A DNA stretch of 64,000 nucleotides, from positions 62,001 through 126,000 of the forward strand of contig CANLOY010000008.1 in assembly GCA_947493005.1 (NCBI GenBank), given 5' to 3'. The notes beneath the pieces are model-generated. The model was given only the letters and a program-made list of their open reading frames with translations. It did no database searches and was not told the origin of the DNA. A program made the position numbers and the translations under genes. Positions 1-64,000 of this stretch are shown here, piece after piece (the stretch's first letter is position 1; every line of letters starts with the position of its first letter). The DNA is from an uncultured Roseivirga sp. GTDB taxonomy: Bacteria; Bacteroidota; Bacteroidia; Cytophagales; Cyclobacteriaceae.

Positions 1-1
1 C

Positions 2-472
2 CCTCTTCCTGAGGCTCAATTAGATAGATTCTTATTCAATATTACTTTAACATATCCTACTTTTGAATCAGAGGTTGAAATTGTAAAAAACACTACCTCA
101 GATGAAACTAAAACAGTAAGCCACATTTTAGGAGCTAAAGAAGTAATCAACTATCAGCAGTTAATCAGAAAAGTTCCTGTTGCCGATAACGTTGTTGAAT
201 ATGCCGTAGGCTTAGTGCATAAAACGCGAATAAACAGTGACAAGACACCTGAAATAACTCAAGAGTATGTTGAATGGGGTGCTGGCCCAAGAGCTTCTCA
301 GAGTCTTGTTATTGCCGCAAAATGCAATGCATTGATTAATGGCAAGTACTCTCCAGACATTGAAGATGTTCAGGCGGTAGCTAAACCTATATTGAGACAC
401 AGGATTGTTAGAAACTTCAAGGCTGAAGCTGAAGGCATAACAATAGACAAACTTATTGAAGAATTGCTCTAA
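2..472 (+). CDS. MoxR family AAA+ ATPase, C-terminal part (gene runs off the left edge)
   Basis: The reading frame is open from the first bases and ends with TAA, giving the last 156 residues. It opens with the LPEAQLDRF motif, which in MoxR ATPases lies around the arginine finger, and continues into the helical lid with a GPRASQSL sensor-2 segment. MoxR proteins are chaperone-like ATPases that usually work with von Willebrand factor A-domain proteins encoded next to them; such partners would lie outside the window. Walker A and B motifs are not present because the N-terminal half is missing. The stop codon overlaps that of the convergent dehydrogenase gene. The family call is firm; the cellular role is unknown. 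Confidence 0.88.
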   Translation, partial: PLPEAQLDRFLFNITLTYPTFESEVEIVKNTTSDETKTVSHILGAKEVINYQQLIRKVPVADNVVEYAVGLVHKTRINSDKTPEITQEYVEWGAGPRASQSLVIAAKCNALINGKYSPDIEDVQAVAKPILRHRIVRNFKAEAEGITIDKLIEELL

Positions 473-1332
473 GCTTCTGAGTAATCGTAAAAGCCCATAC
501 CAGATTTTCTACCATGATGTCCGGCATCAACCTTTTGTTGTTGGATTCTTGATGGTCTGAATTTTCCATCCTGATTGAACGCGTTAAACATGGACTCAGT
601 TACTGAATAATTGGTATCAACACCTATTAAATCCATTAGTCTGAAAGGCCCCATCCGAAAACCTGAAGACTGAATGAGTTTATCAATGCCATCAACATCG
701 CTGACTCCTTCTTCAAGTATTTTCAACCCTTCTACATAAAAGTGTCTTGCCACTCTATTGACAATAAACCCAGGTGCATCTTTTGCCATTACCGGCACTT
801 TACCTAGCTTTTTCGCTAGCTCTGAAATTGTTGTTGCTATACTTTCATCAGTTGAGGCACCAGAAATTACTTCAACAAGCTTCATTATGTGTGCAGGGTT
901 GAAGAAATGCATACCCACAAATCTCTCAGGGTATTTTAATCCCGATGCAATTCTTGTTATAGGTATTGAAGACGTATTTGTCGCCAAAATTGCCTCCTTA
1001 CTATTCAATTGTTCCAGCCTGGAAAAAAGGTCTCTTTTGATGTCTAGTTTTTCAACAATGGCTTCAATTACTACATCAGCCACAAGAGACGCATCATTAC
1101 AAGTGAACGAAATACGATTAAGCGCAAGTTCTTTATCTTCTGCTGTAAGCTTACCTCGCTCTATTCCTTTGGATAGATTTTTAGAAATGATTTCGGAAGC
1201 TCGATCTAAAACCTCTTTCTTTAAATCAAACAGTATGACATCATAACCAGCTAAGGCACATATTTGCGCAATTCCCTGCCCCATGGTACCCGCACCAACG
1301 ACTCCAATTTTGGATATCTCTTCTAAAGTCAT
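469..1332 (-). CDS. 3-hydroxyacyl-CoA (3-hydroxybutyryl-CoA) dehydrogenase
   Basis: This 287-residue protein has an N-terminal NAD-binding Rossmann motif (GVVGAGTMGQGIAQ), the HFFNP segment with the catalytic histidine, and a C-terminal 3HCDH domain with GFIVNR. Length and motifs fit single-function 3-hydroxybutyryl-CoA dehydrogenase (Hbd/PaaH/FadB2), which oxidises L-3-hydroxyacyl-CoA or runs in reverse. The start chosen is the ATG at 1332, which overlaps the TGA of pheS in a TGATG arrangement; a TTG three bases upstream is less likely. The pairing with pheS implies one transcript, although the two functions are unrelated. Substrate chain length cannot be read from the sequence. Confidence 0.88.
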   Translation of the reverse strand: MTLEEISKIGVVGAGTMGQGIAQICALAGYDVILFDLKKEVLDRASEIISKNLSKGIERGKLTAEDKELALNRISFTCNDASLVADVVIEAIVEKLDIKRDLFSRLEQLNSKEAILATNTSSIPITRIASGLKYPERFVGMHFFNPAHIMKLVEVISGASTDESIATTISELAKKLGKVPVMAKDAPGFIVNRVARHFYVEGLKILEEGVSDVDGIDKLIQSSGFRMGPFRLMDLIGVDTNYSVTESMFNAFNQDGKFRPSRIQQQKVDAGHHGRKSGMGFYDYSEA

Positions 1333-2351
1333 CAAAGTGAATTAAACTGTTTTAAAAACCTGATATCGTTTTCTGTGAATAGCCTTAAATCCTTGATCCC
1401 GTACCTCAACATGGTTATCCTTTCGATTCCCATTCCAAAAGCAAAACCAGAATAGATATTAGAGTCAATTCCACAATTCTCAAGCACATTGGGGTCAACC
1501 ATTCCTGCACCACCAATTTCAACCCAACCAGTATACTTGCAAATATTACAGCCATCACCATGACATATCTGACATGAAATGTCTATCTCTGCACTTGGCT
1601 CAGTAAAAGGAAAATATGATGGTCTAAATCGAATCTTTGTATCGCCAGCAAACATCTCCTTCACAAAATGGTATAACGTCTGTTTCAAGTCAGCAAAAGA
1701 AACTCCTTTATCAATATAGAGTCCTTCCATTTGATGGAAAACACAATGTGCCCGGGCAGAAATAGCTTCGTTTCGAAAAACCCTACCAGGAGATAAAGTC
1801 CGTATTGGTGGTTTTTCGTTTTCCATTACTCTTATCTGAACGCTGGAAGTATGAGTTCTTAATGCTATATCAGGATTCTTTTCAATAAAGAAAGTATCCT
1901 GCATTTCGCGGGCTGGGTGATTCTCAGGGAAATTAAGTGCAGTAAAGTTGTGCCAGTCATCTTCAATCTCAGGACCCGAAGAAACGTTGAAACCTATCCG
2001 TTCAAAGATTTGAATAAACCTTTGCCTTGTTGCTGTTAATGGATGAATAGAACCAAATTCCATTTTTACAGGAGGCAAAGTTAAATCAGGATGCTCTTCA
2101 ACGCTATTGCCTCCAGAGTTGACCTCCTCGATTAACGCCTGAAATTTCTTCTTGGCTAGATTCTTTAACTCATTAACTGATTGTCCAAAGGCCTTCTTTT
2201 CATCATTAGGAACATTCCTCATCTCCGTAAAAAGGTCAGCTATGACATTCTTACGTCCAATGAATTTTAACCTATACTGCTCCAATTCATCAGCGTTGTT
2301 TGCTTTAAAACTCTTTATCTCTTCCGAAATCTCCTTAAACCTATCAGCCAT
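1332..2351 (-). CDS. pheS: Phenylalanine--tRNA ligase alpha subunit
   Basis: At 339 residues this is the usual length of bacterial PheS, the catalytic class II synthetase subunit that charges tRNA-Phe together with PheT. The N-terminal coiled coil is followed by class II motifs, including HPLTATRQRF, the FRNEAISARAHCVFHQMEG segment and a C-terminal GMGIERITMLRYG motif 3. A cysteine-rich stretch (CQICHGDGCNIC) before GWVEIGGAGMV is common in this family. pheT is not in the window, as is frequent in Bacteroidota. The gene is divergent from galE, and its stop overlaps the start of the dehydrogenase gene. Confidence 0.97.
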   Translation of the reverse strand: MADRFKEISEEIKSFKANNADELEQYRLKFIGRKNVIADLFTEMRNVPNDEKKAFGQSVNELKNLAKKKFQALIEEVNSGGNSVEEHPDLTLPPVKMEFGSIHPLTATRQRFIQIFERIGFNVSSGPEIEDDWHNFTALNFPENHPAREMQDTFFIEKNPDIALRTHTSSVQIRVMENEKPPIRTLSPGRVFRNEAISARAHCVFHQMEGLYIDKGVSFADLKQTLYHFVKEMFAGDTKIRFRPSYFPFTEPSAEIDISCQICHGDGCNICKYTGWVEIGGAGMVDPNVLENCGIDSNIYSGFAFGMGIERITMLRYGIKDLRLFTENDIRFLKQFNSL

Positions 2352-2379
2352 GTTATGGTATTAGCTTGGTATGAAAAGA

Positions 2380-2387
2380 CAAAAATA
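2380..2387 (-). promoter_or_regulatory. Candidate -7 box for pheS
   Basis: Read on the minus strand this is TATTTTTG, a full match to the Bacteroidota -7 consensus TAnnTTTG, about 29 bases before the pheS start codon. No good -33 element is visible at the usual distance, so only the -7 box supports it. Confidence 0.35.
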
Positions 2388-2420
2388 ACAGTACTTGACT
2401 ATTAAATGATTTCATACAAC

Positions 2421-2428
2421 TATTTTTG
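2421..2428 (+). promoter_or_regulatory. Candidate -7 box for galE, implying a very short or absent 5' leader
   Basis: The sequence TATTTTTG matches TAnnTTTG exactly and ends four bases before the ATG at 2433. A CTTG lies upstream at 2394-2397, but its spacing of 23 bases is longer than usual. If the box is used, transcription would begin at or next to the ATG. Confidence 0.4.
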
Positions 2429-2432
2429 CCAT

Positions 2433-3455
2433 ATGATTAAAAATATTCTTGTCACAGGAGGAGCCGGTTATATTGGATCACATGTAATTGTTAAACTTCA
2501 TGAGAAGGGATACAACCCTATAATTATTGATGATTTTTCTAATTCTGACAAATCCGTACTTGATGGGTTAAAAAAGATTACAGGAAAAGAATTCAAACTG
2601 TATGAAGGAGATATCTTGGATCAAAACTTACTAAATCAAGTTTTTACAGAATTCAATATTGATGGGGTAATTCATTTCGCAGCAAAAAAAGCTGTTGGCG
2701 AATCGGTCGAAAAACCTCTCCTTTATTACAAAAATAACGTATCTGGTCTTGTTTCTCTTCTCGAATCAATGACTAAGAACGGAGTGACAAGTCTGGTTTT
2801 TTCTTCTTCTTGTACAGTGTATGGCCAACCTGATAAATTACCTGTAACTGAAGAGTCTCCAAAACAACCAGCAAACTCACCCTACGGAAATACTAAACAG
2901 ATCGGTGAGGAGATCATCGAAGATTTGGTCAACAGTAATACTCCTTTGACGGCAATTGCCTTGCGTTATTTTAATCCAGTTGGAGCTCACCCTTCGGCAG
3001 AAATCGGTGAACTCCCGCTTGGAATTCCTAACAATCTAGTGCCATTCATAACACAAACAGGTGCTGGCCTTAGAGACCACTTAACAGTATATGGAAATGA
3101 TTATGAAACTAGCGATGGGACTTGTATACGAGACTACATTCACGTAATGGACTTGGCAGACGCTCATGTTAGTGCTTTATCATGCTTGGAAGAGCAATCA
3201 GGAAACAGCCATTTCGATGTTATTAATGTTGGGACCGGCAAGGGCAATACGGTTTTAGAAGTCATTAAATCCTTTGAAAAGGTTTCAGAGTCAAATTTGA
3301 ACTATCAAATTGGATCAAGAAGACCTGGGGATATAGAAAAGATATATGCGCAAGTTGATAAATCGCAAAAGGTATTGCGGTGGGAAACCCAACACTCTCT
3401 AGATGAAGCTTTAAGGGATGCCTGGAACTGGCAAAAAAAGTTAAGCAATATTTAA
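2433..3455 (+). CDS. galE: UDP-glucose 4-epimerase
   Basis: This 340-residue extended short-chain dehydrogenase has the N-terminal GGAGYIGSH nucleotide-binding motif, the SSSCTVYG serine region and the catalytic YGNTK (YxxxK). The late CIRDYIHVMDLADAH segment is characteristic of GalE. It interconverts UDP-glucose and UDP-galactose (possibly the N-acetyl forms) in the cytoplasm. An in-frame ATG at 2406 is rejected because homologs start right at the Rossmann strand and a -7 box lies between the two ATGs. With ugd and uxs downstream it forms a precursor-supply group next to the polysaccharide cluster. Confidence 0.95.
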   Translation: MIKNILVTGGAGYIGSHVIVKLHEKGYNPIIIDDFSNSDKSVLDGLKKITGKEFKLYEGDILDQNLLNQVFTEFNIDGVIHFAAKKAVGESVEKPLLYYKNNVSGLVSLLESMTKNGVTSLVFSSSCTVYGQPDKLPVTEESPKQPANSPYGNTKQIGEEIIEDLVNSNTPLTAIALRYFNPVGAHPSAEIGELPLGIPNNLVPFITQTGAGLRDHLTVYGNDYETSDGTCIRDYIHVMDLADAHVSALSCLEEQSGNSHFDVINVGTGKGNTVLEVIKSFEKVSESNLNYQIGSRRPGDIEKIYAQVDKSQKVLRWETQHSLDEALRDAWNWQKKLSNI

Positions 3456-3554
3456 CCCTCAAACTCTGTCAGTTAACGAATCAATACTACCTTTGGACGA
3501 TCAAAAAATTGGATAAAGCCCCTTCAAAATACTTTTACAGCAAAATACTATAAT

Positions 3555-4871
3555 ATGAAGATCACAATTGTTGGAACTGGTTATGTAGGTTTGGTAACCG
3601 GAACTTGTTTTTCAGAAGTTGGAATAGATGTTACTTGTGTTGATATCGACCAAAACAAAATAGATGGGCTGAAGAAAGGCGTTATGCCAATATATGAGCC
3701 AGGTTTAGAAGCCATGGTTCTCAAGAATGTCGAAAAAGGTAGGCTTCACTTCTCAACAAGTCTTCAAGATAGCCTTCAAGATTCAGAGGCAGTTTTTATT
3801 GCAGTGGGAACACCTCCCGGAGAAGATGGCAGTGCCGACTTAAAATATGTTTTAACTGTTGCGGAAGAAGTGGGCCAGCATATGACAGACTATCTGGTTG
3901 TTGTAACCAAAAGTACTGTTCCTGTTGGAACTGCTGAAAAAGTAAAAAATGCTGTATCTAAAAAGCTTCAGGAAAGAGCATCCGAGCTAACCTTTGATGT
4001 CGCTTCAAACCCAGAATTCTTAAAGGAAGGAGCTGCCATTCAGGATTTTCTGAAACCAGACCGAATTGTAGTTGGCATCGAATCTGACAGGGCAAAAAAA
4101 ATAATGGAAAAGCTTTACAAGCCTTTCTTACTAAACGGACATCCAACAATTTTCATGGATGTTCCTTCAGCTGAAATGACCAAGTATGCAGCCAACTCAA
4201 TGTTAGCTACCAAAATCAGTTTCATGAATGACATTGCCAATCTTTGTGAGATTATGGGCGCTGATGTCAATATGGTTAGAAAAGGAATTGGTAGTGATTC
4301 AAGGATTGGCACCAAGTTTATATACCCAGGTGTAGGCTATGGTGGCTCATGTTTTCCTAAGGACGTAAAAGCACTGATTAAAACAGCCGAGGAAAATGGT
4401 TATCAAATGCGAGTACTCAAGTCTGTTGAGGATGTAAATAATGCTCAAAAATCCGTTTTAGTAGACAAGGTGAAAAAACACTTTGGAAATGATCTTAAGG
4501 GAATGACGTTTGCCGTATGGGGCCTCTCCTTTAAACCTAAAACTGATGATATGAGAGAAGCACCTTCAATTGTTATAATTAATCAACTATTGGAATTAGG
4601 TGCTAAAGTTAAAGCATTCGATCCTGTGGCCATGGAAGAAGCTCGAAGAGATTTAGGAGATACAATTACCTATACTAAAGATGAATACGAGGCTTTAGTT
4701 GATGCCGATGCTCTTCTTTTGATTACAGAATGGCCAGAATTCAGAGTTCCAAATTTCGAAGTGGTCAACAAACTTTTAAAGAATAAGGTAATTTTTGATG
4801 GACGAAATTTATATGACCAGGAAGAATTAAGGGATTTAGGTTATACATATTTCGGAATTGGTATAAAGTAA
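3555..4871 (+). CDS. ugd: UDP-glucose 6-dehydrogenase
   Basis: The 438-residue protein starts with a [10 protein letters not shown] Rossmann motif, carries the central SNPEFLKEG segment, and has the catalytic cysteine in [10 protein letters not shown]. The C-terminal NAD/UDP-binding domain includes [16 protein letters not shown]. It oxidises UDP-glucose to UDP-glucuronate with two NAD. Its distance of only four bases from the following UDP-glucuronate decarboxylase gene shows that the two steps are coupled in one operon. Upstream, TACTTTTA at 3530-3537 with ATTG ending at 3511 is a weak promoter-like pair. Confidence 0.96.
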
Positions 4872-4875
4872 AAAG

Positions 4876-5862
4876 ATGAAGGAAAGGGTTCTAATTACAG
4901 GGGCAGCAGGTTTTTTAGGTTCTCACTTATGCGACCGCTTTACTAAAGAAGGCTTCCATGTTATAGGAATGGATAACCTGATAACTGGAAGCATGAACAA
5001 TATTGCCCACTTAATGCCTTTAGAACACTTTGAATTTCATCATCATGACATTTCCAAATTTGTTCACGTTTCGGGAAAACTTGATTACATCCTTCATTTC
5101 GCTTCTCCAGCAAGTCCCATTGATTATCTCAAAATACCAATCCAAACCCTGAAAGTGGGCTCTCTTGGAACCCACAATTTACTTGGATTAGCTAGAGCTA
5201 AAAGTGCCAGAATGCTTATAGCTTCAACCTCTGAAGTTTATGGAGATCCTTTAGTACATCCCCAAACCGAAGAGTACTATGGTAACGTAAACCCCATTGG
5301 CCCCAGAGGTGTATACGATGAAGCCAAAAGATTTCAGGAAGCCATTACAATGGCCTATCATACGTATCATAAACTAGAGACACGTATTGTTAGAATTTTT
5401 AACACCTATGGTCCAAGAATGAGACTCAATGATGGTAGAGTGTTGCCTGCATTTGTTGGGCAAGCGCTAAGAGGTGAAGATCTTACGGTTTTTGGAGACG
5501 GTAGTCAGACACGCTCTTTCTGTTATGTCAATGATCAGGTGGAAGGCATTTTCAGGTTGCTTATGTCAGATTATGCCCTTCCAGTAAATATTGGTAATCC
5601 AGACGAAATCACGATTGCTCAATTTGCTGAGGAAATTATTAAGCTAACTGGAACCACACAAAAGGTTATTTACAAACCTTTACCTAAAGATGACCCTATG
5701 CAAAGGCAACCTAATATTACAAAGGCAAAAGAGATACTTGGTTGGGAGCCCAAGGTAGACAGAACTGAGGGCTTAAAGATGACATATGATTTTTTCAAGT
5801 CATTGCCTGAGGAGAAACTCTATAAAAAAGAGCATAAATCATTTAAAAACTACATAAGTTGA
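4876..5862 (+). CDS. uxs: UDP-glucuronate decarboxylase (UDP-xylose synthase)
   Basis: At 328 residues this is the soluble bacterial form of Uxs, without the N-terminal membrane anchor of eukaryotic enzymes. It has the [11 protein letters not shown] Rossmann motif, the STSEVYGDP serine region, the catalytic [10 protein letters not shown], and the [10 protein letters not shown] and [11 protein letters not shown] segments typical of the family. It converts UDP-glucuronate to UDP-xylose by oxidation, decarboxylation and reduction. The immediate upstream ugd gene provides its substrate. The last codons lie 12 bases from the end of the convergent WecA-like gene. Confidence 0.95.
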
Positions 5863-5874
5863 TAATTATGTGAT

Positions 5875-6954
5875 TCATAAATGGCCTTTATTTCTAAGCT
5901 CAAGTTTTCGTTTTTTAATAAAAGATTTGTATCGGTATTCGAGAACCAGTACTAAAGAAAATGTGATTGAAGTTATAGTAGGCACAACAATAACATCGGA
6001 ATACTGATCTAATAACATGGCTATAAATACTAGTCCAAGATTGACAAAGGTTATAATCAGAGTTCCTCTGGCATGACTTCTACAAAGTTTAACTAGTACG
6101 TGATGAATATGTGTCTTATCGGGACGCATAGGAGAAATACCTCTAAGAGACCTTTTTATAAATACTCTTATGGTATCATAGAGCGGAACTATCAGAACGG
6201 ATATAGCAATACCAATGTATGATGTAAACCTCAAAGGGTCTGAAACTTCAAGAGAGTAATTGGTATTAATAAATATAATTGTCATAATTGACAAAAGAAA
6301 CCCTATAAATAGTGACCCAGTATCCCCCAAAAACACTTTGGAAGGTTCCCAATTAAAACGTAAAAATGCTATCAGTGTACCTAAGGTTGCAAAACAAATC
6401 AAGGAGTACATTTCCAAACCTGTTAGATAAAACCATACACTAAAAAATGTTGAAGCCACTATTCCAATAGAAGCTGCAAGCCCATCAATTCCATCAATCA
6501 AATTATAGGCATTTGTAATTACTATAATCGTGAATATTGAAATCATATTACTCCAAAATTTCGAGATCTCGAAAATGCCAAATAACCCAAACAAAGAATC
6601 AAGATGAATTCCACAGATAAATGTTATGATGGTTGCAGCCACTATTTGACCAAGTAACTTTTGAAACACCCCTGGGTTACTCAGGTCATCTCTTATACCT
6701 GTAAAGAATATTATCAAATGAACTCCAAGTAACAATTTCAATTCGTTCAACTCTTCAAAAGGTAACCAAATCAATACTGTCCCTATAAATCCAATAAACA
6801 TTGGAAATCCCCCTATAGTTAACCTACTCGATGAGTGTATTTTCCGGCCACCAGGAGAGTCAACAAAACCGAACTTGCCCATCAATTTTACAAAAATCGT
6901 GAGCAGTAAGGATGTAAAGAAAAAAGAAGTTGCGGTTAAAAGTAAGGGCGTCAC
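5875..6954 (-). CDS. Undecaprenyl-phosphate sugar-1-phosphate transferase, WecA/MraY family
   Basis: This 359-residue, many-times membrane-spanning protein has the family signatures in order: GIRDDLSNPG (the DD magnesium-binding pair), NAYNLIDGIDGLA, FLGDTGSLFIG and the RPDKTHIHH loop (HIHH). Family members move an N-acetylhexosamine 1-phosphate from its UDP form onto undecaprenyl phosphate at the inner membrane, starting O-antigen or capsule units. The start is GTG; upstream in frame a TAA follows after three codons, so no ATG start is possible. It lies 39 bases after the sugar transferase gene, probably in the same transcript. The exact sugar cannot be read. Confidence 0.9.
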   Translation of the reverse strand: MTPLLLTATSFFFTSLLLTIFVKLMGKFGFVDSPGGRKIHSSSRLTIGGFPMFIGFIGTVLIWLPFEELNELKLLLGVHLIIFFTGIRDDLSNPGVFQKLLGQIVAATIITFICGIHLDSLFGLFGIFEISKFWSNMISIFTIIVITNAYNLIDGIDGLAASIGIVASTFFSVWFYLTGLEMYSLICFATLGTLIAFLRFNWEPSKVFLGDTGSLFIGFLLSIMTIIFINTNYSLEVSDPLRFTSYIGIAISVLIVPLYDTIRVFIKRSLRGISPMRPDKTHIHHVLVKLCRSHARGTLIITFVNLGLVFIAMLLDQYSDVIVVPTITSITFSLVLVLEYRYKSFIKKRKLELRNKGHL

Positions 6955-6993
6955 TTTTGTCTGTTACAATTAAAGATTCAGCGCCCCAATATA

Positions 6994-8064
6994 CTATTTA
7001 CTTCTAGCTCCTTTAAACAAGATGTTTGAGAATGCCGCAAAAAAGTATTTAACATCTGTCCTTATTGGAGATTTTTTATACTGTTCAAGATACTTCATTT
7101 CAGATTCCACGATCTCTTCAAATGTTTTAGGCATATCATAATAAAATGGCGGAACCAAGCCTGGCTTTGTCTTCAAACGAGCTTCAACAGCTTTTTCAGG
7201 ATACAAACTCAAATAGTGAGCACTTAAAGGACGCACTCCTACGAGCTTCAACTCACCAGTTAGTAAATTCCAAAGCATCGGAAGCTCATCAATCCAAAAT
7301 TTCCTGAAAACCTTTCCAGTCTTAGATACTCTGGGGTCTCTCTTTAATTTGCCTCCCTCGGCTAAACTATAATTTTGATATATGTATTCTTGAATAAACT
7401 CAGAATAAGCATACATAGATCTAAGCTTTCTCACCTTAATCTTTTTACCATTTTTTCCAACTCTATTTAATCTAATAAACAAACCATAAGTCGGCTCCAT
7501 TGAAAATGATGGTTCACTTACCTTCTCGAGTATCATATACGTCAATCCATCTGACTTCCTTTTCTTGACAAGTTCAAAACCACAAGAATATAAACGCCCT
7601 AGTATTTCTACCTCATGAAGAACTCTATTTCTACTTCCCTTAACGAAGAAATAGAATTTTCGAGTAAGTTTAAGTTTGGGGAAAACTCTATGAAAAACAA
7701 AATCAAGAAAGGACACCACCCAGTTTATGAAAAAAGGATACTTTTCTAAAATTCTCTTTTGTCGTTGAAGCCCGGTTTCTGCCGCGATAAAAAAACGCCC
7801 ACCAGTATGTAAATGATTATTAATACATTCAAAAAATTTATTGATGTAGCCTAAGTCATTAACTCTTTTAAGGTTAATGATGGCTTCGCACCTCATTCCA
7901 TTGAGTGTATTTTTTATATTGAAAGTAGAGGCTGTTTCAAAAGCGAAATAGGTTTCAGTCTTCTCAATTAAAATGTGATCGTTTATAATTTCGAATGCAC
8001 ATTTAGGCAGTGAGTTCTTGAGAAGATCATACTGAACGTCACCATCTATTAAATATGGGGCCAT
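6994..8064 (-). CDS. Sugar-phosphate transferase with an N-terminal methyltransferase-like domain
   Basis: Residues about 193-356 are a bacterial sugar transferase domain (WbaP/PglC family). It includes RVGKNGK, VRKLRSM, RDPRVSKTG, the catalytic Asp-Glu pair (259-260) in FWIDELPMLWN, and GVRPLS where most relatives have GPRP. Residues about 1-182 resemble the later half of a class I methyltransferase fold (INNHLHTGGRFFIAAE, then an EILGRLYSCGFELV stretch) but lack a recognisable SAM-binding glycine motif. The re-entrant membrane helix that normally precedes the catalytic core is not evident; only a hydrophobic stretch at about 111-128 could anchor it. It likely primes lipid-linked glycan synthesis. 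Confidence 0.82.
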   Translation of the reverse strand: MAPYLIDGDVQYDLLKNSLPKCAFEIINDHILIEKTETYFAFETASTFNIKNTLNGMRCEAIINLKRVNDLGYINKFFECINNHLHTGGRFFIAAETGLQRQKRILEKYPFFINWVVSFLDFVFHRVFPKLKLTRKFYFFVKGSRNRVLHEVEILGRLYSCGFELVKKRKSDGLTYMILEKVSEPSFSMEPTYGLFIRLNRVGKNGKKIKVRKLRSMYAYSEFIQEYIYQNYSLAEGGKLKRDPRVSKTGKVFRKFWIDELPMLWNLLTGELKLVGVRPLSAHYLSLYPEKAVEARLKTKPGLVPPFYYDMPKTFEEIVESEMKYLEQYKKSPIRTDVKYFFAAFSNILFKGARSK

Positions 8065-8122
8065 AATTTCTAATCATTGAATTAAGCGTCAGTCTTAAGT
8101 CTCGTCAAAATCAGTCTGTGTA

Positions 8123-8130
8123 CAAAGATA
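8123..8130 (-). promoter_or_regulatory. Candidate -7 box for the 8064-5875 operon
   Basis: On the minus strand the sequence is TATCTTTG, a full TAnnTTTG match, 58 bases before the ATG at 8064. No clear -33 TTTG is seen at 18-20 bases upstream. It suggests that the two membrane-initiation genes have their own promoter apart from the main polysaccharide operon. Confidence 0.35.
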
Positions 8131-8431
8131 TGCTTTTTACAAGACTATAACTACTCCCGTGATTTAACTATGTATATTGTGAGAACGAGCGTTCATTAAA
8201 AATTAAAAATAAAATAAAAAATATAAAATTGATCACACTAAAAATGTGATTGAATTTTAAAAATCAAAATAAGTAGCAGAAAAAATTTCCGAAAAATAAA
8301 TTTCAAATACAGAATAAAGCTATTCAAATACTAAAAGTGTTTGCCATTTGTTCATATTACTTGATACCTATTTACCTAATAGCAGGTCTATTATTCTCCA
8401 ACAATAGTATTCCGAAAACCGTTAAATAAAC

Positions 8432-8474
8432 ATTCGAATTGAGAAGATTCTCGAATATCATCAATAATGATATT
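8432..8474. repeat. Nested inverted repeats upstream of the Wzi gene
   Basis: An 8-base inverted repeat AATATCAT/ATGATATT with a CAATA spacer occupies 8454-8474. It abuts a second one, ATTCGA (8432-8437) and TCGAAT (8451-8456), which encloses GAGAA/TTCTC. The group sits directly before TTAATTTG (8475-8482), a 7-of-8 match to the -7 consensus, so it may be an operator or a start-site hairpin. Confidence 0.4.
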
Positions 8475-8518
8475 TTAATTTGTAGGAAGTGGCAAGCGAA
8501 ATTGAGAACTTTAATCTT

Positions 8519-9922
8519 ATGATAATGAATCAAGTAAAATATGTAACCATTTTATTGTTTACATCACTGATCCAGCTACCTGCCTTCCAAACTAAAGATT
8601 CCTTGAAACACCACCTTACTGTGGTCAATGGAGGGCTTATATCTTCTGGAGATGAGTCCCCTTTTTGGTTTCAAGCAAACAATTCACAAAGAATATCAGA
8701 GGCAAGTCTTAGTTTATGGACAAGAATCTTGATTGAAAAAAATCTTAGTAATAAACAAAAATGGGATTGGGGCTATAAACTGGACGTAATAGGAAGGCTT
8801 GACAATGGATGGTCAGGAGATATAACTCAAGGCTACATTGAAGCTAAGAATGGCTTGTTTAATGTTTTTATTGGGCGTAAGGAAGAACTTCTGGGTGTAG
8901 TTGACTCAACACTGAGTATTAGTACTTTAGTCAACGGCAACAATGCATTACCAATACCTAAGACTGTCTTACGAACAAATGGGTGGTTAAATGTACCTTT
9001 TACTAAAGGTTGGATACAGTTCAATGGATATTTCTCACATGGTTGGTTTGAAAAAGATAGATTTATTCAAAGAGCATTGCTACATCAAAAATACTTGTAC
9101 TTGAATATTGCAGCTAAGTGGCCTGTTAATGTATATGGAGGAATTATCTGGAACACTCAATGGGGTGGTAGAAGATCTGATAACGGAGAAAAACAACCTT
9201 CTACTTTCAACGATTATTTAAGGGTTATAACAGGTAGTCAAGGAGGGGAAGGAGCAACTCAATCGGATCAGAACAATGCACTTGGCAATCATCTGGGAAC
9301 TTGGGAGATTGGTTTGACAACCAATCTTAATAAATGGAGGATAATACAGTATTGGCAATTTCTCTGGGAAGATAAATCAGGCTTAACTCCATTCAATTGG
9401 AGGGATGGTATGATAGGGATAAGCTTAAAGCGAAAGGAAAAAGATCATTGGTTTACAGGAGCCAACCTAGAAATTGTCAGAACCAACAATCAAGACGCTG
9501 AAAAAACAGGCCCTAATGGATTAAGATTCATTGAACCTGATAATTTTTTTAATAATTCTGATTTCAGATCTGGCTGGACTTATAAAGGTCGAGTTATAGG
9601 AAGTCCTTTATTTCTATTTCCTGATCCAAATAATTTATCCTTAACTAGAATTAATGGTCTAATAAATGCTGTAAACCTAGGCATGGAAGGAAGGCTCTTA
9701 AAACATGGTATTTCATACCAAATGAGTTATATCTATTTCAAGAATCAAGGAAACATTTATCAACGATTTGATAAGCCAAAAGAAATTAATTCTCTCTTCA
9801 TCAAACTACGAAAAAAGCTAACTCAAAAATCTAATCTCTTATTAAACCTGATATATGAAGATAATGATTCAGCTACAAGTAATTTTGGAGTAATGGTGAG
9901 TTATGTAAACAGTATTTTCTAA
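8519..9922 (+). CDS. Capsule assembly Wzi family outer-membrane protein
   Basis: From the ATG at 8519 the protein has 467 residues. It begins with a short charged end and a hydrophobic signal sequence (VTILLFTSLIQLPAF), followed by an entirely beta-strand-rich, aromatic-rich body with alternating patterns, as expected for a porin-like barrel. Segments such as SPFWFQANN and GYIEAKNGLFNVFIGRKEE are typical of the Wzi/CAPAM family in Bacteroidota. In Escherichia coli, Wzi is an outer-membrane lectin that holds capsule on the surface. The gene points opposite to the polysaccharide operon on both sides, so it is separately transcribed. A second ATG at 8525 is also possible. Confidence 0.8.
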   Translation: MIMNQVKYVTILLFTSLIQLPAFQTKDSLKHHLTVVNGGLISSGDESPFWFQANNSQRISEASLSLWTRILIEKNLSNKQKWDWGYKLDVIGRLDNGWSGDITQGYIEAKNGLFNVFIGRKEELLGVVDSTLSISTLVNGNNALPIPKTVLRTNGWLNVPFTKGWIQFNGYFSHGWFEKDRFIQRALLHQKYLYLNIAAKWPVNVYGGIIWNTQWGGRRSDNGEKQPSTFNDYLRVITGSQGGEGATQSDQNNALGNHLGTWEIGLTTNLNKWRIIQYWQFLWEDKSGLTPFNWRDGMIGISLKRKEKDHWFTGANLEIVRTNNQDAEKTGPNGLRFIEPDNFFNNSDFRSGWTYKGRVIGSPLFLFPDPNNLSLTRINGLINAVNLGMEGRLLKHGISYQMSYIYFKNQGNIYQRFDKPKEINSLFIKLRKKLTQKSNLLLNLIYEDNDSATSNFGVMVSYVNSIF

Positions 9923-9951
9923 GAACTACAAATCAGGTTTTATTTTTAGAA

Positions 9952-10983
9952 TTACTGGGTTCTCTCGTAACCTTGGGCCAATTCGAGCATTAAGGCAGTA
10001 ACATCCTCTTTTCGATTAATAACTTCAGTGGCTAAAGCCTTGTGCTTTTCCTTAAGCATCACATCTTTGGATAGTCTTTGAAGAGCTGCCCAACCTTCTG
10101 GGTAAGTTCGATAACTATACAGAATCCCTAACTTAACTTCCTCCTGAAATACTCCTGCATCAAGGGAGTTGATATAAACCGATGGGGTACCTAGGAGTGC
10201 AGCTTCTGTTGACATTGTTCCACTTTCACCAATAAACAAATCTGCTGCCCAAAGTACATCATGAATTCTATCTATACCTACGCTAAGTCTATGCCTATCA
10301 TATTTGGATTCCAATTCAGTTTCAGAAGAAATAAAAACTTTATACCCAGTATTTTCAAGAAACGAGATGAGTTCATCTCTTCTTTCAATAGGGATTCCAC
10401 TTTGTCCAAAGTCATGAGAAGCATTCCAAGATACAAATCTCAAAAGAGCAAATTTATCCACATCATTCAAACCTAAATCATTTTTGATATTAGTATCAGG
10501 TTTAAAATAGTTAGGGTGTAGATAACTCATTTCCATAAAAGAATCAAAGCGCACTTGCTTCTTACCAAAATCTTTCCCAAAAGACTTTGGGTTGACTAAA
10601 ACTTCTGTAAATGGAGTATAAAGTAAGAGTTCAAGGCTTGCATGTTCAGTATCATCAAAAGCAATATGTGGCTTCTTCATCATAAAAGAAGCATGCGCAG
10701 CATATGTTGAAGCAAAACTAATAAACAAGTCTGCTCGAAAACGCTTAGCTCTTCTGTATATAAACCAGTTTGCTCTAGGTATATAGGCCAATTTAGAAAT
10801 CAACCCTTTTCCTCCTTTTCCTCTATTATGATGCTCTATCTCATAAATATCTAATAGTCTTTGCGTAATCTCTTTATCTCGCGCAACAATAAGGAAATTG
10901 TGCCCACGAGACTCCATGATTTTAATGAAATTCCTGAAGTAGTGAACGTGTGCGGGGTGGCCAATATCTAAAACTATATTCAT
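9952..10983 (-). CDS. DUF354 family glycosyltransferase-like protein
   Basis: The 343-residue protein begins MNIVLDIGHPAHVHYFRNF, the hallmark start of the DUF354 family, and has a second-half motif FIGESGTMSTEAALLGTPSVYIN. Both resemble GT-B fold enzymes such as UDP-GlcNAc 2-epimerases and MurG-like transferases, and the second motif would bind a nucleotide sugar. Its start overlaps the HisF-like gene stop by four bases, which puts it last in the main operon. In other bacteria DUF354 genes are seen in surface-glycan clusters. The actual reaction is unknown; a glycosyltransferase role is inferred from fold and context. Confidence 0.72.
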   Translation of the reverse strand: MNIVLDIGHPAHVHYFRNFIKIMESRGHNFLIVARDKEITQRLLDIYEIEHHNRGKGGKGLISKLAYIPRANWFIYRRAKRFRADLFISFASTYAAHASFMMKKPHIAFDDTEHASLELLLYTPFTEVLVNPKSFGKDFGKKQVRFDSFMEMSYLHPNYFKPDTNIKNDLGLNDVDKFALLRFVSWNASHDFGQSGIPIERRDELISFLENTGYKVFISSETELESKYDRHRLSVGIDRIHDVLWAADLFIGESGTMSTEAALLGTPSVYINSLDAGVFQEEVKLGILYSYRTYPEGWAALQRLSKDVMLKEKHKALATEVINRKEDVTALMLELAQGYERTQ

Positions 10984-11744
10984 TTTGAAATCAAGGAATC
11001 TAATTCTTCCGATGTAGGATAATTAATTAAAACTGCATTTCGCGGACCATGATATACAAAAATCGAGCCCGCAGCTGCAGCAGAAGCATGAGCATCTTGA
11101 ACAACAGCACTCACATCATTGAAAGAACCAGCTCCTCCGCAAGCAATTAAGGGTATTGTTAGTCTATCAGCAATTGTATGAACCAGTTCCTGATCATAAC
11201 CAGACATTGTTCCATCCCTATCAATAGAGTTTAAAACCACTTCTCCAGCGCCTAAATCCTGCATGCGCAAGGCGTGTTCTAATGGATCCAATTTTGTTTT
11301 TTTGGTTCCATCGTTTATATAGACATGCTTTTTACCTCTCCAATTAGATCTTACATCAATAGAAACCACAATAGTAGAACTACCAAATTCAGAAGAAGAT
11401 TCTTTAATAAAGTCAGGCCTTTTTACTGCTTCAGTATTAATTATAACTTTCTCGGCACCCGCCTTAATGATTTCCCTTATATCATCATTAGTTCTTATCC
11501 CTCCACCAACGGCAAAAGGCATATTGGCTTCATCTCCTACTTTCTTAACAAAATCCAAGGGTACCGTATGCCCTTTCCTACTTGCCATAATATCCACAAA
11601 AGCAAGTTCATCAGCTTTCAAATCGTTGAAGATCTTGACTGCGTTAATTGGGTCACCGATATAACGATGCTTATCAAACTTAACAGTCTTTACTAGCCCC
11701 AAATTTCTGAGCAGTAGAACAGGGATTACTCTAGGTCTAAACAT
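10980..11744 (-). CDS. HisF-like ammonia-channel subunit for sugar amidination (set 1)
   Basis: This 254-residue TIM barrel aligns along its length with histidine-pathway HisF (FAVGGGIRT, GAGEVVLNSIDRDGT, IACGGAG). However, the first catalytic aspartate of HisF (residue 11 in Thermotoga) is leucine here, within VIPVLLLRN, while Asp130 is kept. That pattern marks the HisF2 branch, which works with an amidotransferase and HisH to bring ammonia to a sugar acetamido group. No other histidine genes are nearby. It overlaps the downstream DUF354 gene by four bases and sits ten bases after HisH. A true histidine role is unlikely. Confidence 0.85.
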   Translation of the reverse strand: MFRPRVIPVLLLRNLGLVKTVKFDKHRYIGDPINAVKIFNDLKADELAFVDIMASRKGHTVPLDFVKKVGDEANMPFAVGGGIRTNDDIREIIKAGAEKVIINTEAVKRPDFIKESSSEFGSSTIVVSIDVRSNWRGKKHVYINDGTKKTKLDPLEHALRMQDLGAGEVVLNSIDRDGTMSGYDQELVHTIADRLTIPLIACGGAGSFNDVSAVVQDAHASAAAAGSIFVYHGPRNAVLINYPTSEELDSLISK

Positions 11745-11754
11745 TAGCTTTTAG

Positions 11755-12375
11755 TTACAAGGAGACAAAGTTAGACAATAAAGATTCACCAATATCATGG
11801 CTTTTCTCAGGATGAAACTGAAAACCAATGATATTGTCATTCGCCACCGAGGAAACAAAGTCATACTCAAAGTTTGTCTTTGTAAGCACATTCGTATCAC
11901 TATCGCTTATTACATGATAGGAATGAACAAAGTAGAACAATGAATTTTGTTGAATATCCTTCATAACAGGGTGTTCGGAACTAATTTCAATAGAATTCCA
12001 CCCCATATGAGGTACTTTATATTTTAGAGAGTTCTCAATCTTAAAGCGCACGACTTCTGCGTCCACCCATGAAAACCCTTCTGTATCCCCTTCTTCACTC
12101 TTCTTAGTCATCAACTGCATACCTAAACAAATTCCTAGAATATGCTTTTTCTCAACAAGTGCCTTCTCATTGAGTACATCCCAAAAGCCAAGTTTTTTAA
12201 GGTTCTGCACTCCTTTTTGAAAGTGTCCAACTCCTGGTAAAACAATTTTATCGGCTCTATCTAGATCTTTCGGATTATTGGAAATACTAGCATTTACACC
12301 TATTCTTTCGAACTTCTTCTGGACAGAACGTAAATTGCCCATCCCGTAATCTATGATAACGATATTAGCTGGCAT
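11755..12375 (-). CDS. HisH-like glutamine amidotransferase (set 1)
   Basis: This 206-residue class I glutaminase has an intact triad: Cys83 in GICLGMQ, and His188 with Glu190 in QFHPEKS. It also keeps the YFVHSYH segment seen in HisH. It would release ammonia from glutamine and pass it through the neighbouring HisF-like barrel to an ATP-pyrophosphatase enzyme. The gene overlaps the upstream amidotransferase by 11 bases, so the three are translated together. Its relatives in Pseudomonas (next to wbpG) and Campylobacter (next to pseA) act in acetamidino-sugar synthesis, not histidine synthesis. Confidence 0.87.
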   Translation of the reverse strand: MPANIVIIDYGMGNLRSVQKKFERIGVNASISNNPKDLDRADKIVLPGVGHFQKGVQNLKKLGFWDVLNEKALVEKKHILGICLGMQLMTKKSEEGDTEGFSWVDAEVVRFKIENSLKYKVPHMGWNSIEISSEHPVMKDIQQNSLFYFVHSYHVISDSDTNVLTKTNFEYDFVSSVANDNIIGFQFHPEKSHDIGESLLSNFVSL

Positions 12376-13513
12376 ATTTTAGGTATAATATGTGTGGCAA
12401 TATTTTTAATTTCACGGCAATCTTGATTGGAAATCTCAACATTCTTATGATTGGCAAGTGAGTTTTGAAGTCATTATGAGATTTCAAAGGCATCTTCATT
12501 ATGTTATTCCATTCCTCAGGCTTAATCTCCAACTTATTGATCGCATAGTTGACAGTAGATTCATCATATTCATAGGGTGATGATTCTATTTCTTTCAATG
12601 CATCCGATCTTTGAATTTGACCAGACCTTACTAAAGCTGACAGTTCCGTTTTTCGCTTATCAATATTGAATTTTGTTGGAAGATAATACGATTGAAAAAA
12701 CTTGGTGTATAAATTCTCATGGTGATGACCTCCGTAATATTCCCATCCTAGCTTCTCATTCAGTACTTTATCCACCTTCGACTTATTATAATCTACAAAC
12801 TCTAGTAGTCGAACTTCTCTTATGCCTTTCACCCAAATGTAGTATTGAAGTTTTAGCATAGACATATGAGGAAAACTTGTTAGCCTTCTCTTTTTTCCTA
12901 ATTTCCTATGGACATCTTTCACATATCTAGGATCCATATAGGTCCAGCTTATGGGAGAAGTCCCCTCGGTCCTAAAGGAATGACCGTTAAGAATATACTT
13001 TATTCCTTCCTTGTTAGCCACATGATATAGAACTGAGTAAATAGCATAGTCAGTTGGAATATCTGCATCTGGAACTGATGCCTTTAAAAAGGATACTTGT
13101 AGATCCTTGAACTCTTCCCAGTCTGCTACGATTGTAAACAACTCAATGTCGAGTTTCTCACATGCTTTCTTTATGTTTTGAACAGATATATCAGAGTTCC
13201 AACCATTGTCAAAATGAACAGCTAATGGTTTTAATCCAAGCTCTTTCGCCTTTAACAACGTGTATGTTGAATCTCTGCCTCCACTAATCCCTGCTATACA
13301 ATCATATTTTTTGTTTTTTCCTTTAGCTCTTATTTTAGAAAGGATAATATCGAGAGCTTTTTTTGCTTCATCACCTAATGGATGTGTTTTTTCCATCTCA
13401 TCGTGAATCTTACAGTACTTACATTCCCCCTCTTCGTCAAACCATATGTCCCCTACGGTATCATCTAAAACGCAGCGCGTACATACTTGTCCTTTCATTT
13501 CAGTATTCTCCAT
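12365..13513 (-). CDS. N-acetyl sugar amidotransferase, WbpG/PseA-like (set 1)
   Basis: This 382-residue enzyme has a zinc-type motif CTRC (11-14) and CKYC (31-34) and an ATP-pyrophosphatase loop SGGRDS (77-82). An FDNGWNSD strand follows, and the C-terminal GWEYYGGHHHENLYTKF segment is shared with its paralogs. Family members activate a sugar acetamido group with ATP and replace its oxygen with ammonia, giving an acetamidino group. Ammonia comes from the HisH/HisF pair encoded directly downstream. An alternative start at the sixth codon is possible. The sugar substrate is not readable from the sequence; a diacetamido-uronate or a nonulosonate are the main candidates. Confidence 0.87.
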   Translation of the reverse strand: MENTEMKGQVCTRCVLDDTVGDIWFDEEGECKYCKIHDEMEKTHPLGDEAKKALDIILSKIRAKGKNKKYDCIAGISGGRDSTYTLLKAKELGLKPLAVHFDNGWNSDISVQNIKKACEKLDIELFTIVADWEEFKDLQVSFLKASVPDADIPTDYAIYSVLYHVANKEGIKYILNGHSFRTEGTSPISWTYMDPRYVKDVHRKLGKKRRLTSFPHMSMLKLQYYIWVKGIREVRLLEFVDYNKSKVDKVLNEKLGWEYYGGHHHENLYTKFFQSYYLPTKFNIDKRKTELSALVRSGQIQRSDALKEIESSPYEYDESTVNYAINKLEIKPEEWNNIMKMPLKSHNDFKTHLPIIRMLRFPIKIAVKLKILPHILYLKYAS

Positions 13514-13529
13514 TGTTTAGTTTCTAAAG

Positions 13530-14687
13530 TTAGTCGTTGCGTCCTTCCATTTCATAAAAAATCTTAGGTTTCACTGGTAAAATATATTTCAAAACAGGAA
13601 TAAGTAGCTTAGTTAACTTTCTTATCATCGGATAATAAGATGGGTAATCTAGAAAGTTACGATTCTCTGCATCCCATATTTTTTTGAATTCCTCTTGAGA
13701 AATATTCAATTTCTTAAGGACATAATCCGTATCCGAATTTTCTAATTCCTTCTTATATGGTAGTTTCCCAACAATGTTCAATGCTTCCTCTCTGCTCAAC
13801 TTACCATTCAAAACCTGCGCTGAATATGTCACTTTCCTTTTATCAATGTTATACTTTTCATACATCCAGTAACCAATAGCCCACTTGGTAAATAAGTTTT
13901 CATGATGATGCTCACCATAGTACTTCCAGTCATACTTCTCTTCAAGCATACTTTGTGCTGAAGCCTTGTCGTAAGGCATAAAAATAAAAGGGGAAATCTG
14001 TTTTATTCTTCTTATATAGCCATAATAAAACAGTTGATAAAATGACAGAGTAGGATATGTTTTCAGTTTGACCTCACCAAACTTTTTATGAACATGTTTC
14101 AACTGTCTATAATCGCTATAAGTCCATTCAGTAGGCTGCTTCCCTTCTGACCTAAAATCGGAACCAATCAAAATGCTTTTAACTCCTTCTCTACTTGCTA
14201 TTTTATATAGAACTGCGTGAATCGCTTGGTCAGTCGGGTTATCAATCCAAGGCAGTCCTGCTCTCATATATGTTCTGAGAAGATCTTTTATTTCTTCATA
14301 GTCTATTACATATGTTTCTAGATCAATATTAAGCTGTTTTGTCATCTTCTTAATATTAGAAACAGCGATATCTGAACTCCAACCATTATCTAAATTAACA
14401 GCCAGTGGTCTCAGTCCAGAATGAGCAGCAAGATGCAGTAAGTAAGAACTATCAGTCCCTCCACTAACTCCTATCACGCAATCATACTCTCCTTTTGCAC
14501 CTTTCTCTTTAACTTTTGCTAAGATATTTTTCCATCGTTCATCACCCCGTGAGTCGATAGGGTTATCTTCCATCATCTTCAGCTGTATCTTAGCATAGTT
14601 CGAAACACCCTCTTGATCAAATGAGATTCCAGGCATTGTTTCATCCCAAATTCCTAACGAGCATATACGTCCAACCTCTTTCTTCAA
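13530..14687 (-). CDS. N-acetyl sugar amidotransferase paralog lacking the zinc cysteines
   Basis: The 385-residue protein is collinear with its neighbours: SGGTDS loop (75-80), LDNGWSSD, and WKYYGEHHHENLFTKW. However, the N-terminal CxxC...CxxC is reduced to one cysteine: C9-S-L-G12 and SNYA (29-32). The start is TTG, because a TAA lies three codons upstream; AAGG stands just before it. It therefore keeps the ATP-handling site but probably not the metal site. It could be an active variant with a different substrate, or a partner subunit for the other paralogs. No HisH or HisF gene is attached directly to it. Confidence 0.8.
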   Translation of the reverse strand: MKKEVGRICSLGIWDETMPGISFDQEGVSNYAKIQLKMMEDNPIDSRGDERWKNILAKVKEKGAKGEYDCVIGVSGGTDSSYLLHLAAHSGLRPLAVNLDNGWSSDIAVSNIKKMTKQLNIDLETYVIDYEEIKDLLRTYMRAGLPWIDNPTDQAIHAVLYKIASREGVKSILIGSDFRSEGKQPTEWTYSDYRQLKHVHKKFGEVKLKTYPTLSFYQLFYYGYIRRIKQISPFIFMPYDKASAQSMLEEKYDWKYYGEHHHENLFTKWAIGYWMYEKYNIDKRKVTYSAQVLNGKLSREEALNIVGKLPYKKELENSDTDYVLKKLNISQEEFKKIWDAENRNFLDYPSYYPMIRKLTKLLIPVLKYILPVKPKIFYEMEGRND

Positions 14688-14726
14688 TTTCCTTTAGTTT
14701 TATTTTAAGACTACCTACTAAAAAGC

Positions 14727-15869
14727 TCAACTGTTAACTGAATCCATAAGTAGTAATTTCGTAATTCTCCTAAACTTTATTCCTTCCGAGTGTGCCGAAA
14801 TAATATGCGCAGCACTATCGGCCTTAAGTTTACAATTAAAAACAGTTTCTGCATTCAATGTATTTATCAACTCTGCCAATGAAGAAGGTTCAAAAGTTTT
14901 TGAAGTCAACCCAAAACCATGTTTATCCATCATCTTCATCATTTCTAATGACGGGCCTGTTACACACATAATTCTTGATTGAATGGCTTCAAAAAATTTG
15001 TTTGGGAGAGCAAATTCCAAGTTTCTATTAGAGGGAGGGAAAAAACTTAAACTTATATCAAAATCATTGCAGAAGGACACCAAATCAGCGCTTTTTACTG
15101 GTTCTAGAAACTTTACATTTTGAAGCCCTCCTGCTAGTTTCTTCAGTTTTTTAAAGTATAAAGCAGAACTTTTTGACACTACTAACATTAGATTAAGCTC
15201 AAACTTCGTATCAAAGGAAGCAGCTGCTTCAATCATCAACTCAAGCTTCCTTGATGAACTACATATACCATGATGGATTATTCTAATTTTCTTATCCGAA
15301 ACTTTCTTTGGCTTTAGTTCAGCATATTGAGCGGCACTGTTTATAACCTCAACTTTTGTATCAAAATTCTGCCGATATAGATTGGCAATTCCGTCTGATA
15401 CTGTTGTAATTATGTCTGCCTTCTTGATGTACTTTTCACACAAATGTACGTAGTACCTACGAATGAAGAATCTCCAGATAAAGTTATCATTGAAATTCTC
15501 TGGAGAATATTCATGAGCATCCAAAATCACTTTTGCTCCATTGGAAAAAGTGAGGGCCAAAGGTAAAAGCCTGATTTCATGAACAACGATCAGGTCAAAC
15601 CTTCTTTCAGCAAGCTGTTTAACAAGAGCTTTTTTGTGCTTATCCCAATAATATAAGTTATACAGTCGTAGTTTGAGAAGCAGCGCAATCCTCAAAAAAT
15701 TCATAACAAACCCTAGTTTGTTAAGATGAAGAAACTCTACATCATATATAGAAGGATTTGTTCCAATGGAAGTTACTTCATACTCCTCTTTCAGCCACTT
15801 TATCTGATTTCGGGGACGTGGATCCTTGTCAAGATCTGTATATGAAACGATACATATTTTTCTTTTCAT
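14727..15869 (-). CDS. Glycosyltransferase, GT4-like
   Basis: This 380-residue protein has a two-domain GT-B layout. The N-terminal half begins ICIVSYTDLDKDPRPRNQ, a start seen in many family 4 glycosyltransferases, and holds VILDAHEYSPENF. The C-terminal half has a nucleotide-sugar-binding region ending in LPNKFFEAIQSRIMCV (the E-x7-type motif region). It lies between two amidotransferase paralogs and its start overlaps the stop of the upstream one by one base, so it is part of the operon. It likely adds one sugar to the lipid-linked repeat unit on the cytoplasmic face. Donor and acceptor are unknown. Confidence 0.82.
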   Translation of the reverse strand: MKRKICIVSYTDLDKDPRPRNQIKWLKEEYEVTSIGTNPSIYDVEFLHLNKLGFVMNFLRIALLLKLRLYNLYYWDKHKKALVKQLAERRFDLIVVHEIRLLPLALTFSNGAKVILDAHEYSPENFNDNFIWRFFIRRYYVHLCEKYIKKADIITTVSDGIANLYRQNFDTKVEVINSAAQYAELKPKKVSDKKIRIIHHGICSSSRKLELMIEAAASFDTKFELNLMLVVSKSSALYFKKLKKLAGGLQNVKFLEPVKSADLVSFCNDFDISLSFFPPSNRNLEFALPNKFFEAIQSRIMCVTGPSLEMMKMMDKHGFGLTSKTFEPSSLAELINTLNAETVFNCKLKADSAAHIISAHSEGIKFRRITKLLLMDSVNS

Positions 15870-16966
15870 TACTTACCTAGAAGAGTCCTCTTTACCTTTT
15901 TTAGCAAATTGTTCATAGCAACTCCATTTGGATAGTCTAAATGAGATTTCGGTGGGTCACTGATAATCTTGTCAAACTCAGTCCTTGAAAGGTTAAATTT
16001 CTTCAATATATACTCAATATCTTTTTCTTTTTCTTCCTCACTTGGGTACAGCGGGTGACTAAGTTCTTCATAGGCCTGCTCTTTAGTAAATTGACCGGAG
16101 TTAATCAGTGAGGACACATGAGGTTTCCGTTTATCAATTCCAAACTTATTTGGAAGTATATAGGCTTGATAAAACTTAGTAAATATCGATTCGTAATGTT
16201 TACCTCCATAATACTGCCAGCCTAATTTATCTTTGAGAAGTTTCATAGCATCTTCTTTATTGTATTCAATATAGTCCAACACTCTCACTACCTCATAGAT
16301 ACTCTGAGATTTGATCTTATCAATAAAATTGTAAGATGGATAGGTTTTAATCGGCTGTTTTCCAAACATCCTATGAATAGACTTAATATTCTTACTATCC
16401 CATTTATAATATGACCATTCATTGGGCATTATTGCCTCAGTCGCATAATTGGACCCTGAAATGAAGTACTTGATTTTTTCTTTTCTTATAAGCTTATAAG
16501 CAACAGCCGTTATTGCATGATCTGTCAAGAGTTCAACATCGACAACACCGGCTTTCAAAAAAGCCAACTGCATATCTTTAAACTCATCCCAATCAATTAC
16601 ATGAGTGTAAAGGTCAATTCCCAAACGGCTAACAATATTCTTAATATTCTTAACAGATATGTCAGAATTCCATCCATTGTCTAAATGAAATGCCAATGGT
16701 CTTAACCCTCTTTCAGCTAGAAAGTGAGCTACATATGAACTATCAACCCCACCGCTAAGGCCTATCAAGCAATCATACCTTTTCCCCTTTCCTTTTGCCT
16801 TAATCTCTTCAACTTTCTTCTCAAGAGCTTCTAGGTTACCTTTATTTTCCAAGATTGGTCTTGCTTCTAAATCGTAATTTTTGCAGTAATTACAAAGACC
16901 ATCTTCATCAAACGATATGTTGGTTATAGTTTCGTCCAATACACATCTAACACACTCTTGTGACAT
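15869..16966 (-). CDS. N-acetyl sugar amidotransferase paralog (third copy)
   Basis: The 365-residue protein has the full set of marks: CVRC (5-8), CNYC (25-28), SGGVDS loop (71-76), LDNGWNSD, and the GWQYYGGKHYESIFTKF segment. It is clearly homologous to the two amidotransferases downstream but diverged enough to suggest old duplication and separate function. No HisH/HisF pair is adjacent, so it would have to borrow ammonia from set 1 or set 2. Position between the Wzy-like polymerase and the glycosyltransferase ties it to the repeat-unit modification genes. Confidence 0.84.
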   Translation of the reverse strand: MSQECVRCVLDETITNISFDEDGLCNYCKNYDLEARPILENKGNLEALEKKVEEIKAKGKGKRYDCLIGLSGGVDSSYVAHFLAERGLRPLAFHLDNGWNSDISVKNIKNIVSRLGIDLYTHVIDWDEFKDMQLAFLKAGVVDVELLTDHAITAVAYKLIRKEKIKYFISGSNYATEAIMPNEWSYYKWDSKNIKSIHRMFGKQPIKTYPSYNFIDKIKSQSIYEVVRVLDYIEYNKEDAMKLLKDKLGWQYYGGKHYESIFTKFYQAYILPNKFGIDKRKPHVSSLINSGQFTKEQAYEELSHPLYPSEEEKEKDIEYILKKFNLSRTEFDKIISDPPKSHLDYPNGVAMNNLLKKVKRTLLGK

Positions 16967-16980
16967 AGTTTTTTTATTTT

Positions 16981-18300
16981 CTAAACTCTTTTCAGCTCTG
17001 GAGCCAGTAATTCCTCCTTTGACTTTTTACCTATGGCCATTACTAATCCACAGGTAAGAACGAACAAAAAGTTCGCCACTTGATACCATAGACCTTCATC
17101 AACAGTTGTTAAAATGATAAGCAATAAAAGAGATAAACCCATCTTTATAGCATCATTTCTAGATGCACTTTTGGCCAGTAAAAATAGAATGCCCAAATAA
17201 GGAAAAATCAGTAATAAAAATATGACCCACCCATAGTCTACTAACATAGTCATTAGGTAAGCATCAGTTGGACTATCATAACCCTCATAGGTCAGGTTCG
17301 TCCCATTGCCAAAAGGCATAGACAAGTCATATTGACTTGCTAAATCTATTGTTCTTCCAAATGTCAGCAATTGATCTGAGTCTGTACTATTAAAAATACT
17401 CAACAGACCAGCTAGCCTTAATAGAGGGTTGCTAAATCCAAAAGTATTATTGGATGCCAGCTGACCTAGAATAGATATTTCTTCTGCAAAAATCTGATAT
17501 ATAAAGAAAACAGGCACTAACAACACGAGTAGTAAGAAGGGCTTTTTATAGGCAACGAAAAGTGCTGTAATTATTAGAAAAGCACCAAGGGAACTCCTAA
17601 TGCCAGACAAAGCAACAACAACAATACTAAGGAGTATAAAAATCACTGTCAAAATGTTATTTTCTATTTCTTTAAAGTACATGATCAGTATAACAGCAAA
17701 GAATACTAAGGCATTAGACATATTAGACATGGCCAAAAAAGTACCAGTCACGATCTTAGCTCCTTCTTCATAATTCAATCGTGCCTGATTTATTCCGTCT
17801 TTCAGTACATAGTCAAACTCAAACAGCTCAGAAATTGATTCGCTTTGTGACTGTGCAACACCCAAAACTAGTTCTACAAAAAAACACAAGCAGACAATTT
17901 TCGCCAGAGATATTGCCTCCTTTCTTTTCAAGCTATAGACAAGACTAAAAATTAAAAGGTTAAAAAAATGATTCCTGAAAAAATAGATATCCTGAATCAC
18001 ATTTTGGCCGGTGCTAGCAGAGGCTATACCAACAGTGAGCAAGAAAATTGGAATATAAAATACTACCCCAAGATCAAAATGTGAAACCCCTTTCCCATTG
18101 AAATTATGAAGTATGAATAAAACCAATATTGCAATATTGATAGGGAAAAATATTCTATATGCAACACTTGGCAAAATAAAATAAGATGTAATCGGCAAGA
18201 AGAAGTATAGAAAGACTACATACGCAATCGGCAACATCGGTCCAATACGATACAAAAAGAATATTGGAATTATTATTAAAATTGTGACTACAAATATCAT
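16981..18300 (-). CDS. wzy: O-antigen/capsule polymerase, Wzy-like membrane protein
   Basis: This 439-residue protein is almost wholly hydrophobic, with around a dozen predicted membrane segments and one large extracytoplasmic region (about residues 275-350) before the last helices. That topology is typical of Wzy polymerases and O-antigen ligases, whose sequences are poorly conserved. Next to a Wzx-type flippase and within a repeat-unit cluster, polymerase is the more likely of the two. It would join flipped repeat units on the periplasmic side. No sequence motif distinguishes polymerase from ligase here, so the call rests on topology and neighbourhood. Confidence 0.75.
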   Translation of the reverse strand: MIFVVTILIIIPIFFLYRIGPMLPIAYVVFLYFFLPITSYFILPSVAYRIFFPINIAILVLFILHNFNGKGVSHFDLGVVFYIPIFLLTVGIASASTGQNVIQDIYFFRNHFFNLLIFSLVYSLKRKEAISLAKIVCLCFFVELVLGVAQSQSESISELFEFDYVLKDGINQARLNYEEGAKIVTGTFLAMSNMSNALVFFAVILIMYFKEIENNILTVIFILLSIVVVALSGIRSSLGAFLIITALFVAYKKPFLLLVLLVPVFFIYQIFAEEISILGQLASNNTFGFSNPLLRLAGLLSIFNSTDSDQLLTFGRTIDLASQYDLSMPFGNGTNLTYEGYDSPTDAYLMTMLVDYGWVIFLLLIFPYLGILFLLAKSASRNDAIKMGLSLLLLIILTTVDEGLWYQVANFLFVLTCGLVMAIGKKSKEELLAPELKRV

Positions 18301-18390
18301 ATTGAAACAGTGTTTTTCACCAGCCTATACAAATATTTGAAAATCAAATAGACATGTAACATTCAAAACAAAAAACATCATAAGTCAATC

Positions 18391-19692
18391 TTAATGTTCA
18401 ATATTTTTAGTTTTGAATAAGTCTAAGCTAAACCAAGGCATTTTTACAACTTTACTTGAAACATACCATGTAAGCATGAAAGTGAGGCCATTTACAATTG
18501 CGGTAGCCTGAGCAGCTCCAATAGCTCCATTTTCCATAACAAAAACATATGTCAAAGGTACATTTAAAATTGCTGAACTGATAGTAATGAAAGATACTTT
18601 GGCCGTCTTTTCCGAATAGAATAAATAGTTACAAAACATGTAATACATCCCATTAAACATAAAACCGAGTAGTAAGTAGTTTAAGAATACAGTGGACTCA
18701 TTATATTCTACAGACAATAGACGAAACACAAACGGTAAAAATAATACAAGCAACAACCATGATAATATTAAAATCCCCATAACTAAATATGTGATTTTCA
18801 CTATCTGAAATTTAGCCCAAGCATCTTCAATCGACTTTTTTAATTGCTTATAAAGCCAAGGAATAAAAGCCATATTAAACGCGTTGGTTGCCATATTAAA
18901 AACACTACTAACCTGATAAGCTACGGTATAAAGTCCCATGGTATCCAGACCTATAAGCGAGTTTATGGTCAATCTATCTGTATAGGCAATAGCAAAACCA
19001 GCAAGAGAATGAGGAATGATCGGTGCTCCATACTTAACTGCATGATTTATCAATTTCCTATCAAAGCTCCAATTAATTGTTTTATCTCTGACCATAGAAA
19101 TGTAAGAGAATACGGCCAAAACAATATTTGCTATTAAAATTGCTGAAGCTCTTCCCTCCCAACTATATAAGAGTACAACCACAAAAAATAATGACAAAAC
19201 CAGTTTTATAAGCACTAAAGAGACTTGTAGAATAGCATAGTTCTTAGCCTTATTCTGCATTTGCCATACAGTAAGCCTTACCTGAATTACTCCAAAACAC
19301 GCAGCAGTAACTAAGGAAATAAAAAGCCATTTCTCAGGCAGCTCCGTAAGATTTGATAAACCTTTTCTAAAGAGAAATGTTACCACAAGAAGTATGAGGA
19401 AGCATACAAGGGAGATTAAAAGACTATTTCCTACGTACTTAGAGAATTCGGAGTTAGACTCATCATAGAAATAACGTTTACTTATAGCGGTTGGAACGTT
19501 CAGAGTGACCAATGGTCCAAATATATTCTGCATAAGTAAAAACATGGCTACTAAGCCATATTCTGCTGGAGACAGGTAATACGATAATACAGGAAGTAAT
19601 AAAAAAGGAAGTACTGCATTTAGGAGAGTCGCCACTCCATAAATACCAGTAGATTTAATCAAATCCCCTTTAAGTAATTGGAGGACCTTCAT
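18391..19692 (-). CDS. wzx: Oligosaccharide flippase, Wzx-like
   Basis: This 433-residue protein with about twelve to fourteen membrane segments starts with a polysaccharide-synthesis (MOP superfamily) signature: STGIYGVATLLNAVLPFLLLP, then LSPAEYGLVAMF. Wzx proteins flip undecaprenyl-linked repeat units from the cytoplasmic to the periplasmic face. Its place beside the Wzy-like gene, in a locus also carrying Wzz and Wza, defines a Wzx/Wzy-dependent export route. Gaps of about 80-90 bases on each side hold no visible gene. Confidence 0.88.
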   Translation of the reverse strand: MKVLQLLKGDLIKSTGIYGVATLLNAVLPFLLLPVLSYYLSPAEYGLVAMFLLMQNIFGPLVTLNVPTAISKRYFYDESNSEFSKYVGNSLLISLVCFLILLVVTFLFRKGLSNLTELPEKWLFISLVTAACFGVIQVRLTVWQMQNKAKNYAILQVSLVLIKLVLSLFFVVVLLYSWEGRASAILIANIVLAVFSYISMVRDKTINWSFDRKLINHAVKYGAPIIPHSLAGFAIAYTDRLTINSLIGLDTMGLYTVAYQVSSVFNMATNAFNMAFIPWLYKQLKKSIEDAWAKFQIVKITYLVMGILILSWLLLVLFLPFVFRLLSVEYNESTVFLNYLLLGFMFNGMYYMFCNYLFYSEKTAKVSFITISSAILNVPLTYVFVMENGAIGAAQATAIVNGLTFMLTWYVSSKVVKMPWFSLDLFKTKNIEH

Positions 19693-19769
19693 TTAATTAA
19701 TTTTTTCGTGTTAACCAGCAACTTTCCAATATGTTTAGAGTTGTAGACATGTTCACTCCTTTCCTTTCT

Positions 19770-21275
19770 TCATTTCTTAAAAGTTGAGATGACTTTGTCC
19801 AACGGATTTGAATTTCTACCCATTAACTGTTTATCAACTTGTCGGTTTGAATTGTCAAATTGAGTCCTAATCAAGTCCGAAATCTGATCAGCCGTTATTC
19901 CTAGGTTGATATACTCACTTTCTAATTGCCCTGAAAGCAAAGTCCATCCATAGTCACTGGTAACAATAGAGTTAACACCGAAATAGCTTGCCTCTATCGC
20001 TGTTGACGAAGAATGTGTTATGTGCAAATCAATATTTGATAGAATGGTATACAAAGGAAGCTCGGAAGAAACATCAAGTTCGTAATTATGAATATCACTG
20101 TTTGCCAGCATCTCCTGAACAACAGATTTTTCATCCATCATTGATGGATGTAACCTGATTAACCAATTAAATTCATTCTGTGTATTAGCAATTACTTCTA
20201 ACGTTGAACCAATAAATTCTTTGCTACTCACATCCCAACTTAATGTTACTAAAATCCTTGAGAGGCTAGAGTTAATCTTATCATTTAAAACTTTCTCGAA
20301 GCCACTGCTCCATTCATATTTATCACTCTGCCAAAGGTTTATCAGCAGATTACCTGTAACTATACAATCATGTTGATGCAATTTCTTTGACCACTTTTCA
20401 AAACTTGTTTTCTCAAGTGATGACCAACTCAAAAAATAGTTTGGAAGTAAATTATATCCTTCCCTCGGAACATTGTTCCATGCTCCATATGCTCCATGAC
20501 TATCTCCTTGTACACCATGCTGAATATCATAGGATGGTATACCTATTCTACTGCATGCCAAATTCATCGCAAATCCATATTCTGTGTAATAGCATATAGA
20601 CATTGCAGCTCTAAATTTTCCTCTACTCAAACATTTTTGAAAATATTTGGCTAAGCATTCAATCTTCCTAACCTCTAAATGAATTGATGATTCTTCAAAC
20701 AAATATCCTAACCCAAATTCTTCTGCAATGGTTTTAACACCATCTAAACCAGGCAAATTATATCCAGTCTTTTTTATTTTAGCTGATATTATGGACTTAG
20801 CTAATATAAAATCAAGCATAGGTTGAATAAAATAAGAGCTACTGAATCTTGGTTTATAAAATGTATTAGAAGAATCAACCCTTACCAAACTCAAGTCATA
20901 TCTCTCAAGTAAAAGAGCCATTGAATCTGAAAATTTATCAAAGTACCTATCTTGAATTTTAGTAAATGAGATTCCATCCCCCAGTACAAAAACATCTGCA
21001 TCTGGTATTCTAAAATATGACTTAGAAAAATCCTTGAACGAATGATAAACCCATCTAAAAGGCCCTTTTATCAACCTTTTATACTTGTCAAACTTTGAAA
21101 CTGACAGAATAGAAGTCCCTTCGGAGATATTTAATGATTGATTTGACAATATTGCCCACAATTTCACTCTTAAAAAAGGCCATATTTCAACATCTCTGTG
21201 TTTCCATTGAGTCACAGGAAACTCCTCCTCTATTCTATTTAAAACAGATTTAATTTCTTTCTGCCTAATACTCAT
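19770..21275 (-). CDS. Putative GT-B type surface-glycan glycosyltransferase, unrecognised family
   Basis: I do not recognise this 501-residue protein by family name. Its second half has YDIQHGVQGDSHGAYG, then LIRLHPSM, then HITHSSSTAIEASYFG. The order QHG...RLHP...HSSxxxEA is shared with capsule-type glycosyltransferases such as KpsS/LipB-like and CDP-glycerol-type transferases, where it forms the nucleotide-sugar site. The first half is charged and has no clear motif or signal peptide, so it should be cytoplasmic or membrane-associated. Located between the flippase and the PtmA-like reductase, it probably transfers a sugar, possibly a CMP-activated one. That substrate idea is inference. Confidence 0.65.
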   Translation of the reverse strand: MSIRQKEIKSVLNRIEEEFPVTQWKHRDVEIWPFLRVKLWAILSNQSLNISEGTSILSVSKFDKYKRLIKGPFRWVYHSFKDFSKSYFRIPDADVFVLGDGISFTKIQDRYFDKFSDSMALLLERYDLSLVRVDSSNTFYKPRFSSSYFIQPMLDFILAKSIISAKIKKTGYNLPGLDGVKTIAEEFGLGYLFEESSIHLEVRKIECLAKYFQKCLSRGKFRAAMSICYYTEYGFAMNLACSRIGIPSYDIQHGVQGDSHGAYGAWNNVPREGYNLLPNYFLSWSSLEKTSFEKWSKKLHQHDCIVTGNLLINLWQSDKYEWSSGFEKVLNDKINSSLSRILVTLSWDVSSKEFIGSTLEVIANTQNEFNWLIRLHPSMMDEKSVVQEMLANSDIHNYELDVSSELPLYTILSNIDLHITHSSSTAIEASYFGVNSIVTSDYGWTLLSGQLESEYINLGITADQISDLIRTQFDNSNRQVDKQLMGRNSNPLDKVISTFKK

Positions 21276-21296
21276 GAGATATTATTGTATAGGAAA

Positions 21297-22037
21297 TCAA
21301 ATAGCAGTCCAGCCTCCATCTACCATCAGGTTATGGCCTGTTATATAGCTAGCATTGTCAGATAACAGGAAGGCTACGGGTGGAGCAATTTCTTCGGGTT
21401 TGGCCATCCGTTTTAAAGGTACTTTGTGTTCAAATTGTTCAACGAACTTCGCATTCTGATTATTAAAAACCCCCCCCGGTGAGACACAGTTAATTCTCAC
21501 TCCAAATGAACCATAATAAGAAGCCAGGTAACGAGTGAAGTTTACTACCCCTCCTTTAATAGCGGAATAAGCTGCAGGAGAGGTCATACCTCCGGTATTC
21601 TCATAAACAGTAAAATCATTCCCTACAACACCATAGATTGAAGAGACATTAATGACTGCACCTGATTTCTGTTTTTTCATAAAAGGCAAGACCAGTTGGC
21701 ATAACTGAAAACAAGTGTTCAGTTGCATTTCCACATTTTTACTCCAGCTCTCAAGAGAAACGTCTTCAAATTTATCTCCCCAATCTGAAGTTCTTGGGTA
21801 TGCATTATTGACCAAACCATCAATACGACCAAATTTATCAAGTACCATCTTAATAAGTCCCTCGACTTCAGTCGGATTTGTAATATCACAAGTGAATTGA
21901 TTTTCTCTTGATTCTTTAAAAGCAATATCCACCTCTACTAGAGTAACAGATTCTTTGAGTAAGAAATCTCTAATGGCAGACCCAATAAGTCCTTCGCTCC
22001 CCGTCAGAATTACTACTTTGTTTTTTAGTCCTTTCAT
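21297..22037 (-). CDS. Short-chain dehydrogenase/reductase, PtmA-like
   Basis: The 246-residue classical SDR has GSEGLIGSA for cofactor binding, VNNAYPRTSDWG, the catalytic serine in INVSSIYGVVG, and YSAIKGG (YxxxK), ending in ITGHNLMVDGGW. The NAYPR and SIYG segments are like those of PtmA, the oxidoreductase linked to nonulosonate synthesis in Campylobacter flagellin glycosylation. The ATG at 22037 overlaps the TGA of the upstream gene (TGATG), so a TTG three bases earlier is not favoured. Presence in the same operon as NeuB and CMP-synthetase genes supports a role in that branch. The step it performs is not known. Confidence 0.83.
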   Translation of the reverse strand: MKGLKNKVVILTGSEGLIGSAIRDFLLKESVTLVEVDIAFKESRENQFTCDITNPTEVEGLIKMVLDKFGRIDGLVNNAYPRTSDWGDKFEDVSLESWSKNVEMQLNTCFQLCQLVLPFMKKQKSGAVINVSSIYGVVGNDFTVYENTGGMTSPAAYSAIKGGVVNFTRYLASYYGSFGVRINCVSPGGVFNNQNAKFVEQFEHKVPLKRMAKPEEIAPPVAFLLSDNASYITGHNLMVDGGWTAI

Positions 22038-22708
22038 CAATCTAAATGAAAATAATAGTCTATGGTTGGTTTTTTATTTTCTATTATCCTGTTGTCCGGA
22101 TAATTACCAAGGGCAATTTGATTGTCTTCTAAGTCAGTATCAATCAAATAAGATCTTGCTCCAACTATACAGTTTTCCCCAAAATTGCAGTCTCCTAGAA
22201 CGGATGAATTAGAATAAACAATTGTCTTTTCAGAAAAATTTGGATATTTTCCATCTATCAATGAACCAATGGTTACCCCTTGATATATTACTAAATAATC
22301 CGAGTAACTGGCATTGCCAACAATTGTACCTAATGGATGTATAAATAAAAATACTTCTGGCAATTCAATACTATAAAATGCATCTATGCCAAACATCGTC
22401 TTATTCAATAAAAATGCTTTGGATGCGGCATTTTCATCACCCAACTTATAAAGTTCATTTGACAGAAGATATAAAAATGAACAATAATGATCACCATTCA
22501 AATGATTAAAATAAACTTCATCATTATGGTTTCGATAGTAACGAGATTTAATTTTTACAAAACATCTCTCAATCCTTTGAAAAACCTTCTCTATGACCTT
22601 TTCAGTCTGTAGCCTGAACTCCTGATGATCTCCATCCGGAAAGTGATTTTCTATCTGTTTAGAAACATATATTACAGATTCTTTTGGAGTTAAAGAGCTC
22701 GCGAGCAT
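22037..22708 (-). CDS. Serine acetyltransferase-like left-handed beta-helix acyltransferase
   Basis: The 223-residue protein has a helical N-terminal part and a C-terminal hexapeptide-repeat helix (FIHPLGTIVGNASYSDYLVIYQGVTIGS, then VLGDCNFGENCIVGARSYL). The HPLG and YQGVTIG segments resemble CysE-type acetyltransferases, though the canonical GGTGK-like end is missing and the tail is different. It abuts the HisF-like gene of set 2 and the PtmA-like gene. It more likely N- or O-acylates a sugar than serine, for example the amino group made by the perosamine synthase or aminotransferase. This is inferred from location. Confidence 0.72.
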   Translation of the reverse strand: MLASSLTPKESVIYVSKQIENHFPDGDHQEFRLQTEKVIEKVFQRIERCFVKIKSRYYRNHNDEVYFNHLNGDHYCSFLYLLSNELYKLGDENAASKAFLLNKTMFGIDAFYSIELPEVFLFIHPLGTIVGNASYSDYLVIYQGVTIGSLIDGKYPNFSEKTIVYSNSSVLGDCNFGENCIVGARSYLIDTDLEDNQIALGNYPDNRIIENKKPTIDYYFHLD

Positions 22709-22710
22709 TT

Positions 22711-23469
22711 TTATACTTTTTTAATATCAATTTGATGGTTCATCAAGTAAGCTCTTGCTCTAATGGGGTTATTGTCTCCAAAATGATAAATACTCGCCAT
22801 TGCTAAAGCTCCAACCTCCGTCTCTGTATAGGCATCTTCTAAATGTTTAAAGTTACCAGCACCCCCACATGCCACGACAGGTACATTCACAGATCGATTA
22901 ACCAGTTTGATAAGTTCATGATCATAACCATTCATCTTACCATCATTTGAAATATCGTTTAAAAAAATCTCTCCTGCTCCTAGAGTTTCCATTTTTTGAA
23001 TGTGATCGATTAAACTCACATTGCATTTTATTCTACCAGAGTTTTTATAAAGAACATATTCACCCTCTTCCTTTTTAACATCTATACCCAATACTATGCA
23101 TTGACTGCCAAACATCTTGGCTCCCTCTCGAATTAAATCAGATTGAGTATATGCAGCAGAGTTGATAACTACTTTGTCAGCTCCACTATTTAATAATTTC
23201 CGAATCGTCTGAATTGAATTGATACCTCCTCCAATAGTAAGTGGCATAAAGCATTCCTTAGATACCTTCTCAATGATTTCAGCGTTTGTATCTCTACTCT
23301 CATTAGTGGCATCAATATCCAGAAATACTAATTCGTCTACATATTGAGAATTATAAACTCTAGAAGCAAAAACCGGGTCTCCAGTATCTCTATAATTATC
23401 AAAGTTGACACCTTTTACCATTCTACCTTTTCTCAGTAAAAGAGTAGGAATAATTCTCTTTTTTAGCAT
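22711..23469 (-). CDS. HisF-like ammonia-channel subunit for sugar amidination (set 2)
   Basis: This 252-residue TIM barrel is homologous to the set 1 copy and to HisF. Residue 11, the catalytic aspartate of true HisF, is leucine here (RIIPTLLLRKG), while Asp130 remains in LGIDVKK. GAGEIFLNDISNDG and ACGGAG are conserved. It overlaps the HisH-like gene by seven bases. As in set 1, the pattern suggests a scaffold that channels ammonia rather than a cyclase making imidazole glycerol phosphate. Its sequence differs widely from the set 1 copy, so recent tandem duplication is unlikely. Confidence 0.86.
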   Translation of the reverse strand: MLKKRIIPTLLLRKGRMVKGVNFDNYRDTGDPVFASRVYNSQYVDELVFLDIDATNESRDTNAEIIEKVSKECFMPLTIGGGINSIQTIRKLLNSGADKVVINSAAYTQSDLIREGAKMFGSQCIVLGIDVKKEEGEYVLYKNSGRIKCNVSLIDHIQKMETLGAGEIFLNDISNDGKMNGYDHELIKLVNRSVNVPVVACGGAGNFKHLEDAYTETEVGALAMASIYHFGDNNPIRARAYLMNHQIDIKKV

Positions 23470-24080
23470 GCCTTCATTCTTGAAAAATTATCCAACATTC
23501 TTAAACCTTGTTTCTGACTCTTTTCTGGGTGGAATTGTGTCCCAATAACATTGCCTTTTTCATTAGCTACTATTGAAACAAACTCATTTCCGTAGTCGGT
23601 AACTGCCACAATATTCTCTTCACTTTTTGTAGCAAAGTGATACGAATGTACAAAGTACACATCTGCACTTTTTTTAACGCCTTCAAATAAGCCTGGGTCC
23701 CTTTTTAAGTTAATTCCATTCCATCCAATATGTGGAATCCGATACCCTTCAGCTTTCATTAACTCAATTGTTCCAGGAATTAGCCCAAGACCTTCAGTTT
23801 CTGCTACTTCTGTACCTTTATCTGCCAAAAGCTGCATACCAAGGCAAATTCCTAACAAAGGTTTACCTGAATCAGCAAAAGTTTTAATAGGATCAAAGTA
23901 ACCCTTATCTTTGATACTACTCATTGCTTTAGGAAATGCTCCAACACCTGGTATAATCAAGTGCGTAATGCCATTAAAATTTTCAACAGAATCAATGACC
24001 GAACTTTCTAAACCCAAAAAGGTCAGAGAATTGGTTACGGACTTCAAGTTGCCCATACCATAGTCGAGAATACCAATCAT
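23463..24080 (-). CDS. HisH-like glutamine amidotransferase (set 2)
   Basis: This 205-residue glutaminase keeps Cys79 in GICLGMQ, His184 and Glu186 in QFHPEKS, and the YFVHSYH segment. The gene overlaps the amidotransferase upstream by four bases (ATGA) and the HisF-like gene downstream by seven, so the three are tightly coupled in translation. It should provide ammonia from glutamine to the amidotransferase at 24077-25246. It is distinct from the set 1 HisH copy. Confidence 0.88.
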   Translation of the reverse strand: MIGILDYGMGNLKSVTNSLTFLGLESSVIDSVENFNGITHLIIPGVGAFPKAMSSIKDKGYFDPIKTFADSGKPLLGICLGMQLLADKGTEVAETEGLGLIPGTIELMKAEGYRIPHIGWNGINLKRDPGLFEGVKKSADVYFVHSYHFATKSEENIVAVTDYGNEFVSIVANEKGNVIGTQFHPEKSQKQGLRMLDNFSRMKAC

Positions 24081-25246
24081 TGCTTTCTGTTGTCCTCTCT
24101 ATACCATTCGTCCATGTCGTGAACTTTTTCCATCAGAGGCATATTCTCAAAATCTGGTTCAAATGGGGGTACTACAAATTTCCTTACCGTATCATAAAAC
24201 TCCTTCTCGGTCATTCCCATGTATTCTAAGAAAACTTGTAGGGACTGAGGCTTTTTACCTTCATACTCATCAATCCATTTTTGAGCTTCCTCTGTACTCA
24301 TGCGCCCATTACGGATTTCAAAGTTGACTAGTTGTGTCACCCGACCATATCCTCTTTTGAGATACTTAATATAATCCCGAGTACCTTGCATCCAGCATTC
24401 TACCTTAGCATATTCTTGGTTGATTGTCTCCGGAACTCCCTCTAGTTCATCTCCATCCCATCCAAGTTCATCCATGATGATTTTAGTTTGTTTTTTGTAG
24501 TCCCAAGGAATGAAACTACCTAGACAAACTGAATAGTAATCCATCTTTCTTAATTCAGAGAGTTCCGGGTAAGTATAAGGCAACAGGTCTCTCCTATCGA
24601 TTGGATCATCTTCTCTATTAATCATTCCATGCATATCATCTGCAGTTATCCCCAGATTTCTATACATATTGAATTTTTCCTCGTCCTCCCACTCAATAAG
24701 ATCATCTTCATAAGTATAGTATGATGACATTTCTGCTAATGGTTCTCCCCATAAAATCAGCGGAACATTAAACTTAAGTGCCATTTGAAGGGGGTAGGAA
24801 TAAATTCCTGTATGACAGTGCCAACAAAAGTCAGTCTTTCTATTAAAAGCTTCGAACATGAGCTTCTTAACAATATCCCAATTGGGAGTGAAATTGATAA
24901 AATCCACTCCTAATTGCTTGATCATTCTTCCCGTTTTGTCTTCATGTTTTCCACGCATAAAGCCGTGATCAAACCTTACAACCAGAGGCTTAATATTATA
25001 CTCTTTTATCAAGTAATAAAGTGTATAAGTACTGTCTTTACCTCCACTAAAAGGAACTATGCAATCGTAATCGTATTTCCCTCTATATTTCTCTATAACT
25101 TCATCTAATTTCAATTTTCTTTTGTCCCAATCAACATTAGTTTGTTTGAATTCAGATGTCTTACACATGCTGCAACTTGAGCCATCCTGAGCTATTACAA
25201 GCGTCTCATAAGTCTCAGGAAGTAAACAGTTAGTACATTTCTTCAT
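24077..25246 (-). CDS. N-acetyl sugar amidotransferase of a different subtype (set 2)
   Basis: The 389-residue protein has CTNC (4-7), CSMC (25-28) and an SGGKDS ATP-pyrophosphatase loop (67-72). After an FDHGFM strand it has an extra FCWHCH motif (141-145) that the three other paralogs lack. Its C-terminal half (GWDGDELEGVPE, CWMQGTRDYIKYLKRGYGR) also differs from theirs. It belongs to the same broad WbpG/PseA/PtmG family and should make an acetamidino sugar with its linked HisH and HisF. The nearby CMP-nonulosonate synthetase, NeuB and PtmA-like genes suggest a nonulosonic acid or its precursor as substrate; this is inference. Confidence 0.87.
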   Translation of the reverse strand: MKKCTNCLLPETYETLVIAQDGSSCSMCKTSEFKQTNVDWDKRKLKLDEVIEKYRGKYDYDCIVPFSGGKDSTYTLYYLIKEYNIKPLVVRFDHGFMRGKHEDKTGRMIKQLGVDFINFTPNWDIVKKLMFEAFNRKTDFCWHCHTGIYSYPLQMALKFNVPLILWGEPLAEMSSYYTYEDDLIEWEDEEKFNMYRNLGITADDMHGMINREDDPIDRRDLLPYTYPELSELRKMDYYSVCLGSFIPWDYKKQTKIIMDELGWDGDELEGVPETINQEYAKVECWMQGTRDYIKYLKRGYGRVTQLVNFEIRNGRMSTEEAQKWIDEYEGKKPQSLQVFLEYMGMTEKEFYDTVRKFVVPPFEPDFENMPLMEKVHDMDEWYREDNRKQ

Positions 25247-25252
25247 TGCGTA

Positions 25253-26563
25253 TTAGTTTAATCTTTTAAATCCGGAATGACTTACCGGGCCTTCTAGTAT
25301 ATTTTCCGTTCTGTTTTCCTTGATCATCAATGCAATCTCAGAAAAAACTTCTTTACACTCTTTTAAGTATTTCTCAACAGATTCGGGTGTATGTGCCATA
25401 GATGTATAAAGCACCGTTGATGCCAGATAGCCCCTCTTAAGCATTTGCTGTGTAAAGTAAGTTTTCAATATCTGACCATGTTCATGCCGAAAGCTAAAAT
25501 GACTCAATGGTGTAATCCCGAAAATAGTATGTGGGATTTCCAACTCACTCAAAATTTCTTTCCAGCCATTTTGAACAGTTTCTCCAATAGACATCAAATG
25601 AGCTGATATATCTAACCTTCTCATTTCTTTAATAGTGGTCAAGGCTGCTACAGTTCCTATTCTGTCAGTCCAATAAGTGCTACTTATAAACGTTTCTTGT
25701 GCTGCCTGCATAACCTCCTTCTTGCCAAGAATAGCTCCAAAAGGATATCCATTACTGGTAGTTTTGCCAAAAACTGCAATATCTGGAGTTACCTCATAGA
25801 GAAGGTGTGCCCCTCCTAAATTGAGTCTCCATCCAGAGGTAATCTCATCAACAATGAATACTATCCCTCTTGCTTTGGCTGCTTCAGAAATTGCTCTGAG
25901 AAACTCGATATCAGGCTGATCATTTCTAATGATTTCCAAAACAATTACTCCAACATCATCACCATTTTTTTCGAGAACACTATTAAAATCTTCTACATCA
26001 TTAAACTTAAACGGAAGAGATGTTCCCATTAATGCACGTGGAACACCTTTCGGTTCTAAACCAGGCAGTAAGTGTCCATCAAGTGCTTCATCTTCATTGA
26101 GATTTGCGGCTAAATACCAATCATGCCATCCATGATAACCACAAAACATTACTTTGTCCTTACCACTAGCAGCTCTGGCTATTCTCACCGCTACTGTCAT
26201 TGCCTCACCCCCTGATCGAGTGTAACGAACCATTTCGGCCCAAGGATGTAAATCAATTAGTAATTCCGCCAACTCCACTTCTTCAGGAACATTAAGCGAA
26301 GTCATGTTACCTCTTCGAAGTGCATCCGTCACTCTATTGTCTACTTCATCATTTGCATAGCCAAGAACACATGCCCCAATACCCATTGTAACAAAGTCTT
26401 GATACTTATTCCCATCAAGGTCCCAAATTTCACCTCCTTTTGCCTTAGAATAATATGCAGGCCAAACATCTGGAAGAAAAAGTTCCGGTCGTTTGGAAAG
26501 CAATTGAGTTCCTCCTGGAATTAAAGTTTTTGCTTTATTGTATAGTTTCGCGCCACTGTTCAT
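25253..26563 (-). CDS. Class III PLP-dependent aminotransferase, glutamate-1-semialdehyde aminomutase-like
   Basis: The 436-residue protein shows class III fold-type I marks: YTRSGGEAMTVAVRIAR, YHGWHDW, IVDEITSGWR with the PLP-ring aspartate, and the Schiff-base lysine in AVFGKTTSNGYPFGA. The start IPGGTQLLSKRPELF resembles HemL-like enzymes found in glycan clusters rather than true heme-pathway HemL. It overlaps the CMP-synthetase gene by four bases. It may aminate or deaminate a keto sugar or shift an amino group on the nonulosonate precursor. HemL proper is usually encoded alone near heme genes, so a heme role here is unlikely. Confidence 0.82.
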   Translation of the reverse strand: MNSGAKLYNKAKTLIPGGTQLLSKRPELFLPDVWPAYYSKAKGGEIWDLDGNKYQDFVTMGIGACVLGYANDEVDNRVTDALRRGNMTSLNVPEEVELAELLIDLHPWAEMVRYTRSGGEAMTVAVRIARAASGKDKVMFCGYHGWHDWYLAANLNEDEALDGHLLPGLEPKGVPRALMGTSLPFKFNDVEDFNSVLEKNGDDVGVIVLEIIRNDQPDIEFLRAISEAAKARGIVFIVDEITSGWRLNLGGAHLLYEVTPDIAVFGKTTSNGYPFGAILGKKEVMQAAQETFISSTYWTDRIGTVAALTTIKEMRRLDISAHLMSIGETVQNGWKEILSELEIPHTIFGITPLSHFSFRHEHGQILKTYFTQQMLKRGYLASTVLYTSMAHTPESVEKYLKECKEVFSEIALMIKENRTENILEGPVSHSGFKRLN

Positions 26564-27276
26564 TCAAGTAATCCTTTCTCTCTTTGAATTAGTAAATGTT
26601 CTATAATACTAAAGTCGACCATATCATCAATTTCAAAAGACTTCCACTTAGGCACAATATAGCCTAGGGCATCTTGATGGTAAAAGTTTTTTCTCTCTTG
26701 GAGATCCGCTACGTATGAAGCATAAATTGTACCCTCATAAAAATAATAGTCATCGATGTCCTGTCTTCGTTTTACAACAAAATTGCTCTTTGATCTCATT
26801 AGCCCATTGTCTAATGTCACCACAAAATCTGGGCTTGCTCCTTCAACAAAGGATACTCCTGCTATACTTCTTGCACTCTTATGGTTAACCAATGATTCGA
26901 TAGAGGAGTCAATATCTTTCACTTCTCTTAATGGTGAAGTAGGTTCTAACATCATTAAAAGATCGAATTCTTTACCTTCCTTATTTTTCATATAATCCAG
27001 CGCATGCAACAGGACATCCATTGATGTACTTGTATCTTCGGCTAATTTATCTGGTCTTAAAAAAGGTACGCGAGCACCAAGCTTTTCAGCTACTTCTTTA
27101 ATTTCTGAAGAATCTGTCGAAACAATAACTTCATCTAGATACTCACTGGCAAGTGCAGTTTCTATAGTCCAAGCAATCAGAGGCTTGCCATGAATATTCT
27201 TAATATTCTTTCTTGGTATACCTTTACTCCCTCCTCTAGCTGGTATAATTCCAATGATTTTCTTCCCCCTATACAT
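26560..27276 (-). CDS. CMP-nonulosonate (acylneuraminate) cytidylyltransferase
   Basis: This 238-residue single-domain enzyme has IGIIPARGGSKGIPRKNI (the CTP-binding loop of NeuA/LegF/PseF enzymes), STDSSEI, LMMLEPTSPLR and FEIDDMVDF near the end. It lacks the C-terminal hydrolase domain that some NeuA proteins carry. It activates a nonulosonic acid with CTP to the CMP sugar used by glycosyltransferases. It lies in the same operon as NeuB and between an aminotransferase and Gmd. Which acid it uses (sialic, legionaminic, pseudaminic or another) cannot be decided from sequence alone. Confidence 0.9.
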   Translation of the reverse strand: MYRGKKIIGIIPARGGSKGIPRKNIKNIHGKPLIAWTIETALASEYLDEVIVSTDSSEIKEVAEKLGARVPFLRPDKLAEDTSTSMDVLLHALDYMKNKEGKEFDLLMMLEPTSPLREVKDIDSSIESLVNHKSARSIAGVSFVEGASPDFVVTLDNGLMRSKSNFVVKRRQDIDDYYFYEGTIYASYVADLQERKNFYHQDALGYIVPKWKSFEIDDMVDFSIIEHLLIQREKGLLE

Positions 27277-27285
27277 GTCTCATAT

Positions 27286-28320
27286 TTATTTAGAAACTAC
27301 GCTCAGTTCGTGCTTCATCATAATCTCTACCAATTCCTCAAACTTAACTTTTGGTTCCCAATTCAAAAGCTCCTTTGCCTTTGAACTATCACCCACGAGC
27401 AAGTCTACTTCTGTTGGTCTAAAATACCATGGATCAATACCTACGATCATTTTTCCTGTTTTCTTGTCAAAACCTTTTTCTTCTACTCCTTCGCCTTCCC
27501 AAATTACTTCAATTCCAGCATGGCGAAATGAAAGCTCGACAAACTCTCTTACAGAATGGGTTTCTCCTGTTGCAATTACAAAATCATCTGCTTCATTATG
27601 TTGTAGGATATGCCACATTGATTCAACATAATCTCTAGCATAGCCCCAATCTCTCTTCGCATCTAGATTACCTAAGTAAAGATTTTCTCGTAACCCATGT
27701 TTAATTTGAGCAGCTGCGATTGCAATCTTTTTAGTTACAAAGCTGTCACCTCTTCGTGGGGATTCATGATTGAATAATATACCATTACTAGCAAAAATAT
27801 TATAGGCCTCTCTATAGTTTACCGTTAACCAATAGGCATACAACTTTGCTACACCGTAAGGGCTTCTTGGGTAAAAAGGAGTGTCTTCTTTTTGAGGGAC
27901 TGCTTGAACCTTTCCATACAACTCACTAGTAGATGCCTGATAGACTTTTGTCTTTTCGGAAAGCCCCAGTATACGAATTGCTTCTAATACCCTCATAGTT
28001 CCTAGTGCATCTGCATTTGCAGTGTATTCTGGAATTTCAAAGCTTACCCTTACATGGCTTTGTGCTGCCAGGTTATAAATCTCATCCGGCTCAATCTGCT
28101 GAATAAGCCTGGTAACATTCATTGAATCCGTAATATCTCCATAGTGAACTTTGAAGTTGGATTTTGTATGTGGATCTATATACAAGTGGTCAATTCTGAG
28201 CTTTTGCTCTAAACTTGACCTTCTAACAAGCCCATGAACTTCATATCCTTTCTTAAGTAAAAACTCAGCCAGATATGATCCGTCTTGTCCTGTAATACCG
28301 GTAATAAGTGCTTTCTTCAT
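27286..28320 (-). CDS. gmd: GDP-mannose 4,6-dehydratase
   Basis: The 344-residue protein carries strong Gmd marks: [33 protein letters not shown], the catalytic threonine/glutamate in [20 protein letters not shown] (YxxxK), [10 protein letters not shown], and [13 protein letters not shown] near the end. It converts GDP-D-mannose to GDP-4-keto-6-deoxymannose. The next gene downstream in function, a perosamine synthase type aminotransferase, abuts it directly upstream in the operon. No GDP-fucose synthase (fcl) is present, so the product is more likely aminated than reduced. This is one of the safest calls in the cluster. Confidence 0.95.
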
Positions 28321-29409
28321 TTAATCTTTATTCAAGTAATCAATAATGCATTGACTAATGTAGTCTATTTGCTCATTTGTTAACTGTGGATAACTTGGCA
28401 CACTAATTCCTCTGTTTGAAATGTCCTTTGACACTTCAAAATTTCCTGACTCAAAGTATGGTAATTCATCCATAGAAGTGAAAAATGGTCTCGTTTCAAT
28501 GCCCCTTGCTTTCATAAACTCTTCGAGAGTATTTCTATTAATATGCTTTGGCAGACAAAAGGAAACCAACCAATAAGAGGATTCGATTTCTGGATGTACA
28601 CTCTGAAAATATACTTTATCTTTCAAATTGGATTTGTAGCGGTTATATATTTCTCTTTTTCTATCTAATGTGGTTTCAAGTCTCTCCAACTGAGCTAGAC
28701 CAATGGCAGCTTGAATGTTTGTCATTCGATAATTATACCCAAGAACGTCATGAAAATATCTTTGAGAAACAGAGTTCCCTTGATTCTTAAGCTGCCTGGC
28801 TCTAGTTGCTTGTTTATCATCGTTTGTTAGTAGCGCCCCTCCTTCGCCAGTCGTTACTGTTTTATTACCGAAAAAAGAAAAGGTAGAAAAATGTCCAAAA
28901 GTGCCAGATCTCTTTTCTTTGTAGCTTGCTCCAATTGATTCAGCTGAATCAGCAATAATATGTATATCATGCCTTTTCGCTATCTCATTTAGAGTATCAT
29001 AATTAGCAGGATGTCCATAAATATCTACGGCTATTATGGCTTTGGTTTTATTAGTTATCTTTTTTTCAACCTCTGAAACAGAAATATTCCAGTCTTCAGG
29101 AGAAACATCCGCAAATATTGGTTTTGCGCCACAATATGCGACTACATTAGCAGTAGCAACATATGAAAAAGCCGGTACTATAACTTCACTGTTAGCATCC
29201 ACTCCCAAAAGAATACAAGCAATATGTAATGGATGTGTGCCATTATGCATACTTATTGAATGCTTAGCTCCAGATATCTCACAAAGTTTTTCTTCAAAAA
29301 GATCAACATACTTTCCTCTTGAAGAAATCCAAGTAGAATCCAGGCAGTCGACCACTAACTCTTTCTCTCTACTTCCTATGTAAGGCTTATATATAGGATA
29401 TTTAATCAT
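28321..29409 (-). CDS. per: GDP-perosamine synthase-type aminotransferase (DegT/DnrJ/EryC1/StrS)
   Basis: The 362-residue sugar aminotransferase starts IYKPYIGSREKELV with a CLDSTWISSRGKYV segment. It has AESIGASYK and the PLP lysine in FSFFGNKTVTTGEGGA, then GYNYRMTNIQAAIGLAQLE and a late ETRPFF. These match enteric perosamine synthase (Per/RfbE) closely from memory of that family. With Gmd next door, the natural reaction is GDP-4-keto-6-deoxymannose plus glutamate to GDP-perosamine. A LegC- or PseC-like use on another keto sugar is the main alternative. It overlaps the TIM-barrel gene by four bases. Confidence 0.87.
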   Translation of the reverse strand: MIKYPIYKPYIGSREKELVVDCLDSTWISSRGKYVDLFEEKLCEISGAKHSISMHNGTHPLHIACILLGVDANSEVIVPAFSYVATANVVAYCGAKPIFADVSPEDWNISVSEVEKKITNKTKAIIAVDIYGHPANYDTLNEIAKRHDIHIIADSAESIGASYKEKRSGTFGHFSTFSFFGNKTVTTGEGGALLTNDDKQATRARQLKNQGNSVSQRYFHDVLGYNYRMTNIQAAIGLAQLERLETTLDRKREIYNRYKSNLKDKVYFQSVHPEIESSYWLVSFCLPKHINRNTLEEFMKARGIETRPFFTSMDELPYFESGNFEVSKDISNRGISVPSYPQLTNEQIDYISQCIIDYLNKD

Positions 29410-30254
29410 TTCAATTTGCTAATTAATTGATACGTTCTCTCCAAGTCATCTATACCACTGTAGACCTCAAGAGTTATTGTCTTAGCACTCAAATCCAAAG
29501 TTCTCAGTATATCATACATTTCAGAACCCTCAACTAACCCTTGATTTGTATCTGCCAAACCATCATTATCACTTATATGAATATAATCTGTCTCATTAAT
29601 CAGCTTGAAAACTTCATCTTTAAATGATAAACCAAGCGAATTACATGAAACCTTTAGATGGGCTAAATCCAATAGAAGCTTCAGTCTTGGTATTCGCTCC
29701 TTCAATTCAAAATACTCCTCTGCACAAGTAAGCATGAAAGGGTTTTCTCCATATTCCTGAAAGTTGGCTCCTGAAACAACGTTATTCTCAATATAGAGTG
29801 CTTCTGATTCGATTTTATATAGTTCATTTATGGCATTAACAAACTTATCCTTGCACTCTCCTTTATTGTATAGCTCTCGTTTTTTAATCAGTTTGCCTAA
29901 TTCGTTTGATTGAATTGGTATATAAAATCCAGCATGTACAGCATACTTTCTAAACCTCGCCTTCTTCGTAAATTCAATTGATGACTTAACATGATTAAAT
30001 GATCGGTTAAACGTCTCTTCATTTAATGAGGCCAAGTTAAGTACGAAACTTCGTTCTGGAGGAGGTGAATAATTATGAAGTTGGATATTTGTTGAGAATG
30101 ATTTTTCTAGGTATTCAATTTGCTCAAAAATCTTATGCTCAAAATTAATTCCTCCGGTTAGCTCTATATAGTTATATCCTAAGGATTTGAAGTGATGAAG
30201 GTTTTTGGCTAAGTCTCTTTCAGGTATGCAAGCGGATGAAATATAAATTCTCAA
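29406..30254 (-). CDS. TIM-barrel sugar isomerase/epimerase-like protein (xylose isomerase superfamily)
   Basis: This 282-residue protein starts RIYISSACIPERDLAKNL and has metal-site-like segments of the AP endonuclease 2/xylose isomerase superfamily: YIELTGG, AVHAGFY, LYIENNV, LLLDLAHLKVS, YIHISDNDG and ITLEVYSG. These give His, Glu and Asp residues at the usual strand ends. The start is TTG: a TAG lies two codons upstream and NeuB ends three bases before. It lies between neuB and the perosamine synthase, so it probably isomerises or epimerises a sugar in the nonulosonate branch. The precise reaction is unknown. Confidence 0.7.
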   Translation of the reverse strand: MRIYISSACIPERDLAKNLHHFKSLGYNYIELTGGINFEHKIFEQIEYLEKSFSTNIQLHNYSPPPERSFVLNLASLNEETFNRSFNHVKSSIEFTKKARFRKYAVHAGFYIPIQSNELGKLIKKRELYNKGECKDKFVNAINELYKIESEALYIENNVVSGANFQEYGENPFMLTCAEEYFELKERIPRLKLLLDLAHLKVSCNSLGLSFKDEVFKLINETDYIHISDNDGLADTNQGLVEGSEMYDILRTLDLSAKTITLEVYSGIDDLERTYQLISKLK

Positions 30255-30257
30255 AAC

Positions 30258-31304
30258 CTAAATTTGAATAATATCGTCTATTGAATAGTTTCTAGTCGCT
30301 TTCTTACCAATCAATTGATCAATATAGATAGCTGGAATACCTTGTCCTCCTGCTCTTTTAGTATTTAAATTAGCCTCTGAGAACTCATCTCCTTTTTTGA
30401 TTGTTTTTCTCGCTAAAATAGATTTTTGGAGAGATGCTCTTGTCCCTAATTCGCTCAATGTGGGATATTTGATATCGACACCCATATATGACTCTGCTTC
30501 TCTTATAGCACGTACCAACTCTATCAATTCATTCGGTTCAAGGGATGCTTTATGGTCAGGACCAGGCAAGTTCTTATCAAGAGTAAAGTGCTTTTCTATA
30601 ACCTTTGCTCCCAGTCCCACAGCGTAAGGAGATGCTCCCAGACCTTCAGTATGATCACTGAATCCTGTAATGATCTCAAACTCCCTTTGGAAAGTTCTGA
30701 TAATATTCAGATTAACTTCATCCGGTGGAGTTGGGTAATTTGATGTACAATGTAGGAGAATAATATCTTGATTTATAGATTTCAAATCTTCAACTACAAG
30801 CTGAATTTCAGACATATAAGTCATCCCTGTGGAGAGGATCAAAGGCTTATTCTTTCTCGCAATTTTGCGCAAGAATGACAAATTAGTAGTATCAGTAGAG
30901 GCTACCTTATAAACTTCTAAATTGCATATATCCAGTTCATCTAGACTCACTTCATCAAAAGGTGTTGTAAGGAAAACAAGACCTTTTGACTCTGCAAATT
31001 CTTTTAGTGCTATCATACTCTCAGCTGGTACTTCTAGCTTCTTTAGCATATCAAACTGAGACCCGACTTGTTTTAAATTTGCTTTTTGATATTCTGCCAT
31101 ACCGACATTTGACAGAATCAATTCTTTTGTGACAAAGGACTGAAACTTAATAGCGTCAACTCCACAATCTGCAGCAACTTCTATCATCTCCTTAGCTCTT
31201 TGTAAATCACCATTATGATTTACACCAGCTTCAGCAATAATAAAGCAGGGATCGTAGTTACTTATTCTTCTGTCCCCTATGTTTATTATTTGGTTAAAAC
31301 TCAT
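30258..31304 (-). CDS. neuB: Nonulosonic acid synthase, NeuB family
   Basis: The 348-residue protein has the NeuB catalytic TIM barrel (FIIAEAGVNHNGDL, DAIKFQSF, LSTGMT, HCTSNYPTPPDEVNL, GFSDHTEG, EKHFTLDKNLPGPDHKASL). A C-terminal SAF/antifreeze-like domain starts at about residue 285 (LARKTIKKGDEF). It condenses phosphoenolpyruvate with a six-carbon N-acyl sugar to give a nine-carbon acid. Length and domains fit NeuB, LegI and PseI equally. The usual partner that makes the six-carbon substrate (NeuC, LegG or PseG) is absent from the cluster, which is unusual. Confidence 0.93.
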   Translation of the reverse strand: MSFNQIINIGDRRISNYDPCFIIAEAGVNHNGDLQRAKEMIEVAADCGVDAIKFQSFVTKELILSNVGMAEYQKANLKQVGSQFDMLKKLEVPAESMIALKEFAESKGLVFLTTPFDEVSLDELDICNLEVYKVASTDTTNLSFLRKIARKNKPLILSTGMTYMSEIQLVVEDLKSINQDIILLHCTSNYPTPPDEVNLNIIRTFQREFEIITGFSDHTEGLGASPYAVGLGAKVIEKHFTLDKNLPGPDHKASLEPNELIELVRAIREAESYMGVDIKYPTLSELGTRASLQKSILARKTIKKGDEFSEANLNTKRAGGQGIPAIYIDQLIGKKATRNYSIDDIIQI

Positions 31305-31345
31305 TGGAATCTTCTATCTAATGTTGTGAAGTTTTAAAACCACTT

Positions 31346-32419
31346 CTAATCTTGACTATTTAGTAATACGGGTATTAAAATATGCTTAGCAATGAGAAAC
31401 CCTGAAGACAGAAAAAGTCCAGTCATAAAGTATAATAACAAAATCACCTTTTTGCTAGTTGATGCTTTTATCACAGGTATTTGCGTCTTCCCTAACGGCT
31501 TAAGGTTTGTTTGTTTGGAAGCCAAGTCAATCTCAAGTTCTTGTAAATTCTTCTGTAGTCCAGAATAAAGGTTGAATGCTAAATCTCTTTTCGCCTGAAG
31601 TTCATCCTCTTTGGATCTTGCGCGATTTGTTGATAATGATATATTTCTATCGCGGAAATCAGATAAATTAAGCTCAGCCAGATCATATGCATCTCCCCTT
31701 ATTTTAATCTGGCTCTTAATAAATTTATACCTTTTTTGTTGCTCCTCATATTCGAAGTTTTCTATGTAACTATCCAGATAATCAGATGCAAACTCTATAG
31801 CTTGTGCTGCTAGAAAAGGGTCTTGATGCTTAAAACTTAAACTTAAAGTAGATTTTATTTTATCATAGCTAACAACCAAACGATTGGTAAGCTCATTATA
31901 CATCATATAATCTTTCAAGCTTAAATAAAAGAAACTTGAATCATTATCTGATAATACAACCTTTCCCTCTCCCTCTTTGCTAGATGAAGAAAAAAGGGAT
32001 AGTACAGCTCCTGGTATGGACATTAATTTTCCAAAAGCACCTGATTTCATATGATCTCTTTGATAATCAAACAATGTAATTGAATCATTAAGGTTGATCG
32101 AATAAAATCTATTCTGAACAAGTTGGTGAATGAAAAAACTACTACCTAGGATATCTTGATAGGCCAAAGGGTTTATTTCTTGCCCTCCATATCCACCCAA
32201 ATCAAGCCCCGCCAGGTTAGCTATACCTCCTAAGCTTGAAAAGTTAGGAGCACCACCAGAATTCATTGAAACTAATGCATTTGATGCCCTCCATTCTGGT
32301 GGGCTGGTGAAAGCTACCATAAGACCTATTGCTGTTGATATAATGGTGGAAATAATTATTACTCTCCTTCTATCTTTTAGCAGATGGACAATCGCAGAGA
32401 TTTCAATAATGTTCTTCAA
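31346..32419 (-). CDS. wzz: Chain-length determinant, Wzz family
   Basis: The 357-residue protein has a short cytoplasmic start, a membrane segment near residues 19-36, a long periplasmic part with coiled-coil helices (about 215-300), and a second membrane segment near 328-348. The C-terminal PLGKTQIPVIKA is a variant of the Pro-rich Wzz motif. There is no cytoplasmic tyrosine kinase domain, so it is Wzz-like rather than a full Wzc. It likely sets polymer length with Wzy. The start codon is TTG, since a TAA lies three codons upstream and no ATG fits. Confidence 0.85.
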   Translation of the reverse strand: MKNIIEISAIVHLLKDRRRVIIISTIISTAIGLMVAFTSPPEWRASNALVSMNSGGAPNFSSLGGIANLAGLDLGGYGGQEINPLAYQDILGSSFFIHQLVQNRFYSINLNDSITLFDYQRDHMKSGAFGKLMSIPGAVLSLFSSSSKEGEGKVVLSDNDSSFFYLSLKDYMMYNELTNRLVVSYDKIKSTLSLSFKHQDPFLAAQAIEFASDYLDSYIENFEYEEQQKRYKFIKSQIKIRGDAYDLAELNLSDFRDRNISLSTNRARSKEDELQAKRDLAFNLYSGLQKNLQELEIDLASKQTNLKPLGKTQIPVIKASTSKKVILLLYFMTGLFLSSGFLIAKHILIPVLLNSQD

Positions 32420-32464
32420 AACAATTTATATTTCTGTTCGCTTTTAATTGCACACAACAAGATG

Positions 32465-33436
32465 TTACCTAGTACTAAAAGGATGGTTCATAACTGTCTC
32501 TTTTGCCAAAGGATGGTAATCATTTGTTAAACCGATTGGTCTAGCATGCCTTATATCATGAACTATACTAATCGCCTGTCGGGTCTCTTCAATCCCATAA
32601 CCTGTACCATTCATAATATTTTCATAAGAAGCAGTATGTAAGTCTGTAAACCCTCCACTAAACTCTAATTCCTCATTTTCAACAGTGATCGACCTGTAAG
32701 TTCGCTGTCCTTTTTCTTTTGCCTCATTTGGAAGCAAGTCCTCATTTATGGATAAAAACCATCGTACATTTGCTCTTTCTAATTCTAACATTCCAGCTGC
32801 CCTATCATGTTCATGAATATGTACTTTATTCGATTTAACACCTCCAAAAATCCAACTTAACATGTCATAAAAATGAACACCAATATTAGTGGCAATACCT
32901 CCTGATTTCTGTGCATCACCCTTCCATGAAGTATAGTACCAATGTCCTCGAGAAGTTAAATAAGTTAAATCGATATCATAGATTTTACCTTTTGGCCCTT
33001 CTTCAATTTTTTTCTTAAGTGCAATAATACTAGGGTGAACCCTCAATTGTAGGATATTCCAAATTCTCTGGCCAGTATTTTCTTCAATCTTACTTAAAGC
33101 ATCAATATTCCATGGGTTCAAAACCAATGGCTTCTCACAAATAGCATCAGAACCAACTCGAAGTGCCATTCTGATATGTGCATCATGCAAGTAATTAGGA
33201 GTACAAATGCTCGTATAATCTAGTTGAATACCCTTTTCATATTTAAGTTTTTCTAAATGCCGGTCAAATCTCTCAAACTCTACAAAGAAGTCAGCATTCG
33301 GAAAATAAGAATCCATTATTCCTACACTATCAAATTTGTCTAGGGCCGCTATAAGATTACCATTGGTATCTTTAATGGCTTTCAAATGTCTCGGGGCTAT
33401 GTACCCCGCAGCACCAATCAATGCGAAATGCTTCAT
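32465..33436 (-). CDS. wbpB: UDP-N-acetylglucosaminuronate 3-dehydrogenase, WbpB/WlbA (Gfo/Idh/MocA family)
   Basis: The 323-residue protein starts [21 protein letters not shown], the hallmark of WbpB/WlbA, with a catalytic-region CEKPLV and the NILQLRVHP segment. WbpB oxidises C3 of UDP-GlcNAc uronate so that WbpE can aminate it. Its start overlaps the WbpD gene stop by four bases (ATGA), so these two pathway steps are co-translated. WbpE and the 6-dehydrogenase are encoded about 5-8 kb away in the next operon. The match to the Pseudomonas enzyme is strong along most of its length. Confidence 0.92.
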
Positions 33437-34026
33437 GAAATTTTTGTTACGATATTATCTTCTATTTGGTATTTATTTCCAGATTCAATACATACAGCAA
33501 TGTTCTCCTCATTGAATTTTAATCTGTGCCCATACTCGCTCATCCAACCAACTTGCCTGCCAGGATTACCCACAATAAGTGCATATGCAGGAACTTCTTT
33601 AGTGACGACTGTTCCGGCACCTATAAAAGCAAACTCTCCAATATTATGTCCACAAACAATAGTGGCATTTGCACCAATAGATGCTCCTTTTCTAACTATA
33701 GTCTCGGAATATTGCCCTCTTCTATTAACCGCACTTCTGGGGTTAATAACATTCGTAAAAACCATTGATGGGCCTAAAAACACATCATCTTCACATTTAA
33801 CTCCTGTATAGATGCTCACATTGTTCTGGATTTTAACATTATTTCCCAAGACAACTTCAGGACTTACAACCACGTTTTGGCCAATATTACAATTTTGACC
33901 TATTGAGCAATCAGGCATGATATGCGAAAAATGCCAAATTTTAGTTCCTTCTCCAATTGAACACCCTTCATCTACAATGGCGCTCGAATGTTTAAAATAA
34001 TTTATATCAGCTTGCTTCGAAATCAT
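33433..34026 (-). CDS. wbpD: N-acetyltransferase WbpD/WlbB (hexapeptide repeat)
   Basis: The 197-residue left-handed beta-helix protein has [36 protein letters not shown] and [16 protein letters not shown], all typical of WbpD/WlbB. It acetylates the 3-amino group of UDP-2-acetamido-3-amino-glucuronate using acetyl-CoA. Linked by overlap to WbpB. Together with WbpE and the dehydrogenase of the neighbouring operon the route to UDP-2,3-diacetamido-glucuronate is complete; the 2-epimerase WbpI that would give the manno form is not seen. Confidence 0.92.
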
Positions 34027-34072
34027 ATACTACTCTTTTAATATCCCTAATGGAGATACGAACTCATTGTCT

Positions 34073-36760
34073 TTAGTTACCAACTATCCTATCAACTAAA
34101 AATACCAGAGTTGCCAAACTTGAAGTGATTGCCAGCACTTCTTGAATTGATGTTTTTGACTTTTTTGGTCTCCTACTTACAAAAATTGTCGAACCGGGTT
34201 CGATTTTAGGGTATTTTTTAAACCACAAAAATTTTCTCACCCCTTTGCGTTCCCCGTTTGGGTATTGAACATAACTACGCCCTTTTTTTGCTGTTGCTTG
34301 AAAACCTCCCGATTGATGTATGTAATCTTTAAAACCAAATGATTCATCATATCGAATATTAAGTGGTGAAGTTACTTCACCAGCAACTCTTACAGTTTCT
34401 AGTTTTCCAGGGATAGATATTACATCTCCTGGCCTTACTATAAAATCGTACTTGGAACCAGGTTCTTTCAAAATTTCATTCAAATCAAGCGCCACTGGTT
34501 CCTCTTCTAAAATTACGACATCTTTGATCAAGGAGTCTTGCCTAGAAATATCCTCAATCAAGTCCTTTTTAAATTTACTCCCTTTTAAATCATCTTGCTC
34601 ATTACCATAAGAGCGGTTTTCGATCTTATCCAATCGCTCAATCAACCTAACTTGACTAATATTCTTAAGTTCAGACTCATCGCTAAGAACTTTTTTCCTT
34701 AACTGCTGCAGATATTCCTGACTTATTTCATCATTAGATTTTAAATCCGAAAACTCTGTTTTCCTTATTAAAATGGCACCTTTAGGGTACGCATATGGAG
34801 AAAGTCCCTTAGCTCTGAGAAGTATGTCAGAAACACGCTCATCTTTTCGACTAATAGTATAAACACCGGGAGCAAGAACTTCTCCTTCCACGGTAACTTG
34901 TTCTTGAATTGTATAACCAGGAGATTTTCTAATATAAACCTGATCAAAAGGTTCCAAGACTAGAGATCTATCCTCACTATTTAAAGATAAATTTTCATCA
35001 ATAGCCAAAGTCAAGATCTCTGCGGTCGAGTTAGTACTGCTATTCTTATTCCTTCTGGATATTTCAATTAATGATCCAGAAGCAGATTCTTTTAAACCTC
35101 CGGAAAGTACTATTAAATCTTGAACAGTCATTTGGTTAAAAAATGGATACACTCCATTCTCTAACACTTCTCCTGTAATTTGAACATGATACTCTTCTCT
35201 GATATCATAAATTGAAGTTATTTTGACCACATCTTCTCTCAACAATGAAATATCTGTGATACTCCCGTCCATAAGGTTATCTAGATCAATAGGGATTGTA
35301 GATTGAGAGAAATCTTCATTAGTCCTGTAAATAGTGGCTCTAGTAAGGTATGCATCTCCTCTCAATCCACCTGCTCTTTCAATCAATTGTTTTAATGTTA
35401 AACTTTCAGTCAGTTCATATTCGCCTTCCCTGAAAATTGCGCCATTAATAATAACGCGATTCGAGAATCTATCAAGAATACCACTTACTTCAATGAAGTC
35501 TCCATCTTGTGGAATAAATTTAGAGAACTCATCAGTGTTAACATCAATGATTTCTCTTTCCTTTTCTCCAAACCTCTTAACAGTAATAGTGGATTTAAAA
35601 GCATTACTAGAAAAACCTCCAGCATATTTAAGAAGGGTTTCAAAATTTTGACCATTTTTTAATTCAAATAGCCCTGGTCTCTTAACATTCCCTACTAATT
35701 CTACTCTAGTCTCATAAGGTCGAACAATAATCACGTCACCATTCTTAAGACGCTGATCACCAGAACGAATACCATCAGTAAGAAACGAATAAATGTCTAT
35801 TTCACCTATTAATCTGTTGTTTCTAACGAGTCGAATATTCCTAAATGTGCCATCAACAGTAGGTCCTCCCGCTGCATGCAATGCTGTATAAACTGTTGCC
35901 AATGAAGGAAGCGCGTAAAGGCTTGGTTTAGCAACATCTCCTACCACTTCCACATTTATAGTTCTAATATTACCAAGACTTACCTGATGAAAAATGGTCG
36001 GGGCACTTCCGTCTCTTGGTTTCAAACCACTATTGGTCTGGCTCAATCTATCAATAACCTTATTGGCAGCCTCTTTTATAGATAGGCCATTAACATAAAT
36101 TGGGCTTAAACCTTCTGGGCGAACTGTTCCTTCAGGTGAAACTTCAAGGTTAAAAAACTGTTGAACATCTCCCCACAAATCAACCACAAGTTCATCACCA
36201 GGACCCAATTCATAATCGATTGGAGTAGGAAGTCTAAGGTTTGGCGCGAAAGTCAAACTCCTTTTTTGAAACAAATCAAAACCAAAAATTGATTTTTCTA
36301 AATCAGTCAAATTTGAAGTAACATCCCCAGCAAGAGAACCAAAAACATCATTTTGAGTAAGAACTACAGATGACCTCCTTGTATTAGTCTCTTTAGTTGA
36401 GCTACTAATCTCCTTAGCTCCTCCTTTTAAAGATTCGATTCTTCTTCTTAACTTGGCTATCTCATTTTCAGAAACACCTTGTTGTCTAGCAAGTGTCTCT
36501 AATTCTTGCTGACTAAGTCCACGTTCTTCAGCTTGACGTATGTAGTCCAAGATTTGGCTATCTGATAGCTCATCAACACGTATTATCTTTAGATCAATAC
36601 CACCAACTTGAGCATTTAGAGGTATGTTCTGTAGAGCTAAAAAAGCAACTAAAAGAAATAAAATATTAAATCTCACAACCTTGATTAATACGTTAAACAC
36701 ATTTAACAAAAAACCAGAATAGATTAAATCTGTACTATTGAATCTATGTATTTTTTTCAT
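34073..36760 (-). CDS. wza: Polysaccharide export outer-membrane protein, Wza-like with multiple SLBB domains
   Basis: This 895-residue protein is more than twice the size of E. coli Wza. A signal/anchor region runs to about residue 51. A charged helical part follows, then the polysaccharide-export domain at about 180-250 (DYELGPGDELVVDLWGD). About six SLBB-like repeats come next, each of the form VxGxVxxPGxYxL...GG, near 268, 352, 434, 526, 615 and 790. A hydrophobic stretch at the very end (LAITSSLATLVFLVDRIV) may cross a membrane. Wza forms the outer-membrane channel for capsule. A lipoprotein cysteine is not visible, so the outer-membrane anchor differs from that of E. coli. Confidence 0.9.
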   Translation of the reverse strand: MKKIHRFNSTDLIYSGFLLNVFNVLIKVVRFNILFLLVAFLALQNIPLNAQVGGIDLKIIRVDELSDSQILDYIRQAEERGLSQQELETLARQQGVSENEIAKLRRRIESLKGGAKEISSSTKETNTRRSSVVLTQNDVFGSLAGDVTSNLTDLEKSIFGFDLFQKRSLTFAPNLRLPTPIDYELGPGDELVVDLWGDVQQFFNLEVSPEGTVRPEGLSPIYVNGLSIKEAANKVIDRLSQTNSGLKPRDGSAPTIFHQVSLGNIRTINVEVVGDVAKPSLYALPSLATVYTALHAAGGPTVDGTFRNIRLVRNNRLIGEIDIYSFLTDGIRSGDQRLKNGDVIIVRPYETRVELVGNVKRPGLFELKNGQNFETLLKYAGGFSSNAFKSTITVKRFGEKEREIIDVNTDEFSKFIPQDGDFIEVSGILDRFSNRVIINGAIFREGEYELTESLTLKQLIERAGGLRGDAYLTRATIYRTNEDFSQSTIPIDLDNLMDGSITDISLLREDVVKITSIYDIREEYHVQITGEVLENGVYPFFNQMTVQDLIVLSGGLKESASGSLIEISRRNKNSSTNSTAEILTLAIDENLSLNSEDRSLVLEPFDQVYIRKSPGYTIQEQVTVEGEVLAPGVYTISRKDERVSDILLRAKGLSPYAYPKGAILIRKTEFSDLKSNDEISQEYLQQLRKKVLSDESELKNISQVRLIERLDKIENRSYGNEQDDLKGSKFKKDLIEDISRQDSLIKDVVILEEEPVALDLNEILKEPGSKYDFIVRPGDVISIPGKLETVRVAGEVTSPLNIRYDESFGFKDYIHQSGGFQATAKKGRSYVQYPNGERKGVRKFLWFKKYPKIEPGSTIFVSRRPKKSKTSIQEVLAITSSLATLVFLVDRIVGN

Positions 36761-36844
36761 GTTTGACTACTTCAAATAGAGGAGGGTTCGAACAATCGCG
36801 ACAAATATAGGAGTTTCGAACAACCTTTAGACCTTACACACTGT

Positions 36845-37351
36845 TTATCTTATTTTCTCCAATCGATTTATACTAACCTCAGCCTGCAACTCTAAACCGA
36901 GACTTTCTACTCTTAAAACAATCCTACTTCCTTTCGTGTATTTAACTGTTCCAGAAAACCCTGATAATGGACCTGAAACAATGTTAACTTCTTCTTTTTC
37001 AGCGAATTGTTTAGAAAAAACATCTACAACTGGATGTTCTTCCAAAAATAATTTTATTTCCGAAATCTCAGAATCGCTTATCTTAACCGGTTTACCAAGC
37101 CAACGCACATTGGAGACTATTCCAGGATCCATTAGAAACTCTACCCTCTGTAAATCATCTGCTTTACCAAACAAATAAGATGAAAATACTGGCTCAACAA
37201 CCTTTTTCTTTCTATCTGACCACTGCTTGACAACTGTTCTTGTAGGACAATATACCTCCAGACCTTTTGCCAATAACCTATCTGCCGCCTTCTTCTCACA
37301 TCTCGGCTTAGTGTAGAATGCAGTCCAATATGATTCACCGATTCTATTCAT
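36845..37351 (-). CDS. UpxY-type NusG-like transcription antiterminator
   Basis: From the ATG at 37351 this is a 168-residue protein with the NusG N-terminal domain (SYWTAFYTKPRCEKKAADRL, then FSSYLFGKA, VRWLGKP) and a C-terminal KOW-like part (VSGPLSGFSGTVKY). UpxY proteins in Bacteroides load onto RNA polymerase at capsule-operon leaders and prevent early termination. An in-frame TTG at 37381 is less likely because homologs begin near the ESYWTAFY strand. It overlaps the regulator gene by eight bases. Its position at the head of a roughly 28 kb operon is what would require antitermination. Confidence 0.9.
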   Translation of the reverse strand: MNRIGESYWTAFYTKPRCEKKAADRLLAKGLEVYCPTRTVVKQWSDRKKKVVEPVFSSYLFGKADDLQRVEFLMDPGIVSNVRWLGKPVKISDSEISEIKLFLEEHPVVDVFSKQFAEKEEVNIVSGPLSGFSGTVKYTKGSRIVLRVESLGLELQAEVSINRLEKIR

Positions 37352-37868
37352 GCCAAAGAAGTAGGTTTTGTTCTTTATCAAGATTTAAAGCTCTTTCTTC
37401 AGCCTGAGAGTATATTAAATACTGTATTTTTTTAGACGTGAGCTTCTCAGCTTTAGAAATCAAATGAATTAAATAATGCTTATCTGGACTACCTATTAGA
37501 ACCAGACTAATTACATCAGACTGCTTACCCAATGCTAAGTCTCCGGTCAAGTAAACCTTATTCAGATCTCCTAAATGTTCAATAACTTCATCAATGATCT
37601 CTTGAAGTCCAGTATACTTAAGCAATATTTTCCTGATCTCACCAAAAAGTGGGTATCGAACATTTGCTTTAAACACTCTCTTATTGCCAACATAATCTGA
37701 TGAAAGCATTCCAGCATCTTCAAACCTGTTAAGTTCTAATCGAACTGAATTAGTACTCTCCCCAAATTCATCCGCCAAACCACGCAAGTATGCCTTTGTT
37801 CCAGGATTAAGAAACAGTCTAAGTAGTAATTTAATTCTTGTTTTTGATGAAATAAGAGCTTCAAGCAT
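37344..37868 (-). CDS. Winged-helix transcriptional regulator at the head of the polysaccharide operon
   Basis: The 174-residue protein has an N-terminal winged helix (about residues 1-70: SKTRIKLLLRLFLNPGTKAYLR, then GESTNSVRLELNRFEDAG with the recognition helix). A C-terminal domain (YLTGDLALGKQSDVISLVLIG) faintly recalls a nucleotidyltransferase fold but without its catalytic residues. Proteins of this layout are seen at the start of Bacteroidota capsule loci. A 12-base-arm palindrome covering the -7 box 41-69 bases upstream suggests it represses its own operon. The ligand, if any, is unknown. Confidence 0.78.
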   Translation of the reverse strand: MLEALISSKTRIKLLLRLFLNPGTKAYLRGLADEFGESTNSVRLELNRFEDAGMLSSDYVGNKRVFKANVRYPLFGEIRKILLKYTGLQEIIDEVIEHLGDLNKVYLTGDLALGKQSDVISLVLIGSPDKHYLIHLISKAEKLTSKKIQYLIYSQAEERALNLDKEQNLLLWHE

Positions 37869-37908
37869 AATACAGCTTCGCCCGGTCGGTCACAATTAAC
37901 AACCTAGC

Positions 37909-37937
37909 AATATTGAGTAACAAAATTACTCAATATT
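37909..37937. promoter_or_regulatory. Perfect palindrome over the operon promoter, candidate operator
   Basis: Arms AATATTGAGTAA (37909-37920) and TTACTCAATATT (37926-37937) are perfect 12-base inverted repeats around a five-base spacer CAAAA. The palindrome is centred on the minus-strand -7 box. It has almost no G or C and no T-run, so it is not a Rho-independent terminator. A dimeric regulator bound here would block RNA polymerase. Confidence 0.65.
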
Positions 37938-37950
37938 TATAAGCTACAAA
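37921..37950 (-). promoter_or_regulatory. Promoter of the main polysaccharide operon
   Basis: On the minus strand there is TTTG (37950-37947), an 18-base spacer, then TAATTTTG (37928-37921), both full matches to the Bacteroidota -33 and -7 elements. Transcription would start near 37915, about 46 bases before the regulator ATG. The -7 element lies in the centre of the palindrome. Confidence 0.65.
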
Positions 37951-38031
37951 TAATTAGTAGAAAAAGTTTATTTATAATTGAAACGGGGTAGTACAGAAAC
38001 TACACTTGAAAAGCTAGGTTAGGAAGACAAA

Positions 38032-39168
38032 CTATTTGGACACAAATTCAAGAACATTTCTAACAATATACTCTTGAGTCTCAGGCTGCATTTCTGTGTG
38101 AATAGGAAACGAGATAACTCTTGAGCATAAATCTTCAGTCAATGGAAAGTCCCCTTCGTTATATCCATAATATGAATATGCTTTTTGCAAATGATTAGGA
38201 ACCGGATAGTAAATCATGGAAGGTACCTTTCTCTCAGCAAGAAATGTATTCAATCCATCCCGATCCACACTATCCGCTAGCTTCACAGTATATTGGTGAA
38301 AAACATGAGTGGAAAAATTTGACCTAAATGGAGGAATGATCAAATCTGTTTCTGAAAAGGCTTTATCATACATTTCGGCAACCTTCTGACGCGACTCATT
38401 ATAACCATCAAGATATTTCAACTTGACTTTCAGTACGGCTGCCTGTAAAGAATCAAGTCTGGAGTTGACCCCAATAGAATCGTGATAATATCTCTTGCTT
38501 TGACCATGATTTACAACCATCCGCATCTTTGTCGCCAATTCATCGTTATTGGTCATTATAGCTCCACCATCACCATAGCACCCAAGGTTCTTCGATGGGA
38601 AAAAAGAAGTGGTTCCTACATCTCCAATTGTTCCGGCCTTAGCTCGTTTTCCATCAGAAAATATATAATTAGCTCCAATGGCTTGAGCAGTATCTTCAAT
38701 TACTTTGAGTCCATTTTTTCTGGCAACACTCATTAGTCGCTCCATATCTACACATTGTCCATAGAGATGAACAGGAACAATAGCAACAGATTTAGAGGTT
38801 ATTTTAGATTCTAAATCTTCTATATCAATGTTAAAGCTGTCTGGATAAACTTCCACAAAAACAGGCTTAAAACCAAGAAGTGCAATAACTTCCACTGTTG
38901 CTACGTAAGTATATGAAGGAACCAATACTTCTGCACCTTCGGGAAAATCATTTACCATCATAGCCACTTGTAAAGCGTCTGTTCCATTAGCACATGGGAT
39001 AACATGCTTTACTTGAAGATAGGATTCCAGATCAGCTTGAAATTCTTTCACAACAGGGCCATTAATAAAGGATGCTGAGTCAAGAACTCTGTCAAATTCC
39101 AATCTGACTTCTTCCTTAATCTGAGTATATTGACCTATTAGGTCTACCATTTGTATTTGCTTCTTCAT
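38032..39168 (-). CDS. wbpE: UDP-2-acetamido-3-keto-glucuronate aminotransferase, WbpE/WlbC
   Basis: The 378-residue DegT-family aminotransferase has CANGTDALQ, PSYTYVATVEVIALLG, HLYGQCVDM, EDTAQAIGA and the PLP lysine in TSFFPSKNLGCYGDGGA. The last segment is diagnostic of WbpE rather than of PseC, LegC or Per. It puts an amino group on C3 of the keto-uronate made by WbpB. It is the last gene of the cys/dehydrogenase operon and the promoter of the main operon follows it. In Porphyromonas the homolog PorR is needed for the anionic lipopolysaccharide that anchors T9SS cargo. Confidence 0.92.
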   Translation of the reverse strand: MKKQIQMVDLIGQYTQIKEEVRLEFDRVLDSASFINGPVVKEFQADLESYLQVKHVIPCANGTDALQVAMMVNDFPEGAEVLVPSYTYVATVEVIALLGFKPVFVEVYPDSFNIDIEDLESKITSKSVAIVPVHLYGQCVDMERLMSVARKNGLKVIEDTAQAIGANYIFSDGKRAKAGTIGDVGTTSFFPSKNLGCYGDGGAIMTNNDELATKMRMVVNHGQSKRYYHDSIGVNSRLDSLQAAVLKVKLKYLDGYNESRQKVAEMYDKAFSETDLIIPPFRSNFSTHVFHQYTVKLADSVDRDGLNTFLAERKVPSMIYYPVPNHLQKAYSYYGYNEGDFPLTEDLCSRVISFPIHTEMQPETQEYIVRNVLEFVSK

Positions 39169-39178
39169 TAATCTGATT

Positions 39179-40234
39179 TTATATCTTATAGAACTCTCTA
39201 TACCATTTAATAAATTGCTCTACACCATAATCAAGGCTTGTCTCTGGCTTATAATCAAGGTCATCAATCAAGTCCTGCACATCTGCATAAGTAGCTGTAA
39301 CATCCCCAGCTTGCATTGGCATAAAATTCTTTTTTGCTTTTTTTCCGACACTATTCTCTATTGTAGCTACAAAATCCATGAGCTTCACTGGAGCATTATT
39401 ACCTATATTATAAATCTTGTATGGCGCTTTTGAAGAGCCTGGATCAGGATCAGCTCCAGACCAACTTGCATTTCCTGTAGGTGGATTGTCATTAACTCGA
39501 GTTACCCCCTCTACTATATCATTAACATAAGTGAAATCACGAGACATCTCACCATTGTTAAATACGTTAATAGGTTCATCTTTTAAGATGGCCTCTGTAA
39601 AAAGAAAAAGTGCCATATCTGGTCTACCCCATGGCCCATAAACCGTAAAAAATCTAAGCCCTGTAGTTGGCAATCCAAACAAATGGCTATAAGTATGCGC
39701 CATAAGCTCATTGCTTTTTTTGCTTGCGGCATACAAGCTTATGGGGTGATCTACATTATGGCTGGTAGAAAATGGTCTTGTTTCGTTTAAGCCATACACC
39801 GAAGAGCTGCTTGCATAAGCAAGATGTTTTACCTTATTGTGCCTACAGGCTTCGAGGATATTAACGAAACCTATTATATTACTATCTACATATGCCTTGG
39901 GATTCTTTAGACTATATCTTACGCCTGCTTGAGCTGCGAGATTAATGACCTTATCAAAGCATTCAGCTTTGAACAACTTATTTATGTTATCAGAATCTTC
40001 TAACTGAAGCTTTATGAATCGATAATTTTCATATTTATCACTTTGAATCAGCTTATTATATTCAACTGCCTCATGGTTAATTCCTGTCTCATTCAGTCTT
40101 CCATGTTTAACACGAATATCATAATAGTCATTGATACAATCCAGACCAACAACTTCGTCCCCTCTTTCCAGAAGTTTCTTGGCTAAATGAAAACCAATAA
40201 ACCCTGCTGTTCCCGTGATAAGAATCTTAGCCAT
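39179..40234 (-). CDS. UDP-glucuronate 4-epimerase-like NAD-dependent epimerase
   Basis: The 351-residue extended SDR has [15 protein letters not shown], the [15 protein letters not shown] segment, [30 protein letters not shown] (YxxxK) and [14 protein letters not shown]. The [10 protein letters not shown] and GRPDMA segments are typical of UDP-glucuronate 4-epimerase (CapI/LpsL-like), giving UDP-galacturonate. It overlaps the dehydrogenase gene by one base (TAATG). UDP-glucuronate would come from ugd at the left end of the window; a related N-acetylated uronate could also be used. Confidence 0.87.
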
Positions 40235-41511
40235 TATAATCTTGCCGTTATCTGTTCCTTAGGTAAAAATGACTTCACATCATAAATCACTGTATCATTA
40301 TCAACTCCACTTATAAGTCCATCATTGAATTCATTATGTGAAACAGCCAGAACGATCCCATCGTAGTTATTCAAATCCAAAGATGAAATTAAGTCTATAT
40401 CATATTCATGCTTCACTTCTTCAGGATTTGCCCAAGGATCGTAAACATCCACTGCTACATCAAACTCTCGTAATTCCTGAATAATATCAATAACACGTGA
40501 GTTTCTAATATCAGGACAGTTTTCTTTAAAAGTTATTCCTAACACAAGGACTTTTGAATTATTAACAACCTTGCCCTTTTTCATAAGAAGCTTAACCATT
40601 TGACTCCCAACATAAGGACCAATTGAGTTATTTAAACGTCTGCCAGCAAGAAGAATTTGTGGGTAGTAGCCAGTCTTCTTAGCCTTTTGCGCCAAATAAT
40701 AAGGATCAACACCTATACAATGGCCTCCTACAAGCCCAGGTCTGAATGGCAAGAAATTCCATTTTGTTCCAGCAGCTTCCAACACATCAACGGTATCAAT
40801 ATTCATTTTGTTGAAAATCATTGCCAATTCATTTACGAATGCAATATTGATATCCCTTTGAGAATTTTCAATTACCTTGGCCGCTTCAGCAACTTTAATG
40901 CTAGCCGCCTTGAAAGTACCAGCGGTAATTACACTCTTATATAATTGATCAACCCTCTCTGCGATTTCTGGTGTAGACCCCGAGGTGACTTTTAAGATTT
41001 TGGTAACAGTGTGTTCCTTGTCACCTGGATTAATTCTCTCAGGTGAATAACCACAGTAAAAATCAGTATTATATTTTAACCCAGATTTAGCTTCCAAAAT
41101 TGGCACACAATCTTCTTCAGTGGCTCCTGGATAAACAGTAGATTCATATATTACAATATCATCCTTTTTCAAAATACTACCGACAGCCTCAGAAGCTTTA
41201 ATTAAAGGGGTAAGATCAGGGTTTTGATCTTCATCAATTGGCGTTGGTACAGTAACAATAAAAATATTACAGCCAGACAGTTCGGATTCTTGATTTGTAT
41301 TATAAAGTCCTATTTCAGCATCCTTGCCATTCAATACTGATTTTAAAAGAGTGTCTTCAACTTCAAGAGTGTGATCATGTCCACTATTCAGTTCATTAAT
41401 CCGTGGTTCGTTTATATCGAAGCCAACAACCTTATATTTTTCAGCAAAAGCCACCGCTAATGGTAAGCCAACATAACCTAATCCTATTATCGCTATTCTG
41501 TCTTTGGACAT
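40234..41511 (-). CDS. UDP-N-acetylhexosamine 6-dehydrogenase (WbpA/WbpO/TviB type)
   Basis: The 425-residue protein starts [21 protein letters not shown], has [31 protein letters not shown] and the catalytic cysteine in [12 protein letters not shown]. These separate it from UDP-glucose dehydrogenase such as the one at 3555-4871. It oxidises C6 of UDP-GlcNAc or UDP-GalNAc to the uronate. Together with WbpB, WbpE and WbpD it would start the route to UDP-2,3-diacetamido-glucuronate. Whether GlcNAc or GalNAc is preferred is not decided by sequence. Confidence 0.92.
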
Positions 41512-41523
41512 TTTAATTTTTTT

Positions 41524-42291
41524 TTATTGCGCGCAAAAATAAGGATTTAATAAATCTTCCTTATTGTATTTGAGAGGATTGTCATCCATATCATTTATTT
41601 TCATTCCTAATCCCAAAAGTATAGCATGGGATGCAGCGGTGTCCCACTCCATAGTAGGGGCAAATCTAGGGTAAATGTCCGCTTTTCCTTCTGCTAAAAG
41701 CATAAAATTAAGAGAACTCCCCATGCTAGTTATTTCAGGTTCCTGAAGGCCATTCAAAAAGTCTTGAGTCTCCTTGTTTAAATGTGATCTGGAAGCGACT
41801 ACTTTCTGACCAACTTTTTGCGAGTCAAATCCTACCGAGCCAACCAATGATTGTGTTTTTTGTTTCTCCTTAACTGAGCACTCAAGACCAATCCCACCAA
41901 AATAATGCTTATCCAAAACAGGTGCATAAACAACTCCTAAAACTGATTTACCCTTAAAAAACAAAGCGATATTTACAGTAAACTCACCATTCCTTTTGAC
42001 AAACTCTTTTGTCCCGTCAAGAGGGTCTACTATCCAGAGATGGGACCAGTTCTTACGTTCAGAAAAAGGAATGCTCCTACCTTCCTCACTTAAAACCGGA
42101 ATATTCGTTTTACGTAAATGAGATAAGATAATATTATGGGCAGATTTATCAGCTATGGTCAATGGAGAGTCATCATCTTTTCTCTCAACTCTAAAGTCTT
42201 CTGAATTATAAATATCTAAAATGGCTTTTCCAGCAAGCAAGCTTGCCTCTTTTGCCACATCCAATAACCATCTAAGCTCTTCTCTATCCAT
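41524..42291 (-). CDS. cysQ: 3'(2'),5'-bisphosphate nucleotidase
   Basis: The 255-residue protein of the inositol monophosphatase superfamily has SEEGRSIPFSER, the metal-binding WIVDPLDGTKEFVKRNGEFTVNIAL, and EWDTAASHAIL near the end. It hydrolyses 3'-phosphoadenosine 5'-phosphate, the by-product of PAPS-using reactions. Encoded two bases from cysN and in line with cysD and cysC, so it completes a PAPS synthesis and recycling unit. Presence of cysQ here hints that PAPS is used as sulfate donor or reduced elsewhere. Confidence 0.93.
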   Translation of the reverse strand: MDREELRWLLDVAKEASLLAGKAILDIYNSEDFRVERKDDDSPLTIADKSAHNIILSHLRKTNIPVLSEEGRSIPFSERKNWSHLWIVDPLDGTKEFVKRNGEFTVNIALFFKGKSVLGVVYAPVLDKHYFGGIGLECSVKEKQKTQSLVGSVGFDSQKVGQKVVASRSHLNKETQDFLNGLQEPEITSMGSSLNFMLLAEGKADIYPRFAPTMEWDTAASHAILLGLGMKINDMDDNPLKYNKEDLLNPYFCAQ

Positions 42292-42292
42292 A

Positions 42293-43555
42293 TCAAAGGA
42301 TCATTCCAGCGGCAACTGTCTCATTAGTCATTATATCTATTAATATGAGAGATCCTGTAAATCTATTTCTATGATATGAATCCTTCATGATAGGCTTTGT
42401 AGTTCTTAATGTTACGCGAATAATATCATTCATTTGAACTTCCTTGTCATCTTCGTTTCGATGTAAAGTATTAATGTCCAGTTTATAATGAATGGCCTTT
42501 ATCATTGTTTTGGCTTCATTATTTGAATGAAGCAAAGCAAACTTTTGTCTTACCTGAGGTGCCGCCTGATTGAACCAACATAGCATCACATCCATCTCCT
42601 GAGTAATGTCAGGTTGATTGTTCTGTCTGACAATCATATCACCACGTCCAATATCAATATCGTCTTCAAGAGTAATACTGACCGACATTGGGGCAAAAGC
42701 CTCACTGACTTCACCTGTCATAGTATGAATGCCTGCTATTTTGGAAGTAAAACCAGAAGGAAGTGCTACTACTTCATCTCCCTTTTTAAATACCCCTCCA
42801 GCTACACGCCCCGCATAACCTCGATAATCATGATACTGACCATTCTTGGGTCTTATTACGGTTTGAACAGGGAAACGACAATCAATGTGGTTATGATCAC
42901 TGGCGATATGAATGGATTCCAAAGTATATAACAATGTAGACCCCTCATACCAATTCATGTTTTCTGACCTGTTAACTACATTATCTCCATTTAATGCGCT
43001 AATTGGAATAAAGCGAATGTCTTTGACATCAAGCCTTGAAGCGAATTCTTCATATTGAGATTTAATTCGATCAAAAACAGCCTCACTAAAATCCACTAAA
43101 TCCATTTTATTAATACAGACAACCAAATGAGGAATCTGAAGCAAGGAAGCAATAAAACTATGTCTTAAAGTTTGTTCAACAATGCCCTTTCGCCCGTCAA
43201 TCAAAATTAAGGCAAGGTTAGCTGTTGAAGCTCCCGTAACCATGTTTCTTGTATATTCAATATGGCCAGGGGTATCTGCAATAATGAATTTTCGCTTTGG
43301 AGTCGCAAAATACCTATAAGCAACATCTATCGTAATACCTTGTTCCCGTTCATCTTTCAATCCATCAGTCAATAAGGATAGATCAACATGGTCTAACCCT
43401 CTTTTCTTGCTTGAGTCGGTCACCTGTTTCAATTGATCTTCAAATATCAATTTACTATCATACAATAATCTTCCGATCAAAGTGCTCTTTCCATCATCGA
43501 CACTACCTGCTGTGGTAAAGCGTAAAAGTTCCATATCGAGATAAGCGCTATCCAT
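42293..43555 (-). CDS. cysN: Sulfate adenylyltransferase subunit 1 (GTPase)
   Basis: This 420-residue EF-Tu-like GTPase has TAGSVDDGKSTLIGRLL, IADTPGHIEYTRNM and CINKMDLVD, with beta-barrel domains II and III after it. It lacks the C-terminal APS kinase that NodQ-type proteins carry; here the kinase is a separate gene. With CysD it makes adenosine 5'-phosphosulfate from ATP and sulfate, driven by GTP. Its start overlaps the cysD stop by one base (TAATG). Confidence 0.96.
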   Translation of the reverse strand: MDSAYLDMELLRFTTAGSVDDGKSTLIGRLLYDSKLIFEDQLKQVTDSSKKRGLDHVDLSLLTDGLKDEREQGITIDVAYRYFATPKRKFIIADTPGHIEYTRNMVTGASTANLALILIDGRKGIVEQTLRHSFIASLLQIPHLVVCINKMDLVDFSEAVFDRIKSQYEEFASRLDVKDIRFIPISALNGDNVVNRSENMNWYEGSTLLYTLESIHIASDHNHIDCRFPVQTVIRPKNGQYHDYRGYAGRVAGGVFKKGDEVVALPSGFTSKIAGIHTMTGEVSEAFAPMSVSITLEDDIDIGRGDMIVRQNNQPDITQEMDVMLCWFNQAAPQVRQKFALLHSNNEAKTMIKAIHYKLDINTLHRNEDDKEVQMNDIIRVTLRTTKPIMKDSYHRNRFTGSLILIDIMTNETVAAGMIL

Positions 43556-44460
43556 TAAAAATACCCCTCCCTTTTGCGATCCTCCATCGCTGTTTCAGAA
43601 CGTTTATCATCAGCTCGATTGCCTCTTTCTGTTTGCCTAACAACTGCGACTTCACTAATTATTTTTCCCAAAGTATTAGCACTAGATTCAATCCCTCCAG
43701 TAATCGTAATATCTCCCAAAGTTCTAAACCTGACTTTTTTGTTAACTACTTTATCACCCTCTCTTAGTTTCAGAAATTCCGAATTGGGAAGCCAGGCATT
43801 ATCCCTCCATACTACATCTCTATGGTGAGCAAAGTATAGTGAAGGTATTGAAATGCTCTCCTCTAGAATGTATTGCCAGACATCCATTTCTGTCCAGTTA
43901 CTTATTGGGAAAACTCTGAAGTGTTCCCCAAAGTTTTTCTTTCCATTAAATATATTCCAAAGCTCAGGTCTCTGATTTTTAGGATCCCATTGCCCAAAAT
44001 CGTCACGATGCGAAAAGAAACGTTCTTTGGCTCTAGCCTTTTCTTCGTCTCGCCTTGCACCTCCCATTAACGCATCAAAGCCATGCTCTTCTATTGAATC
44101 TAGTAATGTTGTAATCTGAAGCCAGTTTCTTGTAGCATTCTTACCCGTTTCCTCTCTAACTCTTCCTTCATCTATTGAATTTTGAACTGAACAAACAATG
44201 AGTTCAGCATCTACCTCATTTATAAGGTTATCTCTGAACTCTATTGTTTCTTTGAAATTATGCCCTGTGTCAATATGGATCAAAGGAAAAGGAATTTTTG
44301 ATGGCCAAAAGGCTTTTCTGGCTAAATGTGTAACAACAATGGAATCCTTACCACCTGAAAACAAGATGCCTGGTTTTTCGAATTGAGCGTAAACTTCACG
44401 TATAACATAAATCGCTTCTGATTCTAATTCTTTAAGGTGTGTTAAGTTATAACTAGGCAT
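43555..44460 (-). CDS. cysD: Sulfate adenylyltransferase subunit 2
   Basis: The 301-residue ATP-pyrophosphatase has [42 protein letters not shown] and [11 protein letters not shown], all typical for CysD. The C-terminal [24 protein letters not shown] is the normal end. It forms the heterodimer with CysN. It overlaps the adenylylsulfate kinase gene by eight bases. Confidence 0.97.
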
Positions 44461-45289
44461 TGTTTTCCGCTATAATCTGAGGTTCAATTCTTTGTAAGAG
44501 TTCTTCTAGGAGTTCATTCGGACTTTTCTCAGCAGTTTTTAATACAAGGTCCGCATTGATTGGCTTTTCGAAAGGGGAGCTAATCCCTGTAAAGTCTTTT
44601 ATCTCTCCTTTTCTAGCCTTTTTATATAGGCCCTTAACATCTCTTTCTTCACAAACTTCAATTGGACAGTCAACAAAAACCTCCACGAATCGACCCGACC
44701 CCACTAGCTTTTTCGCATTATCACGATCTTTTGAAAAAGGAGAGACGAATGCACATAACACTATTACACCAGCATCCAAAAACAACTTAGCAACCTCTCC
44801 GATTCTTCTAATATTCTCAACCCTATCATCTTCGGAAAAACCAAGATCTCGACAAAGGCCATGCCTTACATTATCACCATCCAACAAATAGGTCTTATAT
44901 CCCTTCTCATGAAGTTCCATTTCTAAAAGGTTAGCCATTGTTGACTTTCCAGAACCTGACAGTCCGGTAAACCAGACTAATACCGGTTGTTGCTCAAGCT
45001 GCTTGCTCCTCTTTAAGCCATCAATTTTGAAATCCTGTTTGACAATGTTTTCCGATACTTTTGCGGCTCTTTCACTCCTCTTCTTGCGCTCTAAACCAAA
45101 GTTTAATTTATACCAGGTCCTTTCATGAAGATAATAGAGCACCATTTTGGTAACAATTTCTGCTGTACCAATTTTAAAACCAGTCATGGGGTCACCAGAA
45201 ATTATCCATGCGAGAATCATGGTGTCAATCGTTCCGACTATTCTCCATGTAATGGTTTTTCCTATATGCCTGATTTTACTGTTTGGCAT
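44453..45289 (-). CDS. cysC: Adenylylsulfate kinase with an N-terminal DUF2061 membrane domain
   Basis: The 278-residue protein has about 65 N-terminal residues of DUF2061 type ([20 protein letters not shown], then [14 protein letters not shown]), which contain two hydrophobic helices. A linker and the APS kinase follow, with a P-loop GLSGSGKS (109-116), [15 protein letters not shown] and [11 protein letters not shown]. It phosphorylates APS to PAPS. Plain CysC is about 200 residues, so the extra domain probably places the kinase at the membrane. It is the first gene of an operon that continues into sugar-nucleotide genes. Confidence 0.93.
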
Positions 45290-45323
45290 GCTTAAAAGCT
45301 CACAATGGTTTCAAGGTTGGTGG

Positions 45324-45331
45324 CAAACATA
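45324..45331 (-). promoter_or_regulatory. Candidate -7 box for the cysC operon
   Basis: TATGTTTG on the minus strand matches TAnnTTTG and lies 35 bases before the cysC ATG. No matching -33 element is visible. The only gap between cysC and ccmB is 60 bases, so both promoters must lie here or overlap the other gene. Confidence 0.35.
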
Positions 45332-45349
45332 ATATATTTACATCGACAT

Positions 45350-46018
45350 ATGAAGAACTCCAGCCTCATCACATTGATTAAAAAAGAGTTTCTCTCAGAG
45401 TGGAGGCAACGATATGCACTAAATGGGATAATCCTCTATTTAGCTTCAACGATCTTTGTTTGCTACATGAGTTTTAATCTTAAGGTTGGTATTATTAAAC
45501 CAATTACCTGGAATGCCCTTTATTGGATCATTATATTATTCACTGCTACTAATGCAGTAGCAAAAAGTTTTATTCAGGAATCTCAAGGGAGGCTTCTTTA
45601 CTACTACTCATTGGTAAAACCTGAGGTTTTCATAATATCCAAGACCATATACTATGGCTTACTCATGATAGTCATGGCACTAATAGGCTTAATATTCTAT
45701 TCATTCGTGATGGGAAATCCTGTTCAAGATTTACCTTTCTTCTTGGTTGTTGTTGCATTTGGCTCATTAGGGCTTTCCTCTGCGCTGACTATGGTTTCCG
45801 CAATAGCGTCTAAAGCTCCAAATAGTCATACCTTGGTGGCCATTCTTAGTTTTCCAACATTAATACCACTACTATTAATTGTTATAAAGCTCTCTAAAAG
45901 TGCACTGGATGGTTTAGATAGATCGGGCAGTATTGATGAATTTGTTACTTTGCTGGCAATAAACGTAATCACTTTTACACTTTCCTATTTGCTATTCCCG
46001 TATCTTTGGCGCAGCTAA
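45350..46018 (+). CDS. ccmB: Heme exporter protein B
   Basis: From the ATG at 45350 the protein has 222 residues with about six membrane segments, and the CcmB pattern LIKKEFLSEWRQRYALNG at the start and FIQESQGRLLYYYSLVKPE after the second helix. It is the membrane part of the CcmAB ABC transporter needed to release heme-CcmE. An upstream in-frame ATG at 45305 would add a non-homologous tail across the promoter region and is rejected. The ATPase partner CcmA is not in the window. Confidence 0.92.
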   Translation: MKNSSLITLIKKEFLSEWRQRYALNGIILYLASTIFVCYMSFNLKVGIIKPITWNALYWIIILFTATNAVAKSFIQESQGRLLYYYSLVKPEVFIISKTIYYGLLMIVMALIGLIFYSFVMGNPVQDLPFFLVVVAFGSLGLSSALTMVSAIASKAPNSHTLVAILSFPTLIPLLLIVIKLSKSALDGLDRSGSIDEFVTLLAINVITFTLSYLLFPYLWRS

Positions 46019-46094
46019 TGAAAAATCAGGGGTTGGGTAAGCAAACTCTTTGGTCGTTCATTAAGTAAGAGTCTCACTAAAAAGTACTCATAGC

Positions 46095-46754
46095 ATGAAA
46101 AAGAACTGGTGGAAAATACTAGCCATAGCTCTGCTAATCTACACCATACTTGCTGGAATGTTACTTGATGTTCCTAGGTTAAGCATTCTCAATGAAACCA
46201 TTCGAAACCAGCATTTCCATGTAACCATGTGGTTTGGTATGATCATATTACTTACTGGGTCTATGGTCTATGCCATTAAGTACCTGAGTTCTGGCAATCT
46301 GGATTTTGACGACAAATCGATAGCCTTAGCAAACTCAGGTATTCTATTTGGAGTGCTTGGTCTTGTTACAGGAATGCTATGGGCAAAATATGCATGGGGC
46401 GATTGGTGGAGTGGTGATCCAAAGCAAAATTCTGCGGCAATTTGTCTCTTGATCTATTTCGCATATCAAATACTCCGAAACTCCCTAACAGACGAACAAC
46501 AAAGAGGCAGGATCAGTGGTGTGTTTAACATTTTCGCATACGCTGCCATGATTCCACTACTCTTTATACTTCCGCGAATGACAGATTCCTTACACCCTGG
46601 AAATGGAGGAAACCCTGGTTTCAACTTTTACGATCTAGATAGTAAGCTTCGGGTAGTTTTTTACCCAGCAGTTATTGGTTGGACTTTACTTGGTGTATGG
46701 ATCGCTGAGTTGAAATTACGTTCCAAAAGAATTACAAGAGCATTAGAAGATTAA
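46095..46754 (+). CDS. ccmC: Cytochrome c biogenesis protein CcmC (heme handling)
   Basis: The 219-residue protein has six membrane segments and the tryptophan-rich WWD motif KYAWGDWWSGDPKQN between the third and fourth. CcmC attaches heme to CcmE together with CcmD. It lies 76 bases after ccmB and four bases before the small CcmD-like gene, in line with the whole ccmBCDEF operon. Confidence 0.93.
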   Translation: MKKNWWKILAIALLIYTILAGMLLDVPRLSILNETIRNQHFHVTMWFGMIILLTGSMVYAIKYLSSGNLDFDDKSIALANSGILFGVLGLVTGMLWAKYAWGDWWSGDPKQNSAAICLLIYFAYQILRNSLTDEQQRGRISGVFNIFAYAAMIPLLFILPRMTDSLHPGNGGNPGFNFYDLDSKLRVVFYPAVIGWTLLGVWIAELKLRSKRITRALED

Positions 46755-46757
46755 CTT

Positions 46758-47042
46758 ATGAAAAGAGTTCTAACGATAACCCTATTTCTAATTTTCAACC
46801 TTGCAGCTTTCTCTCAGGAATTGGACAGCTTGAAAACAGGTGAAAAATATTCAATTACTGACGCTGATTACAATAACGATTCCGTAGAAATGGCAGATTT
46901 CATGCGATCAAATGGAAAGATATATGTAGTTGTCGGTGTAATACTTATCATTTTTACCGGCCTGATTGTTTACACCATTTCAATCGACAGAAAAATCTCT
47001 AAAATAGAACGAGAGGTTTTTAAGGAAAAGGTTAATTCTTAG
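46758..47042 (+). CDS. ccmD: CcmD-like small membrane protein
   Basis: This 94-residue protein has a signal-like N-terminus (RVLTITLFLIFNLAAFS), a short acidic part, and one membrane helix (IYVVVGVILIIFTGLIVYT) followed by a basic/charged tail (IDRKISKIEREV). This single-helix layout and the position between ccmC and ccmE mark it as CcmD. CcmD stabilises the CcmC-CcmE-heme complex. The sequence itself is weakly conserved and the call leans on gene order. Confidence 0.8.
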   Translation: MKRVLTITLFLIFNLAAFSQELDSLKTGEKYSITDADYNNDSVEMADFMRSNGKIYVVVGVILIIFTGLIVYTISIDRKISKIEREVFKEKVNS

Positions 47043-47054
47043 GCCTTTGTGTCT

Positions 47055-47062
47055 TACTTTTG
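47055..47062 (+). promoter_or_regulatory. Possible -7 box upstream of ccmE
   Basis: TACTTTTG matches TAnnTTTG and lies 26 bases before the ccmE ATG. No -33 element is found at 18-20 bases. It may be an internal promoter or chance. Confidence 0.2.
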
Positions 47063-47088
47063 ATTTCGAAATGTAAAGTGAAGAGGTT

Positions 47089-47487
47089 ATGAAAAAGTCA
47101 AGTCTAATAGGCATCATTGTTATTGCCATAGCAATTGCAGTGATTGTCTCTACTTCAAGCAGTGCCAGTTCTTATGTTACTTTCGATGAAGCTTATGCAA
47201 TGTCAGAAACTGGCAAGGAGAGCACCATCCATGTGGTTGGTGAATTAAAGAAAAATAGTGCAGGTCAAATTGTTGGTGTGAAACCAAGTGAAGACAGGCT
47301 AACGGTTGAGTTCATCCTCGTTGATGACAACCAAAAAGAACAAACGGTATTCCTTAACAGTCCAATGCCTTCGGATTTGATGAACTCTGATAAGGTAGTA
47401 GTAATAGGAGGATATAAGAACGATCGTTTCATGGCGGACAAGGTTTTGCTGAAATGCCCTTCTAAGTACGAAGAGACAACGCTTTAA
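47089..47487 (+). CDS. ccmE: Cytochrome c maturation protein E, cysteine (CxxxY) type
   Basis: The 132-residue protein has an N-terminal membrane anchor (GIIVIAIAIAVIVS) and an OB-fold body (VVGELKK, VEFILVDDN, VVVIGGY). At the heme-binding place it has LLKCPSKYEE, with Cys123 and Tyr127, instead of the HxxxY of E. coli CcmE. Cysteine-type CcmE is known from sulfate reducers and archaea. It accepts heme from CcmC and passes it to CcmF. It is shorter than the E. coli protein, mainly at the C-terminal tail. Confidence 0.92.
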   Translation: MKKSSLIGIIVIAIAIAVIVSTSSSASSYVTFDEAYAMSETGKESTIHVVGELKKNSAGQIVGVKPSEDRLTVEFILVDDNQKEQTVFLNSPMPSDLMNSDKVVVIGGYKNDRFMADKVLLKCPSKYEETTL

Positions 47488-47520
47488 TAAGCCTTTCTTA
47501 AAATATAAACCTCAAAGATT

Positions 47521-50082
47521 TTGGAGGACCAAACAATTCACCTTGGTATTGGAAATGCTGGACACATATTTGTCATCATTTCATTTGTAACATCAATACT
47601 GGCAACCTTTGCTTATGGTAAAGCAGCATTGAACAATGAATTAGGAAAGGATTCCTGGGTTAGTTTCGGCAGAAGGGTTTTTATAGCACATGGTGTGGCC
47701 GTTATTGCTACAGCCGTAACACTTTTTCTGATTATTTACTTCCACTACTTTGAATACCACTATGCTTGGAGTCATTCTTCTCTAAATCTGGCTGTGCACT
47801 ATATGATAGCTTGCTTTTGGGAAGGTCAAGAAGGTAGTTTTCTAATATGGACACTCTGGAATGCATTACTTGGTTTTGTACTGATAAAGACCAACAAAAA
47901 GTGGGAAGCTCCTGTGATGACCGTCTTCTCAATGGTTCAGGCATTTCTTACTTCAATGATTTTAGGGGTAGTGTTCTTTGGAGAATTCAAGCTGGGCAGT
48001 TCTCCTTTTATTCTTCTCAGGGATGTTATTGAAGATCCCAGGTTCTTAATTAACCCCAACTTCGTACCTAGTGACGGAACAGGGCTAAATCCATTACTCC
48101 AAAACTACTGGATGGTTATACACCCACCAATGACCTTTCTGGGCTTTTCTCTTACTCTTGTGCCATTCTCATTCTGTATAGCTGGCTTATGGAGAAAAGA
48201 TTTTAAAGATTGGATAAGGCCTGCCCTCCCATGGACAATATTTGGTGGAGTAATTCTGGGAACTGCAATTATAATGGGAGGATATTGGGCCTATGAAACG
48301 CTCAACTTTGGGGGCTATTGGAATTGGGACCCTGTAGAAAATGCTGTTTATGTGCCATGGCTTATTCTAATCGCCAGTATGCATACAATGATAGTTTTTA
48401 AAAAGAGTGAAACTGCTTTGAAAACATCAATCGTATTGGTCATTGCAACATTCATATTGATCTTATACGCCACATTCCTCACAAGAAGTGGAATTTTAGG
48501 AAATACTTCCGTTCACTCATTTACCGATCTTGGCCTTTCTGGACAATTGCTGATCTATCTATTATTCTTTCTAATTGGTAGTATAGCATTAGCAGCATCA
48601 GTTTGGAAAAGAATACCGACTTCAGATAAAGAAGCTTCTACTTATTCAAGAGAATTCTGGATTTTTATTGGAGCACTCACCTTGTGTTTGATGTCTTTTC
48701 AAGTATTAGTGCCAACCTCTTTTCCGGTAATCAACAAAATTATAGAGTTTTTCGGAGGTCTGTCCTCATTAGCTCCACCAACAAATCAAGTTGAGTTTTA
48801 CTCTCAATGGCAACTATGGTTTGGAATAGCAATAGCTTTATTGTCGGGAACAGGTCAGTTTTTCTTCTGGAAAAAGATGGACAAGGAAAAACTTAAGTCG
48901 GCTATATCCTTTCCGATTTTAATTTCACTTGTATTGTCCGCTATCATATTCACTACTACTAAAATTTTTGATCCTATTTACATAGTTATTCTGGTAGCAG
49001 GGGTTTACTCCATTGTGTCCAACACATATATTCTGGTTAGTCTATTTAAAAGTAAAAGCTATAAGCTTACAGGTGGTTCTATTGCACATATTGGAATAGC
49101 TATGATGCTCATTGGTATTATGTTTTCAGAGGGTTATTCCAAGGTAATATCAGTAAATACAACCAAGATAAGCAACGAGTTCACAGAAGAACAGAATACA
49201 AACAATGTTGTACTATTTCTTCAAACCAAGAAGAACATGGGTGGTTACGAACTACTTTACAGAGGAGAAGGTATGAGTGCTCAAGGTATTCCCGGCTATG
49301 TGAAGAAATCCTATCTTGATCCAACACCAAACCCGCATTACAAGGTTGCCATACAACCAATTATAAAAGATGGCAAAACTTATGCTCAGGAAGGTGACAC
49401 TTTGTATTTCCGAACTCCGGAAAATACATATCACGAAATTAAATACACTTCTGTGAGAACAGGCAAAAGCTTCACACTATATCCTCGCACTCAAGTAAAC
49501 AATGACATGGGAGGCCAAACTCTGGTTTCTCCAGATATTAAAAAACAGTGGAACCGAGACCTCTATACGTTTGTAGCCTTACAACATGACTTTGAGGATG
49601 AGTTTACGGATTGGAATGAAAAGGAAATTATAAAGCTGGACTCTATTGGACAACGATTCTTTATTAATGATTATGTAGCTCAGTATAACGGTCTGGAAAA
49701 AGTACATGCTGTTAATTTCATAGAACTAGGACCAAATGATATTGCCATAAGGGCAAACATCACTGTTTTTGCAGAAGAGGGTGAAAAGTATAAGCTTAGA
49801 CCACAGTTTATAATTCAGAAACAAAATATTGTAGCCCGACCACCTGTGTTAAATCAGGAAATAGCCTCAAGAGTGACTTTGGAAAATATAGACCCTGATA
49901 ATGGTTCCATTAGCTTAGCCATAGAAACTTCAAGAACAGATTGGGTCATTCTGCAGGCCATAGAAAAGCCACACATAAACATTCTCTGGATCGGTACAAT
50001 CATAATGATCATAGGCTTCATTATTGCTACCAGAAGAAGATATTCAGAGTTTGTTAAAATGAGAGATAAGGGGTTTGCATAA
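47521..50082 (+). CDS. ccmF: Cytochrome c heme lyase CcmF
   Basis: The 853-residue multi-spanning protein has the WWD-type motif GGYWNWDPVENAVYVPWL, conserved NYWMVIHPPMTFLGF and FLTRSGIL, and a large periplasmic part (about residues 540-810) before the final membrane helix. CcmF takes heme from CcmE and attaches it to apocytochrome c. It is longer than E. coli CcmF (about 650 residues). The start is TTG, since upstream in frame only ATT and then TAA occur within five codons. ccmG and ccmH were not found downstream. Confidence 0.93.
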   Translation: MEDQTIHLGIGNAGHIFVIISFVTSILATFAYGKAALNNELGKDSWVSFGRRVFIAHGVAVIATAVTLFLIIYFHYFEYHYAWSHSSLNLAVHYMIACFWEGQEGSFLIWTLWNALLGFVLIKTNKKWEAPVMTVFSMVQAFLTSMILGVVFFGEFKLGSSPFILLRDVIEDPRFLINPNFVPSDGTGLNPLLQNYWMVIHPPMTFLGFSLTLVPFSFCIAGLWRKDFKDWIRPALPWTIFGGVILGTAIIMGGYWAYETLNFGGYWNWDPVENAVYVPWLILIASMHTMIVFKKSETALKTSIVLVIATFILILYATFLTRSGILGNTSVHSFTDLGLSGQLLIYLLFFLIGSIALAASVWKRIPTSDKEASTYSREFWIFIGALTLCLMSFQVLVPTSFPVINKIIEFFGGLSSLAPPTNQVEFYSQWQLWFGIAIALLSGTGQFFFWKKMDKEKLKSAISFPILISLVLSAIIFTTTKIFDPIYIVILVAGVYSIVSNTYILVSLFKSKSYKLTGGSIAHIGIAMMLIGIMFSEGYSKVISVNTTKISNEFTEEQNTNNVVLFLQTKKNMGGYELLYRGEGMSAQGIPGYVKKSYLDPTPNPHYKVAIQPIIKDGKTYAQEGDTLYFRTPENTYHEIKYTSVRTGKSFTLYPRTQVNNDMGGQTLVSPDIKKQWNRDLYTFVALQHDFEDEFTDWNEKEIIKLDSIGQRFFINDYVAQYNGLEKVHAVNFIELGPNDIAIRANITVFAEEGEKYKLRPQFIIQKQNIVARPPVLNQEIASRVTLENIDPDNGSISLAIETSRTDWVILQAIEKPHINILWIGTIIMIIGFIIATRRRYSEFVKMRDKGFA

Positions 50083-50139
50083 AGTCAATTTTCGTTCTCT
50101 CCTATTTTGGCTAATTTGAGTGGAAGCAAAACCACTTAA

Positions 50140-51429
50140 ATGAACAATCGCAGATCATTCTTACGTAAAACTTTTCTAACGGCAGGCACATTATCCATTG
50201 GCTCACTTTTTAATAAAACACTAGCCGAAGACATTTCGAATGCTTTTAAAGAACTGAACCAATTAGACCCTCTTGCCGCTTCTGAAAACGAAGACCTATG
50301 GGCAAGAATTCAGCAAGCCTATACTACCTCTTCCTCTATCATTAACCTTAATAATGGAGGAGTTAGTCCTCAGCCCAAGGTAGTTCAAGATGCTGCTAAT
50401 CGTTACTATGCCTACAGCAATGAAGCACCTTCGTACTACATGTGGAGAATTCTGGATCAGGGACGCGAGCCTCTTAGAGCCAAACTTGCTGACCTTGCAG
50501 GGGTAAGTCCTGATGAAATTGCCATTAACAGAAATACCACTGAAGCCATTAACACAGTGATTTTCGGTCTTGATTTAAAGGCTGGAGATGAAGTGGTACT
50601 CACCAAATATGATTACCCAAATATGATCAATGCCTGGAAACAAAGAGAGAGGCGAGATGGTATTAAGCTAGTCTGGCTCGACTTTGATATACCTATGGAA
50701 AGTAATACAGAAGTTATCTCTAAGTTTCGACAAGCTATTACACCTCGAACAAGAGTTTTCCATATCACACAAATGATTAACTGGACTGGTCACATAATGC
50801 CAGCAAAACAACTATGTGCTATGGCGAGAGAGAATGGAATCTTATCTGTTGTAGATGGAGCTCATACCTTTGGACACCTTAATTTCAAAGTGTCTGATTT
50901 AGGCTGTGACTTTTTTGGAACGAGCCTGCATAAATGGCTGTGTGCCCCATTTGGTACAGGCATGCTCTATATACGAAAAGGAAAGATCAAAGACGTATGG
51001 CCGCTTCTAGCCTCCCCTGAGACACAAACCGATAACATCAGAAAGTTTGAGAATATTGGTACACGTTCATTTGCCACAGAACAAGCAATAGGTTCAGCAA
51101 TTGATTTTCACAATGCCATTGGAATTGAAAGAAAGGAAGCCCGACTTAAATATCTGAAAGCTTATTGGGTAAATAAGGTGAAAGGATTAGACAAAGTAAA
51201 ATTCTACACGAGTACTTCACCAGAATTAAGCGGAGCACTTTTCAATTTTGGTATTGAAGGAATGGATGCCGGTCCGGTCCATAATTTTTTGTTCAGGAAC
51301 TATAAAATCCATACTAGTCCCATTAAGTGGGAAAATGTCAATGGTCCAAGAATAACTCCACATGTATATACGAAGAAGTATGATTTGGATCGGTTGGTAG
51401 AAGCTATTCACGAACTTTCAAAAGCATAA
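50140..51429 (+). CDS. Class V PLP-dependent aminotransferase with a Tat signal
   Basis: The 429-residue protein starts with a twin-arginine signal (NNRRSFLRKTFLTAG, then a hydrophobic stretch). An isopenicillin N epimerase-like class V fold follows: INLNNGGVSPQP, INRNTTEAINTVIFG, VVDGAHTFGHL and the PLP lysine in FFGTSLHKWLCAPFGTGML. Such enzymes perform aminotransfer, epimerisation or desulfuration. Export of a folded PLP enzyme by Tat fits the signal because cofactor loading takes place in the cytoplasm. The substrate is unknown. It is not clearly linked to the neighbouring ccmF. Confidence 0.85.
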   Translation: MNNRRSFLRKTFLTAGTLSIGSLFNKTLAEDISNAFKELNQLDPLAASENEDLWARIQQAYTTSSSIINLNNGGVSPQPKVVQDAANRYYAYSNEAPSYYMWRILDQGREPLRAKLADLAGVSPDEIAINRNTTEAINTVIFGLDLKAGDEVVLTKYDYPNMINAWKQRERRDGIKLVWLDFDIPMESNTEVISKFRQAITPRTRVFHITQMINWTGHIMPAKQLCAMARENGILSVVDGAHTFGHLNFKVSDLGCDFFGTSLHKWLCAPFGTGMLYIRKGKIKDVWPLLASPETQTDNIRKFENIGTRSFATEQAIGSAIDFHNAIGIERKEARLKYLKAYWVNKVKGLDKVKFYTSTSPELSGALFNFGIEGMDAGPVHNFLFRNYKIHTSPIKWENVNGPRITPHVYTKKYDLDRLVEAIHELSKA

Positions 51430-51451
51430 AAAGGATTATCTTTCCATCCAA

Positions 51452-52237
51452 ATGAGCAGAATTAGGATAGCCATTCTGGGAACGGGTAACGTGGCATGGC
51501 ATTTATCAAGAACATTGGAAAATGCCGGGCACTTGATTACTCATATCTATGATCGAGATATCTCTAAGGCAAAGAAATTTGCATTAGATTACTTTAATGC
51601 CTCTGTAGGAGATTCCACAGACCTATATGCCGTTGATGCAAATCTTTTTGTTATGGCCATCAGTGACGATGCTATCGAAGATGTTGCACAGCAATTGAGG
51701 TTACCTAAGGACTCAATTCTTGTTCACACGTCTGGAACCGTACCAATGAATGCTCTTGGCTATGCGCAAACACAAAACATAGGAGTTTTTTACCCAGTTC
51801 AAACTTTCAGTAAAGGCAAATCAACAGATTTTTCAACCATTCCTATCTGTATAGAGGGAGATTCCGAGTCGACTACCAATTTATTGTCAGATGTTGCCAG
51901 TGATATAAGTAGCACTGTAAAGGTATTGAACAGTCAGCAGCGCAAGGTAATTCATCTGGCAGCTGTTTTTGCTTGCAACTTTACCAACCACCTATTTAGT
52001 ATTTCAAAAAACATACTAGAGGAAAACGATCTGGGTTTCAACCTCTTAAAACCCTTGATTGTAGAAACACTTAACAAGTCTTTTGATTTAGGTCCTGAAA
52101 ATGCCCAAACAGGCCCGGCAAAAAGAGGAGATATGGAAACGCTGGATCACCAGTACAATGCACTCAAGAACGATCCAGAATTGGCAGAAATATATCGTCT
52201 ATTTTCTCAGCATATTATTGATTTCTATCAGAGTTAA
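51452..52237 (+). CDS. Rossmann-like/DUF2520 domain oxidoreductase
   Basis: The 261-residue protein has an NADP-type Rossmann fold (ILGTGNVAWHLSRTLENAGH, then MAISDDAIEDVA, VHTSGTVPM) and a C-terminal helical DUF2520 domain (VIHLAAVFACNFTNHLF, TGPAKRGDMETL). The layout is like pyrroline-carboxylate reductase and ketopantoate reductase relatives. Bacteroidota genomes carry one conserved copy; no function has been shown. It follows the class V enzyme by 22 bases and is probably co-transcribed with it. Confidence 0.85.
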   Translation: MSRIRIAILGTGNVAWHLSRTLENAGHLITHIYDRDISKAKKFALDYFNASVGDSTDLYAVDANLFVMAISDDAIEDVAQQLRLPKDSILVHTSGTVPMNALGYAQTQNIGVFYPVQTFSKGKSTDFSTIPICIEGDSESTTNLLSDVASDISSTVKVLNSQQRKVIHLAAVFACNFTNHLFSISKNILEENDLGFNLLKPLIVETLNKSFDLGPENAQTGPAKRGDMETLDHQYNALKNDPELAEIYRLFSQHIIDFYQS

Positions 52238-52292
52238 AGCAGAGTTGTAAAGGAACAAATCAACCCGAATAGAATTATTGCATAGTAAACTG

Positions 52293-52323
52293 TTCGGTTA
52301 AAATACAAACAGGTTTAGCTTTG
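52293..52323 (+). promoter_or_regulatory. Promoter upstream of the UbiA-type gene
   Basis: TTCG (52293-52296, one mismatch to TTTG), a 19-base spacer and TAGCTTTG (52316-52323, full match) lie 17 bases before the ATG at 52341. The same TTCG-N19-TAGnTTTG arrangement occurs before purH. Confidence 0.5.
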
Positions 52324-52340
52324 TATCGTACATATCAGCA

Positions 52341-53201
52341 ATGCAACGCTCAAAGGTTCTAAAACCTTCCTTTTTCTTTAACTACTTAAAACTTATAAGA
52401 GGGATTAACCTCTTCATGGTTGCACTTACACAATATTTAACTGCCATTTTTCTCATTGGAGGTTCTGAGAGCTGGTATCAAATATTAACAGACAAAGGAT
52501 TTTTCCTACTTGTTTCTTCAACTGTAATGATTACAGGGGCTGGATATTTAATCAATGATTACTATGATGTAAAAATTGATCTGGTGAATAAGCCTAATAG
52601 GGTAATCGTAGGTAAAGATTTAAAAAGAAGATGGGTAATTGCTGGTCATACTGGTTTGAACTTATTAGCAGTAATCATAGGTTTCAAACTCTCTATTTAT
52701 ATCGGCCTAATTAATTTTTCAGCCTCATTTCTACTTTGGCTCTACTCCAACCAGTTGAAAAGACTGCCCTTTATTGGAAACTTTGTAGTGGCACTGTTAA
52801 CTGCGACCACCCTGATTCTTGTAAGTGAGTACTTTGGTGACAAGCATTATCTAATTCTATGCTATGCAGTCTTTGCTGGTTTTATTACCCTAATAAGAGA
52901 AATCATTAAAGACATGGAAGATATGAAGGGAGATGAGCGGTTTGGTTGCAAAACCTTGCCAATTGCCATCGGTATTAAAAAAACCAAGGGCCTTATCTAC
53001 TTAATTGCCATTATATTTCTAATCACAGTTTTTTTTATGATTAGTCACATCTCAATGATTCTACCCATAACGCTAACCGTTGTACTTATTTTTCTGATCT
53101 TTGGGGTTTTCAAAGCCGATACTATAAAGGCATATAATCGGCTGAGTACTTTAAGTAAACTGATTATGCTTTTAGGAGTAATCAGTATGATCTGGATATG
53201 A
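52341..53201 (+). CDS. UbiA family prenyltransferase (geranylgeranylglycerol-phosphate synthase-like)
   Basis: The 286-residue membrane protein has about eight to nine helices and the two aspartate-rich motifs of UbiA enzymes: NDYYDVKIDLVNKPNR (first) and DMEDMKGDERFGCKTLP (second). The N-terminal LIRGINLFMVALTQYL is like that of the digeranylgeranylglyceryl-phosphate synthase branch of UbiA, which Bacteroidota genomes also carry. It would join a polyprenyl diphosphate to an acceptor at the membrane; the acceptor (quinone head, glyceryl phosphate or other) is unknown. It overlaps purN by four bases. Confidence 0.85.
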   Translation: MQRSKVLKPSFFFNYLKLIRGINLFMVALTQYLTAIFLIGGSESWYQILTDKGFFLLVSSTVMITGAGYLINDYYDVKIDLVNKPNRVIVGKDLKRRWVIAGHTGLNLLAVIIGFKLSIYIGLINFSASFLLWLYSNQLKRLPFIGNFVVALLTATTLILVSEYFGDKHYLILCYAVFAGFITLIREIIKDMEDMKGDERFGCKTLPIAIGIKKTKGLIYLIAIIFLITVFFMISHISMILPITLTVVLIFLIFGVFKADTIKAYNRLSTLSKLIMLLGVISMIWI

Positions 53202-53776
53202 GTAAAAAGAGAGTTTCAATTTTCGCTTCCGGAAGCGGATCTAATGCACAAAAGTTCTTCGAGTTTTTTGAGAAAGACAAGGACATTGAGATCGTATCGG
53301 TATTCACCAATAACAAATCTGCCAAAGTAATTGAAAGAGCAAGCAGGTTTGATATTCCCTCTTTCGTTTATAATCGTACATACTGGGAAACTGGGGAGTC
53401 AATAATTGAACTCTTAAAAAAGCAAAATGTAGACTACATAGTACTCGCTGGCTTCATGCTTCTAATACCAGAACAGTTAGTAGAAGCTTATCCCGATAGA
53501 ATTTTCAACATTCATCCTGCTTTGTTACCAAAGTTTGGTGGCCAGGGAATGTATGGTATGAATGTGCATAAAGCAGTAAAGGCAGCCCAGGAAACTGAAT
53601 CTGGTATTACCATTCACTATGTAAATGAAAACTATGATGAAGGCAAAATAATTGCTCAGGTGAAATGCTCTATATTATCAACAGATTCGGCAGAAGAAAT
53701 TGCTAAAAAGGTGCTAAAAGTAGAACACGAAAATTATCCCAAAGTGATTGCCGAAGTAGTTCGAAAATCCATATAA
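53198..53776 (+). CDS. purN: Phosphoribosylglycinamide formyltransferase
   Basis: The 192-residue protein has FASGSGSNAQKFFEFF (phosphate loop), the catalytic region FNIHPALLPKFGGQGMYG and SGITIHYVNENYDEGKII with the key aspartate. Length equals that of E. coli PurN. It formylates glycinamide ribonucleotide with 10-formyl-tetrahydrofolate in purine synthesis. The purH gene follows 38 bases later with its own promoter. Confidence 0.95.
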   Translation: MSKKRVSIFASGSGSNAQKFFEFFEKDKDIEIVSVFTNNKSAKVIERASRFDIPSFVYNRTYWETGESIIELLKKQNVDYIVLAGFMLLIPEQLVEAYPDRIFNIHPALLPKFGGQGMYGMNVHKAVKAAQETESGITIHYVNENYDEGKIIAQVKCSILSTDSAEEIAKKVLKVEHENYPKVIAEVVRKSI

Positions 53777-53790
53777 AATCCCTAGTTTTG
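53760..53790 (+). promoter_or_regulatory. Promoter upstream of purH
   Basis: TTCG (53760-53763, inside the last codons of purN), a 19-base spacer and TAGTTTTG (53783-53790, full TAnnTTTG match) lie 24 bases before the purH ATG. The arrangement is the same as that before the UbiA-type gene. Confidence 0.5.
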
Positions 53791-53814
53791 CGACCTTAGT
53801 TATTACCCTTCAAC

Positions 53815-55344
53815 ATGTCGCAAATAAAAATCAAATCCGCTTTAGTATCAGTATTTTACAAGGATAATCTAGCTCCAATTATTGAGTTGTTAAAAGCCAA
53901 TAATGTTACCATCTACTCTACAGGCGGAACTCAGAAGTTTATTGAAGACCAGGGCGCAGAAGTCATACCCGTTGAAGACCTGACTAGTTACCCTTCCATT
54001 TTTGGTGGTAGGGTAAAGACACTTCACCCAAAGATTTTTGGTGGAATCTTACATAGAAGAGATCATGAAGGCGACCAATCTCAAGCTAAAGAATACGAAA
54101 TACCAGGTATAGACTTAGTAATTGTTGATTTATACCCTTTTGAAGAAACAGTAGCATCAGGTGCCGCAGAACAAGATATCATTGAAAAGATTGATATTGG
54201 TGGTATTTCTTTGATCAGAGCTGCTGCTAAAAACTTTAAAGATGTTCTAATTGTATCTTCAAGAGAGCAATATGCTAAACTTGAAGGTTTGCTTAGAGAT
54301 AAGAATGGCAGCACCGACCTTGCTGATAGAAAGCGTTTTGCTGCCGAGGCTTTTGACATTTCTTCGCATTACGACAGTGCTATCTTCAACTACTTCAATC
54401 AGGATGAAGAATTAGACCGTTTTAAGGTAAGTGAAAGAACAGGTAAGGAACTTCGTTACGGGGAAAACCCTCATCAAAAAGGTCATTTCTATGGTCCATT
54501 GAATGAGCTTTTCGACAAACTGAATGGAAAAGACCTTTCTTACAATAACCTCGTAGACATCGATGCGGCAGTTTCTCTAATTGAAGAGTTTGACTCATCT
54601 GAAACTGCATTTGCAATACTCAAGCATACAAATGCTTGCGGAGTAGCTACGGGAACTGACGTTAAGGAAGCATATTTAAAAGCATTTGCGGCAGATACAG
54701 TGAGTGCGTTTGGAGGGGTCTTAGTTTGCAATCAGCCAATTGATCAAGCCGCTGCTGAAGAACTACACAAACTGTTCTTCGAAGTATTGATTGCTCCATC
54801 ATTTGATAATAGTGCTTTGGAATTACTGAAAGGAAAGAAAAACAGAATTCTGTTAGCAAAAAAACAGGAGCTTTCTACTACCCGTCAATACAAGAGTTTA
54901 TTAAATGGCGTTATCATTCAAGATCGCGATTTGGTAACTGACAAAGCTGAAGATTTCAAATTAGTAACTAAGAAAGATGCTACAGATGCAGAGCGTAGAT
55001 CACTGGTTTTTGCCTCAAAAATCTGTAAGCACACGAAGTCTAATACAATTGTTCTTGCTAGGGAAGGTCAACTTTTAGCTAGTGGTGTCGGACAAACTTC
55101 AAGGGTTGATGCCTTAAAACAAGCAATTGAAAAGGCTAAGGCATTTGGCTTTGAGCTAGAAGGTGCTGTTATGGCATCTGACGCTTTCTTCCCTTTTCCA
55201 GATTGTGTAGAAATTGCCAACGGAGAAGGTATTTCAGCGGTTATTCAACCAGGTGGTTCAATCAAAGATGAATTGTCAATCAATTTCTGCGATGAACATG
55301 ACATGGCGATGGTATTTACCGGAACACGTCATTTCAAACATTAA
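53815..55344 (+). CDS. purH: Bifunctional AICAR transformylase/IMP cyclohydrolase
   Basis: This 509-residue protein has the N-terminal MGS-like cyclohydrolase domain (SVFYKDNL, TGGTQKFIEDQG, GGRVKTLHPKIFGGIL) and the C-terminal transformylase domain with LKHTNACGVATG and FPFPDCVEIA. It catalyses the last two steps to IMP. The full length and key residues are present. A small GC hairpin follows the stop codon, then the rod-shape operon. Confidence 0.97.
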   Translation: MSQIKIKSALVSVFYKDNLAPIIELLKANNVTIYSTGGTQKFIEDQGAEVIPVEDLTSYPSIFGGRVKTLHPKIFGGILHRRDHEGDQSQAKEYEIPGIDLVIVDLYPFEETVASGAAEQDIIEKIDIGGISLIRAAAKNFKDVLIVSSREQYAKLEGLLRDKNGSTDLADRKRFAAEAFDISSHYDSAIFNYFNQDEELDRFKVSERTGKELRYGENPHQKGHFYGPLNELFDKLNGKDLSYNNLVDIDAAVSLIEEFDSSETAFAILKHTNACGVATGTDVKEAYLKAFAADTVSAFGGVLVCNQPIDQAAAEELHKLFFEVLIAPSFDNSALELLKGKKNRILLAKKQELSTTRQYKSLLNGVIIQDRDLVTDKAEDFKLVTKKDATDAERRSLVFASKICKHTKSNTIVLAREGQLLASGVGQTSRVDALKQAIEKAKAFGFELEGAVMASDAFFPFPDCVEIANGEGISAVIQPGGSIKDELSINFCDEHDMAMVFTGTRHFKH

Positions 55345-55345
55345 A

Positions 55346-55358
55346 TGCGCTAAGCGCA
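55346..55358 (+). terminator. Weak hairpin after purH
   Basis: TGCGC and GCGCA form a five-pair stem with a TAA loop, followed by ATATTTT. The stem is short and the T-run is interrupted, so it is at best a weak intrinsic terminator; it starts two bases after the purH stop. Confidence 0.35.
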
Positions 55359-55420
55359 ATATTTTATAAGTATTTAATTACTTTAGTTCTTTAATTTAAA
55401 ACGCAAGGAGACTGGCTTAA

Positions 55421-56449
55421 ATGGGTTTTTTCGACTTCCTCACAAGTGATATTGCCATAGATCTTGGAACGGCAAATACACTGATCATTCATAAAGACAA
55501 GATTGTTGTAGACGAACCATCAATCATTGCTATTGATAAAAATTCCAATAAGGTATTGGCCATTGGAAAAGAAGCAATGAATATGCATGAAAAGACGCAT
55601 GACAACATCAAAACTATTCGACCGCTCAAAGATGGTGTAATTGCCGATTTCGAAGCTGCCGAAATGATGATCAAAGGAATGATCAAAATGATCGACCTGA
55701 AAAAACGAAGCTTCATGCCATCTTCTCATAGAATGGTAATCTGTATTCCTTCGGGAATCACCGAGGTTGAAAAGAGGGCCGTAAGAGACTCAGCAGAACA
55801 CGCCAACGCTAAAGAAGTTTATATGATTTATGAACCAATAGCCGCTGCTATTGGTACTGGAATCAAAATAGATGAACCTGTGGGTTCAATGATTGTTGAC
55901 ATTGGAGGTGGTACTACAGAAATCGCTGTTATTGCATTAAGTGGTATTGTCTGTGATCAATCCATTCGAGTAGCTGGTGATACTTTCACCAAAGATATTC
56001 TCGACTATATGAGAAGACAGCATAACCTGCTAATTGGAGAACGCTCTGCAGAGAAAGTTAAAATAGCGATTGGTTCTGCACTAACTGAACTTGAAGATGC
56101 TCCTGAAGATTATGAAATCAGAGGAAGAGATCTGATGACAGGTATTCCAAAGGTTATCAAAATCTCATATTCCGAAATAGCCTTTGCGCTTGATAAGTCT
56201 GTTTCTAAAATTGAAGAAGCAGTATTAAAAGCACTTGAGATCTCGCCTCCAGAACTTTCTGCTGACATCTACGATCGTGGAATATACCTGACTGGTGGTG
56301 GTGCCATGCTCAAAGGACTGGACAAAAGATTGGCTTTAAAGACAAAACTTCCCATTCATATTGCAGACGATCCATTAAGAGCTGTAGTTAGAGGAACTGG
56401 TGAGTCTTTAAAGAACATCAATTCGTATAGAGCGGTACTAATGACTTGA
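55421..56449 (+). CDS. mreB: Rod shape-determining actin-like protein MreB
   Basis: The 342-residue actin-fold protein has IDLGTANTLI (phosphate 1), MIVDIGGGTTEIAVI (phosphate 2), MIYEPIAAAIGTG, and LTGGGAMLKGLDKRL (adenosine). It forms membrane-bound filaments that guide the elongasome. It is first in a block with mreC, mreD, mrdA and rodA, as in other rod-shaped Bacteroidota. Confidence 0.97.
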   Translation: MGFFDFLTSDIAIDLGTANTLIIHKDKIVVDEPSIIAIDKNSNKVLAIGKEAMNMHEKTHDNIKTIRPLKDGVIADFEAAEMMIKGMIKMIDLKKRSFMPSSHRMVICIPSGITEVEKRAVRDSAEHANAKEVYMIYEPIAAAIGTGIKIDEPVGSMIVDIGGGTTEIAVIALSGIVCDQSIRVAGDTFTKDILDYMRRQHNLLIGERSAEKVKIAIGSALTELEDAPEDYEIRGRDLMTGIPKVIKISYSEIAFALDKSVSKIEEAVLKALEISPPELSADIYDRGIYLTGGGAMLKGLDKRLALKTKLPIHIADDPLRAVVRGTGESLKNINSYRAVLMT

Positions 56450-56456
56450 TGAATGA

Positions 56457-57299
56457 ATGGGTCAGCTACTTGCATTTCTAGTTAAATACCGGGCATTCTT
56501 TACATTTTTATTCCTGGAACTAATATGTATATGGTTGATCGTTTCTAACAACGACTACCAGAGAAGTGCCTATATCAATTCATCAGCCAACTTTGTTGGC
56601 TCAATCAATGAAACTTCCGATGGAATCAGTGAATATTTTGGTCTCAGAAGGGTAAATAGAGAGCTTGCCGAAGAAAATGCTCGACTTAGAGCTCAACTCC
56701 TGATGAAATCAAGCATACCTGTAGATTCTCTTGATCAATTCCGTATTGAGTCTGATAGTACTGACAGTATGCGTTATGAGTTGACATCGGCTGAAGTTAT
56801 TGCTAACAGTATTCGTAATGCTAATAACTTCTTTATGATCGATAAGGGGGAAAAGGATGGTATAAAGCCCGAAATGGGAGTAATCAATACTTTTGGAGTA
56901 GTAGGCAAAATTCGCTCTGTTTCCAAAAACTTTTCATCAGGTATTTCTTTACTAAATACGCGAAACTCGTTTTCAGCAAAACATAAGACATCTAACAGAA
57001 TTGGTACAATCCAATGGGATGGCCGCAATCCAAAAACAGCTCAATTGTTATATATAACCCCTGATGTAGAAGTACAGGTGGGAGACACCATTGTTACTTC
57101 AAGTTACAACGCTGTATTTCCAAAAGACATTTTAATTGGCACGGTTGAAAGTAGAAGCATTGATGCTAATAATACTTACCTGAACATAGGAGTATCGCTA
57201 AGTGTAGATTTTGGAAAGCTGTCGTATGTATATATCATTGAGAATATCAAAAAGGCAGAACAGGACTCATTAAGTAACTCAAATCTGGAAGATTTTTAA
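56457..57299 (+). CDS. mreC: Rod shape-determining protein MreC
   Basis: The 280-residue protein has one N-terminal membrane helix (FFTFLFLELICIWLIVS), a periplasmic coiled coil (about residues 60-85: NRELAEENARLRAQLLM), and a beta-rich body with DKGEKDGIKPEMGVI and VGDTIVTSSYNAVFPKDILIGTV. It links MreB to the periplasmic wall enzymes. It starts seven bases after mreB and its stop overlaps the start of mreD by one base. Confidence 0.93.
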   Translation: MGQLLAFLVKYRAFFTFLFLELICIWLIVSNNDYQRSAYINSSANFVGSINETSDGISEYFGLRRVNRELAEENARLRAQLLMKSSIPVDSLDQFRIESDSTDSMRYELTSAEVIANSIRNANNFFMIDKGEKDGIKPEMGVINTFGVVGKIRSVSKNFSSGISLLNTRNSFSAKHKTSNRIGTIQWDGRNPKTAQLLYITPDVEVQVGDTIVTSSYNAVFPKDILIGTVESRSIDANNTYLNIGVSLSVDFGKLSYVYIIENIKKAEQDSLSNSNLEDF

Positions 57300-57811
57300 T
57301 GAGCAGGAATACACTCATATTGATTGTTAGTTTTATAATACTAGTCCCGCTTCAGGTGCTGGTGTTCAGAAATTTTGTTTTTTTTAACCTTGGCTTCTGT
57401 TTCATCTATTTGCTCCTATTATTGAGTATTCCAATAGAAACAAGTATCACAATTGGAATGATAATAGCGCTTGTTGCTGGTTTGATAATCGACCTGTTTT
57501 ATCAGACCATTGGCATACACGCATCTGCCGGAGTATTAATGATGTTCCTGAAGCCCTATTGGCTACGCATCAATGTCCCTCGTAGTGGGTATGAAGTAAG
57601 CCATTTGCCACTAATCAAAAGCTATGGTTTAGGCTGGTTTATTGTTTACTCATTGCCACTAATCCTTATCTACTCTCTGGCAGCTCTTTTTATTGAGGCA
57701 GGAAATACAGGCCTTTTTTGGATTATTTTACTTAAAGCACTGGTAACTACTGTAGTTACACTTTTTTTTGTCGTCATTGTGCAATATCTTTTCTATTCAA
57801 ATTCGAGGTAG
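57299..57811 (+). CDS. mreD: Rod shape-determining membrane protein MreD
   Basis: The 170-residue protein has five to six membrane helices and little soluble sequence, with the GLIIDLFYQTIGIHASAGVLMMFLKP stretch (split here by helix ends) being the most conserved part of the family. Identity rests on topology, size and the gene order mreC-mreD-mrdA. The next gene follows after three bases. Confidence 0.88.
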   Translation: MSRNTLILIVSFIILVPLQVLVFRNFVFFNLGFCFIYLLLLLSIPIETSITIGMIIALVAGLIIDLFYQTIGIHASAGVLMMFLKPYWLRINVPRSGYEVSHLPLIKSYGLGWFIVYSLPLILIYSLAALFIEAGNTGLFWIILLKALVTTVVTLFFVVIVQYLFYSNSR

Positions 57812-57814
57812 GGT

Positions 57815-59638
57815 ATGTTGGAGAATAGGCGCTTTATAATTCAGGGAGTCTTTGTATTTGTTGGACTGATTTTTCTAATCAAGTTGTTTGGTCTTCAAGT
57901 AGCAGATGATACTTACAGAAGTAAGGCTGAGCGGAATATTCTACAACGGATTATCCAATACCCTTTCCGTGGACTCATTTACGACCGTAAAGATGAGTTG
58001 ATCGTTTATAATGAGCCTATGTACGATCTAATGGTAGTACCGAGAGATGTTCAAATTTCCGATACCACTGCTTTCTGCAACCTGTTCGAAATCACTCGTG
58101 AAGAGTTTGATGAGAATTTGAAAAATGCCAAAACTTACTCTCGTGTAAAGCCATCGGCTTTTTTAAAAAAAATCTCCCATGAGAAGTACGCACAAATTCA
58201 AGATCAGCTTTACAAATTCAATGGCTTTTATGTAAACCCGAGAACCGTAAGAAAGTACACCCAGCCTATTCTTGCTAATGAACTTGGTTATATTGGCGAA
58301 ATTAGTCAGGAGCAGTTGAATAGTGATACAGCTGGCTATAGAGCAGGAGACTATATAGGAATAACTGGCCTTGAAGAATACTATGAACCCCAACTGCGTG
58401 GTGTAAGAGGAGCCAGTTATAAAATGGTAAATGTAAGCGGAATAGAAAAAGGTTCTTTTAGAGATGGAGCCTGGGATACCGTTGCCATTCCTGGCAAGAA
58501 TTTACTCAGCACAATCGACCTTAACCTGCAGGCATATGCAGAAAAACTTTTGGAAGGGAAAAAAGGAAGTGTCGTAGCTATCGATCCTTCAACTGGTGAA
58601 ATACTGGTTATGGCTTCTGCTCCTACGTATGACCCCAATTTATTGACTGGTAAGAACTTCGGTAAGAACTTTAAGGCTATTCAGGCAGATAGTACTGCTC
58701 GCTTGTTCAATAGAGCAATACAAGCTAAGTACCCGGCTGGCTCGATTTTCAAAACTGTTCAAGCGCTAATTGCTCTAGATGAAGGAGTGACCCACCCACA
58801 AGAAAGAATTTACTGTGACACTTTCAGCATTGGTGACCATGCACCTCCCGGGTTTTATGATGTAAAGAAAGGTATAGCAAAATCATCAAATAACTACTTC
58901 TATGAACTTATGAGACGGGTAGTTAATAGAGAGATAGACTCAAATACCTATAAGGATAGCCAAATCGGCATGGATAAATGGGCAGAAGGTATTCGTAGGT
59001 TTGGTTTTGGAAAAAAGACTGGTGTTGATATTCCCGGGGAAGAAGCTGGGTTAGTGCCTGATGCCAAGTATTACAATAAACTTTACAATAACAAACCATG
59101 GAAGTATTCCAATGTAGCGTCACTCTCAATCGGACAAGGCGAACTTTTGGTTACCCCCATACAAATGGCGAATGTTGCAGCCATTATTGCTAACAGAGGT
59201 CACTACTACCCCCCTCATCTAGTCAGAGGCTTCAAACAGAATGGAAAAACTGAAGTCATACAGTACGAAAAAAAGACTCCGGGAAAAGGAAGCGATTACT
59301 ACCCTGTAATTATTGATGCTATGGCCTCAGTAATGAAAGAAACCGCTCCAAGAGCGATCATTAACGATATAGAAATTATAGGCAAAACCGGTACAGCTGA
59401 AAATGGTCTAAAAGACGAAACTCCTGATCATTCTGTTTTCATTGCTTTTGCACCAAGGGATAACCCTAAAATCGCCATAGCGGTTTACGTTGAAAACGCG
59501 GGTTGGGGAGGGCGTGCCGCTGCTTGCACGGCCAGTCTTGTTATTGAAAAGCACCTTAGAGGCTATATTAAGAAGAACTGGCAAAATAGAGAGAATTACG
59601 TTTTGAAGGGTGACTTTTTAGATGGTAAGCAAAATTGA
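57815..59638 (+). CDS. mrdA: Penicillin-binding protein 2 (elongation-specific transpeptidase)
   Basis: The 607-residue class B PBP has an N-terminal membrane helix, a pedestal domain (RGLIYDRKDELIVYNEPMYDL), and a transpeptidase domain with the active-site PAGSIFKTVQ (SxxK), SSNNYFYEL (SxN) and IIGKTGTAEN (KTG). It cross-links peptidoglycan in the rod complex with RodA. The stop codon overlaps the TTG start of rodA. Confidence 0.95.
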   Translation: MLENRRFIIQGVFVFVGLIFLIKLFGLQVADDTYRSKAERNILQRIIQYPFRGLIYDRKDELIVYNEPMYDLMVVPRDVQISDTTAFCNLFEITREEFDENLKNAKTYSRVKPSAFLKKISHEKYAQIQDQLYKFNGFYVNPRTVRKYTQPILANELGYIGEISQEQLNSDTAGYRAGDYIGITGLEEYYEPQLRGVRGASYKMVNVSGIEKGSFRDGAWDTVAIPGKNLLSTIDLNLQAYAEKLLEGKKGSVVAIDPSTGEILVMASAPTYDPNLLTGKNFGKNFKAIQADSTARLFNRAIQAKYPAGSIFKTVQALIALDEGVTHPQERIYCDTFSIGDHAPPGFYDVKKGIAKSSNNYFYELMRRVVNREIDSNTYKDSQIGMDKWAEGIRRFGFGKKTGVDIPGEEAGLVPDAKYYNKLYNNKPWKYSNVASLSIGQGELLVTPIQMANVAAIIANRGHYYPPHLVRGFKQNGKTEVIQYEKKTPGKGSDYYPVIIDAMASVMKETAPRAIINDIEIIGKTGTAENGLKDETPDHSVFIAFAPRDNPKIAIAVYVENAGWGGRAAACTASLVIEKHLRGYIKKNWQNRENYVLKGDFLDGKQN

Positions 59639-60909
59639 GTAGAGAGGGCGGTTTTTTTTCAAATCTGGATTGGCTATTGGTCTTTATGTATTTCATTCTG
59701 GTGATACTAGGATGGTTGAACATTTATGCTTCTGTATATGACCCTACTCAGGATTTAAATATTCTAAGCCTGAACAATAACCCAGGAAAGCAGTTTTTTT
59801 GGATTGGCACCTCCGTAGTACTTATCATTTTAGTCTTACTCTTAGACTTCAGGCTATACGAATCTATTGCTCCGTTACTTTATGGCCTTTTCATACTGCT
59901 CCTTATTGCAGTTGTTATTTTCGGTAAAGAAATAAATGGAGCTAAAGCATGGTTTCAGTTCGGAGCTTTCAGGTTACAGCCATCGGAACTAACCAAATTC
60001 GCCACTGCACTGCTCCTAGCCAGATATTTATCTACCACTGGAGTAAAGCTTTCCGATTTCAAAAATCAGATGTCCAGCTTTGTTATCATGTTCTTTCCGG
60101 TTGCGCTGATTATGTTACAACCAGACCTGGGTTCTGCATTGATATTCTTTTCTTTTATCATTCCTGCATTTAGAGAGGGCTTACCTCCTATTTACATTAT
60201 CGCAGGTTTGGCAGTAATAATCATAGGAACACTTACTATAGTACTTGAGATTGAAACCATTGCCATTATTTTGGCTTCTGTTGGCGTGTTGTGGGTACTA
60301 CTCACATCAAAGTCATTAAAGAACATACTACTTACACTACTTCTTGTAGCTGCGAGTATTGGTTTTGCAAGGGGCTTTGAGTATGCTTTTGAGGAGTTTT
60401 TACCAAAATACCAGCGAGACAGGATTCTTGTTATTTTTTACCCAGATGTTGTCGACCCCCAAGGAGCCGGATACAACCTGAATCAATCCAAAATAGCAAT
60501 CGGCTCAGGTGGGTTTTCTGGAAAAGGCTTCTTGGACGGCACTCAAACCAAGTTCAACTTTGTTCCGGAACAGAGTACCGATTTTATTTTCAGTACACTG
60601 GCCGAAGAACACGGCTGGCTTGGCTGTGCTATTATTATAGCTCTGTTTATAGGCTTAATGATGCGAATTGTATTTATAGCTGAAAGACAGAAATCGAAGT
60701 TTGCGCGGATTTACGGATACAGTATAGCCGCAATTATCTTCTTTCACTTTACCATTAATATTGCAATGACTATTGGGTTATTCCCAGTGGTTGGAATCCC
60801 ACTACCATTCTTTAGCTACGGAGGCTCCTCACTATGGTCCTTTACCATAATGCTTTTTGTTTTGCTTAAGATCGACATGCATCGCACGCAGGTATTAATG
60901 AGGGGTTAA
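59635..60909 (+). CDS. rodA: Rod shape-determining peptidoglycan glycosyltransferase RodA
   Basis: The 424-residue SEDS protein has about ten membrane helices, NGAKAWFQFGAFRLQPSELTKFA and the late INIAMTIGLFPVVGIPLPFFSYGGSSL (here in pieces of the family signature). It polymerises lipid II along the lateral wall, paired with PBP2. The start is TTG overlapping the mrdA stop (ATTGAG), which indicates translational coupling. The end overlaps the convergent unknown gene by four bases. Confidence 0.93.
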   Translation: MSREGGFFSNLDWLLVFMYFILVILGWLNIYASVYDPTQDLNILSLNNNPGKQFFWIGTSVVLIILVLLLDFRLYESIAPLLYGLFILLLIAVVIFGKEINGAKAWFQFGAFRLQPSELTKFATALLLARYLSTTGVKLSDFKNQMSSFVIMFFPVALIMLQPDLGSALIFFSFIIPAFREGLPPIYIIAGLAVIIIGTLTIVLEIETIAIILASVGVLWVLLTSKSLKNILLTLLLVAASIGFARGFEYAFEEFLPKYQRDRILVIFYPDVVDPQGAGYNLNQSKIAIGSGGFSGKGFLDGTQTKFNFVPEQSTDFIFSTLAEEHGWLGCAIIIALFIGLMMRIVFIAERQKSKFARIYGYSIAAIIFFHFTINIAMTIGLFPVVGIPLPFFSYGGSSLWSFTIMLFVLLKIDMHRTQVLMRG

Positions 60910-61907
60910 CCAAACTTCTTCTGAATTACATTCATAAAAGTCTCTACCTCTTCACTATCCATATCCCAATCGGTATTGAATTGATTAGCTCTGTTTAATG
61001 CATCCTGAAGATCGCTGGCCTGATCAATGCTTGTAAAAGCTTCTTTCATTTTAGCATTATCACCACCAAAAAGGTTGTTCTGAAACATGAACTTTTCATT
61101 GAGCGTTAAGGATGCTTCTATAGACTGGTTGACCTTTCGCTGCAATTTCTCAGCTAAAGTCATTCCTTTGGTAGGTTGATCAAATTTGTCATTGATGGTT
61201 ACAGGCTCATCCTTTGATTCAACAGAAGTATCCTCGATAATTTCAGATTTCTCTTCAGGCTCAGCTATTACCTCTTCAATAATTTCCTCTACAACCGGTT
61301 CTTCTATTATTTCAAACAAGATTTCAACCTGGCTTTCAGCATTTAATTTTTGCAAAAATTCAGAAGCATCAATTCCTTCAACTAAAGATTGATCTACTGT
61401 TTCATAAGTCTGAAGTATACTGGCCTTCGTATCAAACTCACCTATCTTATCAATTAGCGTTTTAAAAAAATCTCTGTTTGTCTTAATGTATTTAAGCTGA
61501 AGCTTAAAATCCTGAGGCTTATCAATGCGATTCAATATGTTTTCCAGATACTGTGCTGGAGCAAAAGAGATAAGAATTGCATCCTCAATGGCTTTAATCA
61601 ATAGTGGTAATAAATGCTCCCTATCAATACTAATATGGTTAGAAAGCACATTCATGAAGCTTTTTAAAGCCTCTTTTACACGTTCATGGTTGAAATCGAA
61701 ATAAGGACTTTCAAGTTTTTCTACTTCATTGCGCCATTGATTAAACAGTGACCTAATGATAAATGAATTCACCTGTCTGGAATTGGTCAAAGCAATCAAT
61801 CGCTCTCCATCAATTTTAGAAAAGGACTGAAAAGCGTTGTCAATTATTTCTTTGCCAATTAATTCACTTATTTCACCAACTGCTTCGTGCTTTAACTTGT
61901 AGCGCAT
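60906..61907 (-). CDS. Conserved hypothetical protein of Bacteroidota
   Basis: I do not recognise a function for this 333-residue protein. It has an alpha-helical N-terminal part (about 1-195), a strongly acidic, Glu/Val/Ile-rich linker (about 196-240, repeated EEP, EEV and EPEE units), and a C-terminal helical domain (about 248-333). That domain has LAEKLQRKVNQSIEASLTLN and FMFQNNLFGGD segments ahead of a Trp-Asp-rich end. The C-terminal domain resembles a short conserved unit seen in many Bacteroidota hypotheticals. No signal peptide or membrane helix is present. It is divergent from the ferredoxin gene and convergent with rodA. Confidence 0.78.
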   Translation of the reverse strand: MRYKLKHEAVGEISELIGKEIIDNAFQSFSKIDGERLIALTNSRQVNSFIIRSLFNQWRNEVEKLESPYFDFNHERVKEALKSFMNVLSNHISIDREHLLPLLIKAIEDAILISFAPAQYLENILNRIDKPQDFKLQLKYIKTNRDFFKTLIDKIGEFDTKASILQTYETVDQSLVEGIDASEFLQKLNAESQVEILFEIIEEPVVEEIIEEVIAEPEEKSEIIEDTSVESKDEPVTINDKFDQPTKGMTLAEKLQRKVNQSIEASLTLNEKFMFQNNLFGGDNAKMKEAFTSIDQASDLQDALNRANQFNTDWDMDSEEVETFMNVIQKKFG

Positions 61908-61953
61908 TGCTTATTTCTTTTGATTTGTAAATTAATATTAGTCTATAAAGAGT

Positions 61954-61976
61954 GCTGAAAGAGTTTTTCTTTCGGC
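61954..61976. other. Nine-pair stem-loop in the divergent promoter region
   Basis: GCTGAAAGA (61954-61962) pairs with TCTTTCGGC (61968-61976), with one G-U pair and a GTTTT loop. It lies 22 bases before the ferredoxin ATG and is not followed by a T-run. It may be a leader hairpin of the ferredoxin mRNA or an operator for either gene. Confidence 0.4.
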
Positions 61977-61998
61977 AAGTCTTGTCAAATTAATCAAT

Positions 61999-62322
61999 AT
62001 GTCCAAAATCCTGATTCGAAATTTAAACAATAAGACCGTCATAGCTAACGACACTTCTTCCAGCATATTGGATACTATCCATAATGAAGGTATTGATTGG
62101 ATGCATGCCTGTGGGGCAAAAGGCCGTTGTACAACTTGTAAAATGATAGTTCATTCCGGAATTGAAACTTTTGGTGACGACACTGAAGCGGAAGCCAGAC
62201 TGAGGGGATTGGGTAAATTGCAGGACAATGAACGTTTGGCTTGTCAAAATCATCTTTCAGGAGACATTGAGGTTAGCGTAGCTGAAAACAATAAATTTCC
62301 TCACGTAGAATATTCTGAATAA
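61999..62322 (+). CDS. 2Fe-2S ferredoxin, adrenodoxin-like
   Basis: The 107-residue protein has four cysteines spaced C38-x5-C44-x2-C47 and C82 in HACGAKGRCTTCKM and RLACQNHL, the vertebrate/ISC-type ferredoxin pattern. It binds a [2Fe-2S] cluster and passes electrons in the cytoplasm. It directly abuts the thymidine kinase gene (no gap), so the two are co-transcribed. The redox partner is unknown. Confidence 0.92.
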   Translation: MSKILIRNLNNKTVIANDTSSSILDTIHNEGIDWMHACGAKGRCTTCKMIVHSGIETFGDDTEAEARLRGLGKLQDNERLACQNHLSGDIEVSVAENNKFPHVEYSE

Positions 62323-62928
62323 ATGTTTTTAGAGCCTCAAACCAAAATATCAGGAAAACATGCCTCGGGGAGTATAGAGGTAATATGTGGCTGCATGTTT
62401 TCTGGTAAAACTGAGGAATTAATCAGAAGGCTGAGAAGGGCAAGTATAGCTAAACAAAAGGTTGAAATCTTTAAACCAGCTGTTGATACGCGATATGATG
62501 AGGAAGATGTGGTGTCTCATAATAGGACAGCTATCCGGTCGACCCCTGTCCAGTTTGCTTCCGATATATTATTGTTAGCAGGTGATAGCGATGTTGTAGG
62601 AGTAGATGAAGCTCAATTCTTTGACGAACAAATAGTGGATGTTTGTAGAAAACTTGCAAATAGTGGGAAGCGTGTTGTAGTAGCCGGACTCGATATGGAT
62701 GCCAACGGGGAGCCCTTTGGACCTATGCCATTTTTACTGGCCATAGCCGAATTCGTTACTAAACTTCACGCCATCTGTACCATAAGTGGGTCTTTAGCTT
62801 CGTTTTCTTACAAGCTAACCAACTCTGATAAAACTGTTGAACTCGGTGAGACCGATATCTATGAAGCACGAAATAGAAAGTACTTCTATGAAGGGCAAAA
62901 AGAGAAAGCCAAATCAAAGAATCAATAG
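62323..62928 (+). CDS. tdk: Thymidine kinase (type II) with a degenerate zinc site
   Basis: The 201-residue protein has the P-loop GCMFSGKT (23-30) and DEAQFF (95-100), and the lasso region before [12 protein letters not shown]. In most relatives the small zinc domain has CxxC twice. Here only Cys152 remains: position 155 is Ser, and 184 and 187 are Asn and Tyr. The ATP site and the thymidine-binding part look intact, so the enzyme may still work without zinc. It phosphorylates thymidine in salvage. The last 41 bases overlap the start of porZ. Confidence 0.9.
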
Positions 62929-64000
62929 GCTTTTTCTTCATGTCCTTTTACTGTTCAGTATGCTGGTGTCCCAATCTGGATATACCCAGAATTCAGTACC
63001 CATACTAGGTTGGAGAACTCATTTCAGTTACAACAACATTATAGACATAACCAGCGGTGATAACAAGGTGTTTGCTGCTACTTCAAATGCACTGTTCTAT
63101 ACAGATGAAGAAGACAATAGCACCAATTTAATCAATAAAAATACCGGCCTGTCTGATGTTGGAATTGGAGCCATTGCCTTTGATGAAACCAGTAAACAAC
63201 TGGTCATTGCCTATATAAATGGAAATCTTGACTTCTGGTCAGAAAACTCCATAACCAACGTCAAAACAATTAAAGAGGCAGACTTGGCAACAAGTAAGCG
63301 CCTGAGACATATAGAATCGTTTGGTAACAAGCTATATATCTCCGGTGATCTGGGTATTGTTGTCTATGATCTGAATAGGTCTGAAATTGTTGAAAGCTAC
63401 AGAAACCTTGGAACCAATGGAGAACCGCTCATTATTTACCAAACTATTTTTGCTAATGACAGCATTTATGCGATTTCCGAAAATGGTATTCTATCAGCAA
63501 GTCTGGATAACTCCATTAACAAGCAGGATTTCAATAATTGGGAAAGGACATTAACTAGTATTCGTTTTCAGGGTATCACAGCCTTGAATGGTGAACTATT
63601 CGCTAGTGCCGATTCTGATCTATTCTCATATCAGAATGGGAATTGGACATTTGAACAAAATCTTGGTGAGAACATAAATGCACTAGACTTTATATCTGCT
63701 GATCAGCTATACATACTCACGGAAAGCAAACTTTCTCTTAGAAGCTCTAATACAGGTATAAGCACACTCTATAATGCTTCCACCCAAAACCAGAAATTGA
63801 ATGATGTCCATAGAGCTAACAACTCAACCTGGCTTGCATCCTCAGATAATGGTCTTCTTCAATTCAATTCGTTTAGTGCTGACCCAACAATCATAAAGCC
63901 CCAAGGTCCATCTTCAGATATAAATATTAAGCCTGCCTTATTCAATAGTCAAATACATTGGATCAGCGAAGGAATCAATGGAAGCATTTCAAAATTGGAT
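62888..64000 (+). CDS. porZ: T9SS anionic-LPS delivery protein PorZ, N-terminal part (runs off the right edge)
   Basis: An open frame from ATG 62888 to the window end gives 371 residues. A basic start ([13 protein letters not shown]) and hydrophobic stretch ([14 protein letters not shown]) form a signal peptide. The mature start, [15 protein letters not shown], and the repeated blades ([41 protein letters not shown]) are the PorZ beta-propeller. PorZ is part of the surface complex that attaches anionic LPS to T9SS cargo in Porphyromonas. The start overlaps tdk by 41 bases in another frame; a later ATG at 62960 would cut the signal peptide short. Confidence 0.85.

Follow-up and report, generated by a model that had tools for sequence, protein, structure and literature searches.

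Four divergent NASATs and two HisH/HisF pairs of separate lineages in a predicted surface polysaccharide operon of an uncultured Roseivirga sp.

A tightly packed minus-strand glycan operon (positions 9952-36760; intergenic gaps of -11 to 90 bases) in the window, the 64,000-nucleotide stretch of DNA analysed here, encodes four proteins of the TIGR03573 (WbuX/NASAT) family together with two HisH and two HisF proteins. We propose that it probably directs the synthesis of a Wzx/Wzy-type surface polysaccharide whose repeat unit contains at least two amidino sugars, formed with class-specific ammonia donors. The four NASATs look able to turn sugar N-acetyl groups into positively charged amidines; the likely number of amidino sugars is two or more, and four are unproven. 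Two-set loci recur elsewhere, whereas no other genome among the matches listed has four NASATs in one locus.

Results

The coordinates, minus strand and family scores of the operon genes (Table 1) agree with the layout described in the earlier note, namely two complete NASAT-HisH-HisF sets (set 1, 10980-13513; set 2, 22711-25246) and two further NASAT paralogs. The profile search gave no family match for the putative polymerase. The DUF354 protein is likely a glycosyltransferase. The glycosyltransferase encoded between NASATx and NASAT3 has a relative in locus L166, beside WbpB/D/E-like genes, HisHF and a NASATx. Elsewhere in this genome (G000:C6:83252-86911) there are two further NASATs and a third HisH/HisF pair, giving six NASATs overall.

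Table 1. Features of the window discussed in the text
Feature	Coordinates	Strand	Evidence
DUF354 (PF04007) protein	9952..10983	-	Pfam 74.5 bits
HisF set 1 (AglZ/HisF2 family)	10980..11744	-	NF038364 339.8 bits
HisH set 1, glutaminase subunit	11755..12375	-	TIGR01855 242.3 bits; triad
NASAT1, WbuX class	12365..13513	-	TIGR03573 260.3 bits
NASATx, WbuX class	13530..14687	-	TIGR03573 222.5 bits
Glycosyltransferase family 4 type protein	14727..15869	-	PF13439 31.4 bits
NASAT3, WbuX class, third branch, motifs intact	15869..16966	-	TIGR03573 277.7 bits; tree
Putative Wzy-like polymerase	16981..18300	-	Hydrophobic sequence; adjoins flippase
Wzx flippase	18391..19692	-	PF01943 98.4 bits
Short-chain dehydrogenase, set 2 module	21297..22040	-	PF13561 154.8 bits
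Serine-acetyltransferase-like protein, set 2 module, probable acetyltransferase	22037..22708	-	Weak PDB matches
HisF set 2	22711..23469	-	PF00977 227.4 bits
HisH set 2	23463..24080	-	TIGR01855 222.5 bits; triad
NASAT2, nonulosonate class, FCWHCH clade	24077..25246	-	TIGR03573 307.4 bits
Class-III aminotransferase (glutamate-1-semialdehyde-aminomutase-like)	25253..26563	-	PF00202 127.4 bits; PDB 2e7u 3.9e-45
CMP-nonulosonate synthetase	26560..27276	-	PF02348 96.1 bits; TIGR03584 171.7 bits (below 205.7 cut-off)
GDP-mannose 4,6-dehydratase	27286..28320	-	TIGR01472 568.4 bits (above 415); PDB 7kf3 7e-147
DegT aminotransferase, LegC/perosamine-synthase-like	28321..29409	-	TIGR04181 359 bits (below 420); PDB 7b0m 4.9e-85, 3bn1 8.2e-84
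NeuB-type nonulosonate synthase	30258..31304	-	PF03102 290.8 bits; TIGR03569 394.7 (slightly below 399.65)
WbpB-like C3 dehydrogenase for diamino-uronic acids	32465..33436	-	PDB 3oa2 (WbpB) 2.3e-109
WbpD/WlbB-like 3-N-acetyltransferase	33433..34026	-	PDB 3mqg (LPS biosynthesis acetyltransferase) 3.4e-64
WbpE-like aminotransferase	38032..39168	-	PDB 3nu7 (WbpE) 8.2e-86; better match 7b0d 3e-95
UDP-N-acetylglucosamine 6-dehydrogenase (TviB-like)	40234..41511	-	NF011729 560.4 bits (below 592); TIGR03026 395.7 (above 189.8)

All four NASATs pass the TIGR03573 cut-off (203.2 bits), have open, full-length frames and contain the PP-loop SGGXDS; the zinc tetracysteine CXXC..CXXC, which like the PP-loop was taken as a NASAT feature from PMC10607449, is intact in NASAT1, NASAT2 and NASAT3. 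A tree of 201 NASATs resolved two deep classes, a WbuX class containing E. coli O145 WbuX and a nonulosonate class containing two Campylobacter coli proteins that we labelled PseA-like and PtmG-like. NASAT1, NASATx and NASAT3 form three separate branches of the WbuX class, and NASAT2 belongs to the nonulosonate class, in a clade of 57 rows (FastTree support 98) apart from the PseA-like and PtmG-like proteins. Thus, in a tree built without WbpG and LegS sequences, the four occupy four branches rather than one clade with another known reaction, the outcome that the earlier note had set against its own reading. Recent tandem duplication is ruled out, as the three WbuX-class paralogs lie on different branches and are 38-42% identical to one another; NASAT2 is 18-24% identical to them. 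By these measures the four are old, divergent paralogs. The closest relative of NASAT1 is L112_9185 (52-54% identity), and NASAT2 is 81% identical to L120_12059. NASAT2 had been described as a different subtype with an extra FCWHCH motif; the subtype is upheld, but the motif, present in NASAT2, is the clade's own form of a site common to nonulosonate-class enzymes (e.g. NEWPNH or MNWHAH elsewhere). The open-access literature searched yielded no characterised member of the FCWHCH clade.

The WbuX-class enzymes likely act on 2-acetamido or 2,3-diacetamido hexuronic acids, the presumed products of the neighbouring WbpB/D/E-like genes, which together with a UDP-GlcNAc 6-dehydrogenase gene lie within the window. 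The 3mqg match of the predicted 3-N-acetyltransferase is presumably WbpD/WlbB. The loci compared were selected for carrying NASATs, and many of them for resemblance to the set 2 enzyme, so that proportions here and below do not represent natural rates. Among them, a WbpB-like gene lies within 9 kb in 14 of 51 WbuX-class loci versus 0 of 73 nonulosonate-class loci; for the remaining WbuX-class loci, a hexuronic-acid substrate is a guess. Some WbuX-class paralogs might instead use the same ATP- and ammonia-dependent chemistry to amidate the C6 carboxyl of a uronic acid, yielding a uronamide and no amidine, which we consider unlikely. Such a reaction would agree with the hexuronic-acid genes of the window and with the retention of the catalytic frame in NASATx, which lacks zinc ligands. 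In addition, PMC3210612 lists with Vibrio vulnificus YJ016 a polysaccharide whose repeat includes one uronamide and one acetimidoyl uronic acid, and three V. vulnificus NASATs from an unstated strain appear in the alignment of the LpNASAT paper (PMC10607449); the connection between this polysaccharide and these enzymes is our own. However, E. coli O145 WbuX, the sole WbuX-class member of the tree whose chemistry has been reported, has been linked to an acetamidino sugar (PMC10607449), and no uronamide-forming NASAT was found in our literature searches, which were not aimed at uronamides.

NASATx retains the PP-loop (SGGTDS) and lacks three of the four zinc cysteines (C-G-S-A); on this basis it is a zinc-less NASAT relative outside canonical membership. 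The tetracysteine is absent from all six members of its clade (support 100/100), which retain the PP-loop and 40 of 43 class-conserved columns. At least one of the four cysteines is also missing from 16 of 64 other WbuX-class rows (one further row does not cover the site), and seven of these 16, with the state C-T-S-Y, are each the only NASAT of the fetched locus. An AlphaFold model of NASATx (nine sequences in the alignment; mean pLDDT 82.8) gave PDB 8WEX as its best fold match (8.8e-13; TM-score about 0.6, 16% identity, 7.8 A rmsd), suggestive of the same kind of fold and nothing beyond that. The DUF354 gene is a marker neighbour of the NASATx (13530-type) clade, lying within 9 kb in all four other such loci with enough flank, in 2 of 47 other WbuX-class loci and in 0 of 73 nonulosonate-class loci. 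Set 1 HisF forms a clade (100/98) with the HisF proteins of five other 13530-type loci. Because of this grouping, set 1 is ruled out as an ancestral trio, and by HisF phylogeny the first HisH/HisF pair would be the donor of the 13530-type clade rather than of the adjoining NASAT1. That NASATx is a pseudoenzyme is not favoured, given a clade-wide zinc loss with a conserved frame and its own HisF lineage. The same evidence, along with the four open frames and the occurrence of cysteine loss in enzymes that are alone in their loci, argues against a broader possibility, namely that just two of the four are functional, one of the WbuX class and NASAT2, with the remaining paralogs redundant or decaying. 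Although the missing cysteines of NASATx and the single HisH/HisF pair for three WbuX-class genes would fit decay, we judge it less likely still than uronamide formation.

The set 2 substrate is likely a CMP-nonulosonate. Among nonulosonate-class loci with sufficient flanking sequence, 56 of 73 have NeuB within 9 kb, versus 2 of 51 in the WbuX class. A class-III aminotransferase accompanies the FCWHCH clade in 26 of 33 loci versus 3 of 91 others, and a gene like that at 22037 lies within 9 kb in 7 of the 33 and in none of the 91; the window protein itself had no Pfam or NCBIfam match, and its PDB matches, to serine acetyltransferases, were weak (best 9.4e-06). An FCWHCH-clade NASAT with a class-III aminotransferase nearby occurs in loci whose record titles span 12 named phyla, and many of these records are metagenome bins. 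The GDP-mannose-type dehydratase and perosamine-synthase-like DegT protein speak against the standard legionaminate route, so the starting hexose of the set 2 sugar is not fixed; these two enzymes may make a separate perosamine.

Both window HisF proteins match PF00977 (1.6e-65 and 2.1e-67). The set 1 protein lies above the AglZ/HisF2 (NF038364) cut-off of 310 bits and the set 2 protein below it (264 bits), and both fall below the WbuZ (TIGR03572) cut-off of 299.7 bits, with 279.4 and 293.9 bits, respectively. The cyclase residue Asp11 is replaced by Leu in both, as in HisF of the O145 locus, and Asp130 is retained; the loss of Asp11 sets them apart from a histidine-pathway imidazole glycerol phosphate synthase, whereas both residues are present in the HisF that this genome encodes on C3. 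Both HisH proteins exceed the TIGR01855 cut-off (105.4 bits) and retain the class-I glutaminase Cys-His-Glu triad.

With partner class defined as that of the nearest NASAT, it changes once on the HisF tree (n=142; shuffled mean 44.1) and once on the HisH tree (n=144; shuffled mean 43.6), with 0 of 500 shuffles as low in either case, and the exact class split is found in both, with support of 100 and 79, respectively. By these trees the two window pairs are not redundant, each NASAT class having its own donor lineage, and two sets are therefore expected where both classes meet. The earlier note gave one set as the norm for known loci, which overstates the case if taken as a general rule: 8 of 174 merged loci, nearly all picked for holding a NASAT, contain two NASATs and two HisF. 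These loci, from Bacteroidota (the phylum of the window) and Pseudomonadota, all combine NASATs of two clades, and five combine the WbuX and nonulosonate classes. Two NASATs with one HisF occur in 22 loci, three of which hold long proteins (635-693 aa); 17 of the other 19 pair two enzymes of the same class. One donor per class is no strict rule, since L101/L102 and L103/L104 have three WbuX-class NASATs, two HisF and one HisH, L043 and L047 have one NASAT with two HisF, and L116/L117 and L156 (the latter at a contig end) have two classes with a single set. If the donor sets were interchangeable and two sugar modules had merely merged by horizontal transfer, the rival that we rate least probable, the seemingly mobile set 2-like modules in 12 phyla would be accounted for, but scrambled partner classes would be expected on the trees and a single pair would be expected often, not in two instances, in mixed-class loci, and merging itself agrees with class specificity. 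No other genome among the matches listed in three surveys has four NASATs in a single locus, the highest number being three; in two surveys of about 400 genomes no more than five candidates were scored for any one genome, so that the counts are lower bounds, the present genome giving five of its six.

Discussion

In the mechanism that we favour, HisH would release ammonia from glutamine, and HisF, having lost the cyclase Asp, would channel it to an ATP-using NASAT for conversion of a sugar N-acetyl group to an acetamidino group. NASAT2 would be fed by the set 2 pair, and NASATx, NASAT1 and NASAT3 probably share the set 1 pair, because no other pair lies beside them. The gene content, the two classes, the co-divergence of HisH and HisF with class, the lost cyclase Asp and the intact triads and PP-loops are features of the sequences themselves; from them we infer the activity of each NASAT and an acetamidino product on the sugar. 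The NASAT phylogeny, the class-specific donor pairs and the operon's sugar pathways give good backing to the earlier suggestion of at least two amidination reactions, which would here act on different sugar classes.

In Pseudomonas aeruginosa, wbpG-hisH-hisF occur with wbpA/B/D/E (ManNAc3NAmA), WbpG amidinating ManNAc3NAcA at C3. The window is similar in having WbpB/D/E-like and UDP-GlcNAc 6-dehydrogenase genes beside WbuX-class NASATs, but has three of these NASATs and, in a Pfam scan of 30 of its proteins, none that matches Epimerase_2. The role of WbpG is described in PMC10607449. The E. coli O145 O-antigen locus (wbuX-hisH-hisF of AglZ/HisF2 type; L-FucNAm) shares with the window a WbuX-class NASAT immediately followed by HisH and an Asp11-less HisF, although it has one NASAT and one set; the identity of its WbuX to NASAT1, NASATx and NASAT3 is 31-41%. 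Campylobacter PseA and PtmG (Pse5Ac7Am and Leg5Am7Ac) are of the nonulosonate class, as is NASAT2, which is 33% and 26% identical to the C. coli PseA-like and PtmG-like proteins, respectively. A further likeness is that a single organism can have two amidinating enzymes: C. jejuni 12664 is described as carrying the complete gene sets of both glycans (PMC7099621).

The O-antigen cluster of Legionella pneumophila serogroup 6/12 contains a row of glutamate-1-semialdehyde aminomutase, acylneuraminate cytidylyltransferase, acetyltransferase, HisF, HisH and "LPS biosynthesis protein" genes, with DegT and NeuB close by (PMC3694923); the last protein of the row is probably a NASAT. The serogroup 6 row is very similar to the set 2 module. 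As described in PMC3694923, this cluster has one set, in contrast to the window's two, and the module is given no role. A Legionella sp. locus (L022) also has an FCWHCH-clade NASAT with a class-III aminotransferase. LpNASAT (L. pneumophila, 8WEX) was the only NASAT among the PDB sequence matches (4.4e-20 for NASAT2, 6.9e-07 for NASAT1); it has the zinc tetracysteine that NASATx lacks, and its aligned stretch is without FCWHCH. Flexibacter maritimus is reported to have an 8-amino-3,5,7,8,9-pentadeoxynonulosonate (PMC3210612), and the account in PMC3766260 credits Legionella non-1 serogroups, of which serogroup 6 is one, with a 5-acetamidino-7-acetamido nonulosonate that lacks an 8-amino group. 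An 8-amino nonulosonate was rejected as the main reading of set 2, the serogroup 6-like row being credited with a non-8-amino sugar.

It is very doubtful that every residue of a repeat of about four sugars is amidinated by its own NASAT, three of the WbuX class on one donor and one acting on the nonulosonate. In that case the native partner of the shared donor would be the zinc-less NASAT, the class-III aminotransferase, together with the dehydrogenase and the acetyltransferase, would introduce the amidinated nitrogen of the nonulosonate at a late stage (e.g. as an 8-amino nonulosonate), and the surface polymer would be rich in positive charge.

Under the proposal of at least two amidino sugars with class-specific donors, the number of NASAT classes in a locus, not of NASAT copies, would predict the number of HisH/HisF pairs, with the exceptions described above, which may serve as a guide for reading such loci. 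The zinc-less clade questions the role of the tetracysteine, and the tie between the FCWHCH clade and a class-III aminotransferase offers a lead for an unassigned step in nonulosonate synthesis. With several amidines per polymer, the charge of the cell surface, its binding of cations and its recognition would all change.

Organization of the operon

The operon, in the window (C8:62001-126000) of a 4.88 Mb genome (G000), occupies 36760 to 9952 on the minus strand, where adjacent genes are separated by gaps of -11 to 90 bases. Starting at the head, NusG-domain, export-type and WbpB/D-like genes are followed by the nonulosonate block containing set 2, by a flippase and a putative polymerase, and finally by the WbuX-class block containing set 1. 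By sequence likeness, the head region (36845-37868) may comprise a UpxY-like antiterminator, the NusG-domain protein, and a regulator-like gene. All four sugar amidotransferases (NASATs, TIGR03573) and both HisH/HisF pairs passed family tests by profile search, and the positions that the earlier note had given for them were correct. Elsewhere in this genome, contig C6 carries a third donor pair and two further NASATs, and contig C3 the normal histidine genes, separate from the sugar donor pairs.

Features of the operon and its upstream flank
Feature	Position	Strand	Remark
DUF354 protein	9952	minus	
HisF, set 1	10980-11744	minus	
HisH, set 1	11755-12375	minus	
NASAT1	12365-13513	minus	WbuX class, set 1
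NASATx	13530-14687	minus	WbuX class
NASAT3	15869-16966	minus	WbuX class
Short-chain dehydrogenase	21297	minus	near set 2
Acetyltransferase-like	22037	minus	near set 2
HisF, set 2	22711-23469	minus	
HisH, set 2	23463-24080	minus	
NASAT2	24077-25246	minus	nonulosonate class, set 2
Class-III aminotransferase	25253	minus	near set 2
Export-type gene	34073	minus	named from sequence alone
NusG-domain protein	36845-37381		operon head; NusG domain match
WbpE-like and UDP-GlcNAc 6-dehydrogenase genes	38032-41511		just upstream of operon

Two amidotransferase classes and their ammonia donors

Open reading frames were called in the fetched loci and the window, and NASAT, HisH and HisF proteins were picked by profile. 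A FastTree phylogeny of 201 of 211 NASATs (270-480 aa retained) fell into two deep classes, with 70 WbuX-type rows, including E. coli O145 WbuX and the window's NASAT1, NASATx and NASAT3, versus 131 nonulosonate-type rows, including NASAT2, the C6 pair and two Campylobacter proteins that we labelled PseA-like and PtmG-like. Donor proteins were then labelled by class according to the closest NASAT, at no more than 4 kb (the length and distance limits left 142 of 163 HisF and 144 of 158 HisH). This label switched only once on the HisF tree (shuffled mean 44.1, n=142) and once on the HisH tree (shuffled mean 43.6, n=144), none of 500 shuffles being as low in either case, and the exact class split was found on both trees, with support of 100 and 79, respectively. 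Among loci with enough flank, the window and L099 (the C6 locus) omitted, NeuB was encoded within 9 kb at 56/73 nonulosonate-class versus 2/51 WbuX-class loci, and WbpB-like genes at 0/73 versus 14/51. Because each donor tree carries a single class switch and the neighbourhoods agree, two pairs per operon are predicted from the presence of two enzyme classes. The apparent binding of donor pairs to class is an unexpected part of the window's set-up.

HisF Asp11 and Asp130 are catalytic, Asp11 being the cyclase residue. In alignments, both window HisF proteins and that of the E. coli O145 locus carry Leu at Asp11 and retain Asp130, and both window HisH proteins retain Cys-His-Glu. The window pairs should release and channel ammonia rather than make histidine precursors. 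Loss of Asp11 is not general in such loci, as 13 aligned HisF rows have Asp11 with Glu at 130. This combination occurs in HisF of L113 (13732-14595) and L114 (18313-19176), which adjoin nonulosonate-class NASATs. A lone HisF-like protein of the window's genome (L100, G000:C1:542905-543591) has Ser at the Asp11 position, and no NASAT was found in the fetched stretch.

On C6 (G000:C6:83252-86911; L099:7040-10912), a tandem nonulosonate-class NASAT pair surrounds one HisH/HisF, and one member has an altered PP-loop, SGARDS. Similar pairs with one altered PP-loop occur in L098 and L115 (SGARDS) and L118 (SGSQDS), and SGTGDD is present in a pair in L095; in L108 the pair has SGGRDS. Such pairs are possibly hetero-oligomeric enzymes.

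Descent of the set 1 donor

The zinc site of 8WEX is formed by four cysteines (PMC10607449). NASATx has C-G-S-A at these positions, a loss common to 6/6 members of its clade (support 100/100), and retains the PP-loop and 40/43 class-conserved columns. At least one of the four cysteines is absent in 16/64 other WbuX-class rows. Those of L140, L142, L143, L145, L165, L172 and L173 have C-T-S-Y instead, each being the sole NASAT of its fetched locus.

On the more careful HisF tree, the set 1 protein grouped with those of exactly the five other NASATx loci (L112, L148, L149, L151 and L166; support 100/98); L112 also has a NASAT1-like enzyme, so the case stands on the other four. Set 1 HisH agrees by its nearest rows, which are from L149, L112, L151 and L148, but falls in no supported branch. 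The HisF grouping indicates that the set 1 donor belongs, by apparent descent, to the predicted zinc-less NASATx and not to NASAT1, despite the latter adjoining it, another unexpected part of the set-up. The other two WbuX-class enzymes, NASAT1 and NASAT3, appear to be guests of the NASATx donor. In L166, from the same family, the order is simpler, WbpE-WbpD-WbpB-GT-HisH-HisF-NASATx-DUF354. This layout points to a 2,3-diacetamido uronic acid as a candidate NASATx substrate; WbpB was nearby at only 1/4 NASATx loci with enough flank.

Sub-cut-off WbuX matches of 122-145 bits were seen in long open frames of the family, of ~1400 aa in G046, G066, G090 and G009 and ~665-700 aa in G001, G064 and G085. 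A gene of this kind adjoins the DUF354 and NASATx genes in both L148 and L166.

The set 2 module

FCWHCH is present in 55/57 rows of the NASAT2 clade and FCWFCH in one more, whereas in the remaining nonulosonate class this position is variable (SCWHCH in 6/74 rows). With enough flank, a class-III aminotransferase lay within 9 kb at 26/33 FCWHCH-clade, 3/40 other nonulosonate-class and 0/51 WbuX-class loci; with no flank rule, it was near the clade's NASAT at 35/56 loci, in records of 12 named phyla. A further seven loci had both the aminotransferase and the acetyltransferase within 9 kb, and in six of these the dehydrogenase was present too. A gene table for L. pneumophila Sg6/Sg12, in the part of PMC3694923 consulted, has a similar row without an assigned role. 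The module would add an amino group, acetylate it and, through NASAT2, amidinate it.

Recurrence and rarity

The earlier note had regarded this arrangement as departing from known single-set loci. Its observation holds, and its interpretation does so in part. Two enzyme classes with two donor pairs are indeed present, but the plan is not a lone one: two NASATs with two HisF occur in 8/174 merged loci, all eight mixing clades, five across WbuX and nonulosonate (L023, L113, L114, L192, L193) and three inside the nonulosonate class (L037, L044, L120). Two NASATs with one HisF were found in 22 merged loci. Long proteins are involved in three (L148, L166, L194), and 17 of the remaining 19 are of a single class (exceptions L116/L117 and L156). 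A strict rule of one pair per class is also broken where three WbuX-class NASATs accompany two HisF and one HisH (L101/L102, L103/L104) and where one NASAT accompanies two HisF (L043, L047).

Three surveys at the curated TIGR03573 cut-off covered the family (n=98) and phylum (n=395), which overlap in part and include G000, and a sample round Polaromonas genome G492 (n=398, G492 included). NASATs above cut-off were found in 13/98, at least 54/395 and at least 41/398 genomes, respectively. With G000 and G492 excluded and places read by eye, two or more lay within 30 kb in 1/97, at least 12/394 and at least 5/397; G492 also has two. Among the matches listed, three within 30 kb occurred in no other family genome, at least two phylum genomes and none of the G492 sample, and four in no genome besides G000.

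Implications

Single-amidine sugars and their loci are already known (PMC10607449, PMC3210612), and PMC7099621 credits C. jejuni 12664 with the genes of two amidino nonulosonates. No single operon combining several amidotransferases and class-specific donors was described in the open-licence literature searched. The arrangement in the window is an enlarged version of a plan that recurs in other loci. For Methanococcus maripaludis, a review citing unpublished results (PMC2952790) reports that deleting MMP1081 removes the acetamidino group together with the sugar that follows; amidination may thus serve as a gate for chain building.
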